Shown: positions 1 through 64,000 of the stretch, in pieces | How positions within the stretch are numbered: position 1 is the first letter of the stretch | Layout of the letters: the number at the start of each line of letters is the position of its first letter | Assembly: GCA_916610825.1 (NCBI GenBank) | Contig: OU744446.1 | Span: 1,872,501-1,936,500 of the forward strand | Reading direction: 5' to 3' | Length of the DNA: 64,000 nt | DNA from: Haliclystus octoradiatus | Taxonomy: Eukaryota > Cnidaria > Staurozoa > Stauromedusae > Haliclystidae | The notes under the pieces: generated by a model | Told to the model about the DNA's origin: nothing | What the model saw: only the letters and a program-made list of their open reading frames with translations | The model's database searches: none | Translations under genes and position numbers: made by a program

Positions 1-2725
1 TGTAAATTTGGAATAACTATGATATAGACCATACTTTGTAGCTGCTTGAAAGTCCGATTTGGATATGCAAAAACGATGCTACAGACATCCTAAGAGGTTT
101 TAAATTTCGAAAATTTCCCGGGGGAGCATGCCCCTGGACGACCCTAGATGGAAGGGGCTTCGCCCCTTGAACCCGGAATCCTTGCACCCCTCAGATTTTT
201 GGCTGGATCCGCCCCTGAGTTTATGTTATTGATATGCTACAAACGTTCTTTACTCAGCGCAAGATGGTCCGTTGATGTGATGTAGCGATCCATCAACCTT
301 GCTGGGGGACATTGTCAAGTGTTGGGAAGTAAAACCAAATTCATTCGCTTTACACGAATTCCATTCTAAACAATAAACAAGGACTGATAGACAAGAACAC
401 GTCCACAATTCATCAATTGACTTTTACTTGTAAAGACCGTCTTATATATATATTTAGAACATATCGAGGATCTGCTACGATTTATTCTTGCAATTTGATT
501 GGCTAACGCCAATAATGCCATTTCACCATAGCCGAGCTTCACCCCGTCGATTTCAAGAAATTTATGAATTTACCAAACAACTGACAATTATTTAAAATGG
601 CATTATAAACTGGCATGTAATAAAAAGTAAAACAGTGAATATTTGTAGAGTCATATACAATTTCCTTGAGTTACTGTTTCATGCAGTTTCTCTGTTGTTC
701 AAAATAAATCAAATGGCTCTGGGTGAAATATCTGAGCTAGTAAACAAACATGTTTAAAGTGTATAGAAATATTTTGCACAAATTAACAATTCAAATACAA
801 TTTGCCTAACTTTTACAGTATTGATAATTGTAAAAACGTAACATAACTTCCTTTCATTAATACATCCCCTCATCCTTTGATGGCCAGTTTTTTCAAGTTC
901 CTAGATATAAGTATAAGCACTAAATTCCTGGCATAGAAAGGTAAGCTTTCGATAAACTATCAAAACCGAAACATAGGCTAAACAAATTCAAACGCTAAAA
1001 TTTCAAATAATTAAACCATTTCTCCAAATAGTTAGCAGCATTAGATAATCAGTTAGCTAAAAATTTATCATAAATTCAATAATCTGCTCTTTTAAATAGG
1101 CCGGCATTAGCAAACATTTAGTCAATAAATCTATCATTGTTTCATTTCTTTCTTCGTCCACGGCTTTTTACGAAATTCTTCAAATTATAGGTAAGAAACA
1201 TTTTCTTTCCTTTCAAGTTTCTCTAGTCAGTTTTCCATAATGACACACATAAGAACATGAAAAATAGTTTTTAAAGATAAGAATCCATGACTATGTAAGA
1301 AAACGATGTTTCAATATTTTTCCTCGAAGCATTTAGTTGATTTAAAAAAGACAAGTGTACAGCTCTTGGCTCAGCTTTCCTCCTGTGACGTCTTGAAAAT
1401 AGGAGAATTGCATACTTGATCATGGATTGTAAAGATCAGATGATGCTCTGAAAAAACGTCCTCAACAGTCACAAATCAGAACTGGCTATGTTCTATATCA
1501 AATAGTTCATACTTTCCGTGAACTATGCTCTGATAGCACCACTCGAGCCACTTCACGAGAAAATTCGAAAGCGAAAATTACTCTCCGAGGCGGCTCGTAA
1601 TTTCCTGATGCCTTCACGTTTTCTCCTTACATGCCTCTCGTGGTGCTATCAGAGCATAGTTCACGGAAAGTATGAACTATTTGTTCAATATATATATATA
1701 TCATTCTCCAATTTCAGCATTTACTTCAGAAAACTGCTTTTTCATTGAATTTGCTCAAAATGATCTTTGAACTTTTAATTGATATAATTTCCTCAGGAAA
1801 ATCTAAATATTTTGTGATTTGATATCAGGGCAGTTGAGAAATATTTACCTCATTACTATTGATAAACTATTCATGTATTTGTTAATGGAGTGGTTGTTTG
1901 TGTTGGGATTATAGATATTCCAATTTTCCTTTGTATACAAGAAATACGTTGTTCTTGATTTGAGTAGAAACTTGCTCAATTTAAGTACTGAAGTACTTAA
2001 AATAAGTAATTTATTCCATGTTCAACTTTCAACATTATTCTACTGGGTACGACCAGCGTTCTTGTTAAAATTATTTTACTAAGTAAATTTTTACTGAAAC
2101 AAGAACGAAATAATGAGTGATATATTCTCAAATCAACTTGATTAAATCAAAACAAGGAAGAGGCAATTATTACCCAATTATATAGCACGTCTTTCTATGC
2201 ATGGAATCGTAACTGTGATATTGCAATCGTTCCCTTGCTATGCCAACCTTTGAAAAGTCAACTTTCAATTTCTGTGATCCCTGCGAGTAGCTTACTAAGC
2301 GCATTTAATGAGGATTCAGCGGTGTCATAAGAACTTTTTGGTGTAAACAAATGTGGAGAATGTGCTTATGCCTATGATAAAATTACATCATAAGTTCTTC
2401 TTTTAAATATTGCTGTCAATACATTTATTAACAATTGAAACTATTCCGTCTAATAAGAAATTATGGAATGGTTTGTTTACGATTCAAATTAATGACTTGA
2501 TGAATTTATTGATTATTGTTTTGGATATTATCACTTCCAGCAGATTAGAGAGCGTAACTTAACGTTGATAGAACAAATTGATTAATATTCTTATAAAAAA
2601 TGCAGTGCTGGATGTGCTGAAGCGATTGAAATGATGAATAAGAACCACCGTGCCTATTACCTTTTGCGATATAGCCAGATCTATCAAAAATGCTATTCAG
2701 CAACCTCTGCTTGCAGCTTAATTAC
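1..2725. other. gene-free left edge
   Basis: No exon with TSP1, SUEL or other recognisable coding signature was found on either strand. The first ~240 bases include a GC-rich block (about 115-225) that contrasts with the AT-rich surroundings and looks like a fragment of a dispersed repeat, though I cannot name its family. A fold-back element lies at 1,499-1,683. The missing 3' half of lectin gene 1 would be expected in or beyond this stretch but was not seen. Confidence 0.6.
1499..1683. mobile_element. fold-back MITE with 44-bp perfect inverted repeats
   Basis: The arms 1,499-1,542 and 1,640-1,683 are perfect inverted copies, beginning CAAATAGTTCATACTTTCCG, with about 97 bp between them. Perfect arms imply a young insertion or strong pairing. 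No clear target-site duplication is visible, so the superfamily is not assigned. The 76-aa open frame that crosses it is a by-product of the palindrome. Confidence 0.75.
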
Positions 2726-3028
2726 CCCCGGGGGGTAACTACACTATGATGACTATACGGGGACATGCCACTTTTTTGGGGTCCATATTCCAGGTGAGAA
2801 AAAAAGTTGGGTATGAGATTTCAAATTTTGGAGCTGTTGGGTATGCTATTTTTGACTTTTTAAGAATTTTTGAAGAAATTTGGCATCATTTTTGTGTATT
2901 TACTTAAAATCAATCTTCCTGAACTTTTTGGATAGCATCAACAGAACGTTTGGAAATTTTTGGGTACTTTACCTTTTTCCAAAATGGCACCCCCTCCCGT
3001 CCCTGAAGAGCTGGAGTTACCCCCTGGG
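2726..3028. mobile_element. hAT-like MITE, copy 1 (8-bp TSD)
   Basis: A 303-bp element with G-rich terminal inverted repeats ending in GGGGGTAACT, flanked by the perfect 8-bp duplication TTAATTAC (2,718-2,725 and 3,029-3,036). A second copy lies at 4,889-5,195 with a different 8-bp duplication. Eight-base target duplications are typical of the hAT superfamily. It sits about 50 bp downstream of exon 3 of lectin gene 1, inside the following intron. Confidence 0.85.
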
Positions 3029-3081
3029 TTAATTACAATTGGTAACCCATAGTTATCATGCAGTAATCTACAACATCTTAC

Positions 3082-5273
3082 CTGGAAGAGTGATTTCCGT
3101 CGTATTGACGACCATGTAGACATACGATTCTCCACCCTTTCCCGAACACTCTGTTACCGAGTTTTCATCACATGCTTGATAATCACCACCAATGCATGTG
3201 TTTGAAATACTGTCTAATGATTGAAGCATTTGTTCGATTTTATCTTCATCATCTGACCCCCAACATTCTGCGTAATTCGTTATTGTGAAATACGAAAAGT
3301 TCTCTTCCTTTGCTTTGTCATGACATCGACAGGCTAAGCTATTTTATAAAAATTTAGAATGATTTAATATATGAATTAACAGACCGATTCACAATCAAAC
3401 TTTTGCCACTATATTTTCCCTCTATTCTCGTTTTCAACCAATCATTGAAGGCTATTAGTTTTTCACACGTGAGGAAACTGATATGTCCAATCACTGTAGC
3501 CACGTATATTTATTTAACGATCGACACGCATGCAACCAAACATCAAGTAAAACCGACACACCGAAAACAACAATACACTCTTCCTGTATAAATATTTCTA
3601 ATAAATAAAACTAAATAGATAAAATATTACCTTCAAGTGCTAAACCCTTAGTAAAACAGGTAATAATTATAGAAGCGATGTAGCCTTTTAAACACAGCAC
3701 GTGTTGCCCTCCCCTACATTACAACACTATCATAATGTTTTCCCGGGAAGGTTTTCTCCTGCGAAAAACGTTTTTCATAAAATTCTAATTCTCGACTTCA
3801 GAATTTTGTTTAATATATTTATAGAACTCTAATTGATTGGATCTGTCATTCAAGATTGATTGCTGGAACATTTTGGAATTTATTTCTGATAGATATTGAG
3901 AAAACCTTTAGTGTGCTTTCCGGGGTTTATATATATCTATCAACATTATAGTAGTTGTTTTTTGCACCGAATTTAAAAGATATACCTTAACCTTACCAAT
4001 TTACGATGAAGGAGAGCTCCAAAGGAGTAGTTTAAAGAAATATTTACGATAGGTGTATTTGGGTTTTGGTTTGATGATTGGGTGTGAATCCGTGTAGCAA
4101 AACTGGATTGACTAATGATCTAATTACTAATAAGAAGGTCATTATATTTCGGACTATTATATAACTTTCATGTAATTCTTACCTAAAAAGTGCTTCGGGA
4201 TACTTCTTCCAATCCAAAAAGTATGTATTTATTGTTCCATCAGGATAGGTTGCCAAGCGATCGTTCAGAAGAGCTCTTGGAAAAATGTTATTGTTTTGTG
4301 AATAGCAACCAAGCTTGTCAAAATTTCGATCACAACTTTTCATTTGACTTTGGCTGTATACTGAAAGTGAAATCTGACATTTAACTACTGAATATCGTTG
4401 AATATAAAAATCTACTTTATACGTCAAAATATGTAATTTAATATACTTTCATTAATTTCAAAGGAGTGATAAATTTGCATTTCTTTTTGCTCAACCCGTT
4501 TTCAAATGAGTACAGGATAATGGAAGTTTTACTATCTAGCTTTTGTTAGTTTATTAGTGCAATCACAACCGAGAATACGTGCATACTTCATTTTCAATAA
4601 AAATATACATATAATAAATTCCTTTATATAACCATATTGATGCAATGTTTTTATTTAGTATTAACACTATGCATCATTGCACATAAAAAATATTGTATTG
4701 ATGGCAGAACTTCATTTTTTGTAGCCTCACTCGTGTTCTAAATCTATCCGAACAGTCGAAAATAAATTTTCTTGCTCCACAAAACTACTAAATTCTCTTG
4801 CTCCATGAAGAAATCTCTATTTACAAAAATAAGCAAGTTTATCCGCAATAGTTCAATTCAATTATACCTATCAAAGATCATTGCTGCACCCGAGGGGGGG
4901 TAACTCCCATATGACGGCTATACGGGGACGTGCCACTTTTGTTGGGTCCATATTCCAGCTGAGAAAAAAATTTTGGATATGAGATATCAAATTTTGGAGC
5001 TTTTGGGTATCCTATTTTTGACTTTATCAAGAATTTTTGAGTTTTGGTTTTCATTTTTGTGTATTTACTTAAAATCAATCAACCTGCTAGCACTTTTTGG
5101 GTAACATCAACAGAATTTTTGGAACTTTTTGGGAACTTTACAATTTTCCAAAGTGGCACTCCCTTGTCCCTGAAGAGCTGGAGTTACCCCCCAGGTTGCT
5201 GCATCATCAAGAGATCGATAGATATAATATATATACCTGAACTGGCAAGTAATAACAGGACACACAGAATCAT
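3082..5273 (-). CDS. lectin gene 1, 5' part (signal peptide + Cys-rich N-terminal region)
   Basis: Three exons join in phase: 5,237-5,273 (ATG directly after a TTTTTAG acceptor), 4,183-4,360 and 3,082-3,338, all with GT-AG borders. Exon 1 encodes the hydrophobic leader MILCVLLLLASS. Exon 2 has a Cys pair in SCDRNFDKLGCY. Exon 3 has YFTITNYAECW and further cysteines, a WSC-like Cys-rich pattern found in invertebrate extracellular proteins. Homology to gene 2 is clear in every exon. Exon 3 ends in phase 1, so a TSP1 exon should follow, but none is visible down to position 1. The gene either has an intron longer than 3 kb or is truncated. Two hAT-like MITEs have inserted in its introns. Secreted lectin-type function is inferred from the paralogues. 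Confidence 0.8.
4889..5195. mobile_element. hAT-like MITE, copy 2 (8-bp TSD)
   Basis: A 307-bp relative of the element at 2,726, flanked by the perfect 8-bp duplication TTGCTGCA (4,881-4,888 and 5,196-5,203). Its termini are CCCGAGGGGGGGTAACTCC and the inverse of GAGTTACCCCCCAGG. It lies in intron 1 of lectin gene 1, only about 40 bp below the signal-peptide exon. Confidence 0.88.
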
Positions 5274-6201
5274 CTAAAAATTAAAATAATAACGGTAATA
5301 ATAATGATGTAATATAATAATGTATGTCTCAGTTGCGCTTGCGCATTTTTGGGCATTATTAACTTGGGATGTGTCTATACTATTTGCGTTATGCATTGCC
5401 CACTACTTCGGTAGTTTGATCACTCTGATATGACACAGATGTTTTTTTCGTGTGGTGGATTTTTTCACCCAATTACTAACTCATCTTGACTTAGTTATAG
5501 CACGCTAAGTCAGTCCCTTGTGCAATGAGCAGTACTGACGACGGCTACTAGCCAGAAACAAGTACTTGTCTGCTGCTGCTAATAATTATAGTACATATGA
5601 TAATTATAATAATAGCATCATTATTCGATTTCAAATGGAGAAATTCTGATTTAAACTTCATCAAAGCTTGTATGTGTATATATGTATTTCTACGCTCTGG
5701 GATGAAAGAATTTACTTCGTTAGAGTTTTGATTGTCAATGTATAGGTAACGTAATTGCAAGGATGTTACAATCTATATGATGTAGTGAATCTTTTCTGAA
5801 AAGACGAAGGAATACTTCAAATGGCAGAGGGAACTTCCATCAGATTTTAGCGAGTCTGGTTTGAATGGTTCAAAGGCCTTGACCTTGATTTAATGGGGGT
5901 GATCTTGCAGGTTTACTTTAAGAAGATCGAAGGCTAAACCGCTGCGCTGTAAAGGGGTATAATCTTATCCCAATGGAATCTGTCGAATTGAAAGTAAGTT
6001 CAGTGATGAGAATTTATTCACCAATGCTGTAAATGCATGGAAAGATAAGAATGCTACGGCTGCCTTCCGTAGGGCTATAACGCCTCAAGTACTTACTCAA
6101 TCGATAAAGATCCTGAAGAAGGACTATTTGTTAGTTGAAAAGATCTAGTTAAACTATTGAGCTATCAATTGCAAATGTTTCCCATATATTTTATTTCATA
6201 C

Positions 6202-6278
6202 CTTAATTTGTTGTGATATTCTCCTTTCGCAGATAAAAACTAGCTCTTAATTGCCTTATGCAGCTGTTGGCGGTCAGA
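6202..6278 (-). other. 5' non-coding exon of lectin gene 1
   Basis: The minus strand reads AAATTAAG|GTATGAAATA, a good donor that matches the equivalent site in gene 2 (20,030). The exon starts about 30 bp below a TATA box and is spliced over about 0.9 kb to the AG|ATG acceptor at 5,274. The start near 6,278 is inferred from TATA spacing and from a block conserved with gene 2 (TCTGACCG versus TCTGAACG). Confidence 0.6.
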
Positions 6279-6303
6279 TGAACAAGTTGAAAAAGAGACA
6301 TTC

Positions 6304-6311
6304 TTTTTATA
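6304..6311 (-). promoter_or_regulatory. TATA box, lectin gene 1
   Basis: TATAAAAA on the minus strand, followed by GAATGT as in gene 2 (TATAAAAGGAATGT at 20,125-20,132). The conserved spacing to the initiator-like block and donor supports a real core promoter. Confidence 0.65.
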
Positions 6312-8427
6312 ATGTATATCTGTAACCAAGTTACTGCAATACCGAACACAATGGATCCATATTTTCAGTGAAAATTTAATTAAAATGTAATTACACATCT
6401 CAACATATTTATTGATAAAACTAATTTTGAATCGTTGCAATGTATATGTTTGAGTTGCATTACACAACGCTGGATAGCAAGAGAACTGTTTGTACAGCGT
6501 ATAAATTGAAATATACTTAACGAATCAAGCAAAATGAAATTGTTTTAGCCTATACAATCACAATTTGATAAATGTAATTTTATTATGAAATTTTTGAAGG
6601 ATGTAATCCTCATCCCTAATCTCACGATTTATATAGGATAGATTGTCTTTATAATTGAATAACAATCACAACTAACAAAGTCAATAAGTTAAATGGCGGA
6701 CAATTTGTAATTTGCTTTTAATTATATCAGATGTCATTCATACCACTGAGGCTATCAAAAGTGTTCATATTAGGAAAATTTATTTCTATAAAATTAAAAT
6801 AAATTATCAGTTTCATTTTCAACTTTATTATTTAACCATGATAAGTACGATATGCAAATCTATCTGCTCGCATTTATATAGTAGATGTTTTTGAAGCATA
6901 TTGTAGACAAATCTTGGAGTACCATTTGGAAAGGTTAGATATTGAACATTTTTGGTCATAAAATGTTGCAGAATTTTTCTGTATATATCAATCTTGAAAG
7001 AAAAATTTACAATTTTACACCGGAACTAGTGCCAGACCCTTCTCGTCCAAATAATTTGGATCATCTAAGATAAGTCACGTGTGAATTTGCTTCGCAAACA
7101 CTTTTTTTTTATGCTGGTTATATTGTACCTTTATATAATTACTTGGATTCTATCTTTTTTGATTGGAGAACAAAGAAGAAAAAGCCATGTTTTTAAGAAT
7201 TCCAGCTGTTTTGGAAATCTTTAAACTGATGTGTTGTTGTCTAATCGCTGGAATCAAATTTGAATGCAATACGCAACCAATTATTGTGTAAAAAAAAAGA
7301 AAACAAATAATTTCGATGTTCAAAGATATATTTAGTTGTTATATATGACAAGCTCCGTCAAAATAAGACGTTCTCATCGTAACTCAAAGTTTGACACGAT
7401 AGCAGTTATCTGACAGTTTTATTAGTATTTTGTTTATTTCTATTATATTGCTCTGCAAACAAGCAAAGAACATTCTATTAAGGCTTTTTGCAATGAACCA
7501 AAGTTATCTTTTATAATTATCAAGTTGAGATACATATTTATATTCCATTTTCGTCACATCGATACAAACAATATATTTTTCAGTCCATTTTCATTTGTTC
7601 ACTGAAAAAATAGAGAATTGAAAAAATTGTTAATGTACTGGATTACACTTTCAGTGCAAATATTATTTATTGTCGATTTGTTCAGCAAATCAGAATCTGA
7701 AGAGTTCCTTACTTTCCTTTGTTTGGAGTTAATTGCAATGTATTGCTGTATTTTTAGATTTCAAACATTCAATCCTATATTCAGACTTCAAAATATGTTG
7801 AGAGTGCACGTATTCCCTTGGAAGCAAATTTAATAAAGAAGACAGACGCAACAAAAGTATTTCAAAATTACTACTTCCTGCCTGTTGTTCCTATAGCTCT
7901 AATCTACAACAAAAATTGAACGAAATATGTTGAATTTGGGTGCAAGCATTTTATGGCGTGGCTGTCGTAAATTTGATCATATCAGTGATATTGTTGAAGA
8001 ATGCACTGGTTGCATGCTCAACAAGACATAGAATACCAACTGGCTATAACTTCTTTTGAAAGCGTTGCACAGCTATTGCCTATGGCCTAGAACTACAATT
8101 ACTATTTCAAAGACTTCAATGGGAATACAGGAAAGGAAAACTGGCCTCCAACTCTTAATTATAATACACTCTGTCATAGAGCTACTATATGCACTGCACA
8201 GCATGATGGATAATATTGATCATTATTATGAGGATAATGCCCGGGGATAATGATGTTATAATGGCAAAGTTATTTTCTTTGATAAGTTCACGATTGCTTT
8301 ATGTTTGAATCTAAGAATGTATTAATGTATTGATTATAATGTTTTAGAACAGTTTGTGAGGTAAGCAACTATAAATAAAATTATATATTCCATCACATGC
8401 AATGATAATGTATAGGAAAACTTACTT
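6312..8427. other. intergenic space between lectin genes 1 and 2
   Basis: AT-rich sequence without a supported exon. Short frames such as 7,618-7,833 lack splice or domain support. I see no repeat with recognisable ends. Confidence 0.6.
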
Positions 8428-11400
8428 TCAAACACATTTGAATTCAACTGTAAGGTATTTTGTTGCTCCCACGCATGGATTATTCCCAAAGAATGATTTT
8501 CCAGATCGAACAGAGCATTTATTTTTCTTTTGGCACTTCTGTTTGACTTTGTGTAAGCTTGTTTTCGTGCAGCATCTTTCGTTTTTGCGTGAGATCTTTT
8601 CATTGCGTTTGATGCATGTTTTCTTATCTTGTCTACCGTAACATGCTTTTCTTATTTCTAATACTTTGCCATCTGAACATTGTAAATCCATTGTCTTATG
8701 CTGACACGCCGTTCTATGTTTCATTGTGTCATCTATAGAAAAAATAAATAAGATGAAAAATATGCTGTGCCGGAAAACATACGGACAGTATAAACATATG
8801 TATAGGCTCCGTAGTTGAATGCTCTTCATTTCGATAATGATGCACTGTTTCTGCTGACATTACAGGGAGATGTTCTGTAATCTACTATGGCAGTTTCTCA
8901 ATGCCCGGAATACAATAGACACGGCTTGACACGATGGAATGAGGCAAATGATGAAGGTGAATATAGGGATTTGCAATGGAATAACAAACATATGACTACG
9001 AATTAACAATTTAGTACAATATGAAACATCTCGATCATCAGCCATAAAAAATATACGAATGCTAGTACTTCCTCTGGCTTTTGAATCCCCTGAGTTATGT
9101 CGCACTCTATCTTGTGCTGAATAATACTATCGCCGATTTTTGATTGATTCAAGGCAATAACCTACTTAAATAAAACAATTATCAAGCATGATTTCCTATT
9201 TCAGTGAGGAATTTATGAAGCATAGACACAACAATCGTTTGAAATAATCTTCCAAATAAATAATAATTTGATAGAACAGCATTATCTACATGTGTTATTT
9301 ATAATATTCCTACCTTTGCAGTTGTGTCTGTTGCAATCTAAGAATTGCTTAGCTGTGCCACTACATTGTAAGCCACCGTTTCTTGGTTTTGGATTGTCAC
9401 ATACTCGTTCACGATATATTGTTCCTACGCCGCAACTTTTAGTACACTTTGAATAGGGTGACCAATTGCCATATCCACCATCAACTGAAATCAAAGATAA
9501 AGGTCTTTGCTTTTCTGGTGATAAATATACTGTGTGCATGTGAAATATGATACATTATGGAAGTTAGATTTAAGTCATAAAATTGTACAATGGCCTTTGG
9601 CATCGGTCTTCCAGATGGCACTTGATGCACTGATTCACATCATTTCTCATGGCCTGAGAAATGGCATTCACTTTTCATTTCAGATTTGGGATTGAAAGCC
9701 TGATTGAAAGGCACAATAGACAATATTTTGTATTCCAATGCAAACACAGGAGCTATAAGCTCGTTGACACGTAGGAATACGCAGTAGTCCCATTTAAATT
9801 CATCGATTTGAAGCTGGAATTATCTTTGCGCTTACTACGAATCTGTTTGTTCGTATAAATATCATCCTTTCTTCTGATTATTTTGCAAGTCATACCTGGG
9901 CATTCTTCTTCGTTGCATCTAACTACATTCTTAGATGGACCAGAACAATCTTGACCACCATTTGCAGGGCTTGGGTTATTGCATAATCTTTTACGAGACT
10001 TTTCTCCTCCTCCACATATTTTACTACACTCAGAAAAGGGTGTCCAGTCACCAAACCCTCCATCAACTGTAATAGAAAATGTGCAAGTAATTTTCTTGAC
10101 GTAATTGCCATATTGCTAGAGCAGCCACATTTGTTAAAGAAGCTTCTAACAGTAACGGTTTCCCGTTATTCCCTGATAGCGTTAGGCGAACAAATGCTTT
10201 TATTTCCTCTTCCTTTTGAATCGATTGAAATTTTTCGCACTTTTTATACTGAATAATAACATGGAACGTTTCTTAATTAATCCATGGCATTAACCTAGCT
10301 GAATAAAACAATTGTCAGATTTGATTTCGTATGAAAGTGAGAAATTAGTCAAGCGGATACACAGCAGTCGTTTGAAATGATCTTCAGGTTAAGTAGAATC
10401 CTACCTAACGACATCACGATTACAGGGTATCTTGAAGACTACACTATAATCTACAGAATACTGTTAAAAATTTCATATACTAGTGACAACTATAACAGAT
10501 TGAAGTTTATATAAGAATACTACAAATTTAAATTTCCAATCATGAATCACTCTTTACTGGCTGATAAAACTCTATTGTATACGTTATGCTGTTCCTATTA
10601 TTTTCCTACCTTTGCAGTCATGTATGTTGCATTGTGAGAATTGCCAATTTGTGCCACTACATCGTAGGCCACCGTTTTTAGGTTTTGGGTTGTCACACAC
10701 TCGTTCGCGATGCATTGTTCCTACGTCACAAATTTTTGAACACTCTGAATAGGGTGACCAATTGCCATATCCACCATCAACTGAAATCAAAGATAAAGGT
10801 ATTTGCTTTTCTGGTGATAAATACACTGTGTGCACATGAAATTAGGATACATTTTGTAAATTATATTTGAGTCATGAAATTGAACAGTGGCCTTTGGCAT
10901 CGGTCTTTCAGATGGTGCTTGATGTACTGTTCACATCATTACTCATGGCTTGAGAAACTGCATTCACATATTAACATTGAGCTTGAAAGGCGCAATGGAC
11001 AATTGTATGTATTCCAATGCAAACACAGGAGCTATATGCTCGTTTCCGCAGACACGCAGGAATACGAAGTAGTCCCATTTAAACTCATTGATTTAAATCC
11101 GGAATTATCTACGAATCTGTTTGTTCGTATAAATGTCATCTTTTCTTCTGATTATTTGCAAGTCATACCTGGGCATTCTTCTTCGTTGCATCTAACTACA
11201 TTATTAGATGGACCAGAACAATCTTGACCGCCATTTTTAGGGCTTGGATTATTGCATAATCTTTTACGAGACTTTTCCCCTCCTCCACATGTTTTACTAC
11301 ACTCAGAAAAGGGTGTCCAGTCACCGAACCCACCATCAACTGTGATAAGAAATGTGCAACTCATTATCTCGATGTAATGGTCATATTACAGGAGCTTTCA

Positions 11401-14400
11401 CACTGGTTAGATGAGCATCTCACCGTAATAATTTTCTCGTATTTCTTTAATATACTGTTAAGCCAATCAGAATCGACTTTGTGTCACATAGTGAGATTGT
11501 GTTGTTTTGATGATTGATAGTTTGCGGTCAAATTGTCAATCGTTATATAACTATAGCGTCTCTCAACAGACAAGCAAACTTTGCTTACGAGATGACATCA
11601 GCCACTGTATACATATTTTATTAATCAATGTCTCCAAGCCTGTATATATATTTTTATAATGTAGTTGAAATAAAATGCTATTCTATTCTATTCTAGTCTA
11701 TTCTATATTATATTATTGCATTGCATTCTGACTGAAATATTTATCATGACCAATTATGAAATTGATATGCAAGCCGTCCCGGTAACAACTCAACATTGTT
11801 TCATTGTTAGGCATACTCATTCTCCACAGCGCTACGCAGACACTTCTGCGGAATCTAAAGGCCTCTGACTATCTCTATTGTTATTTTAACAGTTTCAAAT
11901 CAGCTTGAAAATAGAAAAGTAAAGGTGTCATTGACAGGAATAAAAAATTCATAACACTGTATACTGTTTATCAATCTCCTTTTTACTATATTTTACATGT
12001 ATGTAAGGATTAATTATCAAAACTGAAACGCATTGTTGTGTTTTTCTGAAGTTTTATTCCTGTTCGATCATACAGCAAGTTTATTTTTCATTGACTTTCT
12101 CTTTGATAAGTTTACTGCAGGCTACTAAAGGGGGAGAGGAAGCGGCTCTTTAATGAAGCCGAAGGCTGACTGGCCCTTGGAGAAGGCCAAAGCCGAAGCC
12201 TTGTATGACATAAACTTCAAACGCATGGTCAATAAAAACTGACATACTCCAGAGGTAAATTTATACTCATGATGTTACTAGAAGAAAGCGAGGATAAGTG
12301 CTCGAATATAGTTCATGTCATTTTCCAAAACAGTAAATAGCAATATAAAATGCTTCAAACAGTTGAAATTCCTCACTGTGGTTAGAAGTTCAATAAATTT
12401 TTGTGGAGCTAATATATTTTTGATTGAATAAAAAAGAGCTTGTCTACGCAGCTAGAACATACATAGTTTAAATACAAATTTTTAACATATGCGTCTAAAT
12501 TCTCATAACAGTAGATATATCTACCAGATACGATGAATTCTGAAAGTGGAAAATGTGTTTTACGGCGAACATATTTATAGTCTAAATCACAGTAAATTCA
12601 TTATAAATATACGGTAGAATCTAGAAATATAAGTGAGATAGAGAGAAAAACTGTTCTACCGTTACCCACATCAGTTTTGAAAGAAAGAATCCCGGCTTCT
12701 ATCTCTTTTTTCTGATGTCAAACTGTTTCACAATGTTATCACAACACAACAAAGAAATTAAAATTAAAATAGATATGCTGGTGATAGCAGGCAGTAACAA
12801 TTCATCAAGTATTGATGTATTTGAAATACTGTTATTGATAATGACATTACCGTTAGAGGGAGAATTCCTAGCAAAATTTGTTAAAAAATTTGACGGAGCA
12901 TCAATTATTCACCTTATTGATAGAATATTTGTATTGCCAGAGCCGTTATTACCGTCCAATTCTACTGTAGATGATATAACTGATTACCATACCTGGACAA
13001 GGCTGTTTATTACAATTCACTACTTCTTTTGTTAAACCTTTGCAATGCTCTCCACCGTTGATTGGTGCTGGGTTATCACATGATCTTTTACGGTATTTCG
13101 TACCACCTCCGCATTTCTTATTGCATTTTGAATAGGCTGTCCATGGGCCAAATTTACCATCAACTGAAATTTAAAATACTATCTATCCTGCAATTGTATT
13201 TTAATAGACTACATACGCATTTATTGTTTAAAAAAATTATAATTGATGCAAAATATATAGCGATCAGGCGTTGTAAGATTGTATTCTAGAGATTTGAGTT
13301 AACTTGCAAAGTTTTCCATAAAAGAGCGTTGTTCAATGAAAAGATAGTACTTGTCTCTAACATAAGAGTTCTATTCTGAAATATTATTTCAAATCTTTTT
13401 TGATGATTCTTGTTATTCTTTCCAACTGTAAATTGATAAAATGTCCCAAATTATTTCAACTTACAATTTGAAATTTTCAAACCACTGTGCAACCATTGTC
13501 GCAAAAGCCCAATTCAAGAATGTTTCTTCTAATTAAAAAATTATTTATTATTTTCAAATGATAACAATAAATATGATATGCGTGGACATTTCCAGAAAAT
13601 TAAATCTAATGCAATACAGCATGTTAATTCATCATTTTATTCGTTCACCAACGGGGTCATTCTAATGTGGAACTTTTTATCAGAGGAAGTCATCAGTACA
13701 GCCTCATTAGCTGTTTTCCAATTTAGATTAAATAGCGTATCATTAGCACAATTTAAAAATTTATTTCAGCTGTATGTTAGTGTAATTAAATTTTCCTTTA
13801 CTTGCCCATCAAATTCCAATTCAACAAATATATCATTCATTCATAAAGGTATAGACAACAACAACAACAACAACAACAACAACAGCAACAAACAATAACT
13901 ACAACAATAACAATAGAGTACTACTACAACAACAAATACAACAACAGTAACAACTATAAGGACAACAGCTGCAGCAGCAGCAACAATAGCAATGAAAAAT
14001 ACACAATAATAACCAGAGCAACAAATATAACAACAAAAACAATAGCAACAACAACAACAGCAATAAAAAAAAAAAAAAAACCACATTGAACAACAAGAAC
14101 TATAAGAATGGTCAGATGTCTGTGATAACGTGCAGAAGCTACTATTGGCTAAAATGTATTTTGGACCATCGTTCGATACCTATAAATGTGAATGTGTTTG
14201 TGTGTATGTGTGTGTTTCCGGTTTTTTTTCATTATTTTCTCAGTCACTTCAAAACCAAATTTATCAAATAGCATATCATTTAATCGATAATTGCAAATAG
14301 TTTCACTTAACGGGCTTTGTATTTTCGAATTGTTCTTTTGCTCTGCCTATCAAGGAAGTTGTCATTTCACAGTCTGATTTGTTTTTGCGAACCACCATGC

Positions 14401-17400
14401 TACGATATGCTGAAATGAATCATAGTGCTGTTTCATAAATAAATTCACGTGTTTTCACAATCAGGCAACGTCCAGTCAAAATTAATCCAGCAGCGCGGGA
14501 AAAACATTGCTAGTTCACCCCTAAATATGCTTCATGATCACATCATTGAGCAATTTCACATTATATTCTATGTTTCATTTCTACTATCGTTATGATCAAC
14601 ATATAATCAGGAAAGTATCATAATTTGAGCAAATCACAGTAATATGTAATCTCTCTCTTTCCATGTCAACCTTTGTATAGTCATCTTGTAATAAATATAT
14701 ACTGTAAACAATAAAGAAATAACAATATGTTACCTTTAAGAATCGTATCATCAACTACTTTGTAGACATAAGATTCTCCATCCTTCCCTGAACACTCTGC
14801 TGCTGAGTTTTCATCACAATCTTTAAAATAACCATCAATGCATGTGTTTGACATACTATTTGTAGAGTTTAGCATTTGCTGCACTTTACTTTCATCACGT
14901 GATCCCCAACATTCTGCATAATTTGTTATTGTGAAATATTGAAATCCCTCTTCCTGTGCTTTATCGTTACATCGACAAGCTAAGCTATAAAGACAAATAA
15001 ACTATCGTGGTTATTTAAATGTATGCAATACACAGGTTGATTGCCTGTGGAATTAGGGCACTAGTCAATCTCCCTTACGTGAAAAATAACACCTGACGCA
15101 TACAATCATTCAGTTTCTCATTGAGCTCGGCGTATTCATTCAATGATACCTCACAACTCTTTAATAAATGAAATTTTAAGAATATTTCAGCAGACTAAGA
15201 CAAGAACGGTACTTGAGGAAATCTGATTCTTGTAAGCAAGCACTAATAATCCAATATCCAGGCATATCTTACTTAAAAATCATGTTGGACACGAAACATG
15301 ATAAAAACAATACCTTTAGGCAAGGAAATTAGTTACGAAAAATATCCGAGAAGAATCAAAATTTCCCTTCGAGAGGATTATTTTGTTCTATAAGGCATAC
15401 ACATACATGCATGTTATTAAACCTTCAGGAGTAACTATATTTTTTCGAAACAATCCCATTTATCTCTCCCAAAGAGAGAACGGTTATATAGTCCTAGAAT
15501 TAACTGAAGTTCGTCCTCCAGTCAAATATCTGATTTATCGTAACGTAACTTGCAATTTTGATGTTTATTAACAAAACAAAATTTTTGTATAAGATTTTTT
15601 TTTTTTTTTGGATTTATCATTTATCCACAAACCGAGTAAGCTTGCAGCTTTTTTTCACCGGGGTGGTTGGTTAAATTGGTTAGTATTTTGAAGCTTGTGT
15701 GCGTTTATAGCCGGATGCCCTTCCTGACGCCAACCTATAGTGCTCCGGCCAGGGATTGAACCTGAGACCCTGCGGGCCGTGGTCAAACGCTCTAACCACT
15801 ACACCAAGGCCGCACGGACGGACAGAAGCATTGAGCAAGGGGGTATTTTTTCTGATGGTAAAATTTCTGATTGGTTGTGAAAGTAATATGTATTTCTTGT
15901 TGCTAATTTGAATTTAGAAGGCTATTTTTAAGCGCTTTTTCAAAGAAAGCTATTTCGTCATATGGATGCCATTTTGTTTACGTTGCTATTTTGTTCAGTT
16001 GCGATCTCCTACAGCATAAAGCCTTCCTACAGCATAACATGACTGCCTGATTTTTAACAATTATTGGAAGATTATTTAGTTTTGATTATGATTATATAAG
16101 AGTATGATTATAAATAGCAGCTTTTTATTTATTTTCCTAAACTGAATAATTAACACAATGGTACTGTCATTGGCATGCAATGAATTAATGCTGAAAATTT
16201 GCAATGATATCGCCCACCACAAAAGTTGTTATATTTTTTACCTGAAAATTGCTTCCGGATACTTCTCCCAATCCAAAAAGTATTCGTTTCTTGTTCCATC
16301 AGGATTGGTTTTCAAGCGATCATTCAGAAGTTGCTTTCGAAAGATTTGATTGTTTTGAGTATAGCAACCAAGCTTTCTATAATTCCGTGTACAACTTGTT
16401 ATTTGGTTTTCGCTGTAAACTGAAATTGAACGTATGCTGGTAACTAATAAATGTCGCGGAGAATAATAATGCGCCCTATGGCATCTAGTCGTTACACCTC
16501 GACACATGACACTTGATAGGTCTTCATCCTGTCTCGGGTCCCGTCTAAGTCAATAATATGCATTTAATACTGTTCATTGAATAATAGAGAATTTAATTCA
16601 CTTTCTTATAAATACTTAGATGCCTAACCATACCAATCATTGACTGTATTAATTATGCGGATCGGGCGTTTTCTGTAGCTTCTCCAGCATCTACTGCTAT
16701 AATAAGAATCAAGATGTACTCAGATCTTGCTTCGATTTGATAACTATATTAAAAGAAGTGTTGTGCGGCATATCCAGATGCTATTGTTTACATCGATCGT
16801 TATTGTAGATGTTATATAAATTCATTCATTAATTTACAATTCATTTTTATTTAGTTTCGTTTGCCTTTTAGATACTATGTAATCAATTTATCAATATCAT
16901 TTATATTTTAAAACGCTGACCTGTGTTTGATTTTAAATGCTATAAAAATGTATTATTTTTATTATTATTATATACATTACTTTCCTTATGGAAAATGTGT
17001 TTTTGATAAATCTATTTTGCAATATCTATTGCAATATCTATATCCATATAATATAAATTATATTTTCATCATTCTCGATTAGGTGACCATTCTACACGGC
17101 TTATGTTCAATAGTGGTTTATTACACACTTGCCAGGTTTGTATTCATATTTACTATACGAAAGTATGCATTTAATTATATGTAGACATTGGAAAAGAAAT
17201 TTACCAATTACACATTTTTCATAAGAAAAGTAATAATAATAATAATAAAAATAATACATTTCATAGCGCATATATCAAACTGTTTAACAACATATAACAT
17301 TGTAAATGATATTAATAAATTAATTATATAATATCTAGAACTGGTCACCAAGTCTACATTTTGACAGTGAGTCCGAGAGCAGGCTAACTGTGTATTCAGT

Positions 17401-17731
17401 GTATCACTTTTTATGCTGCAGTATTCTGTTTGGATATGGATAATATATGCAAATCAGCATATTTTCATCAATTTTCAAGACGATCGGCCAATCTTTTCTT
17501 TTTTTTACCATGTATTAATTATACTTGACTGATCTATAAGTCCCCGCTTTGATATACCGCCATTTGACGAGCATACTAGCATATCAAAATCGTCATAGTA
17601 GAAGTGAGACTTGGGCAAGTCAATAATTATACTTGAATTTAATGAAATTTATTAAGATCATTGCACTTTAGTAATAAATATAGAGTAGCGTTACCTGAGC
17701 TGGCGAGTAATAATAGAACACAAAGAATCAT
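8428..17731 (-). CDS. lectin gene 2: rhamnospondin-like protein, 5 TSP1 + SUEL lectin (541 aa)
   Basis: Nine coding exons join in phase: 17,695-17,731 signal peptide; 16,242-16,419 and 14,734-14,984 Cys-rich N-terminal region; TSP1 exons 12,993-13,163, 11,169-11,339, 10,610-10,780, 9,896-10,066 and 9,314-9,484 (171 nt each, phase 1-1); SUEL lectin exon 8,428-8,732, ending in TGA. Each TSP1 starts VDG, has one Trp, six Cys and the R-x-R/C-N/D-P core. The lectin exon has the YGR motif and NPCVGATKYL, close to the family's DPC-G-T-KYL motif. Predicted secreted, rhamnose/galactose-binding. The domain order matches Hydractinia rhamnospondins (TSP1 repeats then SUEL), which have eight TSP1 repeats against five here. 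The four exons at 9.3-11.3 kb arose as a duplicated pair. A GTAAGT follows the stop, so a 3'-UTR intron is possible. TATA promoter near 20.13 kb. Confidence 0.88.
9300..11353 (-). repeat. intragenic tandem duplication of a TSP1 exon pair
   Basis: Exon pair 9,314-9,484 plus 9,896-10,066 and exon pair 10,610-10,780 plus 11,169-11,339 align in the same order: one exon type begins VDGGYGNWSPYS, the other VDGGFGDWTPFS. The introns between them also match; for example GGCCTTTGGCATCGGTCTTT occurs near 9,592 and 10,888. This is a recent unequal duplication of about 1.3 kb inside gene 2. Confidence 0.9.
11678..11705. repeat. (CTATT)n microsatellite at a probable retroelement tail
   Basis: About five CTATT units follow a segment ending in GTTGAAATAAAATG, resembling the 3' terminus of a non-LTR retroelement on the plus strand. 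It lies in an intron of gene 2. The element body could not be recognised. Confidence 0.5.
13600..13860 (+). pseudogene. 3' fragment of a non-LTR retrotransposon
   Basis: The plus-strand frame encodes FTNGVILMWNFLSEEV followed by a short F-x-x-RL stretch. This resembles the conserved C-terminal tail of many LINE reverse-transcriptase ORFs (W-N-x-L-P/S-x-x-V ... F-K/R-x-x-L). No RT catalytic motif remains. It is followed directly by a CAA repeat that may be the element's tail. It sits in an intron of gene 2, opposite to the gene. Confidence 0.45.
13856..14082. repeat. interrupted (CAA/CAG)n microsatellite
   Basis: A CAA-rich tract starts with nine or more perfect units and decays into CAG, TAA and CAA variants, ending in an A17 run near 14,067. 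Long Asn- or Cys/Leu-rich frames here are simple-repeat artefacts. Confidence 0.85.
15646..15813 (-). mobile_element. tRNA-derived SINE with an RTE-like 3' domain
   Basis: The minus strand starts GCGGCCTTGG and contains an A-box (TGGTGTAGTGGTTAGAGCG) and a B-box (GGTTCAATCCC) at tRNA-like spacing. Downstream is GTCAGGAAGGGCATCCGGC, a block known from SINE and RTE-LINE tails in many invertebrates, and it ends in A7. It is a pol III SINE, not a working tRNA gene, because the acceptor ends do not pair and the body continues. It sits in an intron of gene 2, same strand. No clear target duplication was found. Confidence 0.8.
17356..17386. mobile_element. solo terminus of the 21.2-kb hAT-like family
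   Basis: The segment reads CATTTTGACAGTGAGTCCGA and continues to GAGCAGGCTA, the right terminus of the element at 21,246-22,266. No matching left end was found nearby, so it is an orphan end. Confidence 0.6.
17525..17623. mobile_element. 99-bp MITE with 9-bp TSD
   Basis: Termini TTGACTGATCTATAAGTCC and the inverse of ACTTGGGCAAGTCAA, flanked by the perfect 9-bp duplication TAATTATAC (17,516-17,524 and 17,624-17,632). It belongs to the same family as the elements at 29,964 and 51,534. Nine-base duplications are typical of MULE-type transposons. It lies about 70 bp below the signal-peptide exon of gene 2. Confidence 0.8.
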
Positions 17732-17794
17732 CTAAAAACAAGATAAAATAAATTGATTATTTTAACATTGGATACAAGTTTAAACTAAAGCTCT

Positions 17795-17985
17795 GATGAC
17801 ACCTTAGTGTAATGCGGTGAGAGCGTTAGCTTGCGTTACAGACCGAAATTCATTCACGAAAGAATAGGGTCTTTCCTATTCTTTTGTAAATGAATCGTGG
17901 TCTGTAACGCAGACTATTAGAGCGTTGGACATCGATCTGCAGGGTCCTGGTTTCAATATCTGCAAGAATATTCGGCTAGTATACT
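17795..17985 (+). mobile_element. tRNA-like SINE fragment split by an 80-bp hairpin
   Basis: A tRNA-like A-box block (GTGAGAGCGTTAGC) and B-box block (GTCCTGGTTTCAATATC) are separated by a near-perfect hairpin at 17,832-17,911 whose ~37-nt arms begin TGCGTTACAGACC. AGAGCGTT occurs on both sides of the hairpin, suggesting insertion into a SINE. It lies in the 5'-UTR intron of gene 2. Confidence 0.5.
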
Positions 17986-18083
17986 CATGCATGCTTCAAA
18001 ATAAAAGCTGACTGCAGTTTTGTTGTGTTTAAGGAACTTTTTACTTACATGTTAGCCCTTTGTAATTACCTAGTCTGCTAATT

Positions 18084-18480
18084 GGGGGCCATCCATAAAG
18101 TACGTACTCAGTAAATGTTTCGCTACTTGACAATCCTCCTCCTGTTATGCAGCTCTATGGCTTTAGATTACCCCCCCCCCCCCCATTCTGCACTGACAAT
18201 TGTGCATCCCACTATTGCATTTTTATCTATTATTTCCTCTGTGTTGTTTCTGAAAGTATACAAGTGCAACCTTTTCTAAATGTAATCAAAATCTCGCGGT
18301 TAATGATGAATTTGTAGTTTATGTTTTCTGCCAAAATATCGATATAATCATCAATACACTGATAAATTGATAAATTGAAAAGAAAAAGAAAGAAAAAGAA
18401 AAACTTGACAATTGAACAATATAATCTTCAATAGTGTTACAGAGACTGTCAAGATGCGTACGTACTTTTATGATTGACAC
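18084..18480. mobile_element. probable MITE with a C14 tract inside
   Basis: The left end GGGGGCCATCCATAAAGTAC and the inverse of the right end (GTCAATCATAAAAGTACGTAC) form imperfect inverted repeats around AAGTACGTAC. No clean target duplication was found. A homopolymer C run lies at 18,171-18,184. Confidence 0.4.
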
Positions 18481-18756
18481 TCTTTCCCCATGTACTCAGC
18501 GGTACGTATTTGGTATTTGGTATTTTACTTCGTTATGGTTTCAAGATATGATGAACGCAATTGTATTTGAGTTACAAATGATATAATGTTGCTGACCGGC
18601 TTTTTGATAAAGAGGAATGACTATTAATGACCTGAACCTCTCTGAATTTTCCGAAGGTCAAGGAAGCCTTGACTAATTTTGGACATCGAATGAGCACAAC
18701 CTCGGGATAATGGAAAATTATCGGGGGGACTTTCCCCGGGTCCAGCTGCAGCGTAA

Positions 18757-19712
18757 TAATAATAATAATAAACTTTATTTATTTATATAGCGCTATTTCC
18801 AATAGTTGCTCAATAGCGCTTTACATGTTATAATATTATAAATATATATATATTTTATTTTATTTTTTATTACTTCAAACAGTAGTGTAAATAAGTTAAA
18901 AGTTGGTTAAGAAATATACTGTAAATACTTTAACATTTAAAAGCAATTTTAAAAAGACTCGTTTTTATTAGTTGTTTAAAAGTTTCAATTGTTATTGCAT
19001 ATTTTGCTTCTACTGCGAGATTGTTCCACACGGCGGGGGCAGCATGGCTAAAAATTCTTCCGCCATAACGGCATAGTTTGTACAATTTAAAATTCAGAGT
19101 ATTACTGTTTTTAGACCTTAGTGATCTTCTAGGTTCATAAAGAGTAACAAGTTCTGAAATGTATGTAGGTGCCAGATTGTGAATTGCTTTGAACGTTATC
19201 ACTAACACTTTGAATACAATTCTTTGTTCTATTGGTAGCCAATGTAAACTTTGTAATATTGGTGTAATATGATTGTATTTTCCAGCAAGGGCTACAATTC
19301 TCGCTGCTGTGTTTTGAGTTCTTTGCAGTTTTTCGATGTATTTATTTGGGACACCATATAGCAACGCATTGCAAAAATCCAGCCGAGTAGTTATCAGAGC
19401 ATGGATCAGAGATTCTGTTGATTTTTTTGTGAGATATCTCCTGATTCTACTGACATTCCTCAAATGATAAAAGCATGTTCTGCAAATGTTATTGATGTGA
19501 TGATCCATTGACATTGTCGAATTCATTATTATACCGATGTTCCGGACTTTTGATTGTTTTGGAATTAATTTATTACATAAGTTGATGGTTTGTAATAGAG
19601 GATCATCTTGAGGCTTATCATTTATCACTATGAACTCAGTCTTTTCCATGTTAAGCTTTAGGTTGTTCCATGTCATCCAAGCCTCAATTTCTTTTACACA
19701 GTTTTCAATGTA
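18757..19712 (-). pseudogene. 5'-truncated LINE: RT C-terminal domain and 3' tail
   Basis: An intact 248-residue frame (18,930-19,676, readable up to about 19,712) encodes the end of a CR1/L2-type reverse transcriptase: KLNMEKTEFIVI, TRLDFCNALLYG, LQRTQNTAARI, LHWLPIEQRI and VWNNL. The YADD catalytic region is missing (5' truncation). The 3' UTR has GCGCTATATAAATAAATAAA followed by (TTA)n at 18,757-18,776, the tail form of this clade. It lies in the 5'-UTR intron of gene 2 in the same orientation. It differs from the 57.6-kb LINE. Confidence 0.88.
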
Positions 19713-20029
19713 ACGCTTAAGTGCATTAAAGATTTAGTCATAACCGGATGGATTTTACTGGGTTAAAGCTCAAATCAATGATAAGTATTTATTACGATTG
19801 CTCGGAGTGGAAAATAGTAGAATTTGAAGATATAGTAAGAATATAGGTAAGGATATAGGCCGTCTCAGTTACTCGATAGATAAATATGCCGGATAACAAG
19901 TTACTTCTCACTCAAGTATAAAGAATTGATAAATATATGATGAATGTAATTTTTTAGTTGAAAAAACCTATATAGATAACACTAATAGCTATCAAATGTT
20001 AGTGGTTCATAGATAATTTCATTTCATAC

Positions 20030-20100
20030 CTTGATTGCTGTGATGTTCTTTTTCCACCAATAAATGCTTTTGCCTGTGTGCAGTTGCTGACGTTCAGAAT
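20030..20100 (-). other. 5' non-coding exon of lectin gene 2
   Basis: The donor CAATCAAG|GTATGAAATG at 20,030 matches gene 1. The exon is spliced over about 2.3 kb to the TTTTTAG|ATG acceptor at 17,732. The start near 20,100 is inferred from the TATA box and the conserved TTCTGAACG block. Confidence 0.62.
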
Positions 20101-20124
20101 AAAATAGTTATAACTGAAACATTC

Positions 20125-20132
20125 CTTTTATA
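20125..20132 (-). promoter_or_regulatory. TATA box, lectin gene 2
   Basis: TATAAAAG on the minus strand, about 30 bp above the initiator-like TATTCTGAACGTCAG. Sequence and spacing are conserved with gene 1. Confidence 0.7.
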
Positions 20133-20722
20133 GAGTATCCGTAGCCCATGGACTGGAATGCTGAATATAATGTATCCACAATTCCAATTCCAATTTAATT
20201 AAATTATAGTTACATAACTCAGCTTTGTGATGAGGTAAATTTCCATTGGTTGAAATGAATGTTTATGGATTACAAGAAGCTCAAAAGCAAGTGAAGTGTT
20301 TGAGCAGCCTAGTTGATATTATTATAATAAATTATGTGAAAAATGTAATTGTTTCATCATCTACAATAATATTTATTCAATAAACGTGAATTTCATAATG
20401 AATTTTTGGACTTTGTGTACCGAAATACGTATTAGGCATATACTGACTGCTTTGAAATCAGTGAATGATGGGACCGCATTTCGGCAAGGAGAATCAAAAT
20501 GGTAGAAGAATAAGGGAAGACTGATTTTTTAAATATTAACAATGTTAACGGGACACAGTGTAAAGAAACAGGAAACATCTCATATATTTGCCATGATATA
20601 TGCTATACAATTTCGTTTTAATTTGTATATATCAACTGTTTGTTGGTGCTATATCAATCAGTTATCATTTTTATCGCTATTTTTCATCGGAGTTTATTTA
20701 GTATATTCTGTTCATATTCTCA

Positions 20723-21097
20723 GAGTGACCGCTCATTATTTCTGACAGGAGTTGGGGTCGAAGAGCTCCGATTTTTCCACTATATATTCCTTTTACCCAA
20801 CCATGAAGAATGTCAAAAACTTTTTTATCAAACCATAAGTAAACTACCGATGTGCTTTGTTTTTGATACTCCTTGCACAAGGATATGGAAGTTCTTGTCG
20901 AGCTAGCAGCCAAAATTGCTGATTTAGATCAAAATGAGAGGTAAAAAGCATCACTTTCTTCCACTTTGTATTTCAAATGGAATTGGTGATACCATTGCAT
21001 CATTGTTTTGTTTACCCAACTTTTTTGAAAATAATTTATTATTTACCCGACCCCAATCTCTTCGGCCCCAACCCCGGACATAAATAATGAGCGGCCC
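20723..21097. mobile_element. MITE related to the 26.7-kb element
   Basis: The ends GACCGCTCATTATTT and, inverted, GGGCCGCTCATTATTTATG are followed on both sides by a G-rich block and TCGAAGAG/CCGAAGAG. This terminal pattern matches the element at 26,687-27,322. The copy is eroded and its target duplication is unclear. Confidence 0.65.
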
Positions 21098-21245
21098 TAA
21101 AAGTATGCTGCTGCGATTTGCAGAAAATTACCGTAATTCCACATCCCCAAATAAAAATTAAACCAAGGGTTTGGTCGACGAGGTTTCTGTTCTCATAGAG
21201 CAGTTGCTACAAGAAAAAGCAGAACTCCGAAGATCGAAGTAGAAC

Positions 21246-22266
21246 TAGCCTGCTCGCAGACTCACTGTCAAAATGTAAACTTGGTAAACAGTAGAGTCTG
21301 CTAACTCGAGGACAAAAGCTTGCCTTTGGTGAATCAGCAGGGGGCGTGGAAATTGGCTGCCTCGCTTTCGCTAAGAATGCTTGGCCACGAAAGTCAAGCC
21401 CAGAAAAAGACCAACGACTCCAATCATATTATTATTGATTTACTTGAAAGTTTGAAACTCATTTACAGTTAGTATTTCACAATTAATTTTAGGGGAGATA
21501 TCTAGCTTTCAATAAATCTGAAATTCGATTTTAACATCAGTAATGATTAAATGGTCTACTGCATTGATTCATGCTTCATCGGAATTAAACTCGAGCCGCT
21601 ACGAATCTGAATTAGCCGCGTGATAGACTTATTTTGTCGAACGAACGAAGCAAATATAGAGTAATCATAATGAAAATAAGAAGACGGCGAAAAACAGTGG
21701 TTCAACAATAGGTTCCTTTCTATAGCCATTAAATATTGTATAAATACTGCGGCTGAATTAAAGTGTTTGTTGTTTGTTGAAATATTCCTTGCCATGTTGT
21801 TTTCGTGTCGCGCCTCTCCGCTTCTAATAGCTTTTAGATAAAAACCGTCGCTGTCCAAAACATTTCATACATTTATGAGACTAATCAGAGATATAACTAA
21901 AAATAATTGATGCAATTACGACAGTTAATGGTCCCAACACGTCTTGGAAATGATATTAATTCTCAATTCTTGGCATTGAAGTTTATCGCAAATGTTCCAA
22001 ACGATTTGGAAAGGCATGAAGTTTTCTGAAAAATGGCAAGGAAGGGGAGCTATTGCAGCCTAGCCCACCAAACCTCTCTTTGAAATACTCTTCGCTGGTT
22101 CGTCGCCAGAAAATCTTGGCGTTGAATCACAGCCCTTGTAGGACAATAGTTTTTACACCTTTCGACGCCCCGTGCTGATTCAGCAAAGGCAAGCTTTTGA
22201 CCTCGAGTTAGCAGACTCTACTGTTTATGAAATTCACATTTTGACAGTGAGTCTGCGAGCAGGCTA
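21246..22266. mobile_element. 1.02-kb hAT-like DNA element (8-bp TSD)
   Basis: Long inverted termini begin TAGCCTGCTCGCAGACTCAC and extend for roughly 90 bp with small differences. They are flanked by the perfect 8-bp duplication AGTAGAAC (21,238-21,245 and 22,267-22,274). No transposase frame is present, so it is non-autonomous. Confidence 0.88.
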
Positions 22267-22366
22267 AGTAGAACCAGATATCGCCAAAAACTGAAGTCGT
22301 CAAGTTTGATTGTATCGGAATTGTTATCAGTCAATCTAGTTGTCAATGCAGATAGAACGCTATATC

Positions 22367-23247
22367 CAGTGTTGTAAATACTCGTTACTAAAGTAACGCG
22401 TTACTCGTTACTCGTTACTTTTGGAGTAATTTTAGGAGTAATTAGTTACTTTTTTGAGAAAAGTAATAAGTAATCTAATTGATTACTTTTTGAAGTAACG
22501 AGTATTATTTGAGAGAAAGTAATTGACGTTACTTTCAAATTACTTTTATGATTAAAAAATATTTGCCTTGTTGTCTTGTGATAATTTTCAAAGGCGCTGC
22601 TGTCACTAAGTTCCGCTTTTTATTGTTCTGTCTGCGATGTAATCTCACATTATTTGCAGCTTTCACGAGAGCTATTCAAACCAGGTGAATTGTGTGATAT
22701 ATTACCAATAAACCCTATCCCATAACCTATTCTTCTCTGTTCTGACATTGTTCTGTTGATGAATAGATTCCATAGTTTTTCACTTTTTATTTGAGTGAGT
22801 TTCGAATATTGAAAAGATGATGTAAAATTTATGGCTATATGAATAGATTGATAAGACAAAAATAAACCATTTTGATAAATCAAATGAAACCATTTATTTG
22901 TCAACTTTATTAAAAAGTTTTCAACGTCAATTTGTGTTCTGCTGAAGTCACCAGTATTAAATTAACATTATCAAATCGATCGTTCCCCTTCGTAAAAAAA
23001 CAAGATGGCCGCCATGATTGTCAAAACGAGACATGTCTTTATCAAAAGGGAGGCAATATCTTTTGTTTCACAAGTTGAAGTAATCATGAAGTAATTAGTA
23101 ATTAATTACTTTTTTTGGTAAAGTAATTAGTAATTGTAATCAATTACTTTTTAGGCTGAAGTAATTAGTAATGTAATTAGTTACTTTTGAGGAAAAGTAA
23201 TTTGTAATGTAATTTATTACATTTTAAAAGTAATTCTCACATCACTG
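22367..23247. mobile_element. 881-bp hAT-type element rich in TTACT/AGTAA (8-bp TSD)
   Basis: Termini CAGTGTTGTAAATACTCG and the inverse of CACATCACTG, flanked by the perfect 8-bp duplication GCTATATC (22,359-22,366 and 23,248-23,255). Subterminal regions are dense in GTTACT and AGTAAT, a pattern known from animal hAT elements. No transposase is seen. Its right target duplication ends at the last base before the 15-kb segmental duplication begins. Confidence 0.9.
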
Positions 23248-24269
23248 GCTATATCCTTCAGCAAAAAGATACTCTCCACTAATCGTATTGATACTTTTAA
23301 CTCCTGAACCGTGAAGTGCGCGTGAGGTAGTACAGAAATAGTTAGCTACACTCACACGATAGTCCAAAAGCCCTTTGTTGCTGTTCAGTAACATCGTATT
23401 AGCCACGATGAATCTATCAGTTAATTTGATTTAGATAATAGTTTATATTTAATTCATCGTCTGATGGATTTTGTGTTGTGGGTGCGTAAATTTATATGTG
23501 TAATTGGTGTGTTGATGCATGCTCGTTATGTTCGTCTTAATTCCTATTCATAAATGATTCTAGAAGTTTATGTTGAATTACCTGATCATATCATACATAG
23601 TGTCATATGTATTCTCCTATATACTGCATTCAGGCAAATTGAGACCTCCCTTCTCTATGTTCAGTTTTTCCTTCGTAGTTGATATATCTTTCCGTGATGC
23701 TATTATGTTGTTTTGTAATGTTAGTACGCGTGCTACTCCTTATCTTTAAGCCTATATGACGTAATTACAAAGAAAACTCTTCTGATCAACATATGACCTA
23801 GCTTCCTCAAATTCTCTGTATCTTAAACCTCTGTCAATTAAGATACACTACTTTCTTTTGTAAAAAAAACAAGAATGAACTTCTTGATTATGTTCTCATT
23901 TAATGAGAACATAATTCAGTTAACAACGTATATTTTACAATTGCGATACAATAGCACCATTTCCTTATCCGTCAGATTATCGCTTTGTTATTCTTGTATG
24001 AAAAAATCCTTTCTGTTTTGTCAAGGAAAGAGATGTCATCCCATAGAACTCCTTTGTCTGACGACTCCGAATGGTGATTTCTCCCGGAATACTTTCCTCA
24101 GTCATCGTCAGAGGAGTGTAAGAAAAGACAAGGGTCAGTAGTGGAGTAATCGCACCAGGTAAAAGATGAATTAAAACTTGCTCAAACCAATTACTTGATT
24201 AACTGTTCTCCTACTATATATATACAAAATAAAGTAGAATCAGAAAATAGCGCTGTTGTCAATAAATTA

Positions 24270-24775
24270 TATAATACAATACAACACAATATAATACAAT
24301 ACAATACAATACAATACAACACAATCCAATATAATGCAATACAACACAATATTGTGTGCCAATTGCTTTGTTTTATAAACTTGCACTAGTTTCACAAGTC
24401 CCACATAACTTTCTTGCTCATGTTTTTGAAAACTCCTGATCAAATTGGAAATTCTCTTTCTTGATATCAAGCTCGAAATGTAAGATCAGTTGTGTTTTCG
24501 AACCTAGTTTTGCTATGGTGATTGGGCGTCAAACTCTAAACCAATCAGATTGATCGATTCATGTTCATTATAATACAAAATACAATACAATACAATACAT
24601 TCTATACGACTAAACAATACATGAAGCATTGGCATTATTATGGAAGAGATGGTCTACAGTGAAACTAATTACGGATACAATACAGAACAAATATAAAATG
24701 ACTTTTATGCACAACAAATAATGAATAGGTAACGTTTTTATTGTCCAGTAGGGGTTGTATTTCGTATACATCGGT
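24270..24775. repeat. ATACA-flanked dispersed repeat, copy A1
   Basis: An ATACA-rich run leads into a ~450-bp block containing TATAAACTTGCACTAGTTTC and TTGGGCGTCAAACTCTAAAC, then another short ATACA run. The block recurs at 29,600-30,180, 48,470-48,985 and 51,065-51,340. Confidence 0.85.
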
Positions 24776-25729
24776 GTTAAGGATGCTTGAAACAGTAGAT
24801 CCAAAATTTTCCTTCTGTTGATTTTTTTTTTTTAATTTTGAGAAGACAATTTAGTCGTTCAGAACTTCATTTTTCAGAAATAAAAAGACGGTATCCAGAT
24901 AAATTTGTTGGCTTTAAAGTCACCCCAAACGTCAATGATAATAATGCTCTAAAAACAGTCATTATTCAGATAAAAGACATGAAAACAGTTTAAAGATCAC
25001 ATATATCAATGGAGAAATACAAACAGTCGAGGACGAAATTATTTAGAAGATGTGATGAAAGTGGTGAAATGAATCATAAATCTGTAAATTTGTGTGAGAA
25101 AAATTTTTACGAACATATCATAACCAACCAACATTTCATTGAGCTCAGATTCTGATTACCCTCACGATTTCATACGAAAATACGTTAATTTTTCTGGAAA
25201 GAGAAGCACAAAACAAAGACAATATTTATCATAAACAATTTATGAATTTTTATCAATTAAATCAGAAAGTATTCATATTAGTTGTTCATATTACCTCAAT
25301 TTTTACTTATAAATTTAGAATAGAAATCTAGTTTTAGTTTCAATATGAATATTTATTAATGTTGCCAAAAGTAACCATGATTTATAATGTGTTTATTGAA
25401 AACCCTCGACATTTGGGCAATCGTCTTTGGCCATATTCAATAGTGATAGAAATGTAATTTAACATGTTCATTTATATACTGTAAATAGTTAGTTTACTTT
25501 TTTCACAAGTGAAATGTTTTTCACACTTGAAATGGTCACAGGCGATAGCTTAAACGTTGAGATTTGTACTATTTTTGTTATCAAAAGAAGAAGCTACTCA
25601 TCACGTACAACATGCAAATATATTATCCTATATGTATATATATATATATGTATATATATGTCTTTGCTAACTTAATGCTAGAGTCCTATACAGATCCATT
25701 CATTACTGTGTCCACATTGTCCATCATCT

Positions 25730-28700
25730 CTATTCCCCTTCCAAAGACTCATCTTCTGCTGTAAGGTGACCTCTCGATGGAGAAGACTTCTTTGTAGAGG
25801 AATGTCTTCCCGCAGGCCTGAAATAGCGGAAATTGTACATACATGTAATAGACGCACACTCAATATATTTTAAATAAGGTGTAGCTTTCCGTTGCATTTA
25901 TTCAATACTTCAAAATCAGTATTTCATTACTTGCTTTTCAAATTTTTGAATAACAGACCTGCTATACATGACCTTTTTCGCTTCAATTTTTTTCTTAAAA
26001 TGTTTATATTTTAATGAAATGTTTTATGTAAATTTTATAGTTTAAAATTTCTTCATCTCTTTTCCTCTATTATGTGTTAATAGCAATGATTTACTCGCTT
26101 TGCTAGGTTGGATATGGGAGATCGATTGGGAGGTCCCTTCCGAACAAAAGTAGTGAGGATCTAATGCAGAAAAGACCGTCACCAAAATGAAAAGGTACAT
26201 TTTTTTCAATAAAAAAAGTTAAAAATCGAAAATTAAAATTAATGGGATATAAAAACACAAATCAAAACACAGGGATTCGAATGATAATTCTTTTAGACAG
26301 TACATATTGCGAGCATACGTTTGAAGCAACTCTTTTTATGTGTCAAGGTATATAGGGCCATTTACACTGCAGCAAAATAGGCACGGTACTCGTCAATTAA
26401 CACATCAAAGGTGTGAAGGTGTCAAGTGTTTTTGAGCACGGGCCAAGCAAAAACACTGTCTAAACGGCTTTTTCAGACATTGAAAAGCGGCACCGCGCCT
26501 ACTATTTTGATCGGGCCGAGATCATTTCTCGAGGTAGTCTCGGCCCGCTCAAAAAGTGGGCACCGTGCCGTTTTGCAGTAATTATGACGTCATTGTAGAA
26601 GTTGCGTCTCTTTACAGTGGAATTCTGAGGTTTTCTAATAAAATCGGTAACAGACTAAAGATTACCAAAGCTAGATAAGCACATTAGGGACCGTTCATTA
26701 TTTATCCCACGGGGGGGTACCGAAGAGATTGGGGGTGGGTAAACTAGATTTTGATTGATGAAAAGGGGGGGTAGTTTTTTTGACCATGTATTTCTTTGAT
26801 CTTGATAAAATATTGAATTTGTTCAAAAATTATTCAACAAAGTAAAAGTAGAATATGTGAATAATATTAAATAAGAAAGTCCAAATTAAAGTTACTCCTT
26901 ATCGCTGTTGATTGGAGAATTATCCAATGTGTTCTTTGAATCAAATTATTCCTCATGAGTGATGATTGCTTTTGCCTGTGCTAATTATGGGGCAACATGA
27001 CTTACAACGATAACACGTTCATGAAATGCCTCAGAATCATGGAAACTTTTATTTTCTGAATAGATGTTGAACTATAATATTGAGTTCAGTTTTACAATAT
27101 GAAAATAATTAAAAAATCAGTTATGCTTCACAGATACCCAAAATACTGTTAAAATGCATTCGATTAAAGTTATTATTCAGTCAGTTGCTTGTTAACAAAG
27201 ATTAAAGTATTTTTGGGTGGCTAATTTATTTTTTTCCACTTAAAAGGGTGGGTAAGAAAAAAATTTCCAGAGAATTTCGGTTCTCTTCGGTACCCCCCGT
27301 GGACTAAATAATGAACGGTCCCTTAAGCATATTTTGTTACGTATTTCTTTTGAAAATTAATGAAGTTTCTGTAGTATAAGGTTTAATTATGCAAATTGTA
27401 ACTACGAGTGCGGAGCTTAAATTTAGATGTGTCTTTTGTCACAGAAATACTGATCTGGCGTGGTAGCATGTTCAGGAGGTGAAAGACTAACCCAAATGTA
27501 TTTGAATTTTGCTCAATGGAGATAGGAATGTAACAAAAATTTAAATATTATAATTGATGAAAAACATAGTGATTTTCAGTTCAACGGAATCCTTACAAGT
27601 TATTTAACATAATTGAATCTCAATTTATCGAATTTCACCTGTAAAACCATTAAATAATGAGAAACCTATAATTCAGCTTGTAAGTTTTCAATCTCGGCCC
27701 GCGTAAATATAGGCACGGGCGATCTTGAAAACAGTTTTTAATAAGCTGTGTAAACCCTGAAAAAAAACAGCACGGGCCGCATTCTTGTTAACACCTCGGG
27801 TGTTAATTGACGAGTACCGTGCTTTTTTGCTGCAGTGTAAATGGCCCTTATATAACATGTAATAAGCATGGTCCTAAATCTAACTCGGTCTACATTAAAG
27901 CTAGAAATGCGGGTAACTCTACTATATACCATATAGAGAGCTGGACACAAGTGGTATCAAATATAGTAATGTAAAGTAATGTGGACGGTGTCGCCCTACC
28001 GAAGGCACCCGTACCACTCCTCTATTTCTAGAAGAGTGGCTCTTTTCGCTAAGAGCAATGATGTTAAACGCTCCTTAGATCTCAGCCGCGACACTGCAGA
28101 TCAATTTCAACAGATTTCATGTCAGATATGCCTTGATTGTCAATGCGCAACGATGCGCCGCAGCTACTCACAATGCATTTCCTTCTGAACCATTCCATCC
28201 GCCATCCTTAGATGGTACTCATTTGATGTTTCAGATAAAGTTATGGCTGAGTTGACCTGAGGGGGATTTGAACCACAGTCGATCAGATATGATACGATCT
28301 GAAGTTCGGTTGCTCTGCCAACTGAGCTAGTCACCCCTGTGTATCAAATATGAAAAGGAAATAGGAGTTGATATATAATATTTCACTTACTTTTCACAAT
28401 GAAATAGCACTCTCAAGGTGGGTCCCCCTTTTCTTCTGCCGCAGATTCTACCAAGAATAGAAAAATTCACAGGAATCGAACATTTTTCTCTTCCATTGCA
28501 CATGTTTTTAACAATATTTTTCACTCTTAATCTGCAACGCATAACCAATCTTCCATACGATGCACGGTGAATATGAAGTGTTTGCCTACTAAGACATCTC
28601 AAGTGCATTGTTTCACCTCGAGAAGAGGTTACTCTTCTTGGTCTTAACCCTCCGATGAAGCCTTCAAAAAGATGAATATAGAATAAAATAAAATTGGTCA

Positions 28701-31700
28701 ATCATTTATTCTGATCATTAGTTTCATGGTTTTGTGTATTTCAGCTGGCTCATCCATTTTTATAGTCAATATACAATACAATACAATACAGTACAATACA
28801 ATACAATACAATACAATACAATACAATACAATACAATACAATACAATACAATACAATACAATACAATACAATACAATACAATACAATACAATACAATACA
28901 ATACAATACAATACCATACCATACCATACCATACCATACCATACCATACCATACCATACCATACCATACCATACCATACCATACCATACCATACCATACC
29001 ATACCATACCATACAATACAATACAATACAATACAATACAATACAATACAATACAATACAATGCAATACAATACAATACAATACAATACAATACAATACA
29101 ATACAATACAATACAATACAATACAATACAATACAATACAATACAATACAATACAATACAATACAATACAATACAATACAATACAATACAATACAATACA
29201 ATACAATACAATACAATACAATACAATACAATACAATACAATACAATACAATACAATACAATACAATACAATACAATACAATACAATACAATACAATACA
29301 ATACAATACAATACAATACAATACAATACAATACAATACAATACAATACAATACAATACAATACAATACAATACAATACAATACAATACAATACAATACA
29401 ATACAATATAATACAATACAATACAATACAATACAATACAATACAATACAATACAATACAATACAATACAATACAATACAATACAATACAATACAATACA
29501 ATACAATACAATACAATACAATACAATACAACACAATACAATAACACACAACACAGCACCAGACAATACAATACAATACAATACAATACAATACAATGCA
29601 TTCCAATACAGTACAACACAATATCGTATGCCAATTGCTTTGTATTATAAACTTGCACTAGTTTCACAAGTTCCACATGACTTTCATAAAATGTTTTTGA
29701 AAACTCCTGATCAAATTAGAAATTCTCTTTCTTGATATCAAGTTCGAACTATAAGACCAATTGTGCTTTCGAACCTAGTTTTGCTATGGTGATTGGGCGT
29801 CAAACTCTAAACCAATCAGATTGATCGAATCATTTTCATTATAATACAAAATACAATACAATACAATACATTCTATGAAACTAAACAATACATGAAGCCT
29901 TAGCATTATTATGGAAGAGATGGTCTACAGTGAAACTAATCACGGATATAATACAGAACAAATTTGACTTGCTCAAGTTCCGCCTTCGAATTGCTGCCTC
30001 ATTTTCATGATTGGAAAGCTTCCCAATCCATCAAGATCAACATAACACAGAAATGAGACTTGAGCAGGTCAAAGAACAAATATGAAATGATATTTACTTT
30101 TATACAAAGAAAACAATGAAACAAAGCATAGGTGATACATGTAACGTTTTCATTGTCCAGATAGGTATTGTAGCGAAAAAATTACCTACCTGAGTGGCCG
30201 AAACTTTACTTGTTTATGCTTTGTTTCTATTGTTTCTTGTACAAAAGCAATTATTGTTTCATATTTGTTTTGTATTTTATCCGTAATTAGTACCGCTGTA
30301 GACAATCTCTTCCGTCATAATGTTTCATGTATTGTTTAGTATGTATGACAGTCGTATACACACCTAAAATTTCAATTGATAATGTAAATTAGCTATTTAA
30401 CTATAAAGTTTCCATATTGGCTGCTGAGAATAAATTACAGTATTCATAATTCATGCTGATCGTTTGATATTTGCCTCTATTGATTAAAGTCTAAGAAACT
30501 TAATTTGATATTGATAAAGATTTACCCTCATTGCAGGAGTTTCTGTTACAGCCTTCTATTACTTCGGTTGCCTGACCAGAGCATGGTTTTCCACCATTCG
30601 ATGGTGCAGGACTATCACATGCTCTTGTGCGAGACTGTGTGCCTCCCCCACAGCTTTTACTGCATTCAGTATAAGACGACCATCCTCCGTAGCCACCATC
30701 AACTATAAGGAAAATAGTAATCATATGTCCTCAATGAATGTTTAGGTACTCCAAATATATTGATGTAGCTTCAAGCTTCTTCCCAGCCATCGTCAGACCA
30801 TCATTTATTCAGAAAATATTGAGCAAGTTATCAGCTGAGCTTATCGAATACATGAGGAGATATATATGGAAATATCATCATTGAAATACACGAATAAAAA
30901 TGAAATAAACCGTTGCGACAATTGCCGATTTTATTTATCGTATTATCTAAATCCAGTTATAATTTTAAATCAGCAAAAACAGATGCAATTGATTGGTCTA
31001 AGATTTGTGGTTGGATTTATTTATAATATCAAGGGTTCAATTTTATATAATTCATCTTTCTAGTAGCAATTTTTGTTTGAGCATCAACAATTAGATATAT
31101 CCCCAGAGTATATGTCAAATTTTAATAATTTCCCTACTCAAACAAGAGTTTTGCTGCACCCTTTCGATACTTTATTGGCTGGGTCAAAGCAGGGTTTTCA
31201 TCACTCAAAGAGGCTGTGCTGTCACATACTTTTTAGAGACCTGTCTGTCACATTCCCCATGTACAGCTTATACTACATCCAGTGTAAGAAGACCATTCTC
31301 CTTAACAATCATCAACGACATTATTTAATCATCTTATTACCAAGATCATTACAGAACAATTGGCTCATGGAGAATTAGAGCCTCGTGCATGTTTGAATTT
31401 CATTTATCGTTTGCCTTGTTTCTTTGCATGTGTCGTTTGCATTTTGTCAGCAGCTTGATATTTGAAGCCATGACTGGCTTTACATTGTTTGTTTAACCTT
31501 GTTTCAAAATAAGCTCGTATATAGTACAGCTGGTCAATGTTGCCCCGTTGAATAAACGTTTGCGAATTAGAATGAGGTAAATGATACAAGTCTATCTGAT
31601 GACTTGTGTATGCGAAATATATGTATGAGGGATGATCAGTTAAATGCGTCACTTGGTATATATCTTCCTACCTGGACATGCATTAGTATTGCAACTTGTT

Positions 31701-34700
31701 TCCACTTCACTTGCTGGACCGGAGCAGGGTTTTCCACCACCCGAAGGTACTGGACTATCGCATGCTCTTTTTCGAGACCTTTCACCTCCTCCACAGCTTT
31801 TACTGCATTCAGTGTAAGATGTCCAAGCTCCGTAACCACCATCAACTGCATATACAATATATAGAATATATATAAGTATGATGAAAGATAGGACTTAAAG
31901 AAACTTTAAAAAAATTTTAAAATCGTTTTATAAACATAACAATTTACTAAAAAAAATGATCAAAATTAATATCAAAGTGCATGCATGTAAATAAATATAT
32001 ATCTATATTTGATTTAGAGAGAAACCTCACTCATCTTAGATGGTTTTCAGAAGGGTCCTTTATAAAAAAAATAAGATTTAACCTAAATACCCTAAATTTA
32101 GCGTATCTAACAATAGGAACAATATTTAAAAGCTTATAAAGATGAATAAGAAGAGGTGTATGTAGCTTTATTAACAAAAATTGATACAATAAGAATATTA
32201 AAAAAGACTATTTCAAACACATGATGTTTGCATCATGATAAGGCATGTGATTGTTCTTTAAGTGTTGCTTTGAGTAATTTCAAAGAAGTAGTTCATCTCG
32301 TGCTTGAAGTTTTTGAGTTCGAAGCATCTGTACACATGGAGTTCGTTTCCTCGTACTCAAGTTTCATTTGAACGTAGATATTCTAAAATTTGTATATTTC
32401 CTTGCAATGTATGCATGGAACTTTGAACTTTGTATGAAACCAAATCTACTAATACTAATGCTATACATTCCTTCAAATCGATGTTCACTATGGATTTCAA
32501 TACAGATCTAATATTAGGGGTGCTTGAAATATTTCGCATTATCGATTTCCTAACTTAATTTAAGTTGAATTTCCTCGTATAATTATCCCATAAAATTATC
32601 ATACCTGACAGCGTTTTGATTTCATAAAGAAAGAAACTCTTTTCTGTACCAACACAAGCTTTACCAGCTGAGCAGGTCTCTCCACCATCCTTTAGGCTTT
32701 CGATACATTCATTTGGATTTGATTGTAATGCTTCAGCCAGTTCTAATGCCTTGTCGTCTAAGATAGACATGCCTCGACATTCAGCATTGTTGTAGATTGC
32801 AAAATAGTTACTTTTCCTTGCAGTCAGTTGTGCACACGTGCAAACAATTCTAAAAATCAAAAAATGAATTTTCTTATACAGCGCCTTGAATAAGATTGAT
32901 AGAAAAACATTCAATCAATGATGAAGCCAAGCCTTTGCTTCAAGTCAGAGTTCAATGGGTTAAAATGAAACTTTACCTCTCTATTATGTTTCAAAAAAAC
33001 ATGGAGTACTTTTGAAATTGATGTTTGCGTACAATTACTTATACATTTATTATTATTATTTGAAAGAATCAAACATTTTACTTCATAATCGTTTTCAGAA
33101 AAAATCTGTACGGATTTGACACCCACATTAATTTTTCTTTTTATACATGCATAATGCTCAAAGAGATTTCAGCATTTAGTAAATATATATACTCATACAA
33201 CACTTTAAGCGTCACTTGCAGCAGTTTAATACTATTATTTGGAACAACGTTCGCGATCAGCCTCGCTTTTATTGCCGTTTTCAACATAAAAGATAATTCC
33301 AGGAGCAACAACTTGTAATAATACCGCACGCAGAGGAATGAATAGGAAAATGTTTGATTAATCTGGCTATTTATTTCAGAAAGTAGATGAAGTCCAAAAC
33401 AATCACTCAGCGTTGCTCATTGTTGAATTTCCTCTTCTCGATTGGCCATCTCCTCATTGACCATTCGATGTTAGAAATCCGTCATCAGTCTTGTGAAAAG
33501 GCTTGTAATTTATCATGAGTCTGAATAAGCGATAATCAAAAATTAGCACTGTGTAGCCCTATCAGGAGGCCGCCGTATCACTCGTCTACTTCCAGCTGAG
33601 TCACACGTTCTTTTCTCTTCAAGATCCTTGTAAATACTCTTTACTGATCTCATCCACGACACTACAGAACAATTTAAACAAGTTTCATTGCTGATCTGCA
33701 TCGATTGTCAGTCTGAAATGATGCCCAAAGCTCATCATAAGGCAGTTCCATCTGTGCCATTCCATCCGCCATCAGAAGACGGTACTCATTTGATGTTCAA
33801 AAAGCTCAAGTCAGAGTTATATCTGTTTCAATTGTTAAATAATGAAATTAATAGATCATGTTGAACTGATTGAACTGTATGCATAACAATTCTACATTAA
33901 CCCCATTATCGATCGTAGTATGAGTGTAGCATAAGTAGGATCGACTTACTCCTCAAATACGGCAGCTGTATTAGCTACATCTCCTTCAAGTTTGAAATTC
34001 CAATCAAACTCTTTGAAGCGAAGTATTTTGTCAACAGTTTCTTTCTCTGCTGTATAACATGCCTTGTTTATATATGCCTGCTTGCATGAATTTTCAACGG
34101 TCTTTGGTGCATCTGAAATGGGATATCGTAATCAAAATATATTGAAATAGTCGATAAAAAATGCAAAGAGAATTGCAATGCAGCATTATGCGGGAGTGAA
34201 AATGTTACTTATGAACAATCTATATATTTATCAATCCTAATTACAACACAACGAATAATTGCCAACATGTGTGTGTTATTTTTCTATGCATAACTCTGTT
34301 ACATCCCGTTCGCTGCAGTTTTGGGATCTCCCAATCACACGAACCATTGCTAATACAAATGGAGACTACGTGGTGGCCTCGGTTGTAGTGTACGTGGTTA
34401 AGGCGTTGTAGTTTGGATTGGTACCTCAGCCTGCAACGTATTGTGTTAGATAGACTTTTTATTCTCGCCAACAAAATTAAAATTGACCGTTTTGGCATTT
34501 CCCAAATTCAGTGATATTTCGAGGGTTGGTGATTATATCCAATCAAGCCCACCCCTCAGTTTGTGACAATGGGAAGTTATCCGGCTAATTCGCCTATTCT
34601 TTACCAATTAAATACGTTAAAGAGTTTCAAAATTCAACAACTTACAAGATATATTTTAACTTTTCTATTATTCCTCGCAACCAATATACTTATTATTCAC

Positions 34701-35050
34701 CGAAATTGTCGAAAGTATAAATGACTATATACTTTCACCAATTTCGGTGAAATTTGATAAAATTCATAGATGTTGGTGAAATCAAAAGTAATTTGCTTTT
34801 TGCCTAATGGAGAATTTAAAATGTTTGGTTACGTCTGTCTACATATGAAAAAGATATTAGAATACTGGATATAAAAATGAGCTCGGTCTCTAGAATGCAG
34901 ACCAAAAAATAATGAAGAGGCACGAAATTCATGAATTAAGGATTTGATGAAAATGATATTGATTAACTTACACAAAGGCACTTTTCCGGTTGAAAATTTT
35001 ACCATACAGGAAAGTATTAATGAGAGGAGAAGGGAATTCTTCAATGACAT
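25730..35050 (-). CDS. lectin gene 3: signal peptide, Cys-rich region, 2 TSP1, SUEL lectin (398 aa)
   Basis: Seven coding exons join in phase (1,197 nt): 34,972-35,050; 33,950-34,112; 32,605-32,849; TSP1 exons 31,672-31,845 and 30,526-30,702; SUEL exon 28,391-28,661; last exon 25,730-25,817. All introns are GT-AG and ATG follows TTTCAG directly. The leader is MSLKNSLLLSLILSCMV. The Cys-rich region has YFAIYNNAECRG. Both TSP1 repeats carry CSKSCGGG, the O-fucosylation pattern. SUEL keeps YGR, but the usual DPC-G-T-KYL motif is replaced by RICGRRKGGPTL. The tail runs KPAGRHSSTKKSSPSRGHL and ends LEGE. If the SUEL exon were not spliced, translation would stop at once (AAG TAA overlaps the donor). 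An AATAAA lies near 25,393. A dead TSP1 exon lies at 31.2 kb. Predicted secreted lectin. Confidence 0.87.
26354..27848. mobile_element. 1.5-kb DNA element with ~50-bp TIRs, absent from unit B
   Basis: Inverted termini begin AGGGCCATTTACACTGCAGC and continue through CACGGTACTCGTCAATTAAC. Unit B has the empty site at about 50,525. The target is a TA repeat, so the duplication reads as TAT but is ambiguous. Subterminal blocks contain CTCGGCCCGC repeats. No transposase frame. It hosts a nested MITE. Confidence 0.9.
26687..27322. mobile_element. nested 636-bp MITE (TTA target duplication)
   Basis: Termini GGGACCGTTCATTATTTA are inverted, followed on both sides by CCACGGGGGG and TACCGAAGAGA. The 3-bp duplication TTA (26,684-26,686 and 27,323-27,325) fits PIF/Harbinger-type insertion. 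It is related to 20,723-21,097 and inserted into the 26,354-27,848 element. Confidence 0.85.
27965..28341 (-). mobile_element. 377-bp tRNA-derived SINE, absent from unit B
   Basis: The minus strand starts CACAGGGGTGACTAGCTC with A-box TAGCTCAGTTGGCAGAGCA and B-box GTGGTTCAAATCC. The body contains CATCAAATGAGTACCATC and GGCGGATGGAATGG, and the tail is ATTACTTTACATTACT. It is flanked by the 10-bp duplication TATCAAATAT (27,955-27,964 and 28,342-28,351); unit B carries the empty site near 50,630. Related older copies lie at 33,551 and 55,024. Confidence 0.92.
28771..29597. repeat. large (ATACA)n array with an (ATACC)n core block
   Basis: About 820 bp of the pentanucleotide AATAC, almost uninterrupted. 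A homogeneous block of some 20 ATACC units (about 28,911-29,013) lies inside. Unit B has only about five units at the same place (51,063-51,086). Long IQYNT or YCIVL frames here are artefacts. Confidence 0.97.
29872..30345. mobile_element. fold-back element, orientation A
   Basis: The left arm (29,872-30,132) and right arm (30,216-30,345) are inverted copies around the loop CATTGTCCAGATAGGTATTG. AAACAATACATGAAG at the left pairs with CATGTATTGTTTAG at the right. The interior is inverted relative to the copy in unit B (51,335-51,651). A 109-bp MITE splits the left arm. Confidence 0.85.
29964..30072. mobile_element. 109-bp MITE with 9-bp TSD, inside the fold-back element
   Basis: Termini TTGACTTGCTCAAGT and the inverse of ACTTGAGCAGGTCAA, with perfect 9-bp duplications AGAACAAAT (29,955-29,963 and 30,073-30,081). 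Same family as 17,525-17,623. The orthologous copy in unit B is at 51,534-51,642 in the opposite orientation. Confidence 0.88.
31155..31315 (-). pseudogene. vestigial TSP1 exon of lectin gene 3
   Basis: The minus strand still reads a TSP1-like start (TTGATGATTG, then EWSSYTGCS) and an aligned K-P-C region, but has in-frame stops. The acceptor AG has become CG (GTCG|TTGATG). It lies between the two live TSP1 exons, so gene 3 once had at least three TSP1 repeats. The dead exon is also present in unit B with an extra deletion. Confidence 0.8.
33551..33818 (-). mobile_element. older SINE copy, truncated (unit A)
   Basis: Contains GGCGGATGGAATGG and ACATCAAATGAGTACC-like blocks in the same order as the 27,965 SINE. 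It lacks the tRNA head, removed by a deletion relative to unit B. It lies in intron 2 of gene 3. Confidence 0.75.
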
Positions 35051-38000
35051 CTGAAATAATATGAAAAGAATTCTTCAGAAGAAAACATCACTGGTGTAGT
35101 TTGTCGAAAACAAATGAAACTGAAAGAATGGTGAACTGCCAAATGAGATTTTCAACCTTCAAATCGCTTTTCCCGTGCATATAGTTTATAAATAGTAAAA
35201 AAGTTGTCAAACTCGTTATTTTGTATGATATTTGGCATTCAGACCTCGAAACTCTATCATCTACTTCAGCCTATACGATTTCATTAGATAATAGAGCCAT
35301 CGGTCTGATAGTTATCAATATCACGCTCGAATTATTTCAATATTTGTTTATTGTTTTGGACGTTACATCTACTCAAACAATCAGATTGCTACATTTTTTT
35401 ACATATTAATTTATAATTTCAATCGAAAAACTAATCAATTCGGTATTTATAGATTAAAGAATAGCAACATTGTTAACAAATCTTAAAATTCGTGTACATT
35501 TTAAGTCCATGTTTATATTCTTCCTGTTTTAATATATTTGCCTCATTATCTGACATTTCATCCATATTAAGTTCATCTTTCATTATTGTTCAATCTATAG
35601 CTTATTTTTTTTTTTAATATTGTGATACCAAATGTTACTGTATCAGAACCGTTTTGTACAACTGATCGTGCTTCATTATTGTTTTCATTGCAGTTAACAT
35701 CCAATAAAAGAGAATCTTTTTATCGCTATGATTACACAAAAGCTGATTTTGTAGGAGTTAATCGATACGTAGCTTAGATAAACTGGATAACCTCTTTCTC
35801 GATATATGGATTTCAATTCAAGACTGCTGTGATCATTTTCTAGCACTTCAATATTATCTTAACCGAACTTATGTACAAATGAAAGCATCTTGACAAAACA
35901 ATGTCAAAAGTCATCCTGGTTATATAAAACGACTTATTGGTAGAAAGCGATAGGCGTTCTAGAAATAATAATCAAGACATCGACAGATGCAAACAAATTG
36001 ACAAATAATGCAAGAGCTTTTTATGCGCATGTAATAAATTTAAAGAAAGAAAAAAGACTTGTGCTGCCCCTTTACTATTGTCACCGTGTGGCTTAAAACA
36101 TATGATCTTGAATAAGCAGAATGCGAAAATTCTCCAGCATATTTTTCAATGACGATGGTGAATTGCCACTCTTTCTTCGTCAAATGACAAATATCCTTGA
36201 GAACTTTGAGTTCGATACTCCTGATATTCTTGTTGGCATAAATTGCATTAAGGCGAAATTATCAAGTTCATCGGATGATGTTCCTGCATTTTCCATCCAA
36301 AACATTGCTGATACCCTTCTTACACATTTTCACATCATCATTTATGCGTGGTAATTTACCTTTTGTCCCTTGTTGTCAACCTGTACGGTCGTGTCTGTTG
36401 TATCAAAGAGCTCTGACTTACGGTCATAGTAGCCCTTAGCATCTATCCCTTTAACGTCAGCAGATACGGCCTAAATTATTGTCATGAAAAGAAAACCAAA
36501 AATAACTATGTATTGTGTCGTTTTTAATTATGATTTAACAGGCACGACGATGATACAAACTGAAGTGTTCTTTTTACGTTTTAACCAGCGAGATTTATAG
36601 GCAGTGGGGTTAATCACTTTCTTGCGAACCAGAAGGAAATGAAATTAGATTGATCTTTTTGTAACACAGAAAATATCGTATAAGCAATCTGATTGGTTAT
36701 ATGGTGTGATATTTCCATGTGTGAGGAAAATGATACAAAGACACTAATTTGCTGGCGTCTCGATAGATTTACTTTGTGATTTCCAGCAGCTCAAAGCTCT
36801 AAGAATCTAGGTTATATTCCTAGTAATTTATTTTTCGCATAGCACTTACTCCTGAAGAATATCGATAGTGCACTCAGACGGAGAAATATTCTGAATAATT
36901 TTCAGCCAAGGTATCACACACAATTTCCTCACAATACTTAGAACCTCAAAATTTATCGTGATACACATTTGACCCGACATACCTTGTATTTACTGTGCAA
37001 ACTTATAACGAAGATGAGACCCAGAAAGAGTACTTTTTGGTGAAAACATTTAAATTCCAATCTAAATAAGCTATAGGCAGTATTCGGAATTTGTAGCCTC
37101 CGAATTTGTAGCCTTGAGTTATATGATTTTTTACATGTCGATAAGCCTCGGAAAATAGCCTATGTCTGACTCTGACTTGATGAATATCCGTATCTTTGCA
37201 ATCGATTTTAAAATTCATTGATGGATAGCTCGAATAGCTGTAACAGTTTGAGTTAGACGATATCGGTCAAAAAAAACACAGAGCTATGGAGGCTTCATTA
37301 TATAAGATTTGGTTTAGGTTTTATGATTATGGCCAAGGGTAATCCAACTATATCTCTAGTATCTAGAGATAGGTAGATCAATAATCATTACTATTCGTAA
37401 ACAAATCAGAACTGGTTATATCTACTGCCTGGATATATTAAGGAGGTCTTCAACAGGAAAGGAATGAATTAAAAAAACTACATGATAGGAAAGAAATGAA
37501 ATGGATTTTCACTTGTACTGCCCTGGCAACATCTGAGCAGTATAAATTTTCCGTAAATTTAAATACCATAGTTATAGTTAAAAAAAACAGAGGGAAATTT
37601 TTTTCCGCCATTGATTTTCCTATCTATGCTCTCCATTTCGTAACTGACAATAATCCAAATACTTCGACCGTCGACTGTTTCTGTCGCTTCAGTGAAATAT
37701 GTGACCATTTATATGTTCTTGTGTCTTGAAAAGTGATTGTTTTTATAACATGCATTATTATTGACGTAAAAGATTGAATGACTTCAACTTATTCGATAGA
37801 AATAATGCCCATAATCCTGTTGTGGGTCCTTCGATTTCAGCATTTGTGATTTGAATTGCTTTTTCCAATTGTTTTCAGCAATACACAAAATTACATAAGA
37901 TTATAAAAAAATCATATAAATTCACAAAAATGTTTAATACTGCCGTAAAAGACTGCCTGATTATTGATCATTCGAATTTTGAATATATTTTCTTCTATGC

Positions 38001-38126
38001 ATATGCTCCTATATATTCCATCCATATTATACTTCAGTATTAGTACAGTATAAAATCCCAGGAAAGGTTATCAATTGATACAAATTTAAATTAATTACAA
38101 ACTTGAACATTGCCTACCACACTTAC
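35051..38126. other. 5'-UTR intron of lectin gene 3
   Basis: No supported exon between the start-codon exon and the 5' non-coding exon. Short frames (36,121-36,354 and 37,003-37,218) are shared with unit B at the same level of identity as the surrounding DNA, so they are not evidence of coding. Confidence 0.55.
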
Positions 38127-38272
38127 CTCCGTCCTGATTATCGATCCAGCACAGCTCAAATTGCCACTAGCTTCAGCAAAGCTTTCGTAGAGACTGGTAA
38201 AAACAAAGTTTCACTTCTGAATTTATCGAAAAATGACGCATACATTAATGATGGAAGTGAACTTTGTCAAGC
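38127..38272 (-). other. 5' non-coding exon of lectin gene 3
   Basis: A strong donor ATCAGGACGGAG|GTAAGT lies at 38,127, present in both units. By position it matches the first exons of genes 1 and 2. TATAAATT (38,299-38,306, minus) would place the start near 38,272; an alternative start is CCAGTCTC near 38,195. The duplicated unit ends at 38,211, inside this region. Confidence 0.45.
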
Positions 38273-40149
38273 AAGACCATGCTGTGATATTGACATTTAA
38301 TTTATAATTTTGAAATATTAGCACAAAGGCTGCAAAATCCAAACATAATCCACAAGTCAATAGCGTAACTCAATTGAGCTGAAAACTTAAATAGGAATGA
38401 ATAGAGCTTGTTCACAAGCGGCTAATGAGTGCTGGTTGTGTATATTGAAAAGACCCTGATCCCGGGATGTATTGTTACGCAACACCAACATCACCAATGA
38501 GAAAAAGCGCTATATTGATTGTTTAACGTATGTTATAAATAAATAAATGTCTGAAATTGTCATTGCCTCTTCCACTGTAGTCATGGCCACGAGTTCAGTA
38601 AAACTGTCAAAATTCAAATATATAGATTAAGAAACAGAAATGAAAAATCTCAACTAGTGCCAAACAATTTTAAAAAAGTGGTATGAAAAAGTTTATTGCA
38701 ATAGGATAATAGTGGGTCACTATAATTCCAGTTCTTTAGAATATTTTTAATTTAGCACTTTATAAGTCTTATTGAATTATTATTTGTTGTATTTACTTGA
38801 AAGAAGGGAGCATGTCTCCAGTTGGTAGCTGGCAGAATGCTATGAAAATAAAGTGCCCAAATCAAGTATTCATAATAGTACTCATCCAAAATATTTAACT
38901 GGAGAATATAGTCGAAACACAACTATTAGTGTCATTAGTACAGTATTTAAATCGCAGGATCAAATAATTTTTTAAAACAGGATGCTGTATTTAAAATAGT
39001 TGTTCTTTTGTATCATTTCAATTATTTCTGAAATAGAAAGTATGATTTTCCTTGTTTCTGTTGGTACTTAATTACTACTTTTCATAGATATATGTTAGGG
39101 CAGGGCATTTGGGTAAATGTGTGGTTTACAATTCAAACTGGTTCAATCGTAATATTGCATAAAATTCAAAGAGTTTTTCTTTTTCGTAAACACTCCGCAA
39201 TGAAATTTACAAATGATTTCAAGCAGAGAGCTAGATCGGAAAAATGCAAAATTTACATAACTGACAATAAAACATATTAACATAAATAATCATAAAAGAA
39301 GAAAGTAGTCTTCGTTATCATCATCTCAATTTATTTAATTTAGTTTGTGTTTTGGTTCTGAGATTTTAAGACAACTGAGCACGTCCACCTACAATGCTAA
39401 TTAGCTCTGTCCGAATGGGTATTCTGATATTTTACTGAAAAGTTGATTTTTCACTTTTAAACCGAATTCATGTATGACATTCGGGATTACTTTGCATTGT
39501 TTGTAAGTTTAACATAAATTTCCCGACTATCAGAGGACTCGATTACAGGATCAAAAGTACTTTATTAGACAAACAGTTCGAAGTCTGTTAAATTTTATCT
39601 AATCAAGTTGGACGAAATAGCTTCTGATAAAACAAACTGTATGATTCATCAGTATGAATTTGTAAATAGAATATAACTTAGTTGAATACATTGATATGAG
39701 TCTTACCTGATTGTCTTTTTATGCTTTCTCTTTGAGACGAGTTTGTTATAAAGTCTGTCTTACTTCAATGCGATTGATGACATAAATCTGAAACGTGTTA
39801 AGGTTCACTTTGCGAAGCATCAATACGCGACGCTGTCTACAGCGGGCAGACTCGGTGGTCACTCGATATACATGTAGTCGGTAAAAACCTTTGTTTCATT
39901 GCATCACTTGAACGAATGACATTAAGATAATTGGGTATGAATTCCCATCTATACGGGGTGCCTCCCCCGGTAGAATAACGTACGATTATTTCATTGACCA
40001 ATAAGTAATCTACGAATCATTAAAATGTGGCAGTCCAAAGTAGACTGACACAGTTATGTTTCAATGTAGCCAATCAGCAGTCTATATTAAGAAGATCACT
40101 ACGTTCTAGAGTCAAAAGAAGTTTCTATACCTCGTGATAACTATAGGAG
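38273..40149. other. intergenic, no gene seen
   Basis: AT-rich DNA with no supported exon. At about 38,495-38,555 a run AAAAAGCGCTATATTG followed by AAATAAATAAATG resembles a LINE 3' end on the plus strand, similar to the tail at 18.77 kb. No body was recognised. Confidence 0.5.
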
Positions 40150-40156
40150 TATAAAA
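40150..40156 (+). promoter_or_regulatory. TATA box of the 96-aa gene
   Basis: TATAAAA lies 44 bp before the ATG at 40,194, which leaves room for a start near 40,180 and a very short leader. Confidence 0.6.
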
Positions 40157-40193
40157 TACGTGCACCTCTCATATTAATCCTTTTCAACTTATC

Positions 40194-40768
40194 ATGGATA
40201 TATTCCACCATCGTGTGGAATTCCTCCATGAGAGTGAAATTTATGAATTGTAAGTATATTTCATCAATTTTACTGAGTATCTCTATTGAGTACATGAATG
40301 AATGTGTTTGAAACTATCTCTATACTATATACGTAGGCTAGCCGCATTTGTGTCAGTAGAAGCGGCAAACGCGTGAGTTTTCAAATTTGAATCTCAAATG
40401 AACTAGCGATAGGTTTTCCTATGAATTTATTTCTAATGATGTCATTCTCTTTTTATTTTTAAGTTGGAAAAATCTAGAAAGCCATAAGAGATGGTTTCAT
40501 CTTTGGGGCGGGCTGCTTCGTGCAGTCCGTCAAACCCTGATGGCAGGGCATTTCCGTAAGTTGGCGATTCACCATTTTGTAACTATAGGAATAATAAAAA
40601 AAAGGTAGATTGATGTCATATTATTACTTTACTCGCAGACTTGAACAAGAAGGCAGTTGCTGTCAAGGCAATACTTGAAATCATGATGTAAGTTGCTATC
40701 ATAGTCATTGAGTTCAATAATTGAAATAATAATGTAAGTTGTTATCATAGCGGATGAGTTCTGAATAA

Positions 40769-40808
<40 letters not shown>

Positions 40809-40985
40809 GTACATTAGGGGGTTAGGGTTCGTGTGTTAAATAGCGTTAATGTTTGTTAAACTAATTACTGCTGTTCTGTTTTACTTTTCAGTGGAACCAT
40901 AGATTCATCACATCAGTCGATGTGTAGAAAGAGGAGGATAGCCGTTGATGGCATTGACGCCATCGAGGCCATCCTCCGTTTGTAA
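40194..40985 (+). CDS. unrecognised 4-exon gene, 96-aa protein
   Basis: Exons 40,194-40,249, 40,464-40,555, 40,639-40,687 and 40,892-40,985 (stop TAA) have GTAAGT donors at all three introns and T-rich AG acceptors. Their phases join to one 291-nt frame. A TATA box lies upstream and AATAAA at 41,064-41,069. The protein starts MDIFHHRVEFLHESEIYEFW, is rich in aromatic and charged residues (KRWFHLWGGLLRAVRQTL in exon 2), then a helix-like AVAVKAILEIMIG, a basic CRKRR and an acidic-hydrophobic end (VDGIDAIEAILRL). No signal peptide or known domain was recognised; CRKRR could be a nuclear signal. The last exon also forms a strong RNA hairpin. The model rests on splice logic only. Confidence 0.6.
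40759..40806. repeat. (GAT)n with LINE-type lead sequence
   Basis: TTCTGAATAAAT followed by 12 GAT units is identical in form to the 3' end of the LINE at 57,556-61,231. It is therefore probably an extremely 5'-truncated insertion of that family. It lies in intron 3 of the 96-aa gene. Confidence 0.7.
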
Positions 40986-41173
40986 ATATATATAAAATAC
41001 ATGTAATACACCCTATGCTGAATCAGTAAGACAACTTACAACACATTAAAATACATGTATAAAAATAAATATAAGTTTTCTTTCTCGTGTCTCTCGCATT
41101 CTATAGTAATTTATCATGAGAGGGGGGTTTAAACATTCGTTGATCTATTCTTAGATGTCGGGCAAGGCACTAT

Positions 41174-41263
41174 CGAGACACTTCCGATAATGATGACATC
41201 CTATATAGACATAGCGGTCGAGACACTTCCGATAATGATGACATCCTATATAGACACAGCGGT
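41174..41263. repeat. two 45-bp direct repeats
   Basis: Two adjacent, nearly identical 45-bp units begin CGAGACACTTCCGATAATGA. They lie between the tail-to-tail 3' ends of the 96-aa and 227-aa genes. Confidence 0.85.
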
Positions 41264-41424
41264 CAACACTTGAAGTGTAAACTAAATAGTTGTGATGATG
41301 ATTGACAGATGACACAATAGTTGCTCAGACTGAGAAATTTCATAAATTGTCTCACGCGATATTTTATTGAGAATATAAACAATACAAAAAAAATCGATTT
41401 ACATTTCAAACTAACATTTAACAG

Positions 41425-42108
41425 TCAAAACCAATTGTCATTATCTGTACATACATGATTCACCGTAGAAGCATTCAAGGTCATAGATAGCTCTTTAGTT
41501 ACAAAATCAAATTGTCTATTCAAATGTCTCATTGCTTTAACAAGTTCGCTTGGGTATAAATTCACACCCGTTATAGTTGTACCGTCAACCGTTTTATTTC
41601 TTAACGAGAATTTAGAATAAGCTTCGTAGTTGTGTAATTCCACCGTTAGTTGCGTCGTTACTACCCCATTTTCACCGTAGGAGTACAGATGAACCATTTT
41701 CGTTTTACACTGCTCATTCACCGGTCCGTCATCTACAATGATATTGTCCAAGTAGCCTTGTTCCTTCAGTTGCTGGCAAAATGTAACAACATTCTTTATG
41801 TTCCCATACTTTGCTTGACGTAATAGCTTTTTCTGCTTCACGAGAATTAATGCCAACGCCGCAAAGAATAAGCTTTTCATCATAGGTCTGCTTTTTACAC
41901 CAAATGCTTTCGATAACGTCTCTCCAGTGTCTCGAATAACCATACCCGGTATAAAACTACCATCTTCTGGTAACCTATACATGACTGCATTTCTTCCAAG
42001 ACTCACACAATGAAGTTGGTTTTTTAAAGGGTCAAAACAGACCGGGAAACCTTGCGCGCGCACACTTTGAATAGTGCACGTAAAATTCAAACACTCGTTT
42101 CCAAACAT
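41425..42108 (-). CDS. unrecognised intronless gene, 227-aa protein
   Basis: An uninterrupted frame starts at ATG 42,108 (MFGNECLNFTCTI). The frame stays open slightly upstream but without another ATG nearby. An AATAAA (41,363-41,368) lies 57 nt after the stop, supporting a real transcript. The sequence has one short hydrophobic stretch (SLFFAALALILV, about residue 80), three possible N-glycosylation sites (NFT, NKT, NAST) and the C-terminal NHVCTDNDNWF. I recognise no family. A lone intronless gene between duplicated multi-exon genes could be a retrocopy or a gene of foreign (transposon or viral) origin. Confidence 0.6.
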   Translation of the reverse strand: MFGNECLNFTCTIQSVRAQGFPVCFDPLKNQLHCVSLGRNAVMYRLPEDGSFIPGMVIRDTGETLSKAFGVKSRPMMKSLFFAALALILVKQKKLLRQAKYGNIKNVVTFCQQLKEQGYLDNIIVDDGPVNEQCKTKMVHLYSYGENGVVTTQLTVELHNYEAYSKFSLRNKTVDGTTITGVNLYPSELVKAMRHLNRQFDFVTKELSMTLNASTVNHVCTDNDNWF

Positions 42109-42988
42109 GGCTTTGCCTCGTCTAGAATTAGGCAAGAGCCTCTATCCCGTGTTCCGCTCCATGAAACTGAGAGTCGCTGCACTCGGGCTAGAGGAATTTC
42201 TTACTAAAAGTTGGCCCATCATTTCAGAATTTGGAAATGCCCAATCACATGCGACCTTGAGATCACGTGGAGCTGTAAGCCTTCTTGATTGGTTGAAATA
42301 TCCCTTAAGTCATGAAGTCTGACTCATCACTTTTTCAATAATATCCAAAATTTCAAAAGTCTGCTTCCATGCTTCGAATCGTTCGTTAAGTTTATTTAAT
42401 TTGCCTGCCTATCATGGAGAATTGAAACGCTGTTTTCAGTATATTTAATTAGACTGAATTGCTGTCTTTACTTATTTCCTATAATGTTTAACAACGTGGA
42501 CATTTAATGACTGGATTTGAATTATAATAGAGTTTGTTCATGAGATAATATCTGGTGTTGGGTTTTAAACTTTGATAAGCCAATTCGTCAGAAGATTTCT
42601 GTTAGCAGCTGGCAGCTGTCTCGAAAAATTGGCAGTTAAGTTTGATAAAATCAGCCTATAAAGTACAAAGCATGTTGCATTATCATTTATATATACATAT
42701 GGATGAGTGGCACTTGTATATTAGATATTGACATTGTCATACAATACTCTCGTTTGAATCAAGGATATGAAGCATCGTATTGTTTTTGATAATATTCCAT
42801 AAATATGGGAGCGATGAACGCTTATAGTTCATGACTTTAGAGATGAGCTTATGGCACTGTGTACAATCAGAATTATTTCGTTCATCTCACCCTTCTACGC
42901 ATGATGTTGCATCGATCTAGCCTTGCTTTTTTGAGGCTCAATGATGATGTTCAAAGTGTTTAAACTCACTGACTGCACATGATTATAG

Positions 42989-44316
42989 ATACCTACTTCC
43001 ACAAATAGAGTCTTTTGCCTACCAAACTGTTTTCACGATCATGGTGGGTCTTCCAATCGCATCATGGTAAGTGTTTTATTTAGCATAATTCACATATGTT
43101 GGGAACAAAAATATAACAACACAGAGACAGAGTAAGGCTTGCTCGATGCCTATATCAACTTGCAGATGCTTTGAATCAAAATTGTTTTGTAGTAGAACTT
43201 GTTGCAGTCTCAACCATTTTCTTTGTATCATATCTGCAAGCATATCTCTTGGAGGTGATTTCCCTTTCTTTGTGTATCACTTATTGTTTCATATGTAGAA
43301 AAATTCAATATCAACTATTGTGTAACTTTTTAGATTTCATATAAATATTCTATAAACTTGAAAACATTTCATTTCTGACTTGTAGATGAGATAAGATAAT
43401 TTGGAATTATTGCAAACCTGCCTACTGCCTCTGTTACAATGAGGATTATTTAAGCGTGCTTAGCCTGGTGATCGAACAATGATGATCATCGTTTTTATAT
43501 AGACCCAGCTTCCTCAGCCGCTAAGAACACTACAGGTTGAGATGTTGGAATTCAAGTTTCTCCAAAACTAATTTCAGGTCTGTCCTGTTTTATGTGTTGC
43601 ACGAAGGGTCACTTGTGCCTCAAATTTTACTTCAATCTATGCAAGAGAATTAATACCCCCCCTCAGAAAACGTGAAACAATCCTCAACAGGAAAATGTTG
43701 CTGCTATTTAGTAACAATGCACACCAGATGTACAAAAAAATACAGGATCTAGGTTCCGGCATACGAAATACATAATACTCAAAATACATCAAAGAGAGAA
43801 GTAAACAAATTGAAACAATATATCATTTCATCTTCAGCATTGTTTTGGGCAATTTCTAGGCTCATGTGTCTAAAAAGGAGTACAATAAATGTGATTTAGG
43901 CAATTACAGGACACAAGCATTATAGTAAGAAATCATCTTTCTACAATAATAATAATTACATAAATCGAATCCTATGCTATAAGCTCTAGTAGTTAGTTAC
44001 TCTATGTTCCAGTGTGGGTGACCAAGTGAATCCTCTGTCATTTAGGACACTAAATTACATAGATGTTGATCTCTCTTTGCCCAATAGCCTACCTTATACC
44101 ATTTTTTATGCAGATAAGAAAGAAGAGACATGCTTCCAGACAAGCACACCAACTGATGAAGTTCAGGGAAATCATGCAAAGCGTCCACAAAACAAATTTT
44201 CTGCTAATCAGGCTGGCATGCTCTTTAAACGATTTTATGAAGAGAAAATGGAACTCTTCATTGTTCATGTAAACATTGAAATTCAAAATTCAATCGTCAT
44301 CTTATTGGATATTTAA
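42989..44316 (+). CDS. tentative two-exon fragment of a plus-strand gene
   Basis: An open exon 42,989-43,066 (TTATAG acceptor, ATG|GTAAGTG donor; encodes YLLPQIESFAYQTVFTIMVG) joins in phase to 44,013-44,316 (TTCCAG acceptor), which ends in a stop and is followed by AATAAA near 44,433. No upstream exon with a start was found and no domain is recognised. Chance cannot be excluded. Confidence 0.25.
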
Positions 44317-46529
44317 TAACCTTTTAGGCAATTTTGTTGGTCCTGTTACAATTGAGGCTGCATCAAATAATATTTCATTTTTCATTGTATATTTATCTTG
44401 AAAATGAATATTATTTATTTATAATTTTGTAAATAAATGTTATTTTTAGCAACATAACCAATGCAATATCAGTGTCATATAACATGTTCAATGAAGTATT
44501 TTGCTTTCTACCAGACTGCAAATTATCCAAACTGTGCGCTCATGCTATAATAACTTACTGCTTTAACGCCAAAATTTGATAACATTAGCTTACCTCTATT
44601 TTTAAATTTGAAGGTTTCTTAACTAAAAATATATGCTATAAACTCCATCACCAAGAGGATAAATAAGTCCTAGGTATTGTTACAAAGTTAGTCTCCATTG
44701 GCTTCCTATTATGAAAATCATGGGATAATGGAATACTTCCTATCGTGAAAATCATGGGATTATACACCAGAAATAGGATAACTTCTTTCTATCAGAAGAC
44801 ATTAAATAAGATTGCCTTACGACCAATTAAGCCCTTGCGATTTGTAAATGAACTTAGTAAAAAAATAGTATGCCTATAAATAAATACCCTTGAAGTTTTA
44901 GCAATTCATGTATAGTTATCCGATGCTGCTGTACGCCGCAAGGAGAACATTTCAACAATCAAAGAAGACGGCGGAAGACAAAGTTAGAGAGAAATCAGCG
45001 ACTTAAGCATATATCATGTATGTTCAAGTTTCAACCAATTCTTGATAATGACACTCATCTATGTAGTACTTATCTGATTAAAGATGTAAGAGATTTACAA
45101 ATGATCGATTAAATTTCCGGGGAATTGATTTACGTAGGATAAAATCTTACAGCTAGAGTTCGACAAAAGTAGGAATCAGAAGATTGGAGAAAATTCGAAA
45201 GGAAATTGATATTTTACCATTTATTGGTCAAACATCAACAAAAAAATTGAAAAGAAATGTTTGAGTTCCTCTGGGATTCCAGAATACTCTTTAGGCTTTA
45301 TAACAACGTATAAATAATAATAATAATAATAATTACTAGCATGTAAAGTGTGCTGTAGTATGCTACTTGGCCTAGGTTAATCTGAAGTATTAGTAGGTTA
45401 GAAGTCCTGAAAATGTGAAAAATGAAGAGAAGAAGACAAACAGATGGGCAATTAGGCATTGGCCAGCCTAGCATAAATGAGTCAGTATATGCATATGGAT
45501 TAGTAAAGCTCAACGTTGTGACAACAACAGACATAAGTTTTAGTTGATCAGTTGCAGTTGATCGTATTTACTGTCTTATTAATACCAACCTGGCTAGGTT
45601 CGGGCCGTCACTCTGTGTCTGCGAAGCAACCTTCTCAAATTCCAGTTTCTGGTGAAGAAAACGACTGCTTGCTTTACGATAAATTATGTTCTTACATTCA
45701 AAACACTTTGAGTTAAATTGCCATCAAGAAGAAAATGATAATAGAGAGCATTTTGAGCTTTTAGAAAAGAAAAAGAACATATCAAGACGTCGAACTTAGC
45801 AAAGTCGAACACTCATTTTGTTTTTACTTTTGTCATTTCAATAGCAGTCTCGGCTAGACTTCGGGTTTTAGCGAGGTTTTACGCATGCGCATTGCAAAAC
45901 ATGTTTCTTAGTGGGCCCGCTTTTTACCCTCATTGATGTTAGCCTGTTTGAAATGGAGTTCTGACGTAATGCACACAGGCTAATGGCGTTTGACTAGTCT
46001 AGAATGCGTTTGTCGTAAAATATTTTTGAACCATTCTTGAACAAGAGCTTTACTTACTAGCGTATTCTTTATTTCTAATCTTCGATAATTTTAATAACAC
46101 GAATGCCAAGTTTCCTGAAGATCCAGAACATGGTGGTAAGAGGGAAGGAGCAGGTAGAAGGCTACCGATAACTCAAGAGCTTTCACTTATACATCAGGAT
46201 ATATGTTCATATGCTGTGGCGATAGACCATAACAAAGTTTTACCTAAATTTCGTGATTTGCAAAGACTGGTATAAGGAATTTTGTCTAAAGGAACACCTG
46301 AGTGAAGACTTGACAATGTTTTCCTGTTTACAAACCAATCAATGCGAGATCCCTTCAAAGAACAAAAAGCGAAGCTCCATTTTCACAACCTCAAATCAAC
46401 AGCTTATTTTCAAATTTCAATCACACTTGATATTTATGGAACTTCGATCGAGATGAAATAAACATCATATGTAATTTCTGGACCCATGAAATATATGAAT
46501 TTCTACAGCAAAATTAATTAAAATAGTAT
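44317..46529. other. intergenic, no gene supported
   Basis: Contains poly(A)-like signals near 44,433, a (TAA)n microsatellite at about 45,313-45,335 and a slightly GC-richer stretch at 45,850-45,990 carrying a small inverted pair TTAGCCTG/CAGGCTAA. No exon with clear support. Confidence 0.5.
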
Positions 46530-46734
46530 TTTATTATTCATCAGTTTTGCCATTCCTTCGTGTATTTCTCTCTGTGGTTTGAGTATGTTTTGATAAAAAT
46601 TTCAGACTGCTCCGCATGGTTTGATGTTAATGTTTCACCGTCGTACATAATTACCATAGTTTTCATTATCCTTATTCAATTCGCATTGTTTCGCTCCTGT
46701 TTTCATGTTGTTTTTCAGAAATATCCATACAAAA

Positions 46735-47061
46735 TTAAAAGGTTGCTACGGCACAAATGGAATTATGAGGAATGCTATGACGTTGATAAAAAGGCTGCGA
46801 GACTCCATTTTGAAAAAAGTTGAATGCAAAGGCTGCCGGTCTGGTTTGACCCTTTAATAAATCTGCTTTGCTCATGGATGCTAGCCCAACTGACGTATTC
46901 CTTGGCTCTTCTATATCCAATTTCAATCGCTTACGTGCAGACTCTGATGTAACCTTTCGTTCAACATAGCTTCTCTTATGTACATCGGTGTCACGGTCTT
47001 TAAAATCAAATACCTCAGGATATGGATTCCTTGCGTATTCCAAATCATTCATTGAAGCCAT
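46735..47061 (-). CDS. unrecognised small gene, 108-aa protein
   Basis: The ATG at 47,061 opens a 108-codon frame starting MASMNDLEYARNPYPEVFDF. It is rich in charged residues and contains ARKRLKLD, a classical nuclear-localisation-like stretch near residue 45, followed by an acidic patch. A TATA box lies about 75 bp upstream. A second protein-like frame begins below it (MYDGETLTSNHAEQSEIF), ending near 46,550, with AATAAA at 46,530-46,535, so the gene may be longer and broken or spliced. Intronless over the visible part. No family recognised. Confidence 0.5.
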   Translation of the reverse strand: MASMNDLEYARNPYPEVFDFKDRDTDVHKRSYVERKVTSESARKRLKLDIEEPRNTSVGLASMSKADLLKGQTRPAAFAFNFFQNGVSQPFYQRHSIPHNSICAVATF

Positions 47062-47133
47062 TATGCAAAAAAACAACTCAACTGCTATACCGTATGTCAA
47101 ATTGTAATGAAATGAAGCGATTTTCAAACGAGG

Positions 47134-47141
47134 CTTTTATA
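47134..47141 (-). promoter_or_regulatory. TATA box of the 108-aa gene
   Basis: TATAAAAG on the minus strand, preceded by GGGT and followed by CCTCG. It sits between the ORF start (47,061) and the upstream tandem array. Confidence 0.65.
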
Positions 47142-47167
47142 ACCCTGGTTGATTGACATGTTGTCAA

Positions 47168-47400
47168 TCAATCGTTGCGCTTTTGGTAATCGGATTAATG
47201 GATCGTTGCGCTAAAACCGGATCGTTGCGCTAAACCGGATCATTGCGCAAATACCGGAGTGGTTGACCGGATTGTTGTGCAAATCCCGGAGTAGTTGACC
47301 GGATCGTTGCGCAAATACCGGAGTGGTTGACCGGATCATTGCGCTAATACCGGAGTGGTTGACCGGATCGTTGCGCAAATCGTTGCGCTTTTTACCGGAG
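47168..47400. repeat. tandem array of TTGCGCAA-type motifs
   Basis: About nine copies of GATCGTTGCGC or close variants. The best-ordered part repeats every 32-34 bp with the core CCGGATCGTTGCGCAAATAC and GGAGTGGTTGA spacers. GTTGCGCAA/ATTGCGCAA matches the C/EBP (bZIP) recognition consensus. It lies directly upstream of the TATA box of the 108-aa gene and ends about 50 bp before duplication unit B. Confidence 0.85.
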
Positions 47401-48469
47401 TTCCGGATCCTTTGATGTCATTGTCTGGCCCGAAACCCGTCAAATACAGGCGTCTTCAGCAGAAAGACACTCTCCACTAATTGTATTGATACTTTTAACT
47501 CCTGAACCGTGAAGTGCGCGTGAGGTAGTACAGAAATAGTTAGCTACACTCACACGATAGTCCAAAAGCCCTTTGTTGCTGTTCAGTAACATCGTATTAG
47601 CCACGATGAATCTATCAGTGAATTTGATTTAGATAATAGTTTATATTTATTTCATCGTCTGATGGATTTTGTGTTGTGGGTGCGTAAATTTATATGTGTA
47701 ATTGGTGTGTTGATGCATGCTCGTTATGTTCGTCTTAATTCCTATTCATAAATGATTCTAGAAGTTTATGTTGAATTACCTTATCATATCATACATAGTG
47801 TCATATGTATTCTCCTATATACTGCATTCAGGCAAATTGAGACCTCACTTCTCTATGTTCAGTTTTTCCTTCGTAGTTGATATATCTTTCTGTGATGCTA
47901 TTATGTTGTTTGGTAATGTTAGTACGCGTGCTACTCCTTATCTGTAAGCCTATTTGACGTAATTACAAAGAAAACTCTTCTGATCAACATATGACCTAGC
48001 CTCCTCAAATTCTCTGTATCTTAAACCTCTGTCAATTAAGATACACTACTTTCTTTTGTAAAAAAAACAAGAATGAACTTCTTGATTATGTTCTCATTTA
48101 ATGAGAACATAATTCAGTTAACAACGTATATTTTACAATTGCGATACAATAGCACCATTTCCTTATCCGTCAGATTATCGCTTTGTTATTCTTGTATGAA
48201 AAAATCCTTTCTGTTTAGTCAAGGAAAGAGATGTCATCCCATAGAACTCTTTTGTCTGACGACTTCGAATGGTGATTTCTCCCGGAATACTTTCCTCAGT
48301 CATCGTCAGAGGAGTGTAAGAAAAGACAAGGGTCAGTAGTGGGGTAATCGCACCAGGTAAAAGATGAATTAAAACTTGCTCAAACCAATTACTTCATTAA
48401 CTGTTCTCCTACTATATATATACAAAATAAAGTAGAATCAGAAAATAGCGCTGTTGTCAATAAATTATA

Positions 48470-48985
48470 TAATACAATACAACACAATATAATACAATAC
48501 AATATAATGCAATACAACACAATCCAATATAATGCAATACAACACAATATTGTGTGCCAATTGCTTTGTTTTATAAACTTGCACTAGTTTCACAAGTTCC
48601 ACATGACTTTCTTGCTCATGTTTTTGAAAACTCCTGATCAAATTGGAAATTCTCTTTCTTGATATCAAGCTCGAAATGTAAGATCAGTTGTGTTTTCGAA
48701 CCTAGTTTTGCTATGGTGATCGGGCGTCAAACTCTAAACCAATCAGATTGATCGATTCATGTTCATTATAATACAAAATACAATACAATACAATACATTC
48801 TATACGACTAAACAATACATGAAGCATTAGCATTATTATGGAAGAGATGGTCTACAGCGAAAGTAATTACGGATTCAATACAGAACAAATAAAAAATGAC
48901 AATTACTTTTATGCACAACAAATAATGAAACAAAGCATAGGTAACGTTTTTATTGTCCAGTAGGTGTTGTATTTCGTATATATCG
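48470..48985. repeat. ATACA-flanked dispersed repeat, copy B1
   Basis: The unit B counterpart of 24,270-24,775, with the same TATAAACTTGCACTAGTTTC block and flanking ATACA runs. Confidence 0.85.
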
Positions 48986-49901
48986 ATGTTAAGGATGCTT
49001 GAAACAGTAGATCCAAAATTTTCCTTCTGTTGATTTATTTTTTTTAATTTTGAGAAGACAATTTAGTCGTTCAGAACTTCATTTTTCAGAAATAAAAGGA
49101 GGGTATCCAGATTAATTTGTGGGCTTTAAAGTCACCCCAAACGTCAATGATAATAATGCTCTAAAAACAGTCATTATTCAAATAAAAGACATGAAAACAG
49201 TTTAACGATCACATATAGCAATGAAGAAATACAAACAGTCGAGGACGAAAGTATTTGGAAGATGTGATGAAAGTGGTGAAATGAATCATAAATCTGTAAA
49301 TTTGTGTGAGAAAAATTTTTACGAACATTTCATAACCAACCAACATTTCATTGAGCTCAGATTCTGATTACCCTCACGATTTCATACGGACATACGTTAA
49401 TTTTTCTGGAAAGAGAAGCACAAAACAAAGACAATATTGATCATGAACAATTTATGAATTATTATCAATTAAATCAGAATGTATTCATATTAGTTGTTCA
49501 TATTACCTCAATTTTTACCTATAAATTTAGAATAGAAATCTAGTTTTAGTTTCAATATGAATATTTATTAATGTTGCCAAAAGCAACCATGATTTATAAT
49601 GTGTTTATTGAAAACCCTCGACATTTGGGCAATCGTCTTTGGCCATTTTCAATAGTGAAAGAAATGTAATTTAACAGGTTCATTTTATACTGTAAATAGT
49701 TACTTTACTTGTTTCACAAGTTAAATGTTTTTCACACATGAAATGGTCACAGGCAATAGCTTAAACGTTGAGATTTGTACTATTTTTGTTATCAAAAGAA
49801 GAAGCTACTCATCACGTACAACATGCAAATATATTATGCTAACTTAATGCTAGAATCCTATACAGATCCATTCATTACTGTGTCCACATTGTCCATCATC
49901 T

Positions 49902-52900
49902 CTATTCCCTTTCCAAAGACTCATCTTCTGCTGTAAGGTGACCTCTCGATGGAGAAGACTTCTTTGTAGAAGAATGTCTTCCCGCAGGCCTGAAATAGCG
50001 GAAATTGTACATACATGTAATAGACGCACACTCAATATATTTTAAATAAGGTGTAGCTTTCCGTTGCATTTATTCAATACTTCAAAATCAGTATTTCATT
50101 ACTTGCTTTTCAAATTTTTGAATAACAGACCTGCTATACATGACCTTTTTCGCTTCAAACTTTTTCTTAAAATGGTTATATTTTAATGAAATTTTTTATG
50201 TAAATTTTATAGCTTAAAATTTCTTCATCTCTTTTCCTCTATTATGTGTTAATAGCAATGATTTACTCGCTTTGCTAGGTTGGATATGGGAGATCGATTG
50301 GGAGATCCCTTCCGAACAAAAGTAGTGAGGATCTAATGCCGAAAAGACCGTCACCAAAATGAAAAGGTACATTTTTTTCAATAAAAAAAAGTTAAAAATC
50401 GAATAATTAAAAATTAATGGGATATAAAAACACAAATCAAAACACAGGGATTCGAATGATACTTCTTTTAGACAGTACATGTTGCGAGCATACGTTTGAA
50501 GCAACTGTTTTTATGTGTCAAGGTATATATAACATGTAATAAGCATGGTCCTAAATCTAACTCGGTCTACATTAAAGCTAGAAATGCGGGTAACTCTAGT
50601 ATACCATATAGTGAGCTGGACACAGCTGGTATCAAATGAGGAAAGGAAATAGGAGTTGAAATATAATATTTTACTTACTTATCACAATGAAATAGCACTC
50701 TCAAGGTGGGTCCCCCTTTTCTTCTGCCGCAGATTCTACCAAGAATAGAAAAATTCACAGGAATCGAACATTTTTCTCTTCCATTGCACATGTTTTTAAC
50801 AATATTTTTCACTCTCAATCTGCAACGCATAACCAATCTTCCATATGATGCACGGTGAATATGAAGTGTTTGCCTACTAAGACATCTCAAGTGCATTGTT
50901 TCACCTCGAGAAGAGGTTACTCTTCTTGGTCTTAACCCTCCGATGAAGCCTTCAAAAAGATGAACATAGAATCAAATAAAATTGGTCAATCATATATTCT
51001 GATGATTAGTTTTATGGTTTTGTGTATTTCAGCGGGCTCATCCATTTTTATAGTCAATATCACATACAATACAATACAATACAATATCGTGTGCCAATTG
51101 ACATGTAATATAAACTTGCACTAGTTTCACAAGTTCCACATGACTTTCTTGCTCATAAAATGTTTTTGAAAACTCCTGATCAAATTGGAAATTCTTTTAC
51201 TTGATATCAAGTTCGAAATGTAAGATCAATTGTGTTTTCGAATCTAGTTTTTCAATCGTGATTGGGCATCAAACTCTAAACCAATCCGATTGATCGATTC
51301 ATTTTCATTATAATACAAAATGCAATACAATAAAAAACAAATATGAAACAATAATTGCTTTTGTGCAAAGAAACAATGGAAACAAAGCATAAACAAGGAT
51401 AATTTCGGCCACTCAGGTAGGTACATTTTTCGCTACAATACCTATCTGGACAATGAAAACGTTATGTGTATCACCTTTGCTTTGTTTCATTGTTTTCTTT
51501 GTATAAAAGTAAATATCATTTCATATTTGTTCTTTGAATTGCTCAAGTCTCACTTCTGTGTTATGCCGATCTTGATGGATTGCGAAGTTTTCCAATCATG
51601 AAAATGAGGCAGCAATTCGAAAGCGGGACTTGAGCCAGTCAAATTTGTTCTGTATTGTATCCGTAATTAGTACCGCTGTAGACAATCTCTTCCGTCATAA
51701 CGTTTCATGTATTGTTTAGTATGTATAATAGTCGTATAGACACCCAAAATTTCAATTGATAATGTAAATTAGCCATTTAACTATAAATACTCTGTAAACA
51801 TCTTCCCTCTCTCTTTCGCCAACTGATCATGATGATACTAAAATGAATCGAAACTGTAGCAGATTATCGTGTGTTTCATTTGCCGCTATTTAGAACAAGT
51901 TTCCATATTGGCTGCTGAGAATAAATTACAGTATTCATAATTCATGCTGATCGTTTGATACTTGCCTCTATTAATTAAAGTCTAAGAACCTTAATTTGAT
52001 ATTAATAAAGATTTACCCTCATTGCAGGAGTTTCTGTTACAGCCTTCTCTTACTTCGGTTGCCTGACCAGAGCATGGTTTTCCACCATTCGATGGTGCGG
52101 GACTATCACATGCTCTTGTGCGAGACTGTGTGCCTCCCCCACAGCTTTTACTGCATTCAGTATAAGACGACCATCCTCCGTAGCCACCATCAACTATAAC
52201 GAAAATATTAATCATATGTCCTCAATGAATGTTTAGGTACTCCAAATCTATTGATTTAGCTTCAAGCTTCTTCCCAGCCATCGTCAGACCATCATTTATT
52301 CAGAAAATATTGAGCAAGTTATCAGCTGAGCTTATCGAATACATGAGGAGATATATATGGAAATATCATCATTGAAATACACGAAGAAAAATGAAATAAA
52401 CTGTTGCGACACTTGCCGATTTTATTTATCGTATTATCTAAATCCAGTTATAATTTTAAATCAGCAAAAACAGATGCAATTGATTGGTCTAAGATTTGTG
52501 GTTGGATTTATTTATAATATCAAGGGTTCAATTTTATATAATTCATCTTTCTGGTAGCAATTTTTGTTTGAGCATCAACAATTAGATATATCCCCAGAGT
52601 ATATGTCAAATTTTAATAATTTCCCTACTCAAACAAGCAGGGTTTTCATCACTCAAAGAGGCTGTGCTGTCACATACTTTTTGAGAGACCTGTCTGTCAC
52701 ATTCCCCATGTACAGCTTATACTACATCCAGTGTAAGAAGACCATTCTCCTTAACAATCATCAACGACATTATTTAATCATTTTATTACCAAGATCATTA
52801 CAGAACAATTGGCTCGTGGAAAATTAGAGCCTCGTGCATGTTTGAATTTCATTTATCGTTTGCCTTGTTTCTTTGCATGTGTCGTTTGAATTTTGTCAGC

Positions 52901-55900
52901 AGCTTGATATTTGAAGCCATGACTGGCTTTACATTGTTTGTTTAACCTTGTTTCAAAATAAGCTCGTATATAGTACAGCTGGTCAATGTTGCCCCGTTGA
53001 ATAAACGTTTGCGATTTAGAATGAGGTAAATGATACAAGTCTATCTGATGACTTGTGTATGCGAAATATATGTATGAGGGATGATCAGTTAAATGCGTCA
53101 CTTGGTATATATCTTCCTACCTGGACATGCATTAGTATTGCAACTTGTTTCCACTTCACTTGCTGGACCGGAGCAGGGTTTTCCACCACCCGAAGGTACT
53201 GGACTATCGCATGCTCTTTTTCGAGACCTTTCACCTCCCCCACAGCTTTTACTGCATTCAGTGTAAGATGTCCATGCTCCGTAACCACCATCAACTGCAT
53301 ATACAATATATAGAATATATAGAAATATGGTGAAAGATAGGACTTAAAGAAACATTTAAATTTTTTAAAAACGTTTTATAAACATAGCAATTTACCATAA
53401 AAAATGATCAGAATTAATATCAAAGTGCATGCATGTAATTAAATATATATGTATATTTGATTTAGAGAGAAACCTCACTCATCTTAGATGGTTTTCAGAA
53501 GGGTCCTTTATAAAAAAATCTGATTTAATCTAAATAATCTAAATTTAGCGTATCTATCAATAGAAACAATATTTAAAAGCTTATAAAGATGAATGTGAAG
53601 AGGTATATGTAACTTTATTAACAAAAATTGATGCTGTAAGAATATTTTTTTAAAAAAGACTATTTCAAACATGATGTTGGCATCTAAGGCATGTAATTGT
53701 TCTTTAAATGTTGCTTTGAGTAATTTCAAAGAAGTAGTTCATCTCGTGCTTGAAGTTTTTGAGTTCGAAGCATCTGTACACATGGAGTTCGTTTCCTCGT
53801 ACTCAAGTTTCATTTGAACGTAGATATTCTTAAATTTGTATTTTTCCTTGCAATGTATGCATGGAACTTTGAACTTTGTATGAAACCAAATCTACTAATA
53901 CTAATGCTACATTCCTTCAAATCGATGTTCACTATGGATTTCAATACAGATCAAATATTAGGGGTGCTTGAAATATTTCGCATTATCGATTTCCTAACTT
54001 AATTTAAGTTGAATTTCCTCGTATAATTATCCCATAAAATTATCATACCTGACAGCGTTTTGATTTCATAAAGAAAGAAACTCTTTTCTGTACCAACACA
54101 AGCTTTACCAGCTGAGCAGGTCTCTCCACCATCCTTTAGGCTTTCGATACATTCATTTGGATTTGATTGTAATGCTTCAGCCAGTTCTAATGCCTTGTCG
54201 TCTAAGATAGACATGCCTCGACATTCAGCATTGTTGTAGATTGCAAAATAGTTACTTTTCCTTGCAGTCAGTTGTGCACACGTGCAAACAATTCTAAAAA
54301 TCAAAAAATGAATTTCCTTATACAGCGCCTTGAATAAGATTGATAGAAAAACATTCAATCAATGATGAAGCCAAGCCTTTGCTTCAAGTCAGAGTTCAAT
54401 GGGTTAAAATGAAACTTTACCTCTCTATTATGTTTCAAAAAAACATGGAGTACTTTTAAAATTGATGTTTGCGTACAATTACTTATACATTTATTATTAT
54501 TATTTGAAAGAATCAAACATTTTACTTCATAATCGTTTTCAGAAGCTTCTAATTTAATATTTACGTTTGCATATATATAGAGAAAAAAATCTGTACGGAT
54601 TTGACACCCACATTAATTTTTCTTTTTATACATGTAATGCTCAAAGAGATTTCAGCATTTAGTAAATATATATACTCATACAACACTTTAAGCGTCACTT
54701 GCAGCAGTCTATTATTTGGAACAACGTTCGCGATCAGCCTCGCTTTTATTGCAGTTTTCAACATAAAAGGTAATTCCAGGAGCAACAATTTGTAATAATA
54801 CTGCACGCAGAGGAATGAATAGGAAAATGTTTGATTAATCTGGCTATTTATTTCAGAAAGTAGATGAAGTCCAAAAAAATCACTCAACGTTGCTCATTGT
54901 TGAATTTCCTCTTCTCGATCGGCCATCTCCTCATTGACCATTCGATGTTAGTCCGTCATCAGTCTTGTGAAAAAGCTTGCAATTTATCATGAGTCTGAAT
55001 AAGCGACAATCAAAAATTAGCACTGTGTAGCCCTATCAGGAGGCCACCGTGTCACTCGTCTACTTCCAGCTAAGTCACACGTTCGTTTCTCTTCAAGATC
55101 CTTGTAAATACTCTTTACTGATCTCATCCACGACACTACAGAACAATTTAAACAAGTTTCATTGCTGATCTGCATCGATTGTCAATCTGAAATGATGCCT
55201 AAAGCTCATCATAAGGCAGTTCCATCTGTGCCATTCCATCCGCCATCAGAAGACGGTACTCATTTGATGTTGAAGAAGTTCAAGTCAGAGTTTGAGTTCT
55301 CAATCAGGTGATTTGGACCACAGTGCCTTTCACAACGAAAAGATAATAATGATTATGACTATCTGTTTCAATTGTTAAATAATGAAATTAATAGATCATG
55401 TTGAACTGATTGAACTGTATGCATAACAATTCTACATTAACCCCATTATCGATCGTAGTATGAGTGTAGCATAAGTAGGATCGACTTACTCCTCAAATAC
55501 GGCAGTTGTATTAGCTACATCTCCTTCAAGTTTGAAATTCCAATCAAACTCTTTGAAGCGAAATATTTTGTCAACAGTTTCTTTCTCTGCTGTATAACAT
55601 GCCTTGTTTATATATGCCTGCTTGCATGAATTTTCAACGGTCTTTGGTGCATCTGAAATGGGATATCGTAGTCAAAATATATTGAAATAGTCGATAAAAA
55701 ATGCAAAGAGAATTGCAATGCAGCATTATGCGGGAGTGAAAATGTTACTTATGAACAATCTATATATTTATCAATCCTAATTACAACACAACGAATAATT
55801 GCCAACATGTGTGTGTTATTTTTCTATTCATAACTCTGTTACATCCCGTTTGCTGCAGCTTTGGGATCTCCCAATCACACGGACCATTGCTAATACAAAT

Positions 55901-56590
55901 GGAGACTACGTGGTGGCCTCGGTTGTAGTGTACGTGGTTAAGGCGTCGTAATTTGGATTGGTACCTCAGCCTGCAACGTATTGTGTTAGATAGACTTTTT
56001 ATTCTCGCCAACAAAATTAAAATTGACCTTTTTGGCATTTCCCAAATTCAGTGATATTTCGAGGGTTGGTGATTATATCCAATCAAGCCCACCCCTCAGT
56101 TTGTGACAATGGGAAGTTATCCGGCTAATTCGCCTATTCTTTACCAATTAAATACGTTAAGGAATTTCAAAATTCAACAACTTACAAGATATATTTTAAC
56201 TTTTCTATTATTCCTCGCAACCAATATACTTATTATTCACCGAAATTGTCGAAAGTATAAATGACTATATACTTTCACCAATTTCGGTGAAATTTGATAA
56301 ATTTCATAGATGTTGGTGAAATCAAAAGTAATTTGCTTTTTGCCTAATGGAGAATTTAAAATGTTTGGTTACGTCTGTCTAAATATGAAAAAGATATTAG
56401 AATACTGGATATGAAAATGAGCTCGGTATCTAGAATGCAGACCAAAAAATAATGAAGTGGCACGAAATACATGAATTAAGGATTTGATGAAAATGATATT
56501 GATTAACTTACACAAAGGCACTTTTCCGGTTGAAAATTTTACCATACAGGAAAGTATTAATGAGAGGAGAAGGGAATTCTTCAATGACAT
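49902..56590 (-). CDS. lectin gene 4: paralogue of gene 3 (398 aa)
   Basis: Same structure as gene 3, all in phase: 56,512-56,590; 55,490-55,652; 54,049-54,293; TSP1 exons 53,121-53,294 and 52,017-52,193; SUEL exon 50,679-50,949; last exon 49,902-49,989. Splice sites are intact. Differences from gene 3 are few: Leu to Phe and Ala to Thr in exon 2, Ile to Arg in the second TSP1 (EVREGCNRNSC), Glu to Asp at the end of SUEL, and Gly to Arg near the C-terminus (LERE). Exon 3 is identical in protein. No inactivating change was seen, so both copies look functional. SUEL keeps YGR but lacks the DPC-G-T-KYL motif. Its 5'-UTR intron holds a 3.7-kb LINE, making it about 6.4 kb against 3.1 kb in gene 3. 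Confidence 0.87.
51065..51750. repeat. dispersed repeat B2 with fold-back element in inverted orientation
   Basis: Short ATACA run, the TATAAACTTGCACTAGTTTC block, then the fold-back interior (51,335-51,651) inverted relative to 29,955-30,271 in unit A. The distal left arm is deleted. Confidence 0.85.
51534..51642. mobile_element. 109-bp MITE (9-bp TSD), unit B copy
   Basis: The same insertion as 29,964-30,072 but inverted together with the fold-back interior. It is flanked by ATTTGTTCT (51,525-51,533 and 51,643-51,651), the complement of the unit A duplication. Confidence 0.88.
52637..52764 (-). pseudogene. vestigial TSP1 exon of lectin gene 4
   Basis: The same dead TSP1 exon as at 31,155-31,315, with the mutated acceptor (GTCG|TTGATG) and in-frame stops. 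It carries a further ~40-bp deletion of its 3' part. The exon died before the segmental duplication. Confidence 0.8.
55024..55331 (-). mobile_element. older SINE copy (unit B)
   Basis: Related to the 27,965 SINE. It keeps part of the B-box (CACTGTGGTCCAAATCACC) and the GGCGGATGGAATGG body block. The unit A counterpart at 33,551 has lost the tRNA-like end. Confidence 0.75.
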
Positions 56591-57555
56591 CTGAAATAAT
56601 ATGAAAAGAATTCTTCAGAAGAAAACATCACTGGTGCAGTTTGTCGAAAACAAATGAAACTGAAAGAATGGTGAACTGCCAAATGAGATTTTCAACCTTC
56701 AAATCGCTTTTCCCGTGCATATAGTTTATAAATAGTAAAAAAGTTGTCAAACTCGTTATTTTGTATGATATTTGGCATTCAGACCTCGAAACTCTATCAT
56801 CTACTTCAACCTATACGATTTCATTAGATAATAGAGCCATCGGTCTGATAGTTATGCAATAGCACACTCGAATTATTTCAATACTTCATGTTTATTGTTT
56901 TGGACGTTACATCTACTCAAACAATCAGATTGCTACATTTTTTTACATATTAATTTATAATTTCAATCGAAAAACTAATCAATTCGGTATTTATAGATTA
57001 AAGAATAGCAACATTGTTAACAAATCTTAAAATTCGTGTACATTTTAAGTCCATGTTTATAATTATTCCTGTTTTAATATATTTGCCTCATTATCTGACA
57101 TTTCATCCATATTAAGTTCATCTTTCATTATTGTTCAATCTATAGCTTTTTTTTTTTAAATATTGCGATACCAAATGTTACTGTATCAGAACCGTTTTGT
57201 ACAACTGATCGTGCTTCAATATTGTTTTCATTGCAGTTAACATCCAATAAAAGAGAATCTTCTTATCGCTATGATTACACAAAAGCTGATTTTGTAGGAG
57301 TTAATCGATACGTAGCTTAGATAAACTGGATAACCTCTTTCTCATGTATGGATTTCAATTCAAGACTGCTGTGATCATTTTCTAGCACTTCTTTATTATC
57401 TTAACCGAACTTATGTACAAATGAAAGCATCTTGACAAAACAATGTCAAAAGTCATCCTGGTTATATAAAACGACTTATTGGTAGAAAGCGATAGGCGTT
57501 CTAGTCATAATAATCAAGACATCGACATATGCAAACAAATTGCAAAATAATGCAA

Positions 57556-60500
57556 ATCAAAGATTTTTATAAACGACCAAAATGTCGAAATGAATGTTGT
57601 TAACCAGACAATTCAAGAGCAGTTGTACATTTTATTTGTCAAAGTTAATTTTATTTGTTACTCTTTAAAGTTGTCCGTTAAACATTGTACATTCAAATTA
57701 TTTATTGTTCTCTGATTTGTTTTATTGTATTTGTCTCATTGTGGTGTTTGGTTTAATATTTTATTCATTGGTTTTATTGTTCGCTGGCTGGTTTTCGTCG
57801 ATACTTGACCTTTTGACCCTTCCCTTGTGGTTTGTAGATGTTTGTTTGATTTATCATGTTTGTCAGTTATCTTATCACACTTATCGTATTACAAAGTCAA
57901 TGTCGTCCATATGTCTGCAATTTATCAACACAAGCCACTGTTTAATGCATCAAAAACTGGTTTCAACTTTCTGTATATACAAAACAATAATTTTCTCTCA
58001 ATCTCTAGTTCTTTATTTTTATTTAAACCTAATTTAGTTATAAAATATAAGTACTGTAAATATTTAATTTTTTTGCTGTTGATTTTGCTTCTCGCTGGAG
58101 ACATTGAAACTAACCCTGGTCCTGATGGTACTTCTGGATGTGTGGATGGTGGAGAGGTCTACACTGACACCAATGGCTTGAAGATCTGCCATCTCAATTC
58201 TGGGCAAGGAGGAGTACTAACTCACTTCGATAACATCATTCATTTCATCGCGGAGCGCTGCCCAGACGTCCTCTGTTTGACAGAGACCTGGCTATCACCT
58301 GAGATACCAGACAACCTCATATCTCTGGATGGCTACAATTCTCCCATAAGGTACGATAACAGTGGTCAATTTGTTGGCAAACAAGGAGTTTTAATTTATG
58401 TAAAATTAGGATATTTATTTAAAGTTCCAACCACATACAATGATTTTAATTTAATGAGTACTACAATAGAACTCCAAATACCACACACTCGAAACAATTT
58501 ATTTATTACATGTATATATAGACATCCACACGCACACATAGATTATCTAGACGAATTTTCCAATTTTTTAGGTTATTTAGACCATAACAATAAATCAAGC
58601 GTAATTTTAGGAGATTTTAATATTAACACACTAAATATCAATTCATCCTTAACAAGGAAGTTAACCTCAATCCTAACAGAAAACAGTTTTAATCAACACA
58701 TTACACCCCCCACACGAATAACCGGCTCATCGTCCACCTGCATTGACTTAGCCATTTCTAATCTAGACAGCGATCAAATCAAAGCAGGCGTCACTTTCGA
58801 TATATTGGCTGATCACCAAATGAACTATTTAATATATAACACTATCTCTAATAAACCTGTACATAACCACAAACTTACCTTAACACGCAATTACAAAAAT
58901 TTAGATACACAGTCACTTAATCTGGCCATACAACAAACTAATTGGGAATTCCTAGATTATTTCATGGATGTGAACGAGGCATACTATGCTTGGCAATCCA
59001 TGTTTAACACCATTGTGAATCAGTTTGCTCCTCTCAAGAAAATTAGAATCAAATCAAGGAACCACCATATTTATTTAGATGATCATGCTATTATGTTGAG
59101 GAATAAGCGTGACAACTACCACAAATTATTTATTAGGACTAAAGACATAACATTTTTTAATTTATTTAAGCATTCTAGAAATGAATTTACGAAATATTTT
59201 AGGCTATGCAAAAGAACTTATTATTGTAAAAATATATTAGAAACAAAACAAAATCCAAAACAAATGTGGAAGTTTTTAAAACAATTATTACCAAACAAGA
59301 GAAAAAATGTAAATATCAATGAAATCAATATAGATGATAAACCTATTACGAATACATTAACAATAGCAAATGAATTTAATAGTTACTTTTTAGAAATACC
59401 AAGCAAATTAGCCTCATTAATTCCATCGTTAGATAACTACAACCCAATTACTTTAGCAAAAACTTATTTAAATTCTGTATCAAATACACACACTCTAGCA
59501 AATCAATTTAAATTTAATTTAATTTCGAACTCAGACACGGAACACGTAATTTTTAAACTTCCCCAAAAACGGTCAGTTGGTATTGACCAAATCGAAACGC
59601 GCATTTTGAAACTAACGGCGCACAGTATTGCACCGTCCTTAACAAAAATATTTAACCTTTCTCTCAGTAGTGGTGTCTTCCCGGAGGCACTCAAAACTGC
59701 TAAGGTTTCTCCATTGCACAAGGGAGATACCATCACCGAGAGAACAAACTATCGCCCAATCTCCGTACTCCCTGTTATCTCGAAACTTTTAGAGAAGCTG
59801 TATATATGCAATTTAACCATTATCTGTCTCTTCACAATTTACTCACAACATTTCAATCTGGTTTTCGTAAAAATCACTCAACAGATACTAGCACTTTAAA
59901 CTTTTCGGAGTTTTGTTACGATAATATATTTAATCATAAATTAATAGGTGTAGTCAGCATTGACTTGAAAAAAGCTTTTGATACTGTAAATTTTTATATT
60001 TTAGTGGACAAATTACAATTATACGGTAGTGATGAAAATAGCTTAAATTTTTTCAGATCATATTTAATAAATAGAAAACAAATTGTAAATATAAATAATA
60101 CTAATTCTAATTTAGGTACAATAAAACATGGCGTTCCTCAAGGATCGATCCTTGGGCCATTACTATTTTTAATTTATATAAATGATATTTCTGATTCTGT
60201 ACATAATTGTAACATTAATTTATATGCTGATGACACTTTATTATATGTCGCAAATAAAAATGTAAATATTATTGAACATTCCTTAGTAACTGACTTGAAC
60301 CAAATCTACGGCTGGCTATGTGCCAATAAACTAACATTAAATGTCGTTAAAACAAATTGTATGATGATAGGCACTAAACCAAACTTGAAAAAACAAGATG
60401 CAAACCATGATGTTCAAGTGAAGTTGAATGACGAACCTGTTAAGCGTGTGTATTTATTGAAGTATTTAGGTGTCTTAATCGATGAAAACCTGTTATTTGA

Positions 60501-61231
60501 TGACCATATTGATTGCATAATTAAGAAAATCAATAGAGGGTTGGGTGTCCTCAAATTTATAAGACGTTTCATTCCGCAAGAATCAGCTCAATTAATTTAT
60601 AACTCTATTGTTTTGCCACACTTTGATTACTGCGCTGTCGCATGGGGGAATTGCAAAGTCCAACATCTTGACCGCCTCCAGAGATTACAAAACAGAGGAA
60701 TGAGGGCAGTACTCCGTTGTAATTATCGCACTCGAATCTCTGATATGCAAAGCCGGCTTGGCTGGCTTTCTGTCAGAGACAGAATAACCTCACCCAACTA
60801 ATGCTCACTCACAAACTAAAATTCAATCTAGCTCCTCCTCTGCTCTCCCATATATTTCAACAACCAAATACGACCAAGACAAGATCTCACACCCATAATG
60901 ACATATACATCAAGTCAAGCCATTGCCACTCATTTCAATATGCTGGTACTCACAAGTGGAATGATCTACCGTCTACAATGAAGGAGGTTTCCAAAAGGAA
61001 AAGTTTCAAAAGTCTCCTTGAGAAGCATTTAAATACCAATAAAATTACAGCATCTAATAACTGTTAAGTTTCGTATTTAATTAACCTTGCAGCTGTACAT
61101 ATATCTATGTATTATTGTAATCAATTATTTTATGTTTATTCTCTATTTTATTACGTAAATCAGTCCTGTGAAAAAAAGTTATTGTAAAACTTATCAGGTT
61201 CTGAATAAATGATGATGATGATGATGATGAT
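57556..61231 (+). mobile_element. CR1-like non-LTR retrotransposon, B-specific
   Basis: A 3.68-kb insertion defined exactly by the empty site in unit A (near 36,014). It has no target duplication or only a minimal one, as is common for CR1. The 3' end is TTCTGAATAAAT(GAT)n. It carries one long decayed ORF with endonuclease and reverse-transcriptase domains and lies antisense in the 5'-UTR intron of gene 4. Confidence 0.95.
57827..61067 (+). pseudogene. LINE ORF: 2A-like leader, APE endonuclease, reverse transcriptase (two frameshifts)
   Basis: Frame 1 (57,827-59,899) has a hydrophobic N-terminal part ending in LLAGDIETNPGP (residues ~89-99), a match to the 2A D-V/I-E-x-N-P-G-P consensus. The AP-type endonuclease follows: LTETWL, YRHPH, GDFNIN and ADHQ, then RT motifs from YRPISVLPVISKLLEK. 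A frameshift near 59,800 moves to the frame ending at 60,801, which has SIDLKKAFDTVN, GVPQGSILGPLLF and the catalytic YADD. A second frameshift near 60,795 leads to the C-terminal part (60,801-61,067; KWNDLPSTM). Length and order fit CR1-clade ORF2. Otherwise well preserved, so insertion is fairly recent, after the segmental duplication. Confidence 0.92.
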
Positions 61232-63039
61232 GAGCTTTTTATGCGCATGTAATAAATTTAAAGCAAGAAAAAGACTTATGCTGCCCCTTTACTATTGTCA
61301 CCGTATGGCTTAAAACATATGATCTTGAATAAGCAGAATGCGAAAATTCTCCAGCATATTTTTCAATGACGATGGTGAATTGCCACTCTTTCTTCGTCAA
61401 ATGACAAATATCCTTGAGAACTTTGAGTTCGATACTCCTGATATTCTTGTTGCCATAAATTGCATTAAGGCGAAATTATCAAGTTCATCGGATGATGTTC
61501 CTGCATTTTCCATCCAAAACATTGCTGATACCCTTGTTACACATTTTCATATCATCGTTTATGCCTGGTAATTACATTTCGTCCCTTGTTACTCTGACTT
61601 ACGGTCATAGTAGCCGTTAGCATTTCATGTATGAGGAAAATGATACAAAGACATTAATTTACTGGCGTCTCGATAGATTTACTTTGTGATTTCCAACAGC
61701 TCAAAGCTCTAAGAATCTAGCTTATATTCCTAGTAATTTATTTTTCGCATAGCACTTACTCCTGAATAAAATCGATAGCACTCAGACGGAGAAATATTTT
61801 GCATAATTTTCATCCAAGGTATCACACACAATTTCCTCACATTACTTAGACCGTCAAAGTTTATTGTGATACACATTGGACCCGATATACCTTGTATTTA
61901 CTGTGCAAACTTATAACGAGGATGAGACTCAGAAAGAGTACTTTTGGGTGAAAACATTTAAATTCCAATCTAAATAGGCTATAGGCAGTATTCGTGAATT
62001 GTAGCCTCGGAATTTGTAGCCTTTAATTATATGGTTTTTTGAATGTCTATAAGCCTCGGAAAATAGCCTATGCCTGACTGTGACTTGATGAATATCCGTA
62101 TCCTTGCAATCGATTTTAAAATTCATTGATGGATAGCTCAAATAGCTGTAACAGTTTGAGTTAGGCGATATCGGTCAAAAAACACAGAGCTATGGAGGCT
62201 TTATTATAAGGCTTGGTTTAGGTTTTATGATTATGGCCAAGGGTATTCCAACTATATCTCGATTATATAGAGATAGGTAGATCAATAATCATTACTATTC
62301 GTAAACAAATCAGAACTGGTTATATCTACTGCCTGGATATATTAAGGAGGTCTTCAACAGGAAAGGAATGAATTAAAAAAACTACATGATAGGAAAGAAA
62401 TGAAATGGATTTTCACTTGTACTGCCCTGGTAACATCTGAGCAGTATAAATTTTCCGGAAATTTAAATACCATAGTTATAGTCAAAAAAATAGAGGGAAA
62501 TTTTTCCCGCCACAGATTTTCCTTTCTATGCTCTCCATTTCATAACTGATAATAATCCAAATACTTCGACCGTCGACTGTTTCTGTCGCTTCAGTGAAAT
62601 ATGTGACCATTTATATGTTCTTGTGTCTTGAAAAATGATTGTTTTTATAACATGCATTATTATTGACGTAAAAGATTGAGTGATTTCAACTTATTCGATA
62701 GAAATAATGCCCATAATCCTGCTGTGGGTCCTTCGATTTCAGCATTTGTGATTTGAATTTTTATCCCTATGCTTTGTGCAATTGTTTTCAGCAATACACA
62801 AAATTACATAAGATTATAAAAAAATCATATAAATTCACAAAAATGTTTAATACTGCCGTAAAAGACTGCCTGATTATTGATCATTCGAATTTTGAATATA
62901 TTTTCTTCTATGCATATGCTCCTATATATTCCATCCATATTATACTTCAGTATTAGTACAGTATAAAATCCCAGGAAAGGTTATCAATTGATACAAATTT
63001 AAATTAATTACAAACTTGAACATTGCCTACCACACTTAC

Positions 63040-63124
63040 CTCCGTCCTGATTATCGATCCAGCACAGCTCAAATTGCCACTAGCTTCAGCAAAGCTTTCG
63101 TAGAGACTGGTAAAAACAAAGTTT
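63040..63124 (-). other. 5' non-coding exon region of lectin gene 4 and duplication border
   Basis: The donor GGACGGAG|GTAAGT at 63,040 is conserved with gene 3. Similarity to unit A ends at 63,124. Any promoter above that point is not shared with gene 3, and no TATA box is evident in the adjoining unique sequence. Confidence 0.45.
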
Positions 63125-64000
63125 AGTAATATGGTTTAGTGCGTATGTGCACAATTATAACACCTATTTTGACAGGTGTTGACAGGTATAGGGGGTCTGA
63201 ACCGAGTAATAGGGTATTTTCCTGACCTCAAAGTACCATATATGGACTGGAATGTATCTTGAAATGAATCCTGCGACACCGCAAAGGAATAAGTAGATCC
63301 AATTACCCCAGAATTAGTATGTTGGTATAATTTTCGTGACGTCATATTAATAGTTGTGTGTGTGTGTTAGGGTATGTGTGAAACAAGACTAGATCCGATT
63401 ACTTCGTATGTTTTAGCATATTGGTATTTATTTTTGATGAACATTATTGTTGTGATATCATTATCGTCAAGTCAATATCAACCGATTACTTCGTATAGGA
63501 TATGTGTGTTTACATATAATAATCATCTTACCATATATTTTCCATTAGCTGTATGTCTATAGATTCATTTGTGTTTTGTGTTGTAATGTAAAAAGTTAGA
63601 GCATCAACAACAAAAAGAGCTCTTTCAAAACTTCCGCCATTATTATTTTTCTTCCTCCCTTTTGTAATCTGACTCGCAATCGAATAACCTCACATTCGTC
63701 AAGTAATCATCAGTCCTGCATGTATCGTGTTCTTTGTGTAGACAAAAATCGTAATAGAACACTTCAAACCACAACGAAATAATAAGATCAAATTTCGATG
63801 GTATAATTGTTTATTATAACATATACACTTGATAGTTTTTTTTCTTTTCAAAATAAGAAATAAAAAATACCTTTGCATGATGTTAGATAAAGGATCAAAG
63901 TCCATCACATAAGAACATATAAAATGCTTGTTTTCTGATTTAATCAACCTCCCAGAATAAAATAAAAAAAAAGTGAAAGTTAATAATTATAGATTTTATA
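63125..64000. other. right edge, no gene seen
   Basis: Unique sequence upstream of gene 4 with a short GT-rich run near 63,355-63,370. No exon or element with clear ends. Confidence 0.5.

Follow-up and report, generated by a model that had tools for sequence, protein, structure and literature searches.

A rhamnospondin-like cluster of TSP1 and lectin genes on chromosome 1 of Haliclystus octoradiatus

Introduction

The closest described counterparts of the genes reported here are the rhamnospondins Rsp-1 and Rsp-2 of Hydractinia symbiolongicarpus. In the accessible portions of the source papers, these are secreted cnidarian proteins with a row of TSP1 domains and one C-terminal SUEL lectin domain, belong to a family that grew by duplication and are expressed at the hypostome (PMC3269628, PMC4820225). 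They have eight TSP1 domains and a Ser-rich N-terminus, according to the available part of a review (PMC3269628). Hydra Tsrp2 also joins TSP1 to a galactose-binding lectin domain, an apparently cnidarian-specific combination, with 11 TSR and one lectin, and another Hydra gene is outlined in the same accessible text as having one TSR and five lectins (PMC4820225). A cysteine-rich N-terminal domain of the kind described below is absent from that account.

The Haliclystus cluster shares with Rsp the TSP1 row, the single C-terminal SUEL and the growth by duplication. Unlike Rsp, it has 2, 2, 3 and 5 TSP1 domains in genes 3, 4, 1 and 2, respectively, and some of its genes are without a SUEL. Its N-terminus is a cysteine-rich domain encoded by two exons, not a Ser-rich one (Ser makes up 8.4% of the first 155 aa of gene 2 and 7.7% in gene 3). 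The likeness is judged from described architecture rather than direct sequence comparison. The SUEL domain is also found in 5h4s and CSL3 (2zx0), which we take to be from sea urchin and fish, respectively, and to be chains without TSP1. These two are repeats of the lectin domain, unlike the proteins described here: the single gene 2 SUEL matches three stretches of 5h4s and two of CSL3. Literature searches on Haliclystus lectins, cnidarian TSP1/SUEL families and lectin-exon conversion turned up, in titles and the opening lines of abstracts, nothing on this locus. The cluster places a rhamnospondin-like family in Staurozoa.

Results

Gene models and extent of the cluster

The window is a stretch of 64,000 nucleotides; coordinates prefixed C1 refer to chromosome 1 of H. 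octoradiatus. It holds four genes (Table 1). The first-pass annotation had proposed four paralogues on one strand, and all four are indeed on the minus strand; the interval that it delimited is exact at both ends, 3082 being the last base of gene 1 exon N2 and 63124 the end of a segmental duplication. GT-AG exons join in phase and encode, in order, a signal peptide, a two-exon cysteine-rich domain (the N-domain, exons N1 and N2), TSP1 domains and a C-terminal SUEL lectin domain. Complete models for genes 2, 3 and 4 (541, 370 and 370 aa) are stop-free, with GT-AG introns and matching phases. Reading frame, phase and homology support the exon joins, and splice edges were checked for the models in the window, as distinct from the neighbouring genes A, B, C and 5.

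Table 1. Exons and segmental duplication copies, in window coordinates.
Feature	Position	Strand	Remarks
Gene 1 signal peptide	5237..5273	-	peptide of 12 aa, identical to that of gene 2; phase 0-1
Gene 1 N1	4183..4360	-	phase 1-2
Gene 1 N2	3082..3338	-	phase 2-1
Gene 2 signal peptide	17695..17731	-	
Gene 2 N1	16242..16419	-	
Gene 2 N2	14734..14984	-	
Gene 2 TSP1 T1	12993..13163	-	PF00090 E 1.1e-11
Gene 2 TSP1 T2	11169..11339	-	PF00090 E 3.3e-13
Gene 2 TSP1 T3	10610..10780	-	PF00090 E 1.9e-10
Gene 2 TSP1 T4	9896..10066	-	sister of T2; PF00090 E 3e-11
Gene 2 TSP1 T5	9314..9484	-	sister of T3; PF00090 E 3.7e-12
Gene 2 SUEL + stop	8428..8732	-	PF02140 E 3.6e-19
Gene 3 signal peptide	34972..35050	-	
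Gene 3 N1	33950..34112	-	
Gene 3 N2	32605..32849	-	
Gene 3 TSP1 T1	31672..31845	-	PF00090 E 2e-10
Gene 3 dead TSP1	31158..31316	-	internal stops; tblastn E 5e-5
Gene 3 TSP1 T2	30526..30702	-	PF00090 E 3.1e-11
Gene 3 SUEL + stop	28387..28661	-	degenerate lectin; PF02140 30.2 bits
Gene 4 signal peptide	56512..56590	-	
Gene 4 N1	55490..55652	-	
Gene 4 N2	54049..54293	-	
Gene 4 TSP1 T1	53121..53294	-	same protein as gene 3 T1
Gene 4 dead TSP1 (matched part)	52703..52765	-	internal stops; E 0.001, gene 3 T1 query
Gene 4 TSP1 T2	52017..52193	-	
Gene 4 SUEL + stop	50675..50949	-	PF02140 30.5 bits
Duplication copy A	23256..38211	.	holds gene 3
Duplication copy B	47454..63124	.	holds gene 4

Signal peptides, called by hydrophobicity only, are of two kinds: a 12-residue peptide, identical in genes 1 and 2, and a longer one common to genes 3 and 4. 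A strict search recovered the gene 3 exon only; a looser search also picked up the exons of genes 1 and 2, in both cases with one further, lower-ranked candidate.

Pfam and tblastn agree with the annotated count of five TSP1 domains in gene 2 and of two plus a dead one each in genes 3 and 4. The absence of visible TSP1 in gene 1, also annotated, is an edge effect: this gene crosses the left window edge, and its three TSP1 exons and SUEL exon lie 1.3-4.6 kb beyond it (C1:1867903 to C1:1871233).

The genes belong to a tandem cluster of ~0.4 Mb that contains at least 13 N-domain exons. The number of TSP1 domains per gene ranges from 2 to about 31 across the cluster (neighbouring gene B has 9 full-length ones), and 2, 3, 5 or 9 precede a SUEL, depending on the gene. 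No SUEL exon was found in genes A and C ahead of the next N-domain; therefore, the lectin is not universal in the cluster.

Domain matches

Pfam cut-offs were 31.4 bits for SUEL_Lectin (PF02140), 21.6 for TSP1 (PF00090) and 27.8 for WSC (PF01822). TSP_1 was matched in all seven exons scanned, from genes 2 and 3, at 41-50 bits (E 3.3e-13 to 2e-10). SUEL_Lectin was matched clearly by gene 2, the exon alone scoring 69.3 bits, and by the gene 1 exon outside the window (C1:1867906, 70.5 bits). In the PDB, the gene 2 SUEL retrieves 5h4s at 3.6e-34 and CSL3 (2zx0) at 1.4e-22.

The SUEL exons of genes 3 and 4 score just below the cut-off (30.2 and 30.5 bits), and that of gene 3 scores 23.1 bits within the whole protein, with a phmmer match to 5h4s at 2.1e-9. 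The alignment shows that both lack the first Cys and the DPC-like and KYL-like motifs, features whose role in SUEL lectins is generally known. Classic sugar binding has probably been lost or changed in these gene 3-type lectins. The rhamnospondin layout, in which TSP1 domains are followed by one C-terminal SUEL in a protein predicted to be secreted, is found in gene 2, and in genes 3 and 4 with a degenerate SUEL. This bears out the earlier description of a rhamnospondin-like cnidarian cluster.

Duplication at three scales

The locus shows multiplication of TSP1/lectin genes as exon pairs, as single genes and as units of ~40-45 kb, in keeping with the annotated expansion by gene, segment and exon duplication; unequal crossing-over presumably drove growth at all three scales. 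In gene 2, the T2-T3 exon pair has been duplicated, with 85% identity including introns, and the TSP1 tree accordingly pairs g2T2 with g2T4 (100/90) and g2T3 with g2T5 (99/88).

The unit containing genes 3 and 4 is present four times, with further gene copies (3c and 3d) at C1:1966078-1972042 and C1:2010376-2016340, both intact as closed models with conserved phases. Among the four gene 3-type copies, genes 4, 3c and 3d specify the same protein, and the TSP1 proteins of gene 4 equal those of gene 3 or are one residue off. Copies A and B differ at 9 of 1113 coding versus 263 of 9930 non-coding sites (p 3.6e-5). The latest expansion increased the dosage of one protein, not variety.

Constraint and conversion of a lectin exon

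Across the exon and gene pairs compared, dN is lower than dS with two exceptions: 3c-3d, which has zero differences, and one pair of near-identical tandem units, which differ three times (dN 0.022, dS 0). Outside these, the highest dN/dS is ~0.5. No positive selection was found by pairwise dN/dS, a test that is blind to selection at few sites.

Genes 1 and 2 have lectin exons with 5 differences in 303 nt (98.3% identity) and a dS of 0.07, compared with 0.36-0.70 for the remaining exons of the two genes. Third positions differ at 3 of 101 sites in the SUEL exon versus 88 of 315 across five further exon pairs (p 4e-9). Similarity drops ~15 bp before the exon and ~10 bp past the stop codon. This pattern is the signature of homogenization by gene conversion bounded by the exon, which probably halts at the exon edges because the introns no longer match. 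It clearly illustrates how a lectin exon can be homogenized while neighbouring exons diverge, and conversion is shown for this one exon pair only. Purifying selection, with gene conversion in the case of the gene 1/2 lectin, keeps the copies alike.

Discussion

We consider it probable (roughly 0.78) that the window is part of a ~0.4 Mb tandem cluster encoding secreted, multivalent glycan-binding proteins of the rhamnospondin type. We infer secretion of the products, binding of rhamnose- or galactose-bearing glycans by the lectin tail, and a TSP1 neck that attaches to polysaccharides of the matrix or the cell surface. Together, tail and neck might coat particles, or agglutinate them, in mucus at the surface or in the gut.

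The near-identical copies could be partly an assembly error, genes 3 and 4 (and 3c and 3d) being alternative haplotypes of a single locus that were lined up in tandem. The 2.6% non-coding divergence between A and B is within the range that a heterozygous marine animal could show, 33 haplotypic duplications were removed genome-wide in curation, and 3c and 3d are apart at only 11 of 9670 sites. However, the sequences flanking copies A and B are different at all four ends, the window contains no N, 9 kb of spacer lies between the two copies, one of which alone carries a 3.7-kb LINE, and four copies exist at two levels of divergence. On these grounds, we judge a haplotypic artefact distinctly unlikely. 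The cluster could form a fast-evolving immune repertoire, with the lectin and the repeat number under positive selection to track microbes, in line with the first-pass description of the locus as diversifying. The expanding copy number and the spread from 2 to ~31 TSP1 domains among paralogues would fit, as would the proposal, in the accessible text on Hydractinia, that rhamnospondins bind microbes (PMC4820225). Against it stand the constrained coding sequence, dN below dS in all but two pairs, three copies with identical proteins and the homogenized lectin exon, and we regard a diversifying repertoire as rather unlikely. The evidence points to a row of genes that grows by duplication, with copying and homogenizing rather than diversifying, and argues against assuming that all expanded lectin clusters of invertebrates are diversifying immune repertoires.

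Two uses of the proteins come into consideration. Lectins released at the mouth or in the gut, binding microbes, symbionts or food particles as proposed for rhamnospondin but forming a conserved set, have a little under an even chance in our estimation. Their domain logic is that of Hydractinia Rsp and Hydra Tsrp2, both hypostome-expressed in the accessible text (PMC4820225), and symbiotic green Hydra shows increased levels of a transcript best described as rhamnospondin 1, according to the available part of that report (PMC6019070); the gene 3-type lectins, however, look impaired for canonical sugar binding. The earlier label of polymorphic hypostome lectins holds for expression in Hydractinia, but the accessible portions of the review and citing papers contain nothing on polymorphism. 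A role in adhesion is a plausible but less probable reading: in this sessile animal, TSP1/lectin proteins that are multivalent and Cys-rich would serve in the pedal glue or in surface mucus, with the genes amplified for dosage, which the identical recent copies would fit. In the accessible text on the Exaiptasia pedal disc, the most enriched superfamilies include TSP1 repeats, two rhamnose-binding lectins are upregulated, and six Hydra rhamnose-binding lectins are cited there as potentially adhesion-linked (PMC6626399). Available text elsewhere describes a flatworm adhesive protein with TSP1 and a sea-star one with galactose-binding lectin domains (PMC6410801). Adhesion fits less well with the reported hypostome expression of the Hydra and Hydractinia relatives closest in architecture (PMC4820225).

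More tentatively, the cluster may be organized as an array with a constant tail and a variable neck, in which a converted, near-constant lectin exon is combined with a TSP1 neck free to vary between 2 and ~31 domains and an N-terminal Cys-rich cap. If true, binding specificity would be fixed and reach and valency would vary.

The N-terminal domain

The cysteine-rich N-domain matches no Pfam family above cut-off and has no convincing match in the PDB. AlphaFold2 models exon N2 alone with low confidence (mean pLDDT 60). We considered assignment to WSC (PF01822) and rejected it. Below-cut-off matches were obtained for 3 of 11 N2 exons (best E 0.0047) and, among seven spliced N-domains, for two (best E 0.0092). 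An hhalign comparison with three true WSC exons of the genome gave 0.2% probability, a weak test given shallow alignments of 7 and 3 sequences, and a genome-wide PF01822 search matched six places, none in the cluster. One point for WSC is a match at E 0.72 to 7pz2, presumably the yeast Wsc1 domain. Exon matches to the N-domain number at least 29 genome-wide (25 + 4), of which 20 fall in lectin clusters, and the domain is found again next to lectin clusters away from this locus.

Extent of the cluster

Judged from its sequence, the cluster is a variant of the rhamnospondin kind, and it continues past both window edges. Its surroundings were surveyed with tblastn (exon peptides) and with an HMM scan in the same 284 kb of contiguous DNA (window included) and two separate 10-kb stretches. 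On chromosome 1 (C1), where the window occupies 1872501-1936500, this set skips some 120 kb of the interval from the window to C1:2066500. By the HMM scan, the minus strand carries 89 TSP1-type exons, 61 of which reach 55 bits, together with 11 N2 and 11 N1 exons of the N-domain and 12 SUEL lectin exons; 40 bits is reached by 8 of the N1 and 10 of the SUEL exons. On the plus strand we found three chance-like HMM matches (9 to 12 bits) and, by tblastn, one broken TSP1-like stretch, the sole clear one on that strand. The first-pass annotation was thus right to describe four rhamnospondin-like genes, and the cluster is larger than it reported. Gene 1, in which it saw no TSP1 repeat, has none in the window, but its 3' end beyond the edge holds three TSP1 exons and a SUEL exon. 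Ten of the 31 TSP1 exons of gene C are tandem units of 243-248 bp.

Genome-wide searches covered 33 contigs (261,861,806 bases, of which C1 has 39,977,743). The Haliclystus octoradiatus genome note (PMC9975415) gives 33 scaffolds and 262 Mb (261,898,343 in a figure legend), with chromosome 1 the longest at 39,977,743 bp and 33.8% GC. A gene 2 query recovered 9 N2 exons in C1:1.67-2.05 Mb, among 25 matches across the genome, and a gene 3 query added four more, all in this cluster, so that it holds 13. Likewise, eight SUEL exons from a family search (at least 105 matches genome-wide) and four gene 3-type exons not among the matches listed there bring the cluster to 12. N2 matches number 29 in all, 20 within SUEL clusters and 9 outside.

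Features of the cluster and related loci (plain numbers, window positions; C1 and C5, chromosome positions)
Feature	Location	Description
Gene C, N-domain exons	C1:1751586-1753116	then 31 TSP1 exons of at least 55 bits, counted up to the next N-domain, possibly in more than one transcript
Gene B	C1:1804100-1819599	nine full-length TSP1, one partial; SUEL with DPC and KYL
Gene A	C1:1824174-1829481	four TSP1; no SUEL up to next gene
Gene 5	C1:2045712-2050141	part read without first exons; two TSP1, SUEL
Likely start ATGs with preceding AG	5273, 17731, 35050, 56590 (minus); C1:1829836, 1820430, 1753526
Broken TSP1-like stretch	C1:1858553-1858708	plus strand; stops; E 1e-7
Tandem array	C1:1722203-1725478	14 units of ~240 bp; one short TSP1-like match per unit
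Tandem units	C1:1837593-1852913	about five, 3.1 kb, 96-98% identical
Gene 2 exon pair	9300-10114; 10596-11387	85% match, introns included
Segment copies A; B	23256-38211; 47454-63124	blocks at 95-98%
LINE	57556-61231	3.7 kb; copy B only
Gene part of segment	C1:1906320, 1927860, 1970812, 2015110	four copies
Spacer piece, 4 kb	C1:1912900, 1953678, 1999130	three copies
(ATACA)n array	28771-29623	853 bp; gene 3 last intron; not listed for gene 4
Inverted stretch, T2-SUEL intron	29880-30280 (gene 3); 51325-51720 (gene 4)	~400 bp; 90.5%
Two dispersed repeats	40400-44400	query 1-1628 and ~1730-4001; many genome-wide copies at 92-99%
N2 matches in SUEL clusters	this cluster; C1:18.6 Mb; C5:4.67 Mb; C5:5.6 Mb	13; 3; 3; 1
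SUEL cluster	C5:5590401-5635407	29 SUEL exons, one strand, 45 kb; one N2-type exon within

Gene models

Models were built from stop-to-stop frames, Pfam matches and reading of exon edges, and were then checked by joining exons. The joined exons give open proteins of 541 aa (gene 2) and 370 aa (genes 3 and 4 each), and gene 1 is open over 157 aa up to its last exon inside the window. Every intron between the listed exons of genes 1-4 is GT-AG, with phases of 0-1 for the signal peptide exon, 1-2 for N1, 2-1 for N2, 1-1 for each TSP1 exon and 1-end for SUEL. In the whole gene 2 protein Pfam recognizes TSP_1 at five places (2.5e-47) as well as SUEL_Lectin (5.5e-18). In that of gene 3 it recognizes TSP_1 twice (5.3e-17), and the SUEL match is weak at 23.1 bits, below the cut-off. 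Both dead TSP1 exons, one in gene 3 and one in gene 4, are interrupted by stops. For genes 1 and 2, upstream DNA was searched for the signal peptide exon, defined as a short start exon that is hydrophobic and ends in phase 1. No such exon emerged under strict settings, and looser ones gave two candidates for each gene, the best in both being the same 12 residues.

In seven of the eight genes searched, which are paralogues and not independent, an AG and pyrimidine tract immediately precede the likely start ATG (the best of four candidates in gene A, the shorter of two nested ones in gene B). This AG may be the acceptor for a spliced leader, or may end an intron conserved in the 5' UTR. The sole start candidate of gene E, the remaining gene, is without the AG and may not be the start of that gene.

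Of the cluster's 13 N-domains, seven were aligned in spliced form, the others being near-copies or having a first exon that is unclear or outside the fetched DNA; 14 columns are invariant, with Cys in seven. The N-domain matches no Pfam family above its cut-off and nothing in the PDB convincingly: the best match (0.012, 44 positions of a PfEMP1) is chance-like, and 7pz2, a yeast Wsc1 domain, scores 0.72. A WSC assignment fails when the N-domain profile is set against three genuine WSC exons from the same genome.

Lectin motifs and predicted function

In rhamnose-binding lectins, residues of YGR, KYL, DPC and the first Cys contact sugar, and glycosaminoglycans are common ligands of TSP1 repeats. 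In an alignment with rhamnose-binding lectins whose structure is solved, the gene 1 and gene 2 lectins keep YGR and KYL, with NPC replacing DPC. The gene 3-type lectins keep YGR and are without the first Cys, DPC and KYL. We infer that the cluster products would be secreted, multivalent glycan binders. According to passages in PMC4820225 and PMC3269628, close relatives in architecture are expressed in the hypostome, with microbe binding proposed. A serious rival is that the products are adhesive or mucus proteins, a role that finds a basis in passages of PMC6626399 and PMC6410801.

Growth by duplication

The proposed expansion at exon and segment scale held up in the gene 2 exon-pair duplication and in the four copies of the gene part of the segment. 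A TSP1 tree pairs gene 2 repeats T2 with T4 and T3 with T5, and leaves gene 1 T2 and T3 and gene 5 T1 and T2 outside both pairs; thus gene 2 gained two repeats after the gene 1 split. Of the 61 exons above 55 bits the tree took 38, with 8 of the 31 from gene C, over only 58 columns, and support was strong at 8 of 33 inner branches.

The segmental duplication has two arms in the window, A with gene 3 and B with gene 4. The LINE in copy B has two overlapping frames that encode an endonuclease (PF03372, 3.1e-10) and a reverse transcriptase (PF00078, 4.4e-26), the first frame with a 2A-like motif, GDIETNPGP, near its start. The spacing of the copies of the gene part and of a 4-kb piece of the 9-kb spacer, a piece made of dispersed repeats, suggests that a unit of about 41-45 kb is repeated in tandem. 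The 238-aa frame at 41425-42141 matches nothing in Pfam at 0.01. Both further gene 3-type genes to the right of the window, 3c and 3d, are intact. Of 9670 sites, 11 differ between these two, and gene 3 differs from the other copies by ~2.1%.

Divergence and lectin homogenization

Lectin exons of genes 1 and 2 are far more alike than the rest of these genes. Their SUEL exons show 5 differences in 303 (dS 0.072, one residue change), compared with dS of 0.36 to 0.70 and 78-83% identity in seven pairings of N1, N2 and TSP1 exons; third positions differ at 3 of 101 versus 88 of 315 across five further pairs of exons (p 4e-9). The gene 5 SUEL exon is ~20% different from both (dS 0.58-0.70), so silent sites of the exon are not kept alike by constraint alone. 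The similarity stops ~15 bp before the exon and ~10 bp past the stop codon. The simplest reading, from one event in one exon pair, is gene conversion that stayed within the still-matching stretch; alternatively, the exon may have been copied recently in some other way.

Between copies A and B, coding differences (9/1113) are rarer than non-coding ones (263/9930; Fisher p 3.6e-5), and genes 3 and 4 have dN 0.0046 and dS 0.0205. The suggestion of a diversifying recognition system is not borne out: genes 4, 3c and 3d encode one identical protein, and, in genes A and B and the gene C tandem units, a single pair departs from the pattern of dN below dS. The exception, C units 2-3 (dN 0.022, dS 0), comes from three differences.
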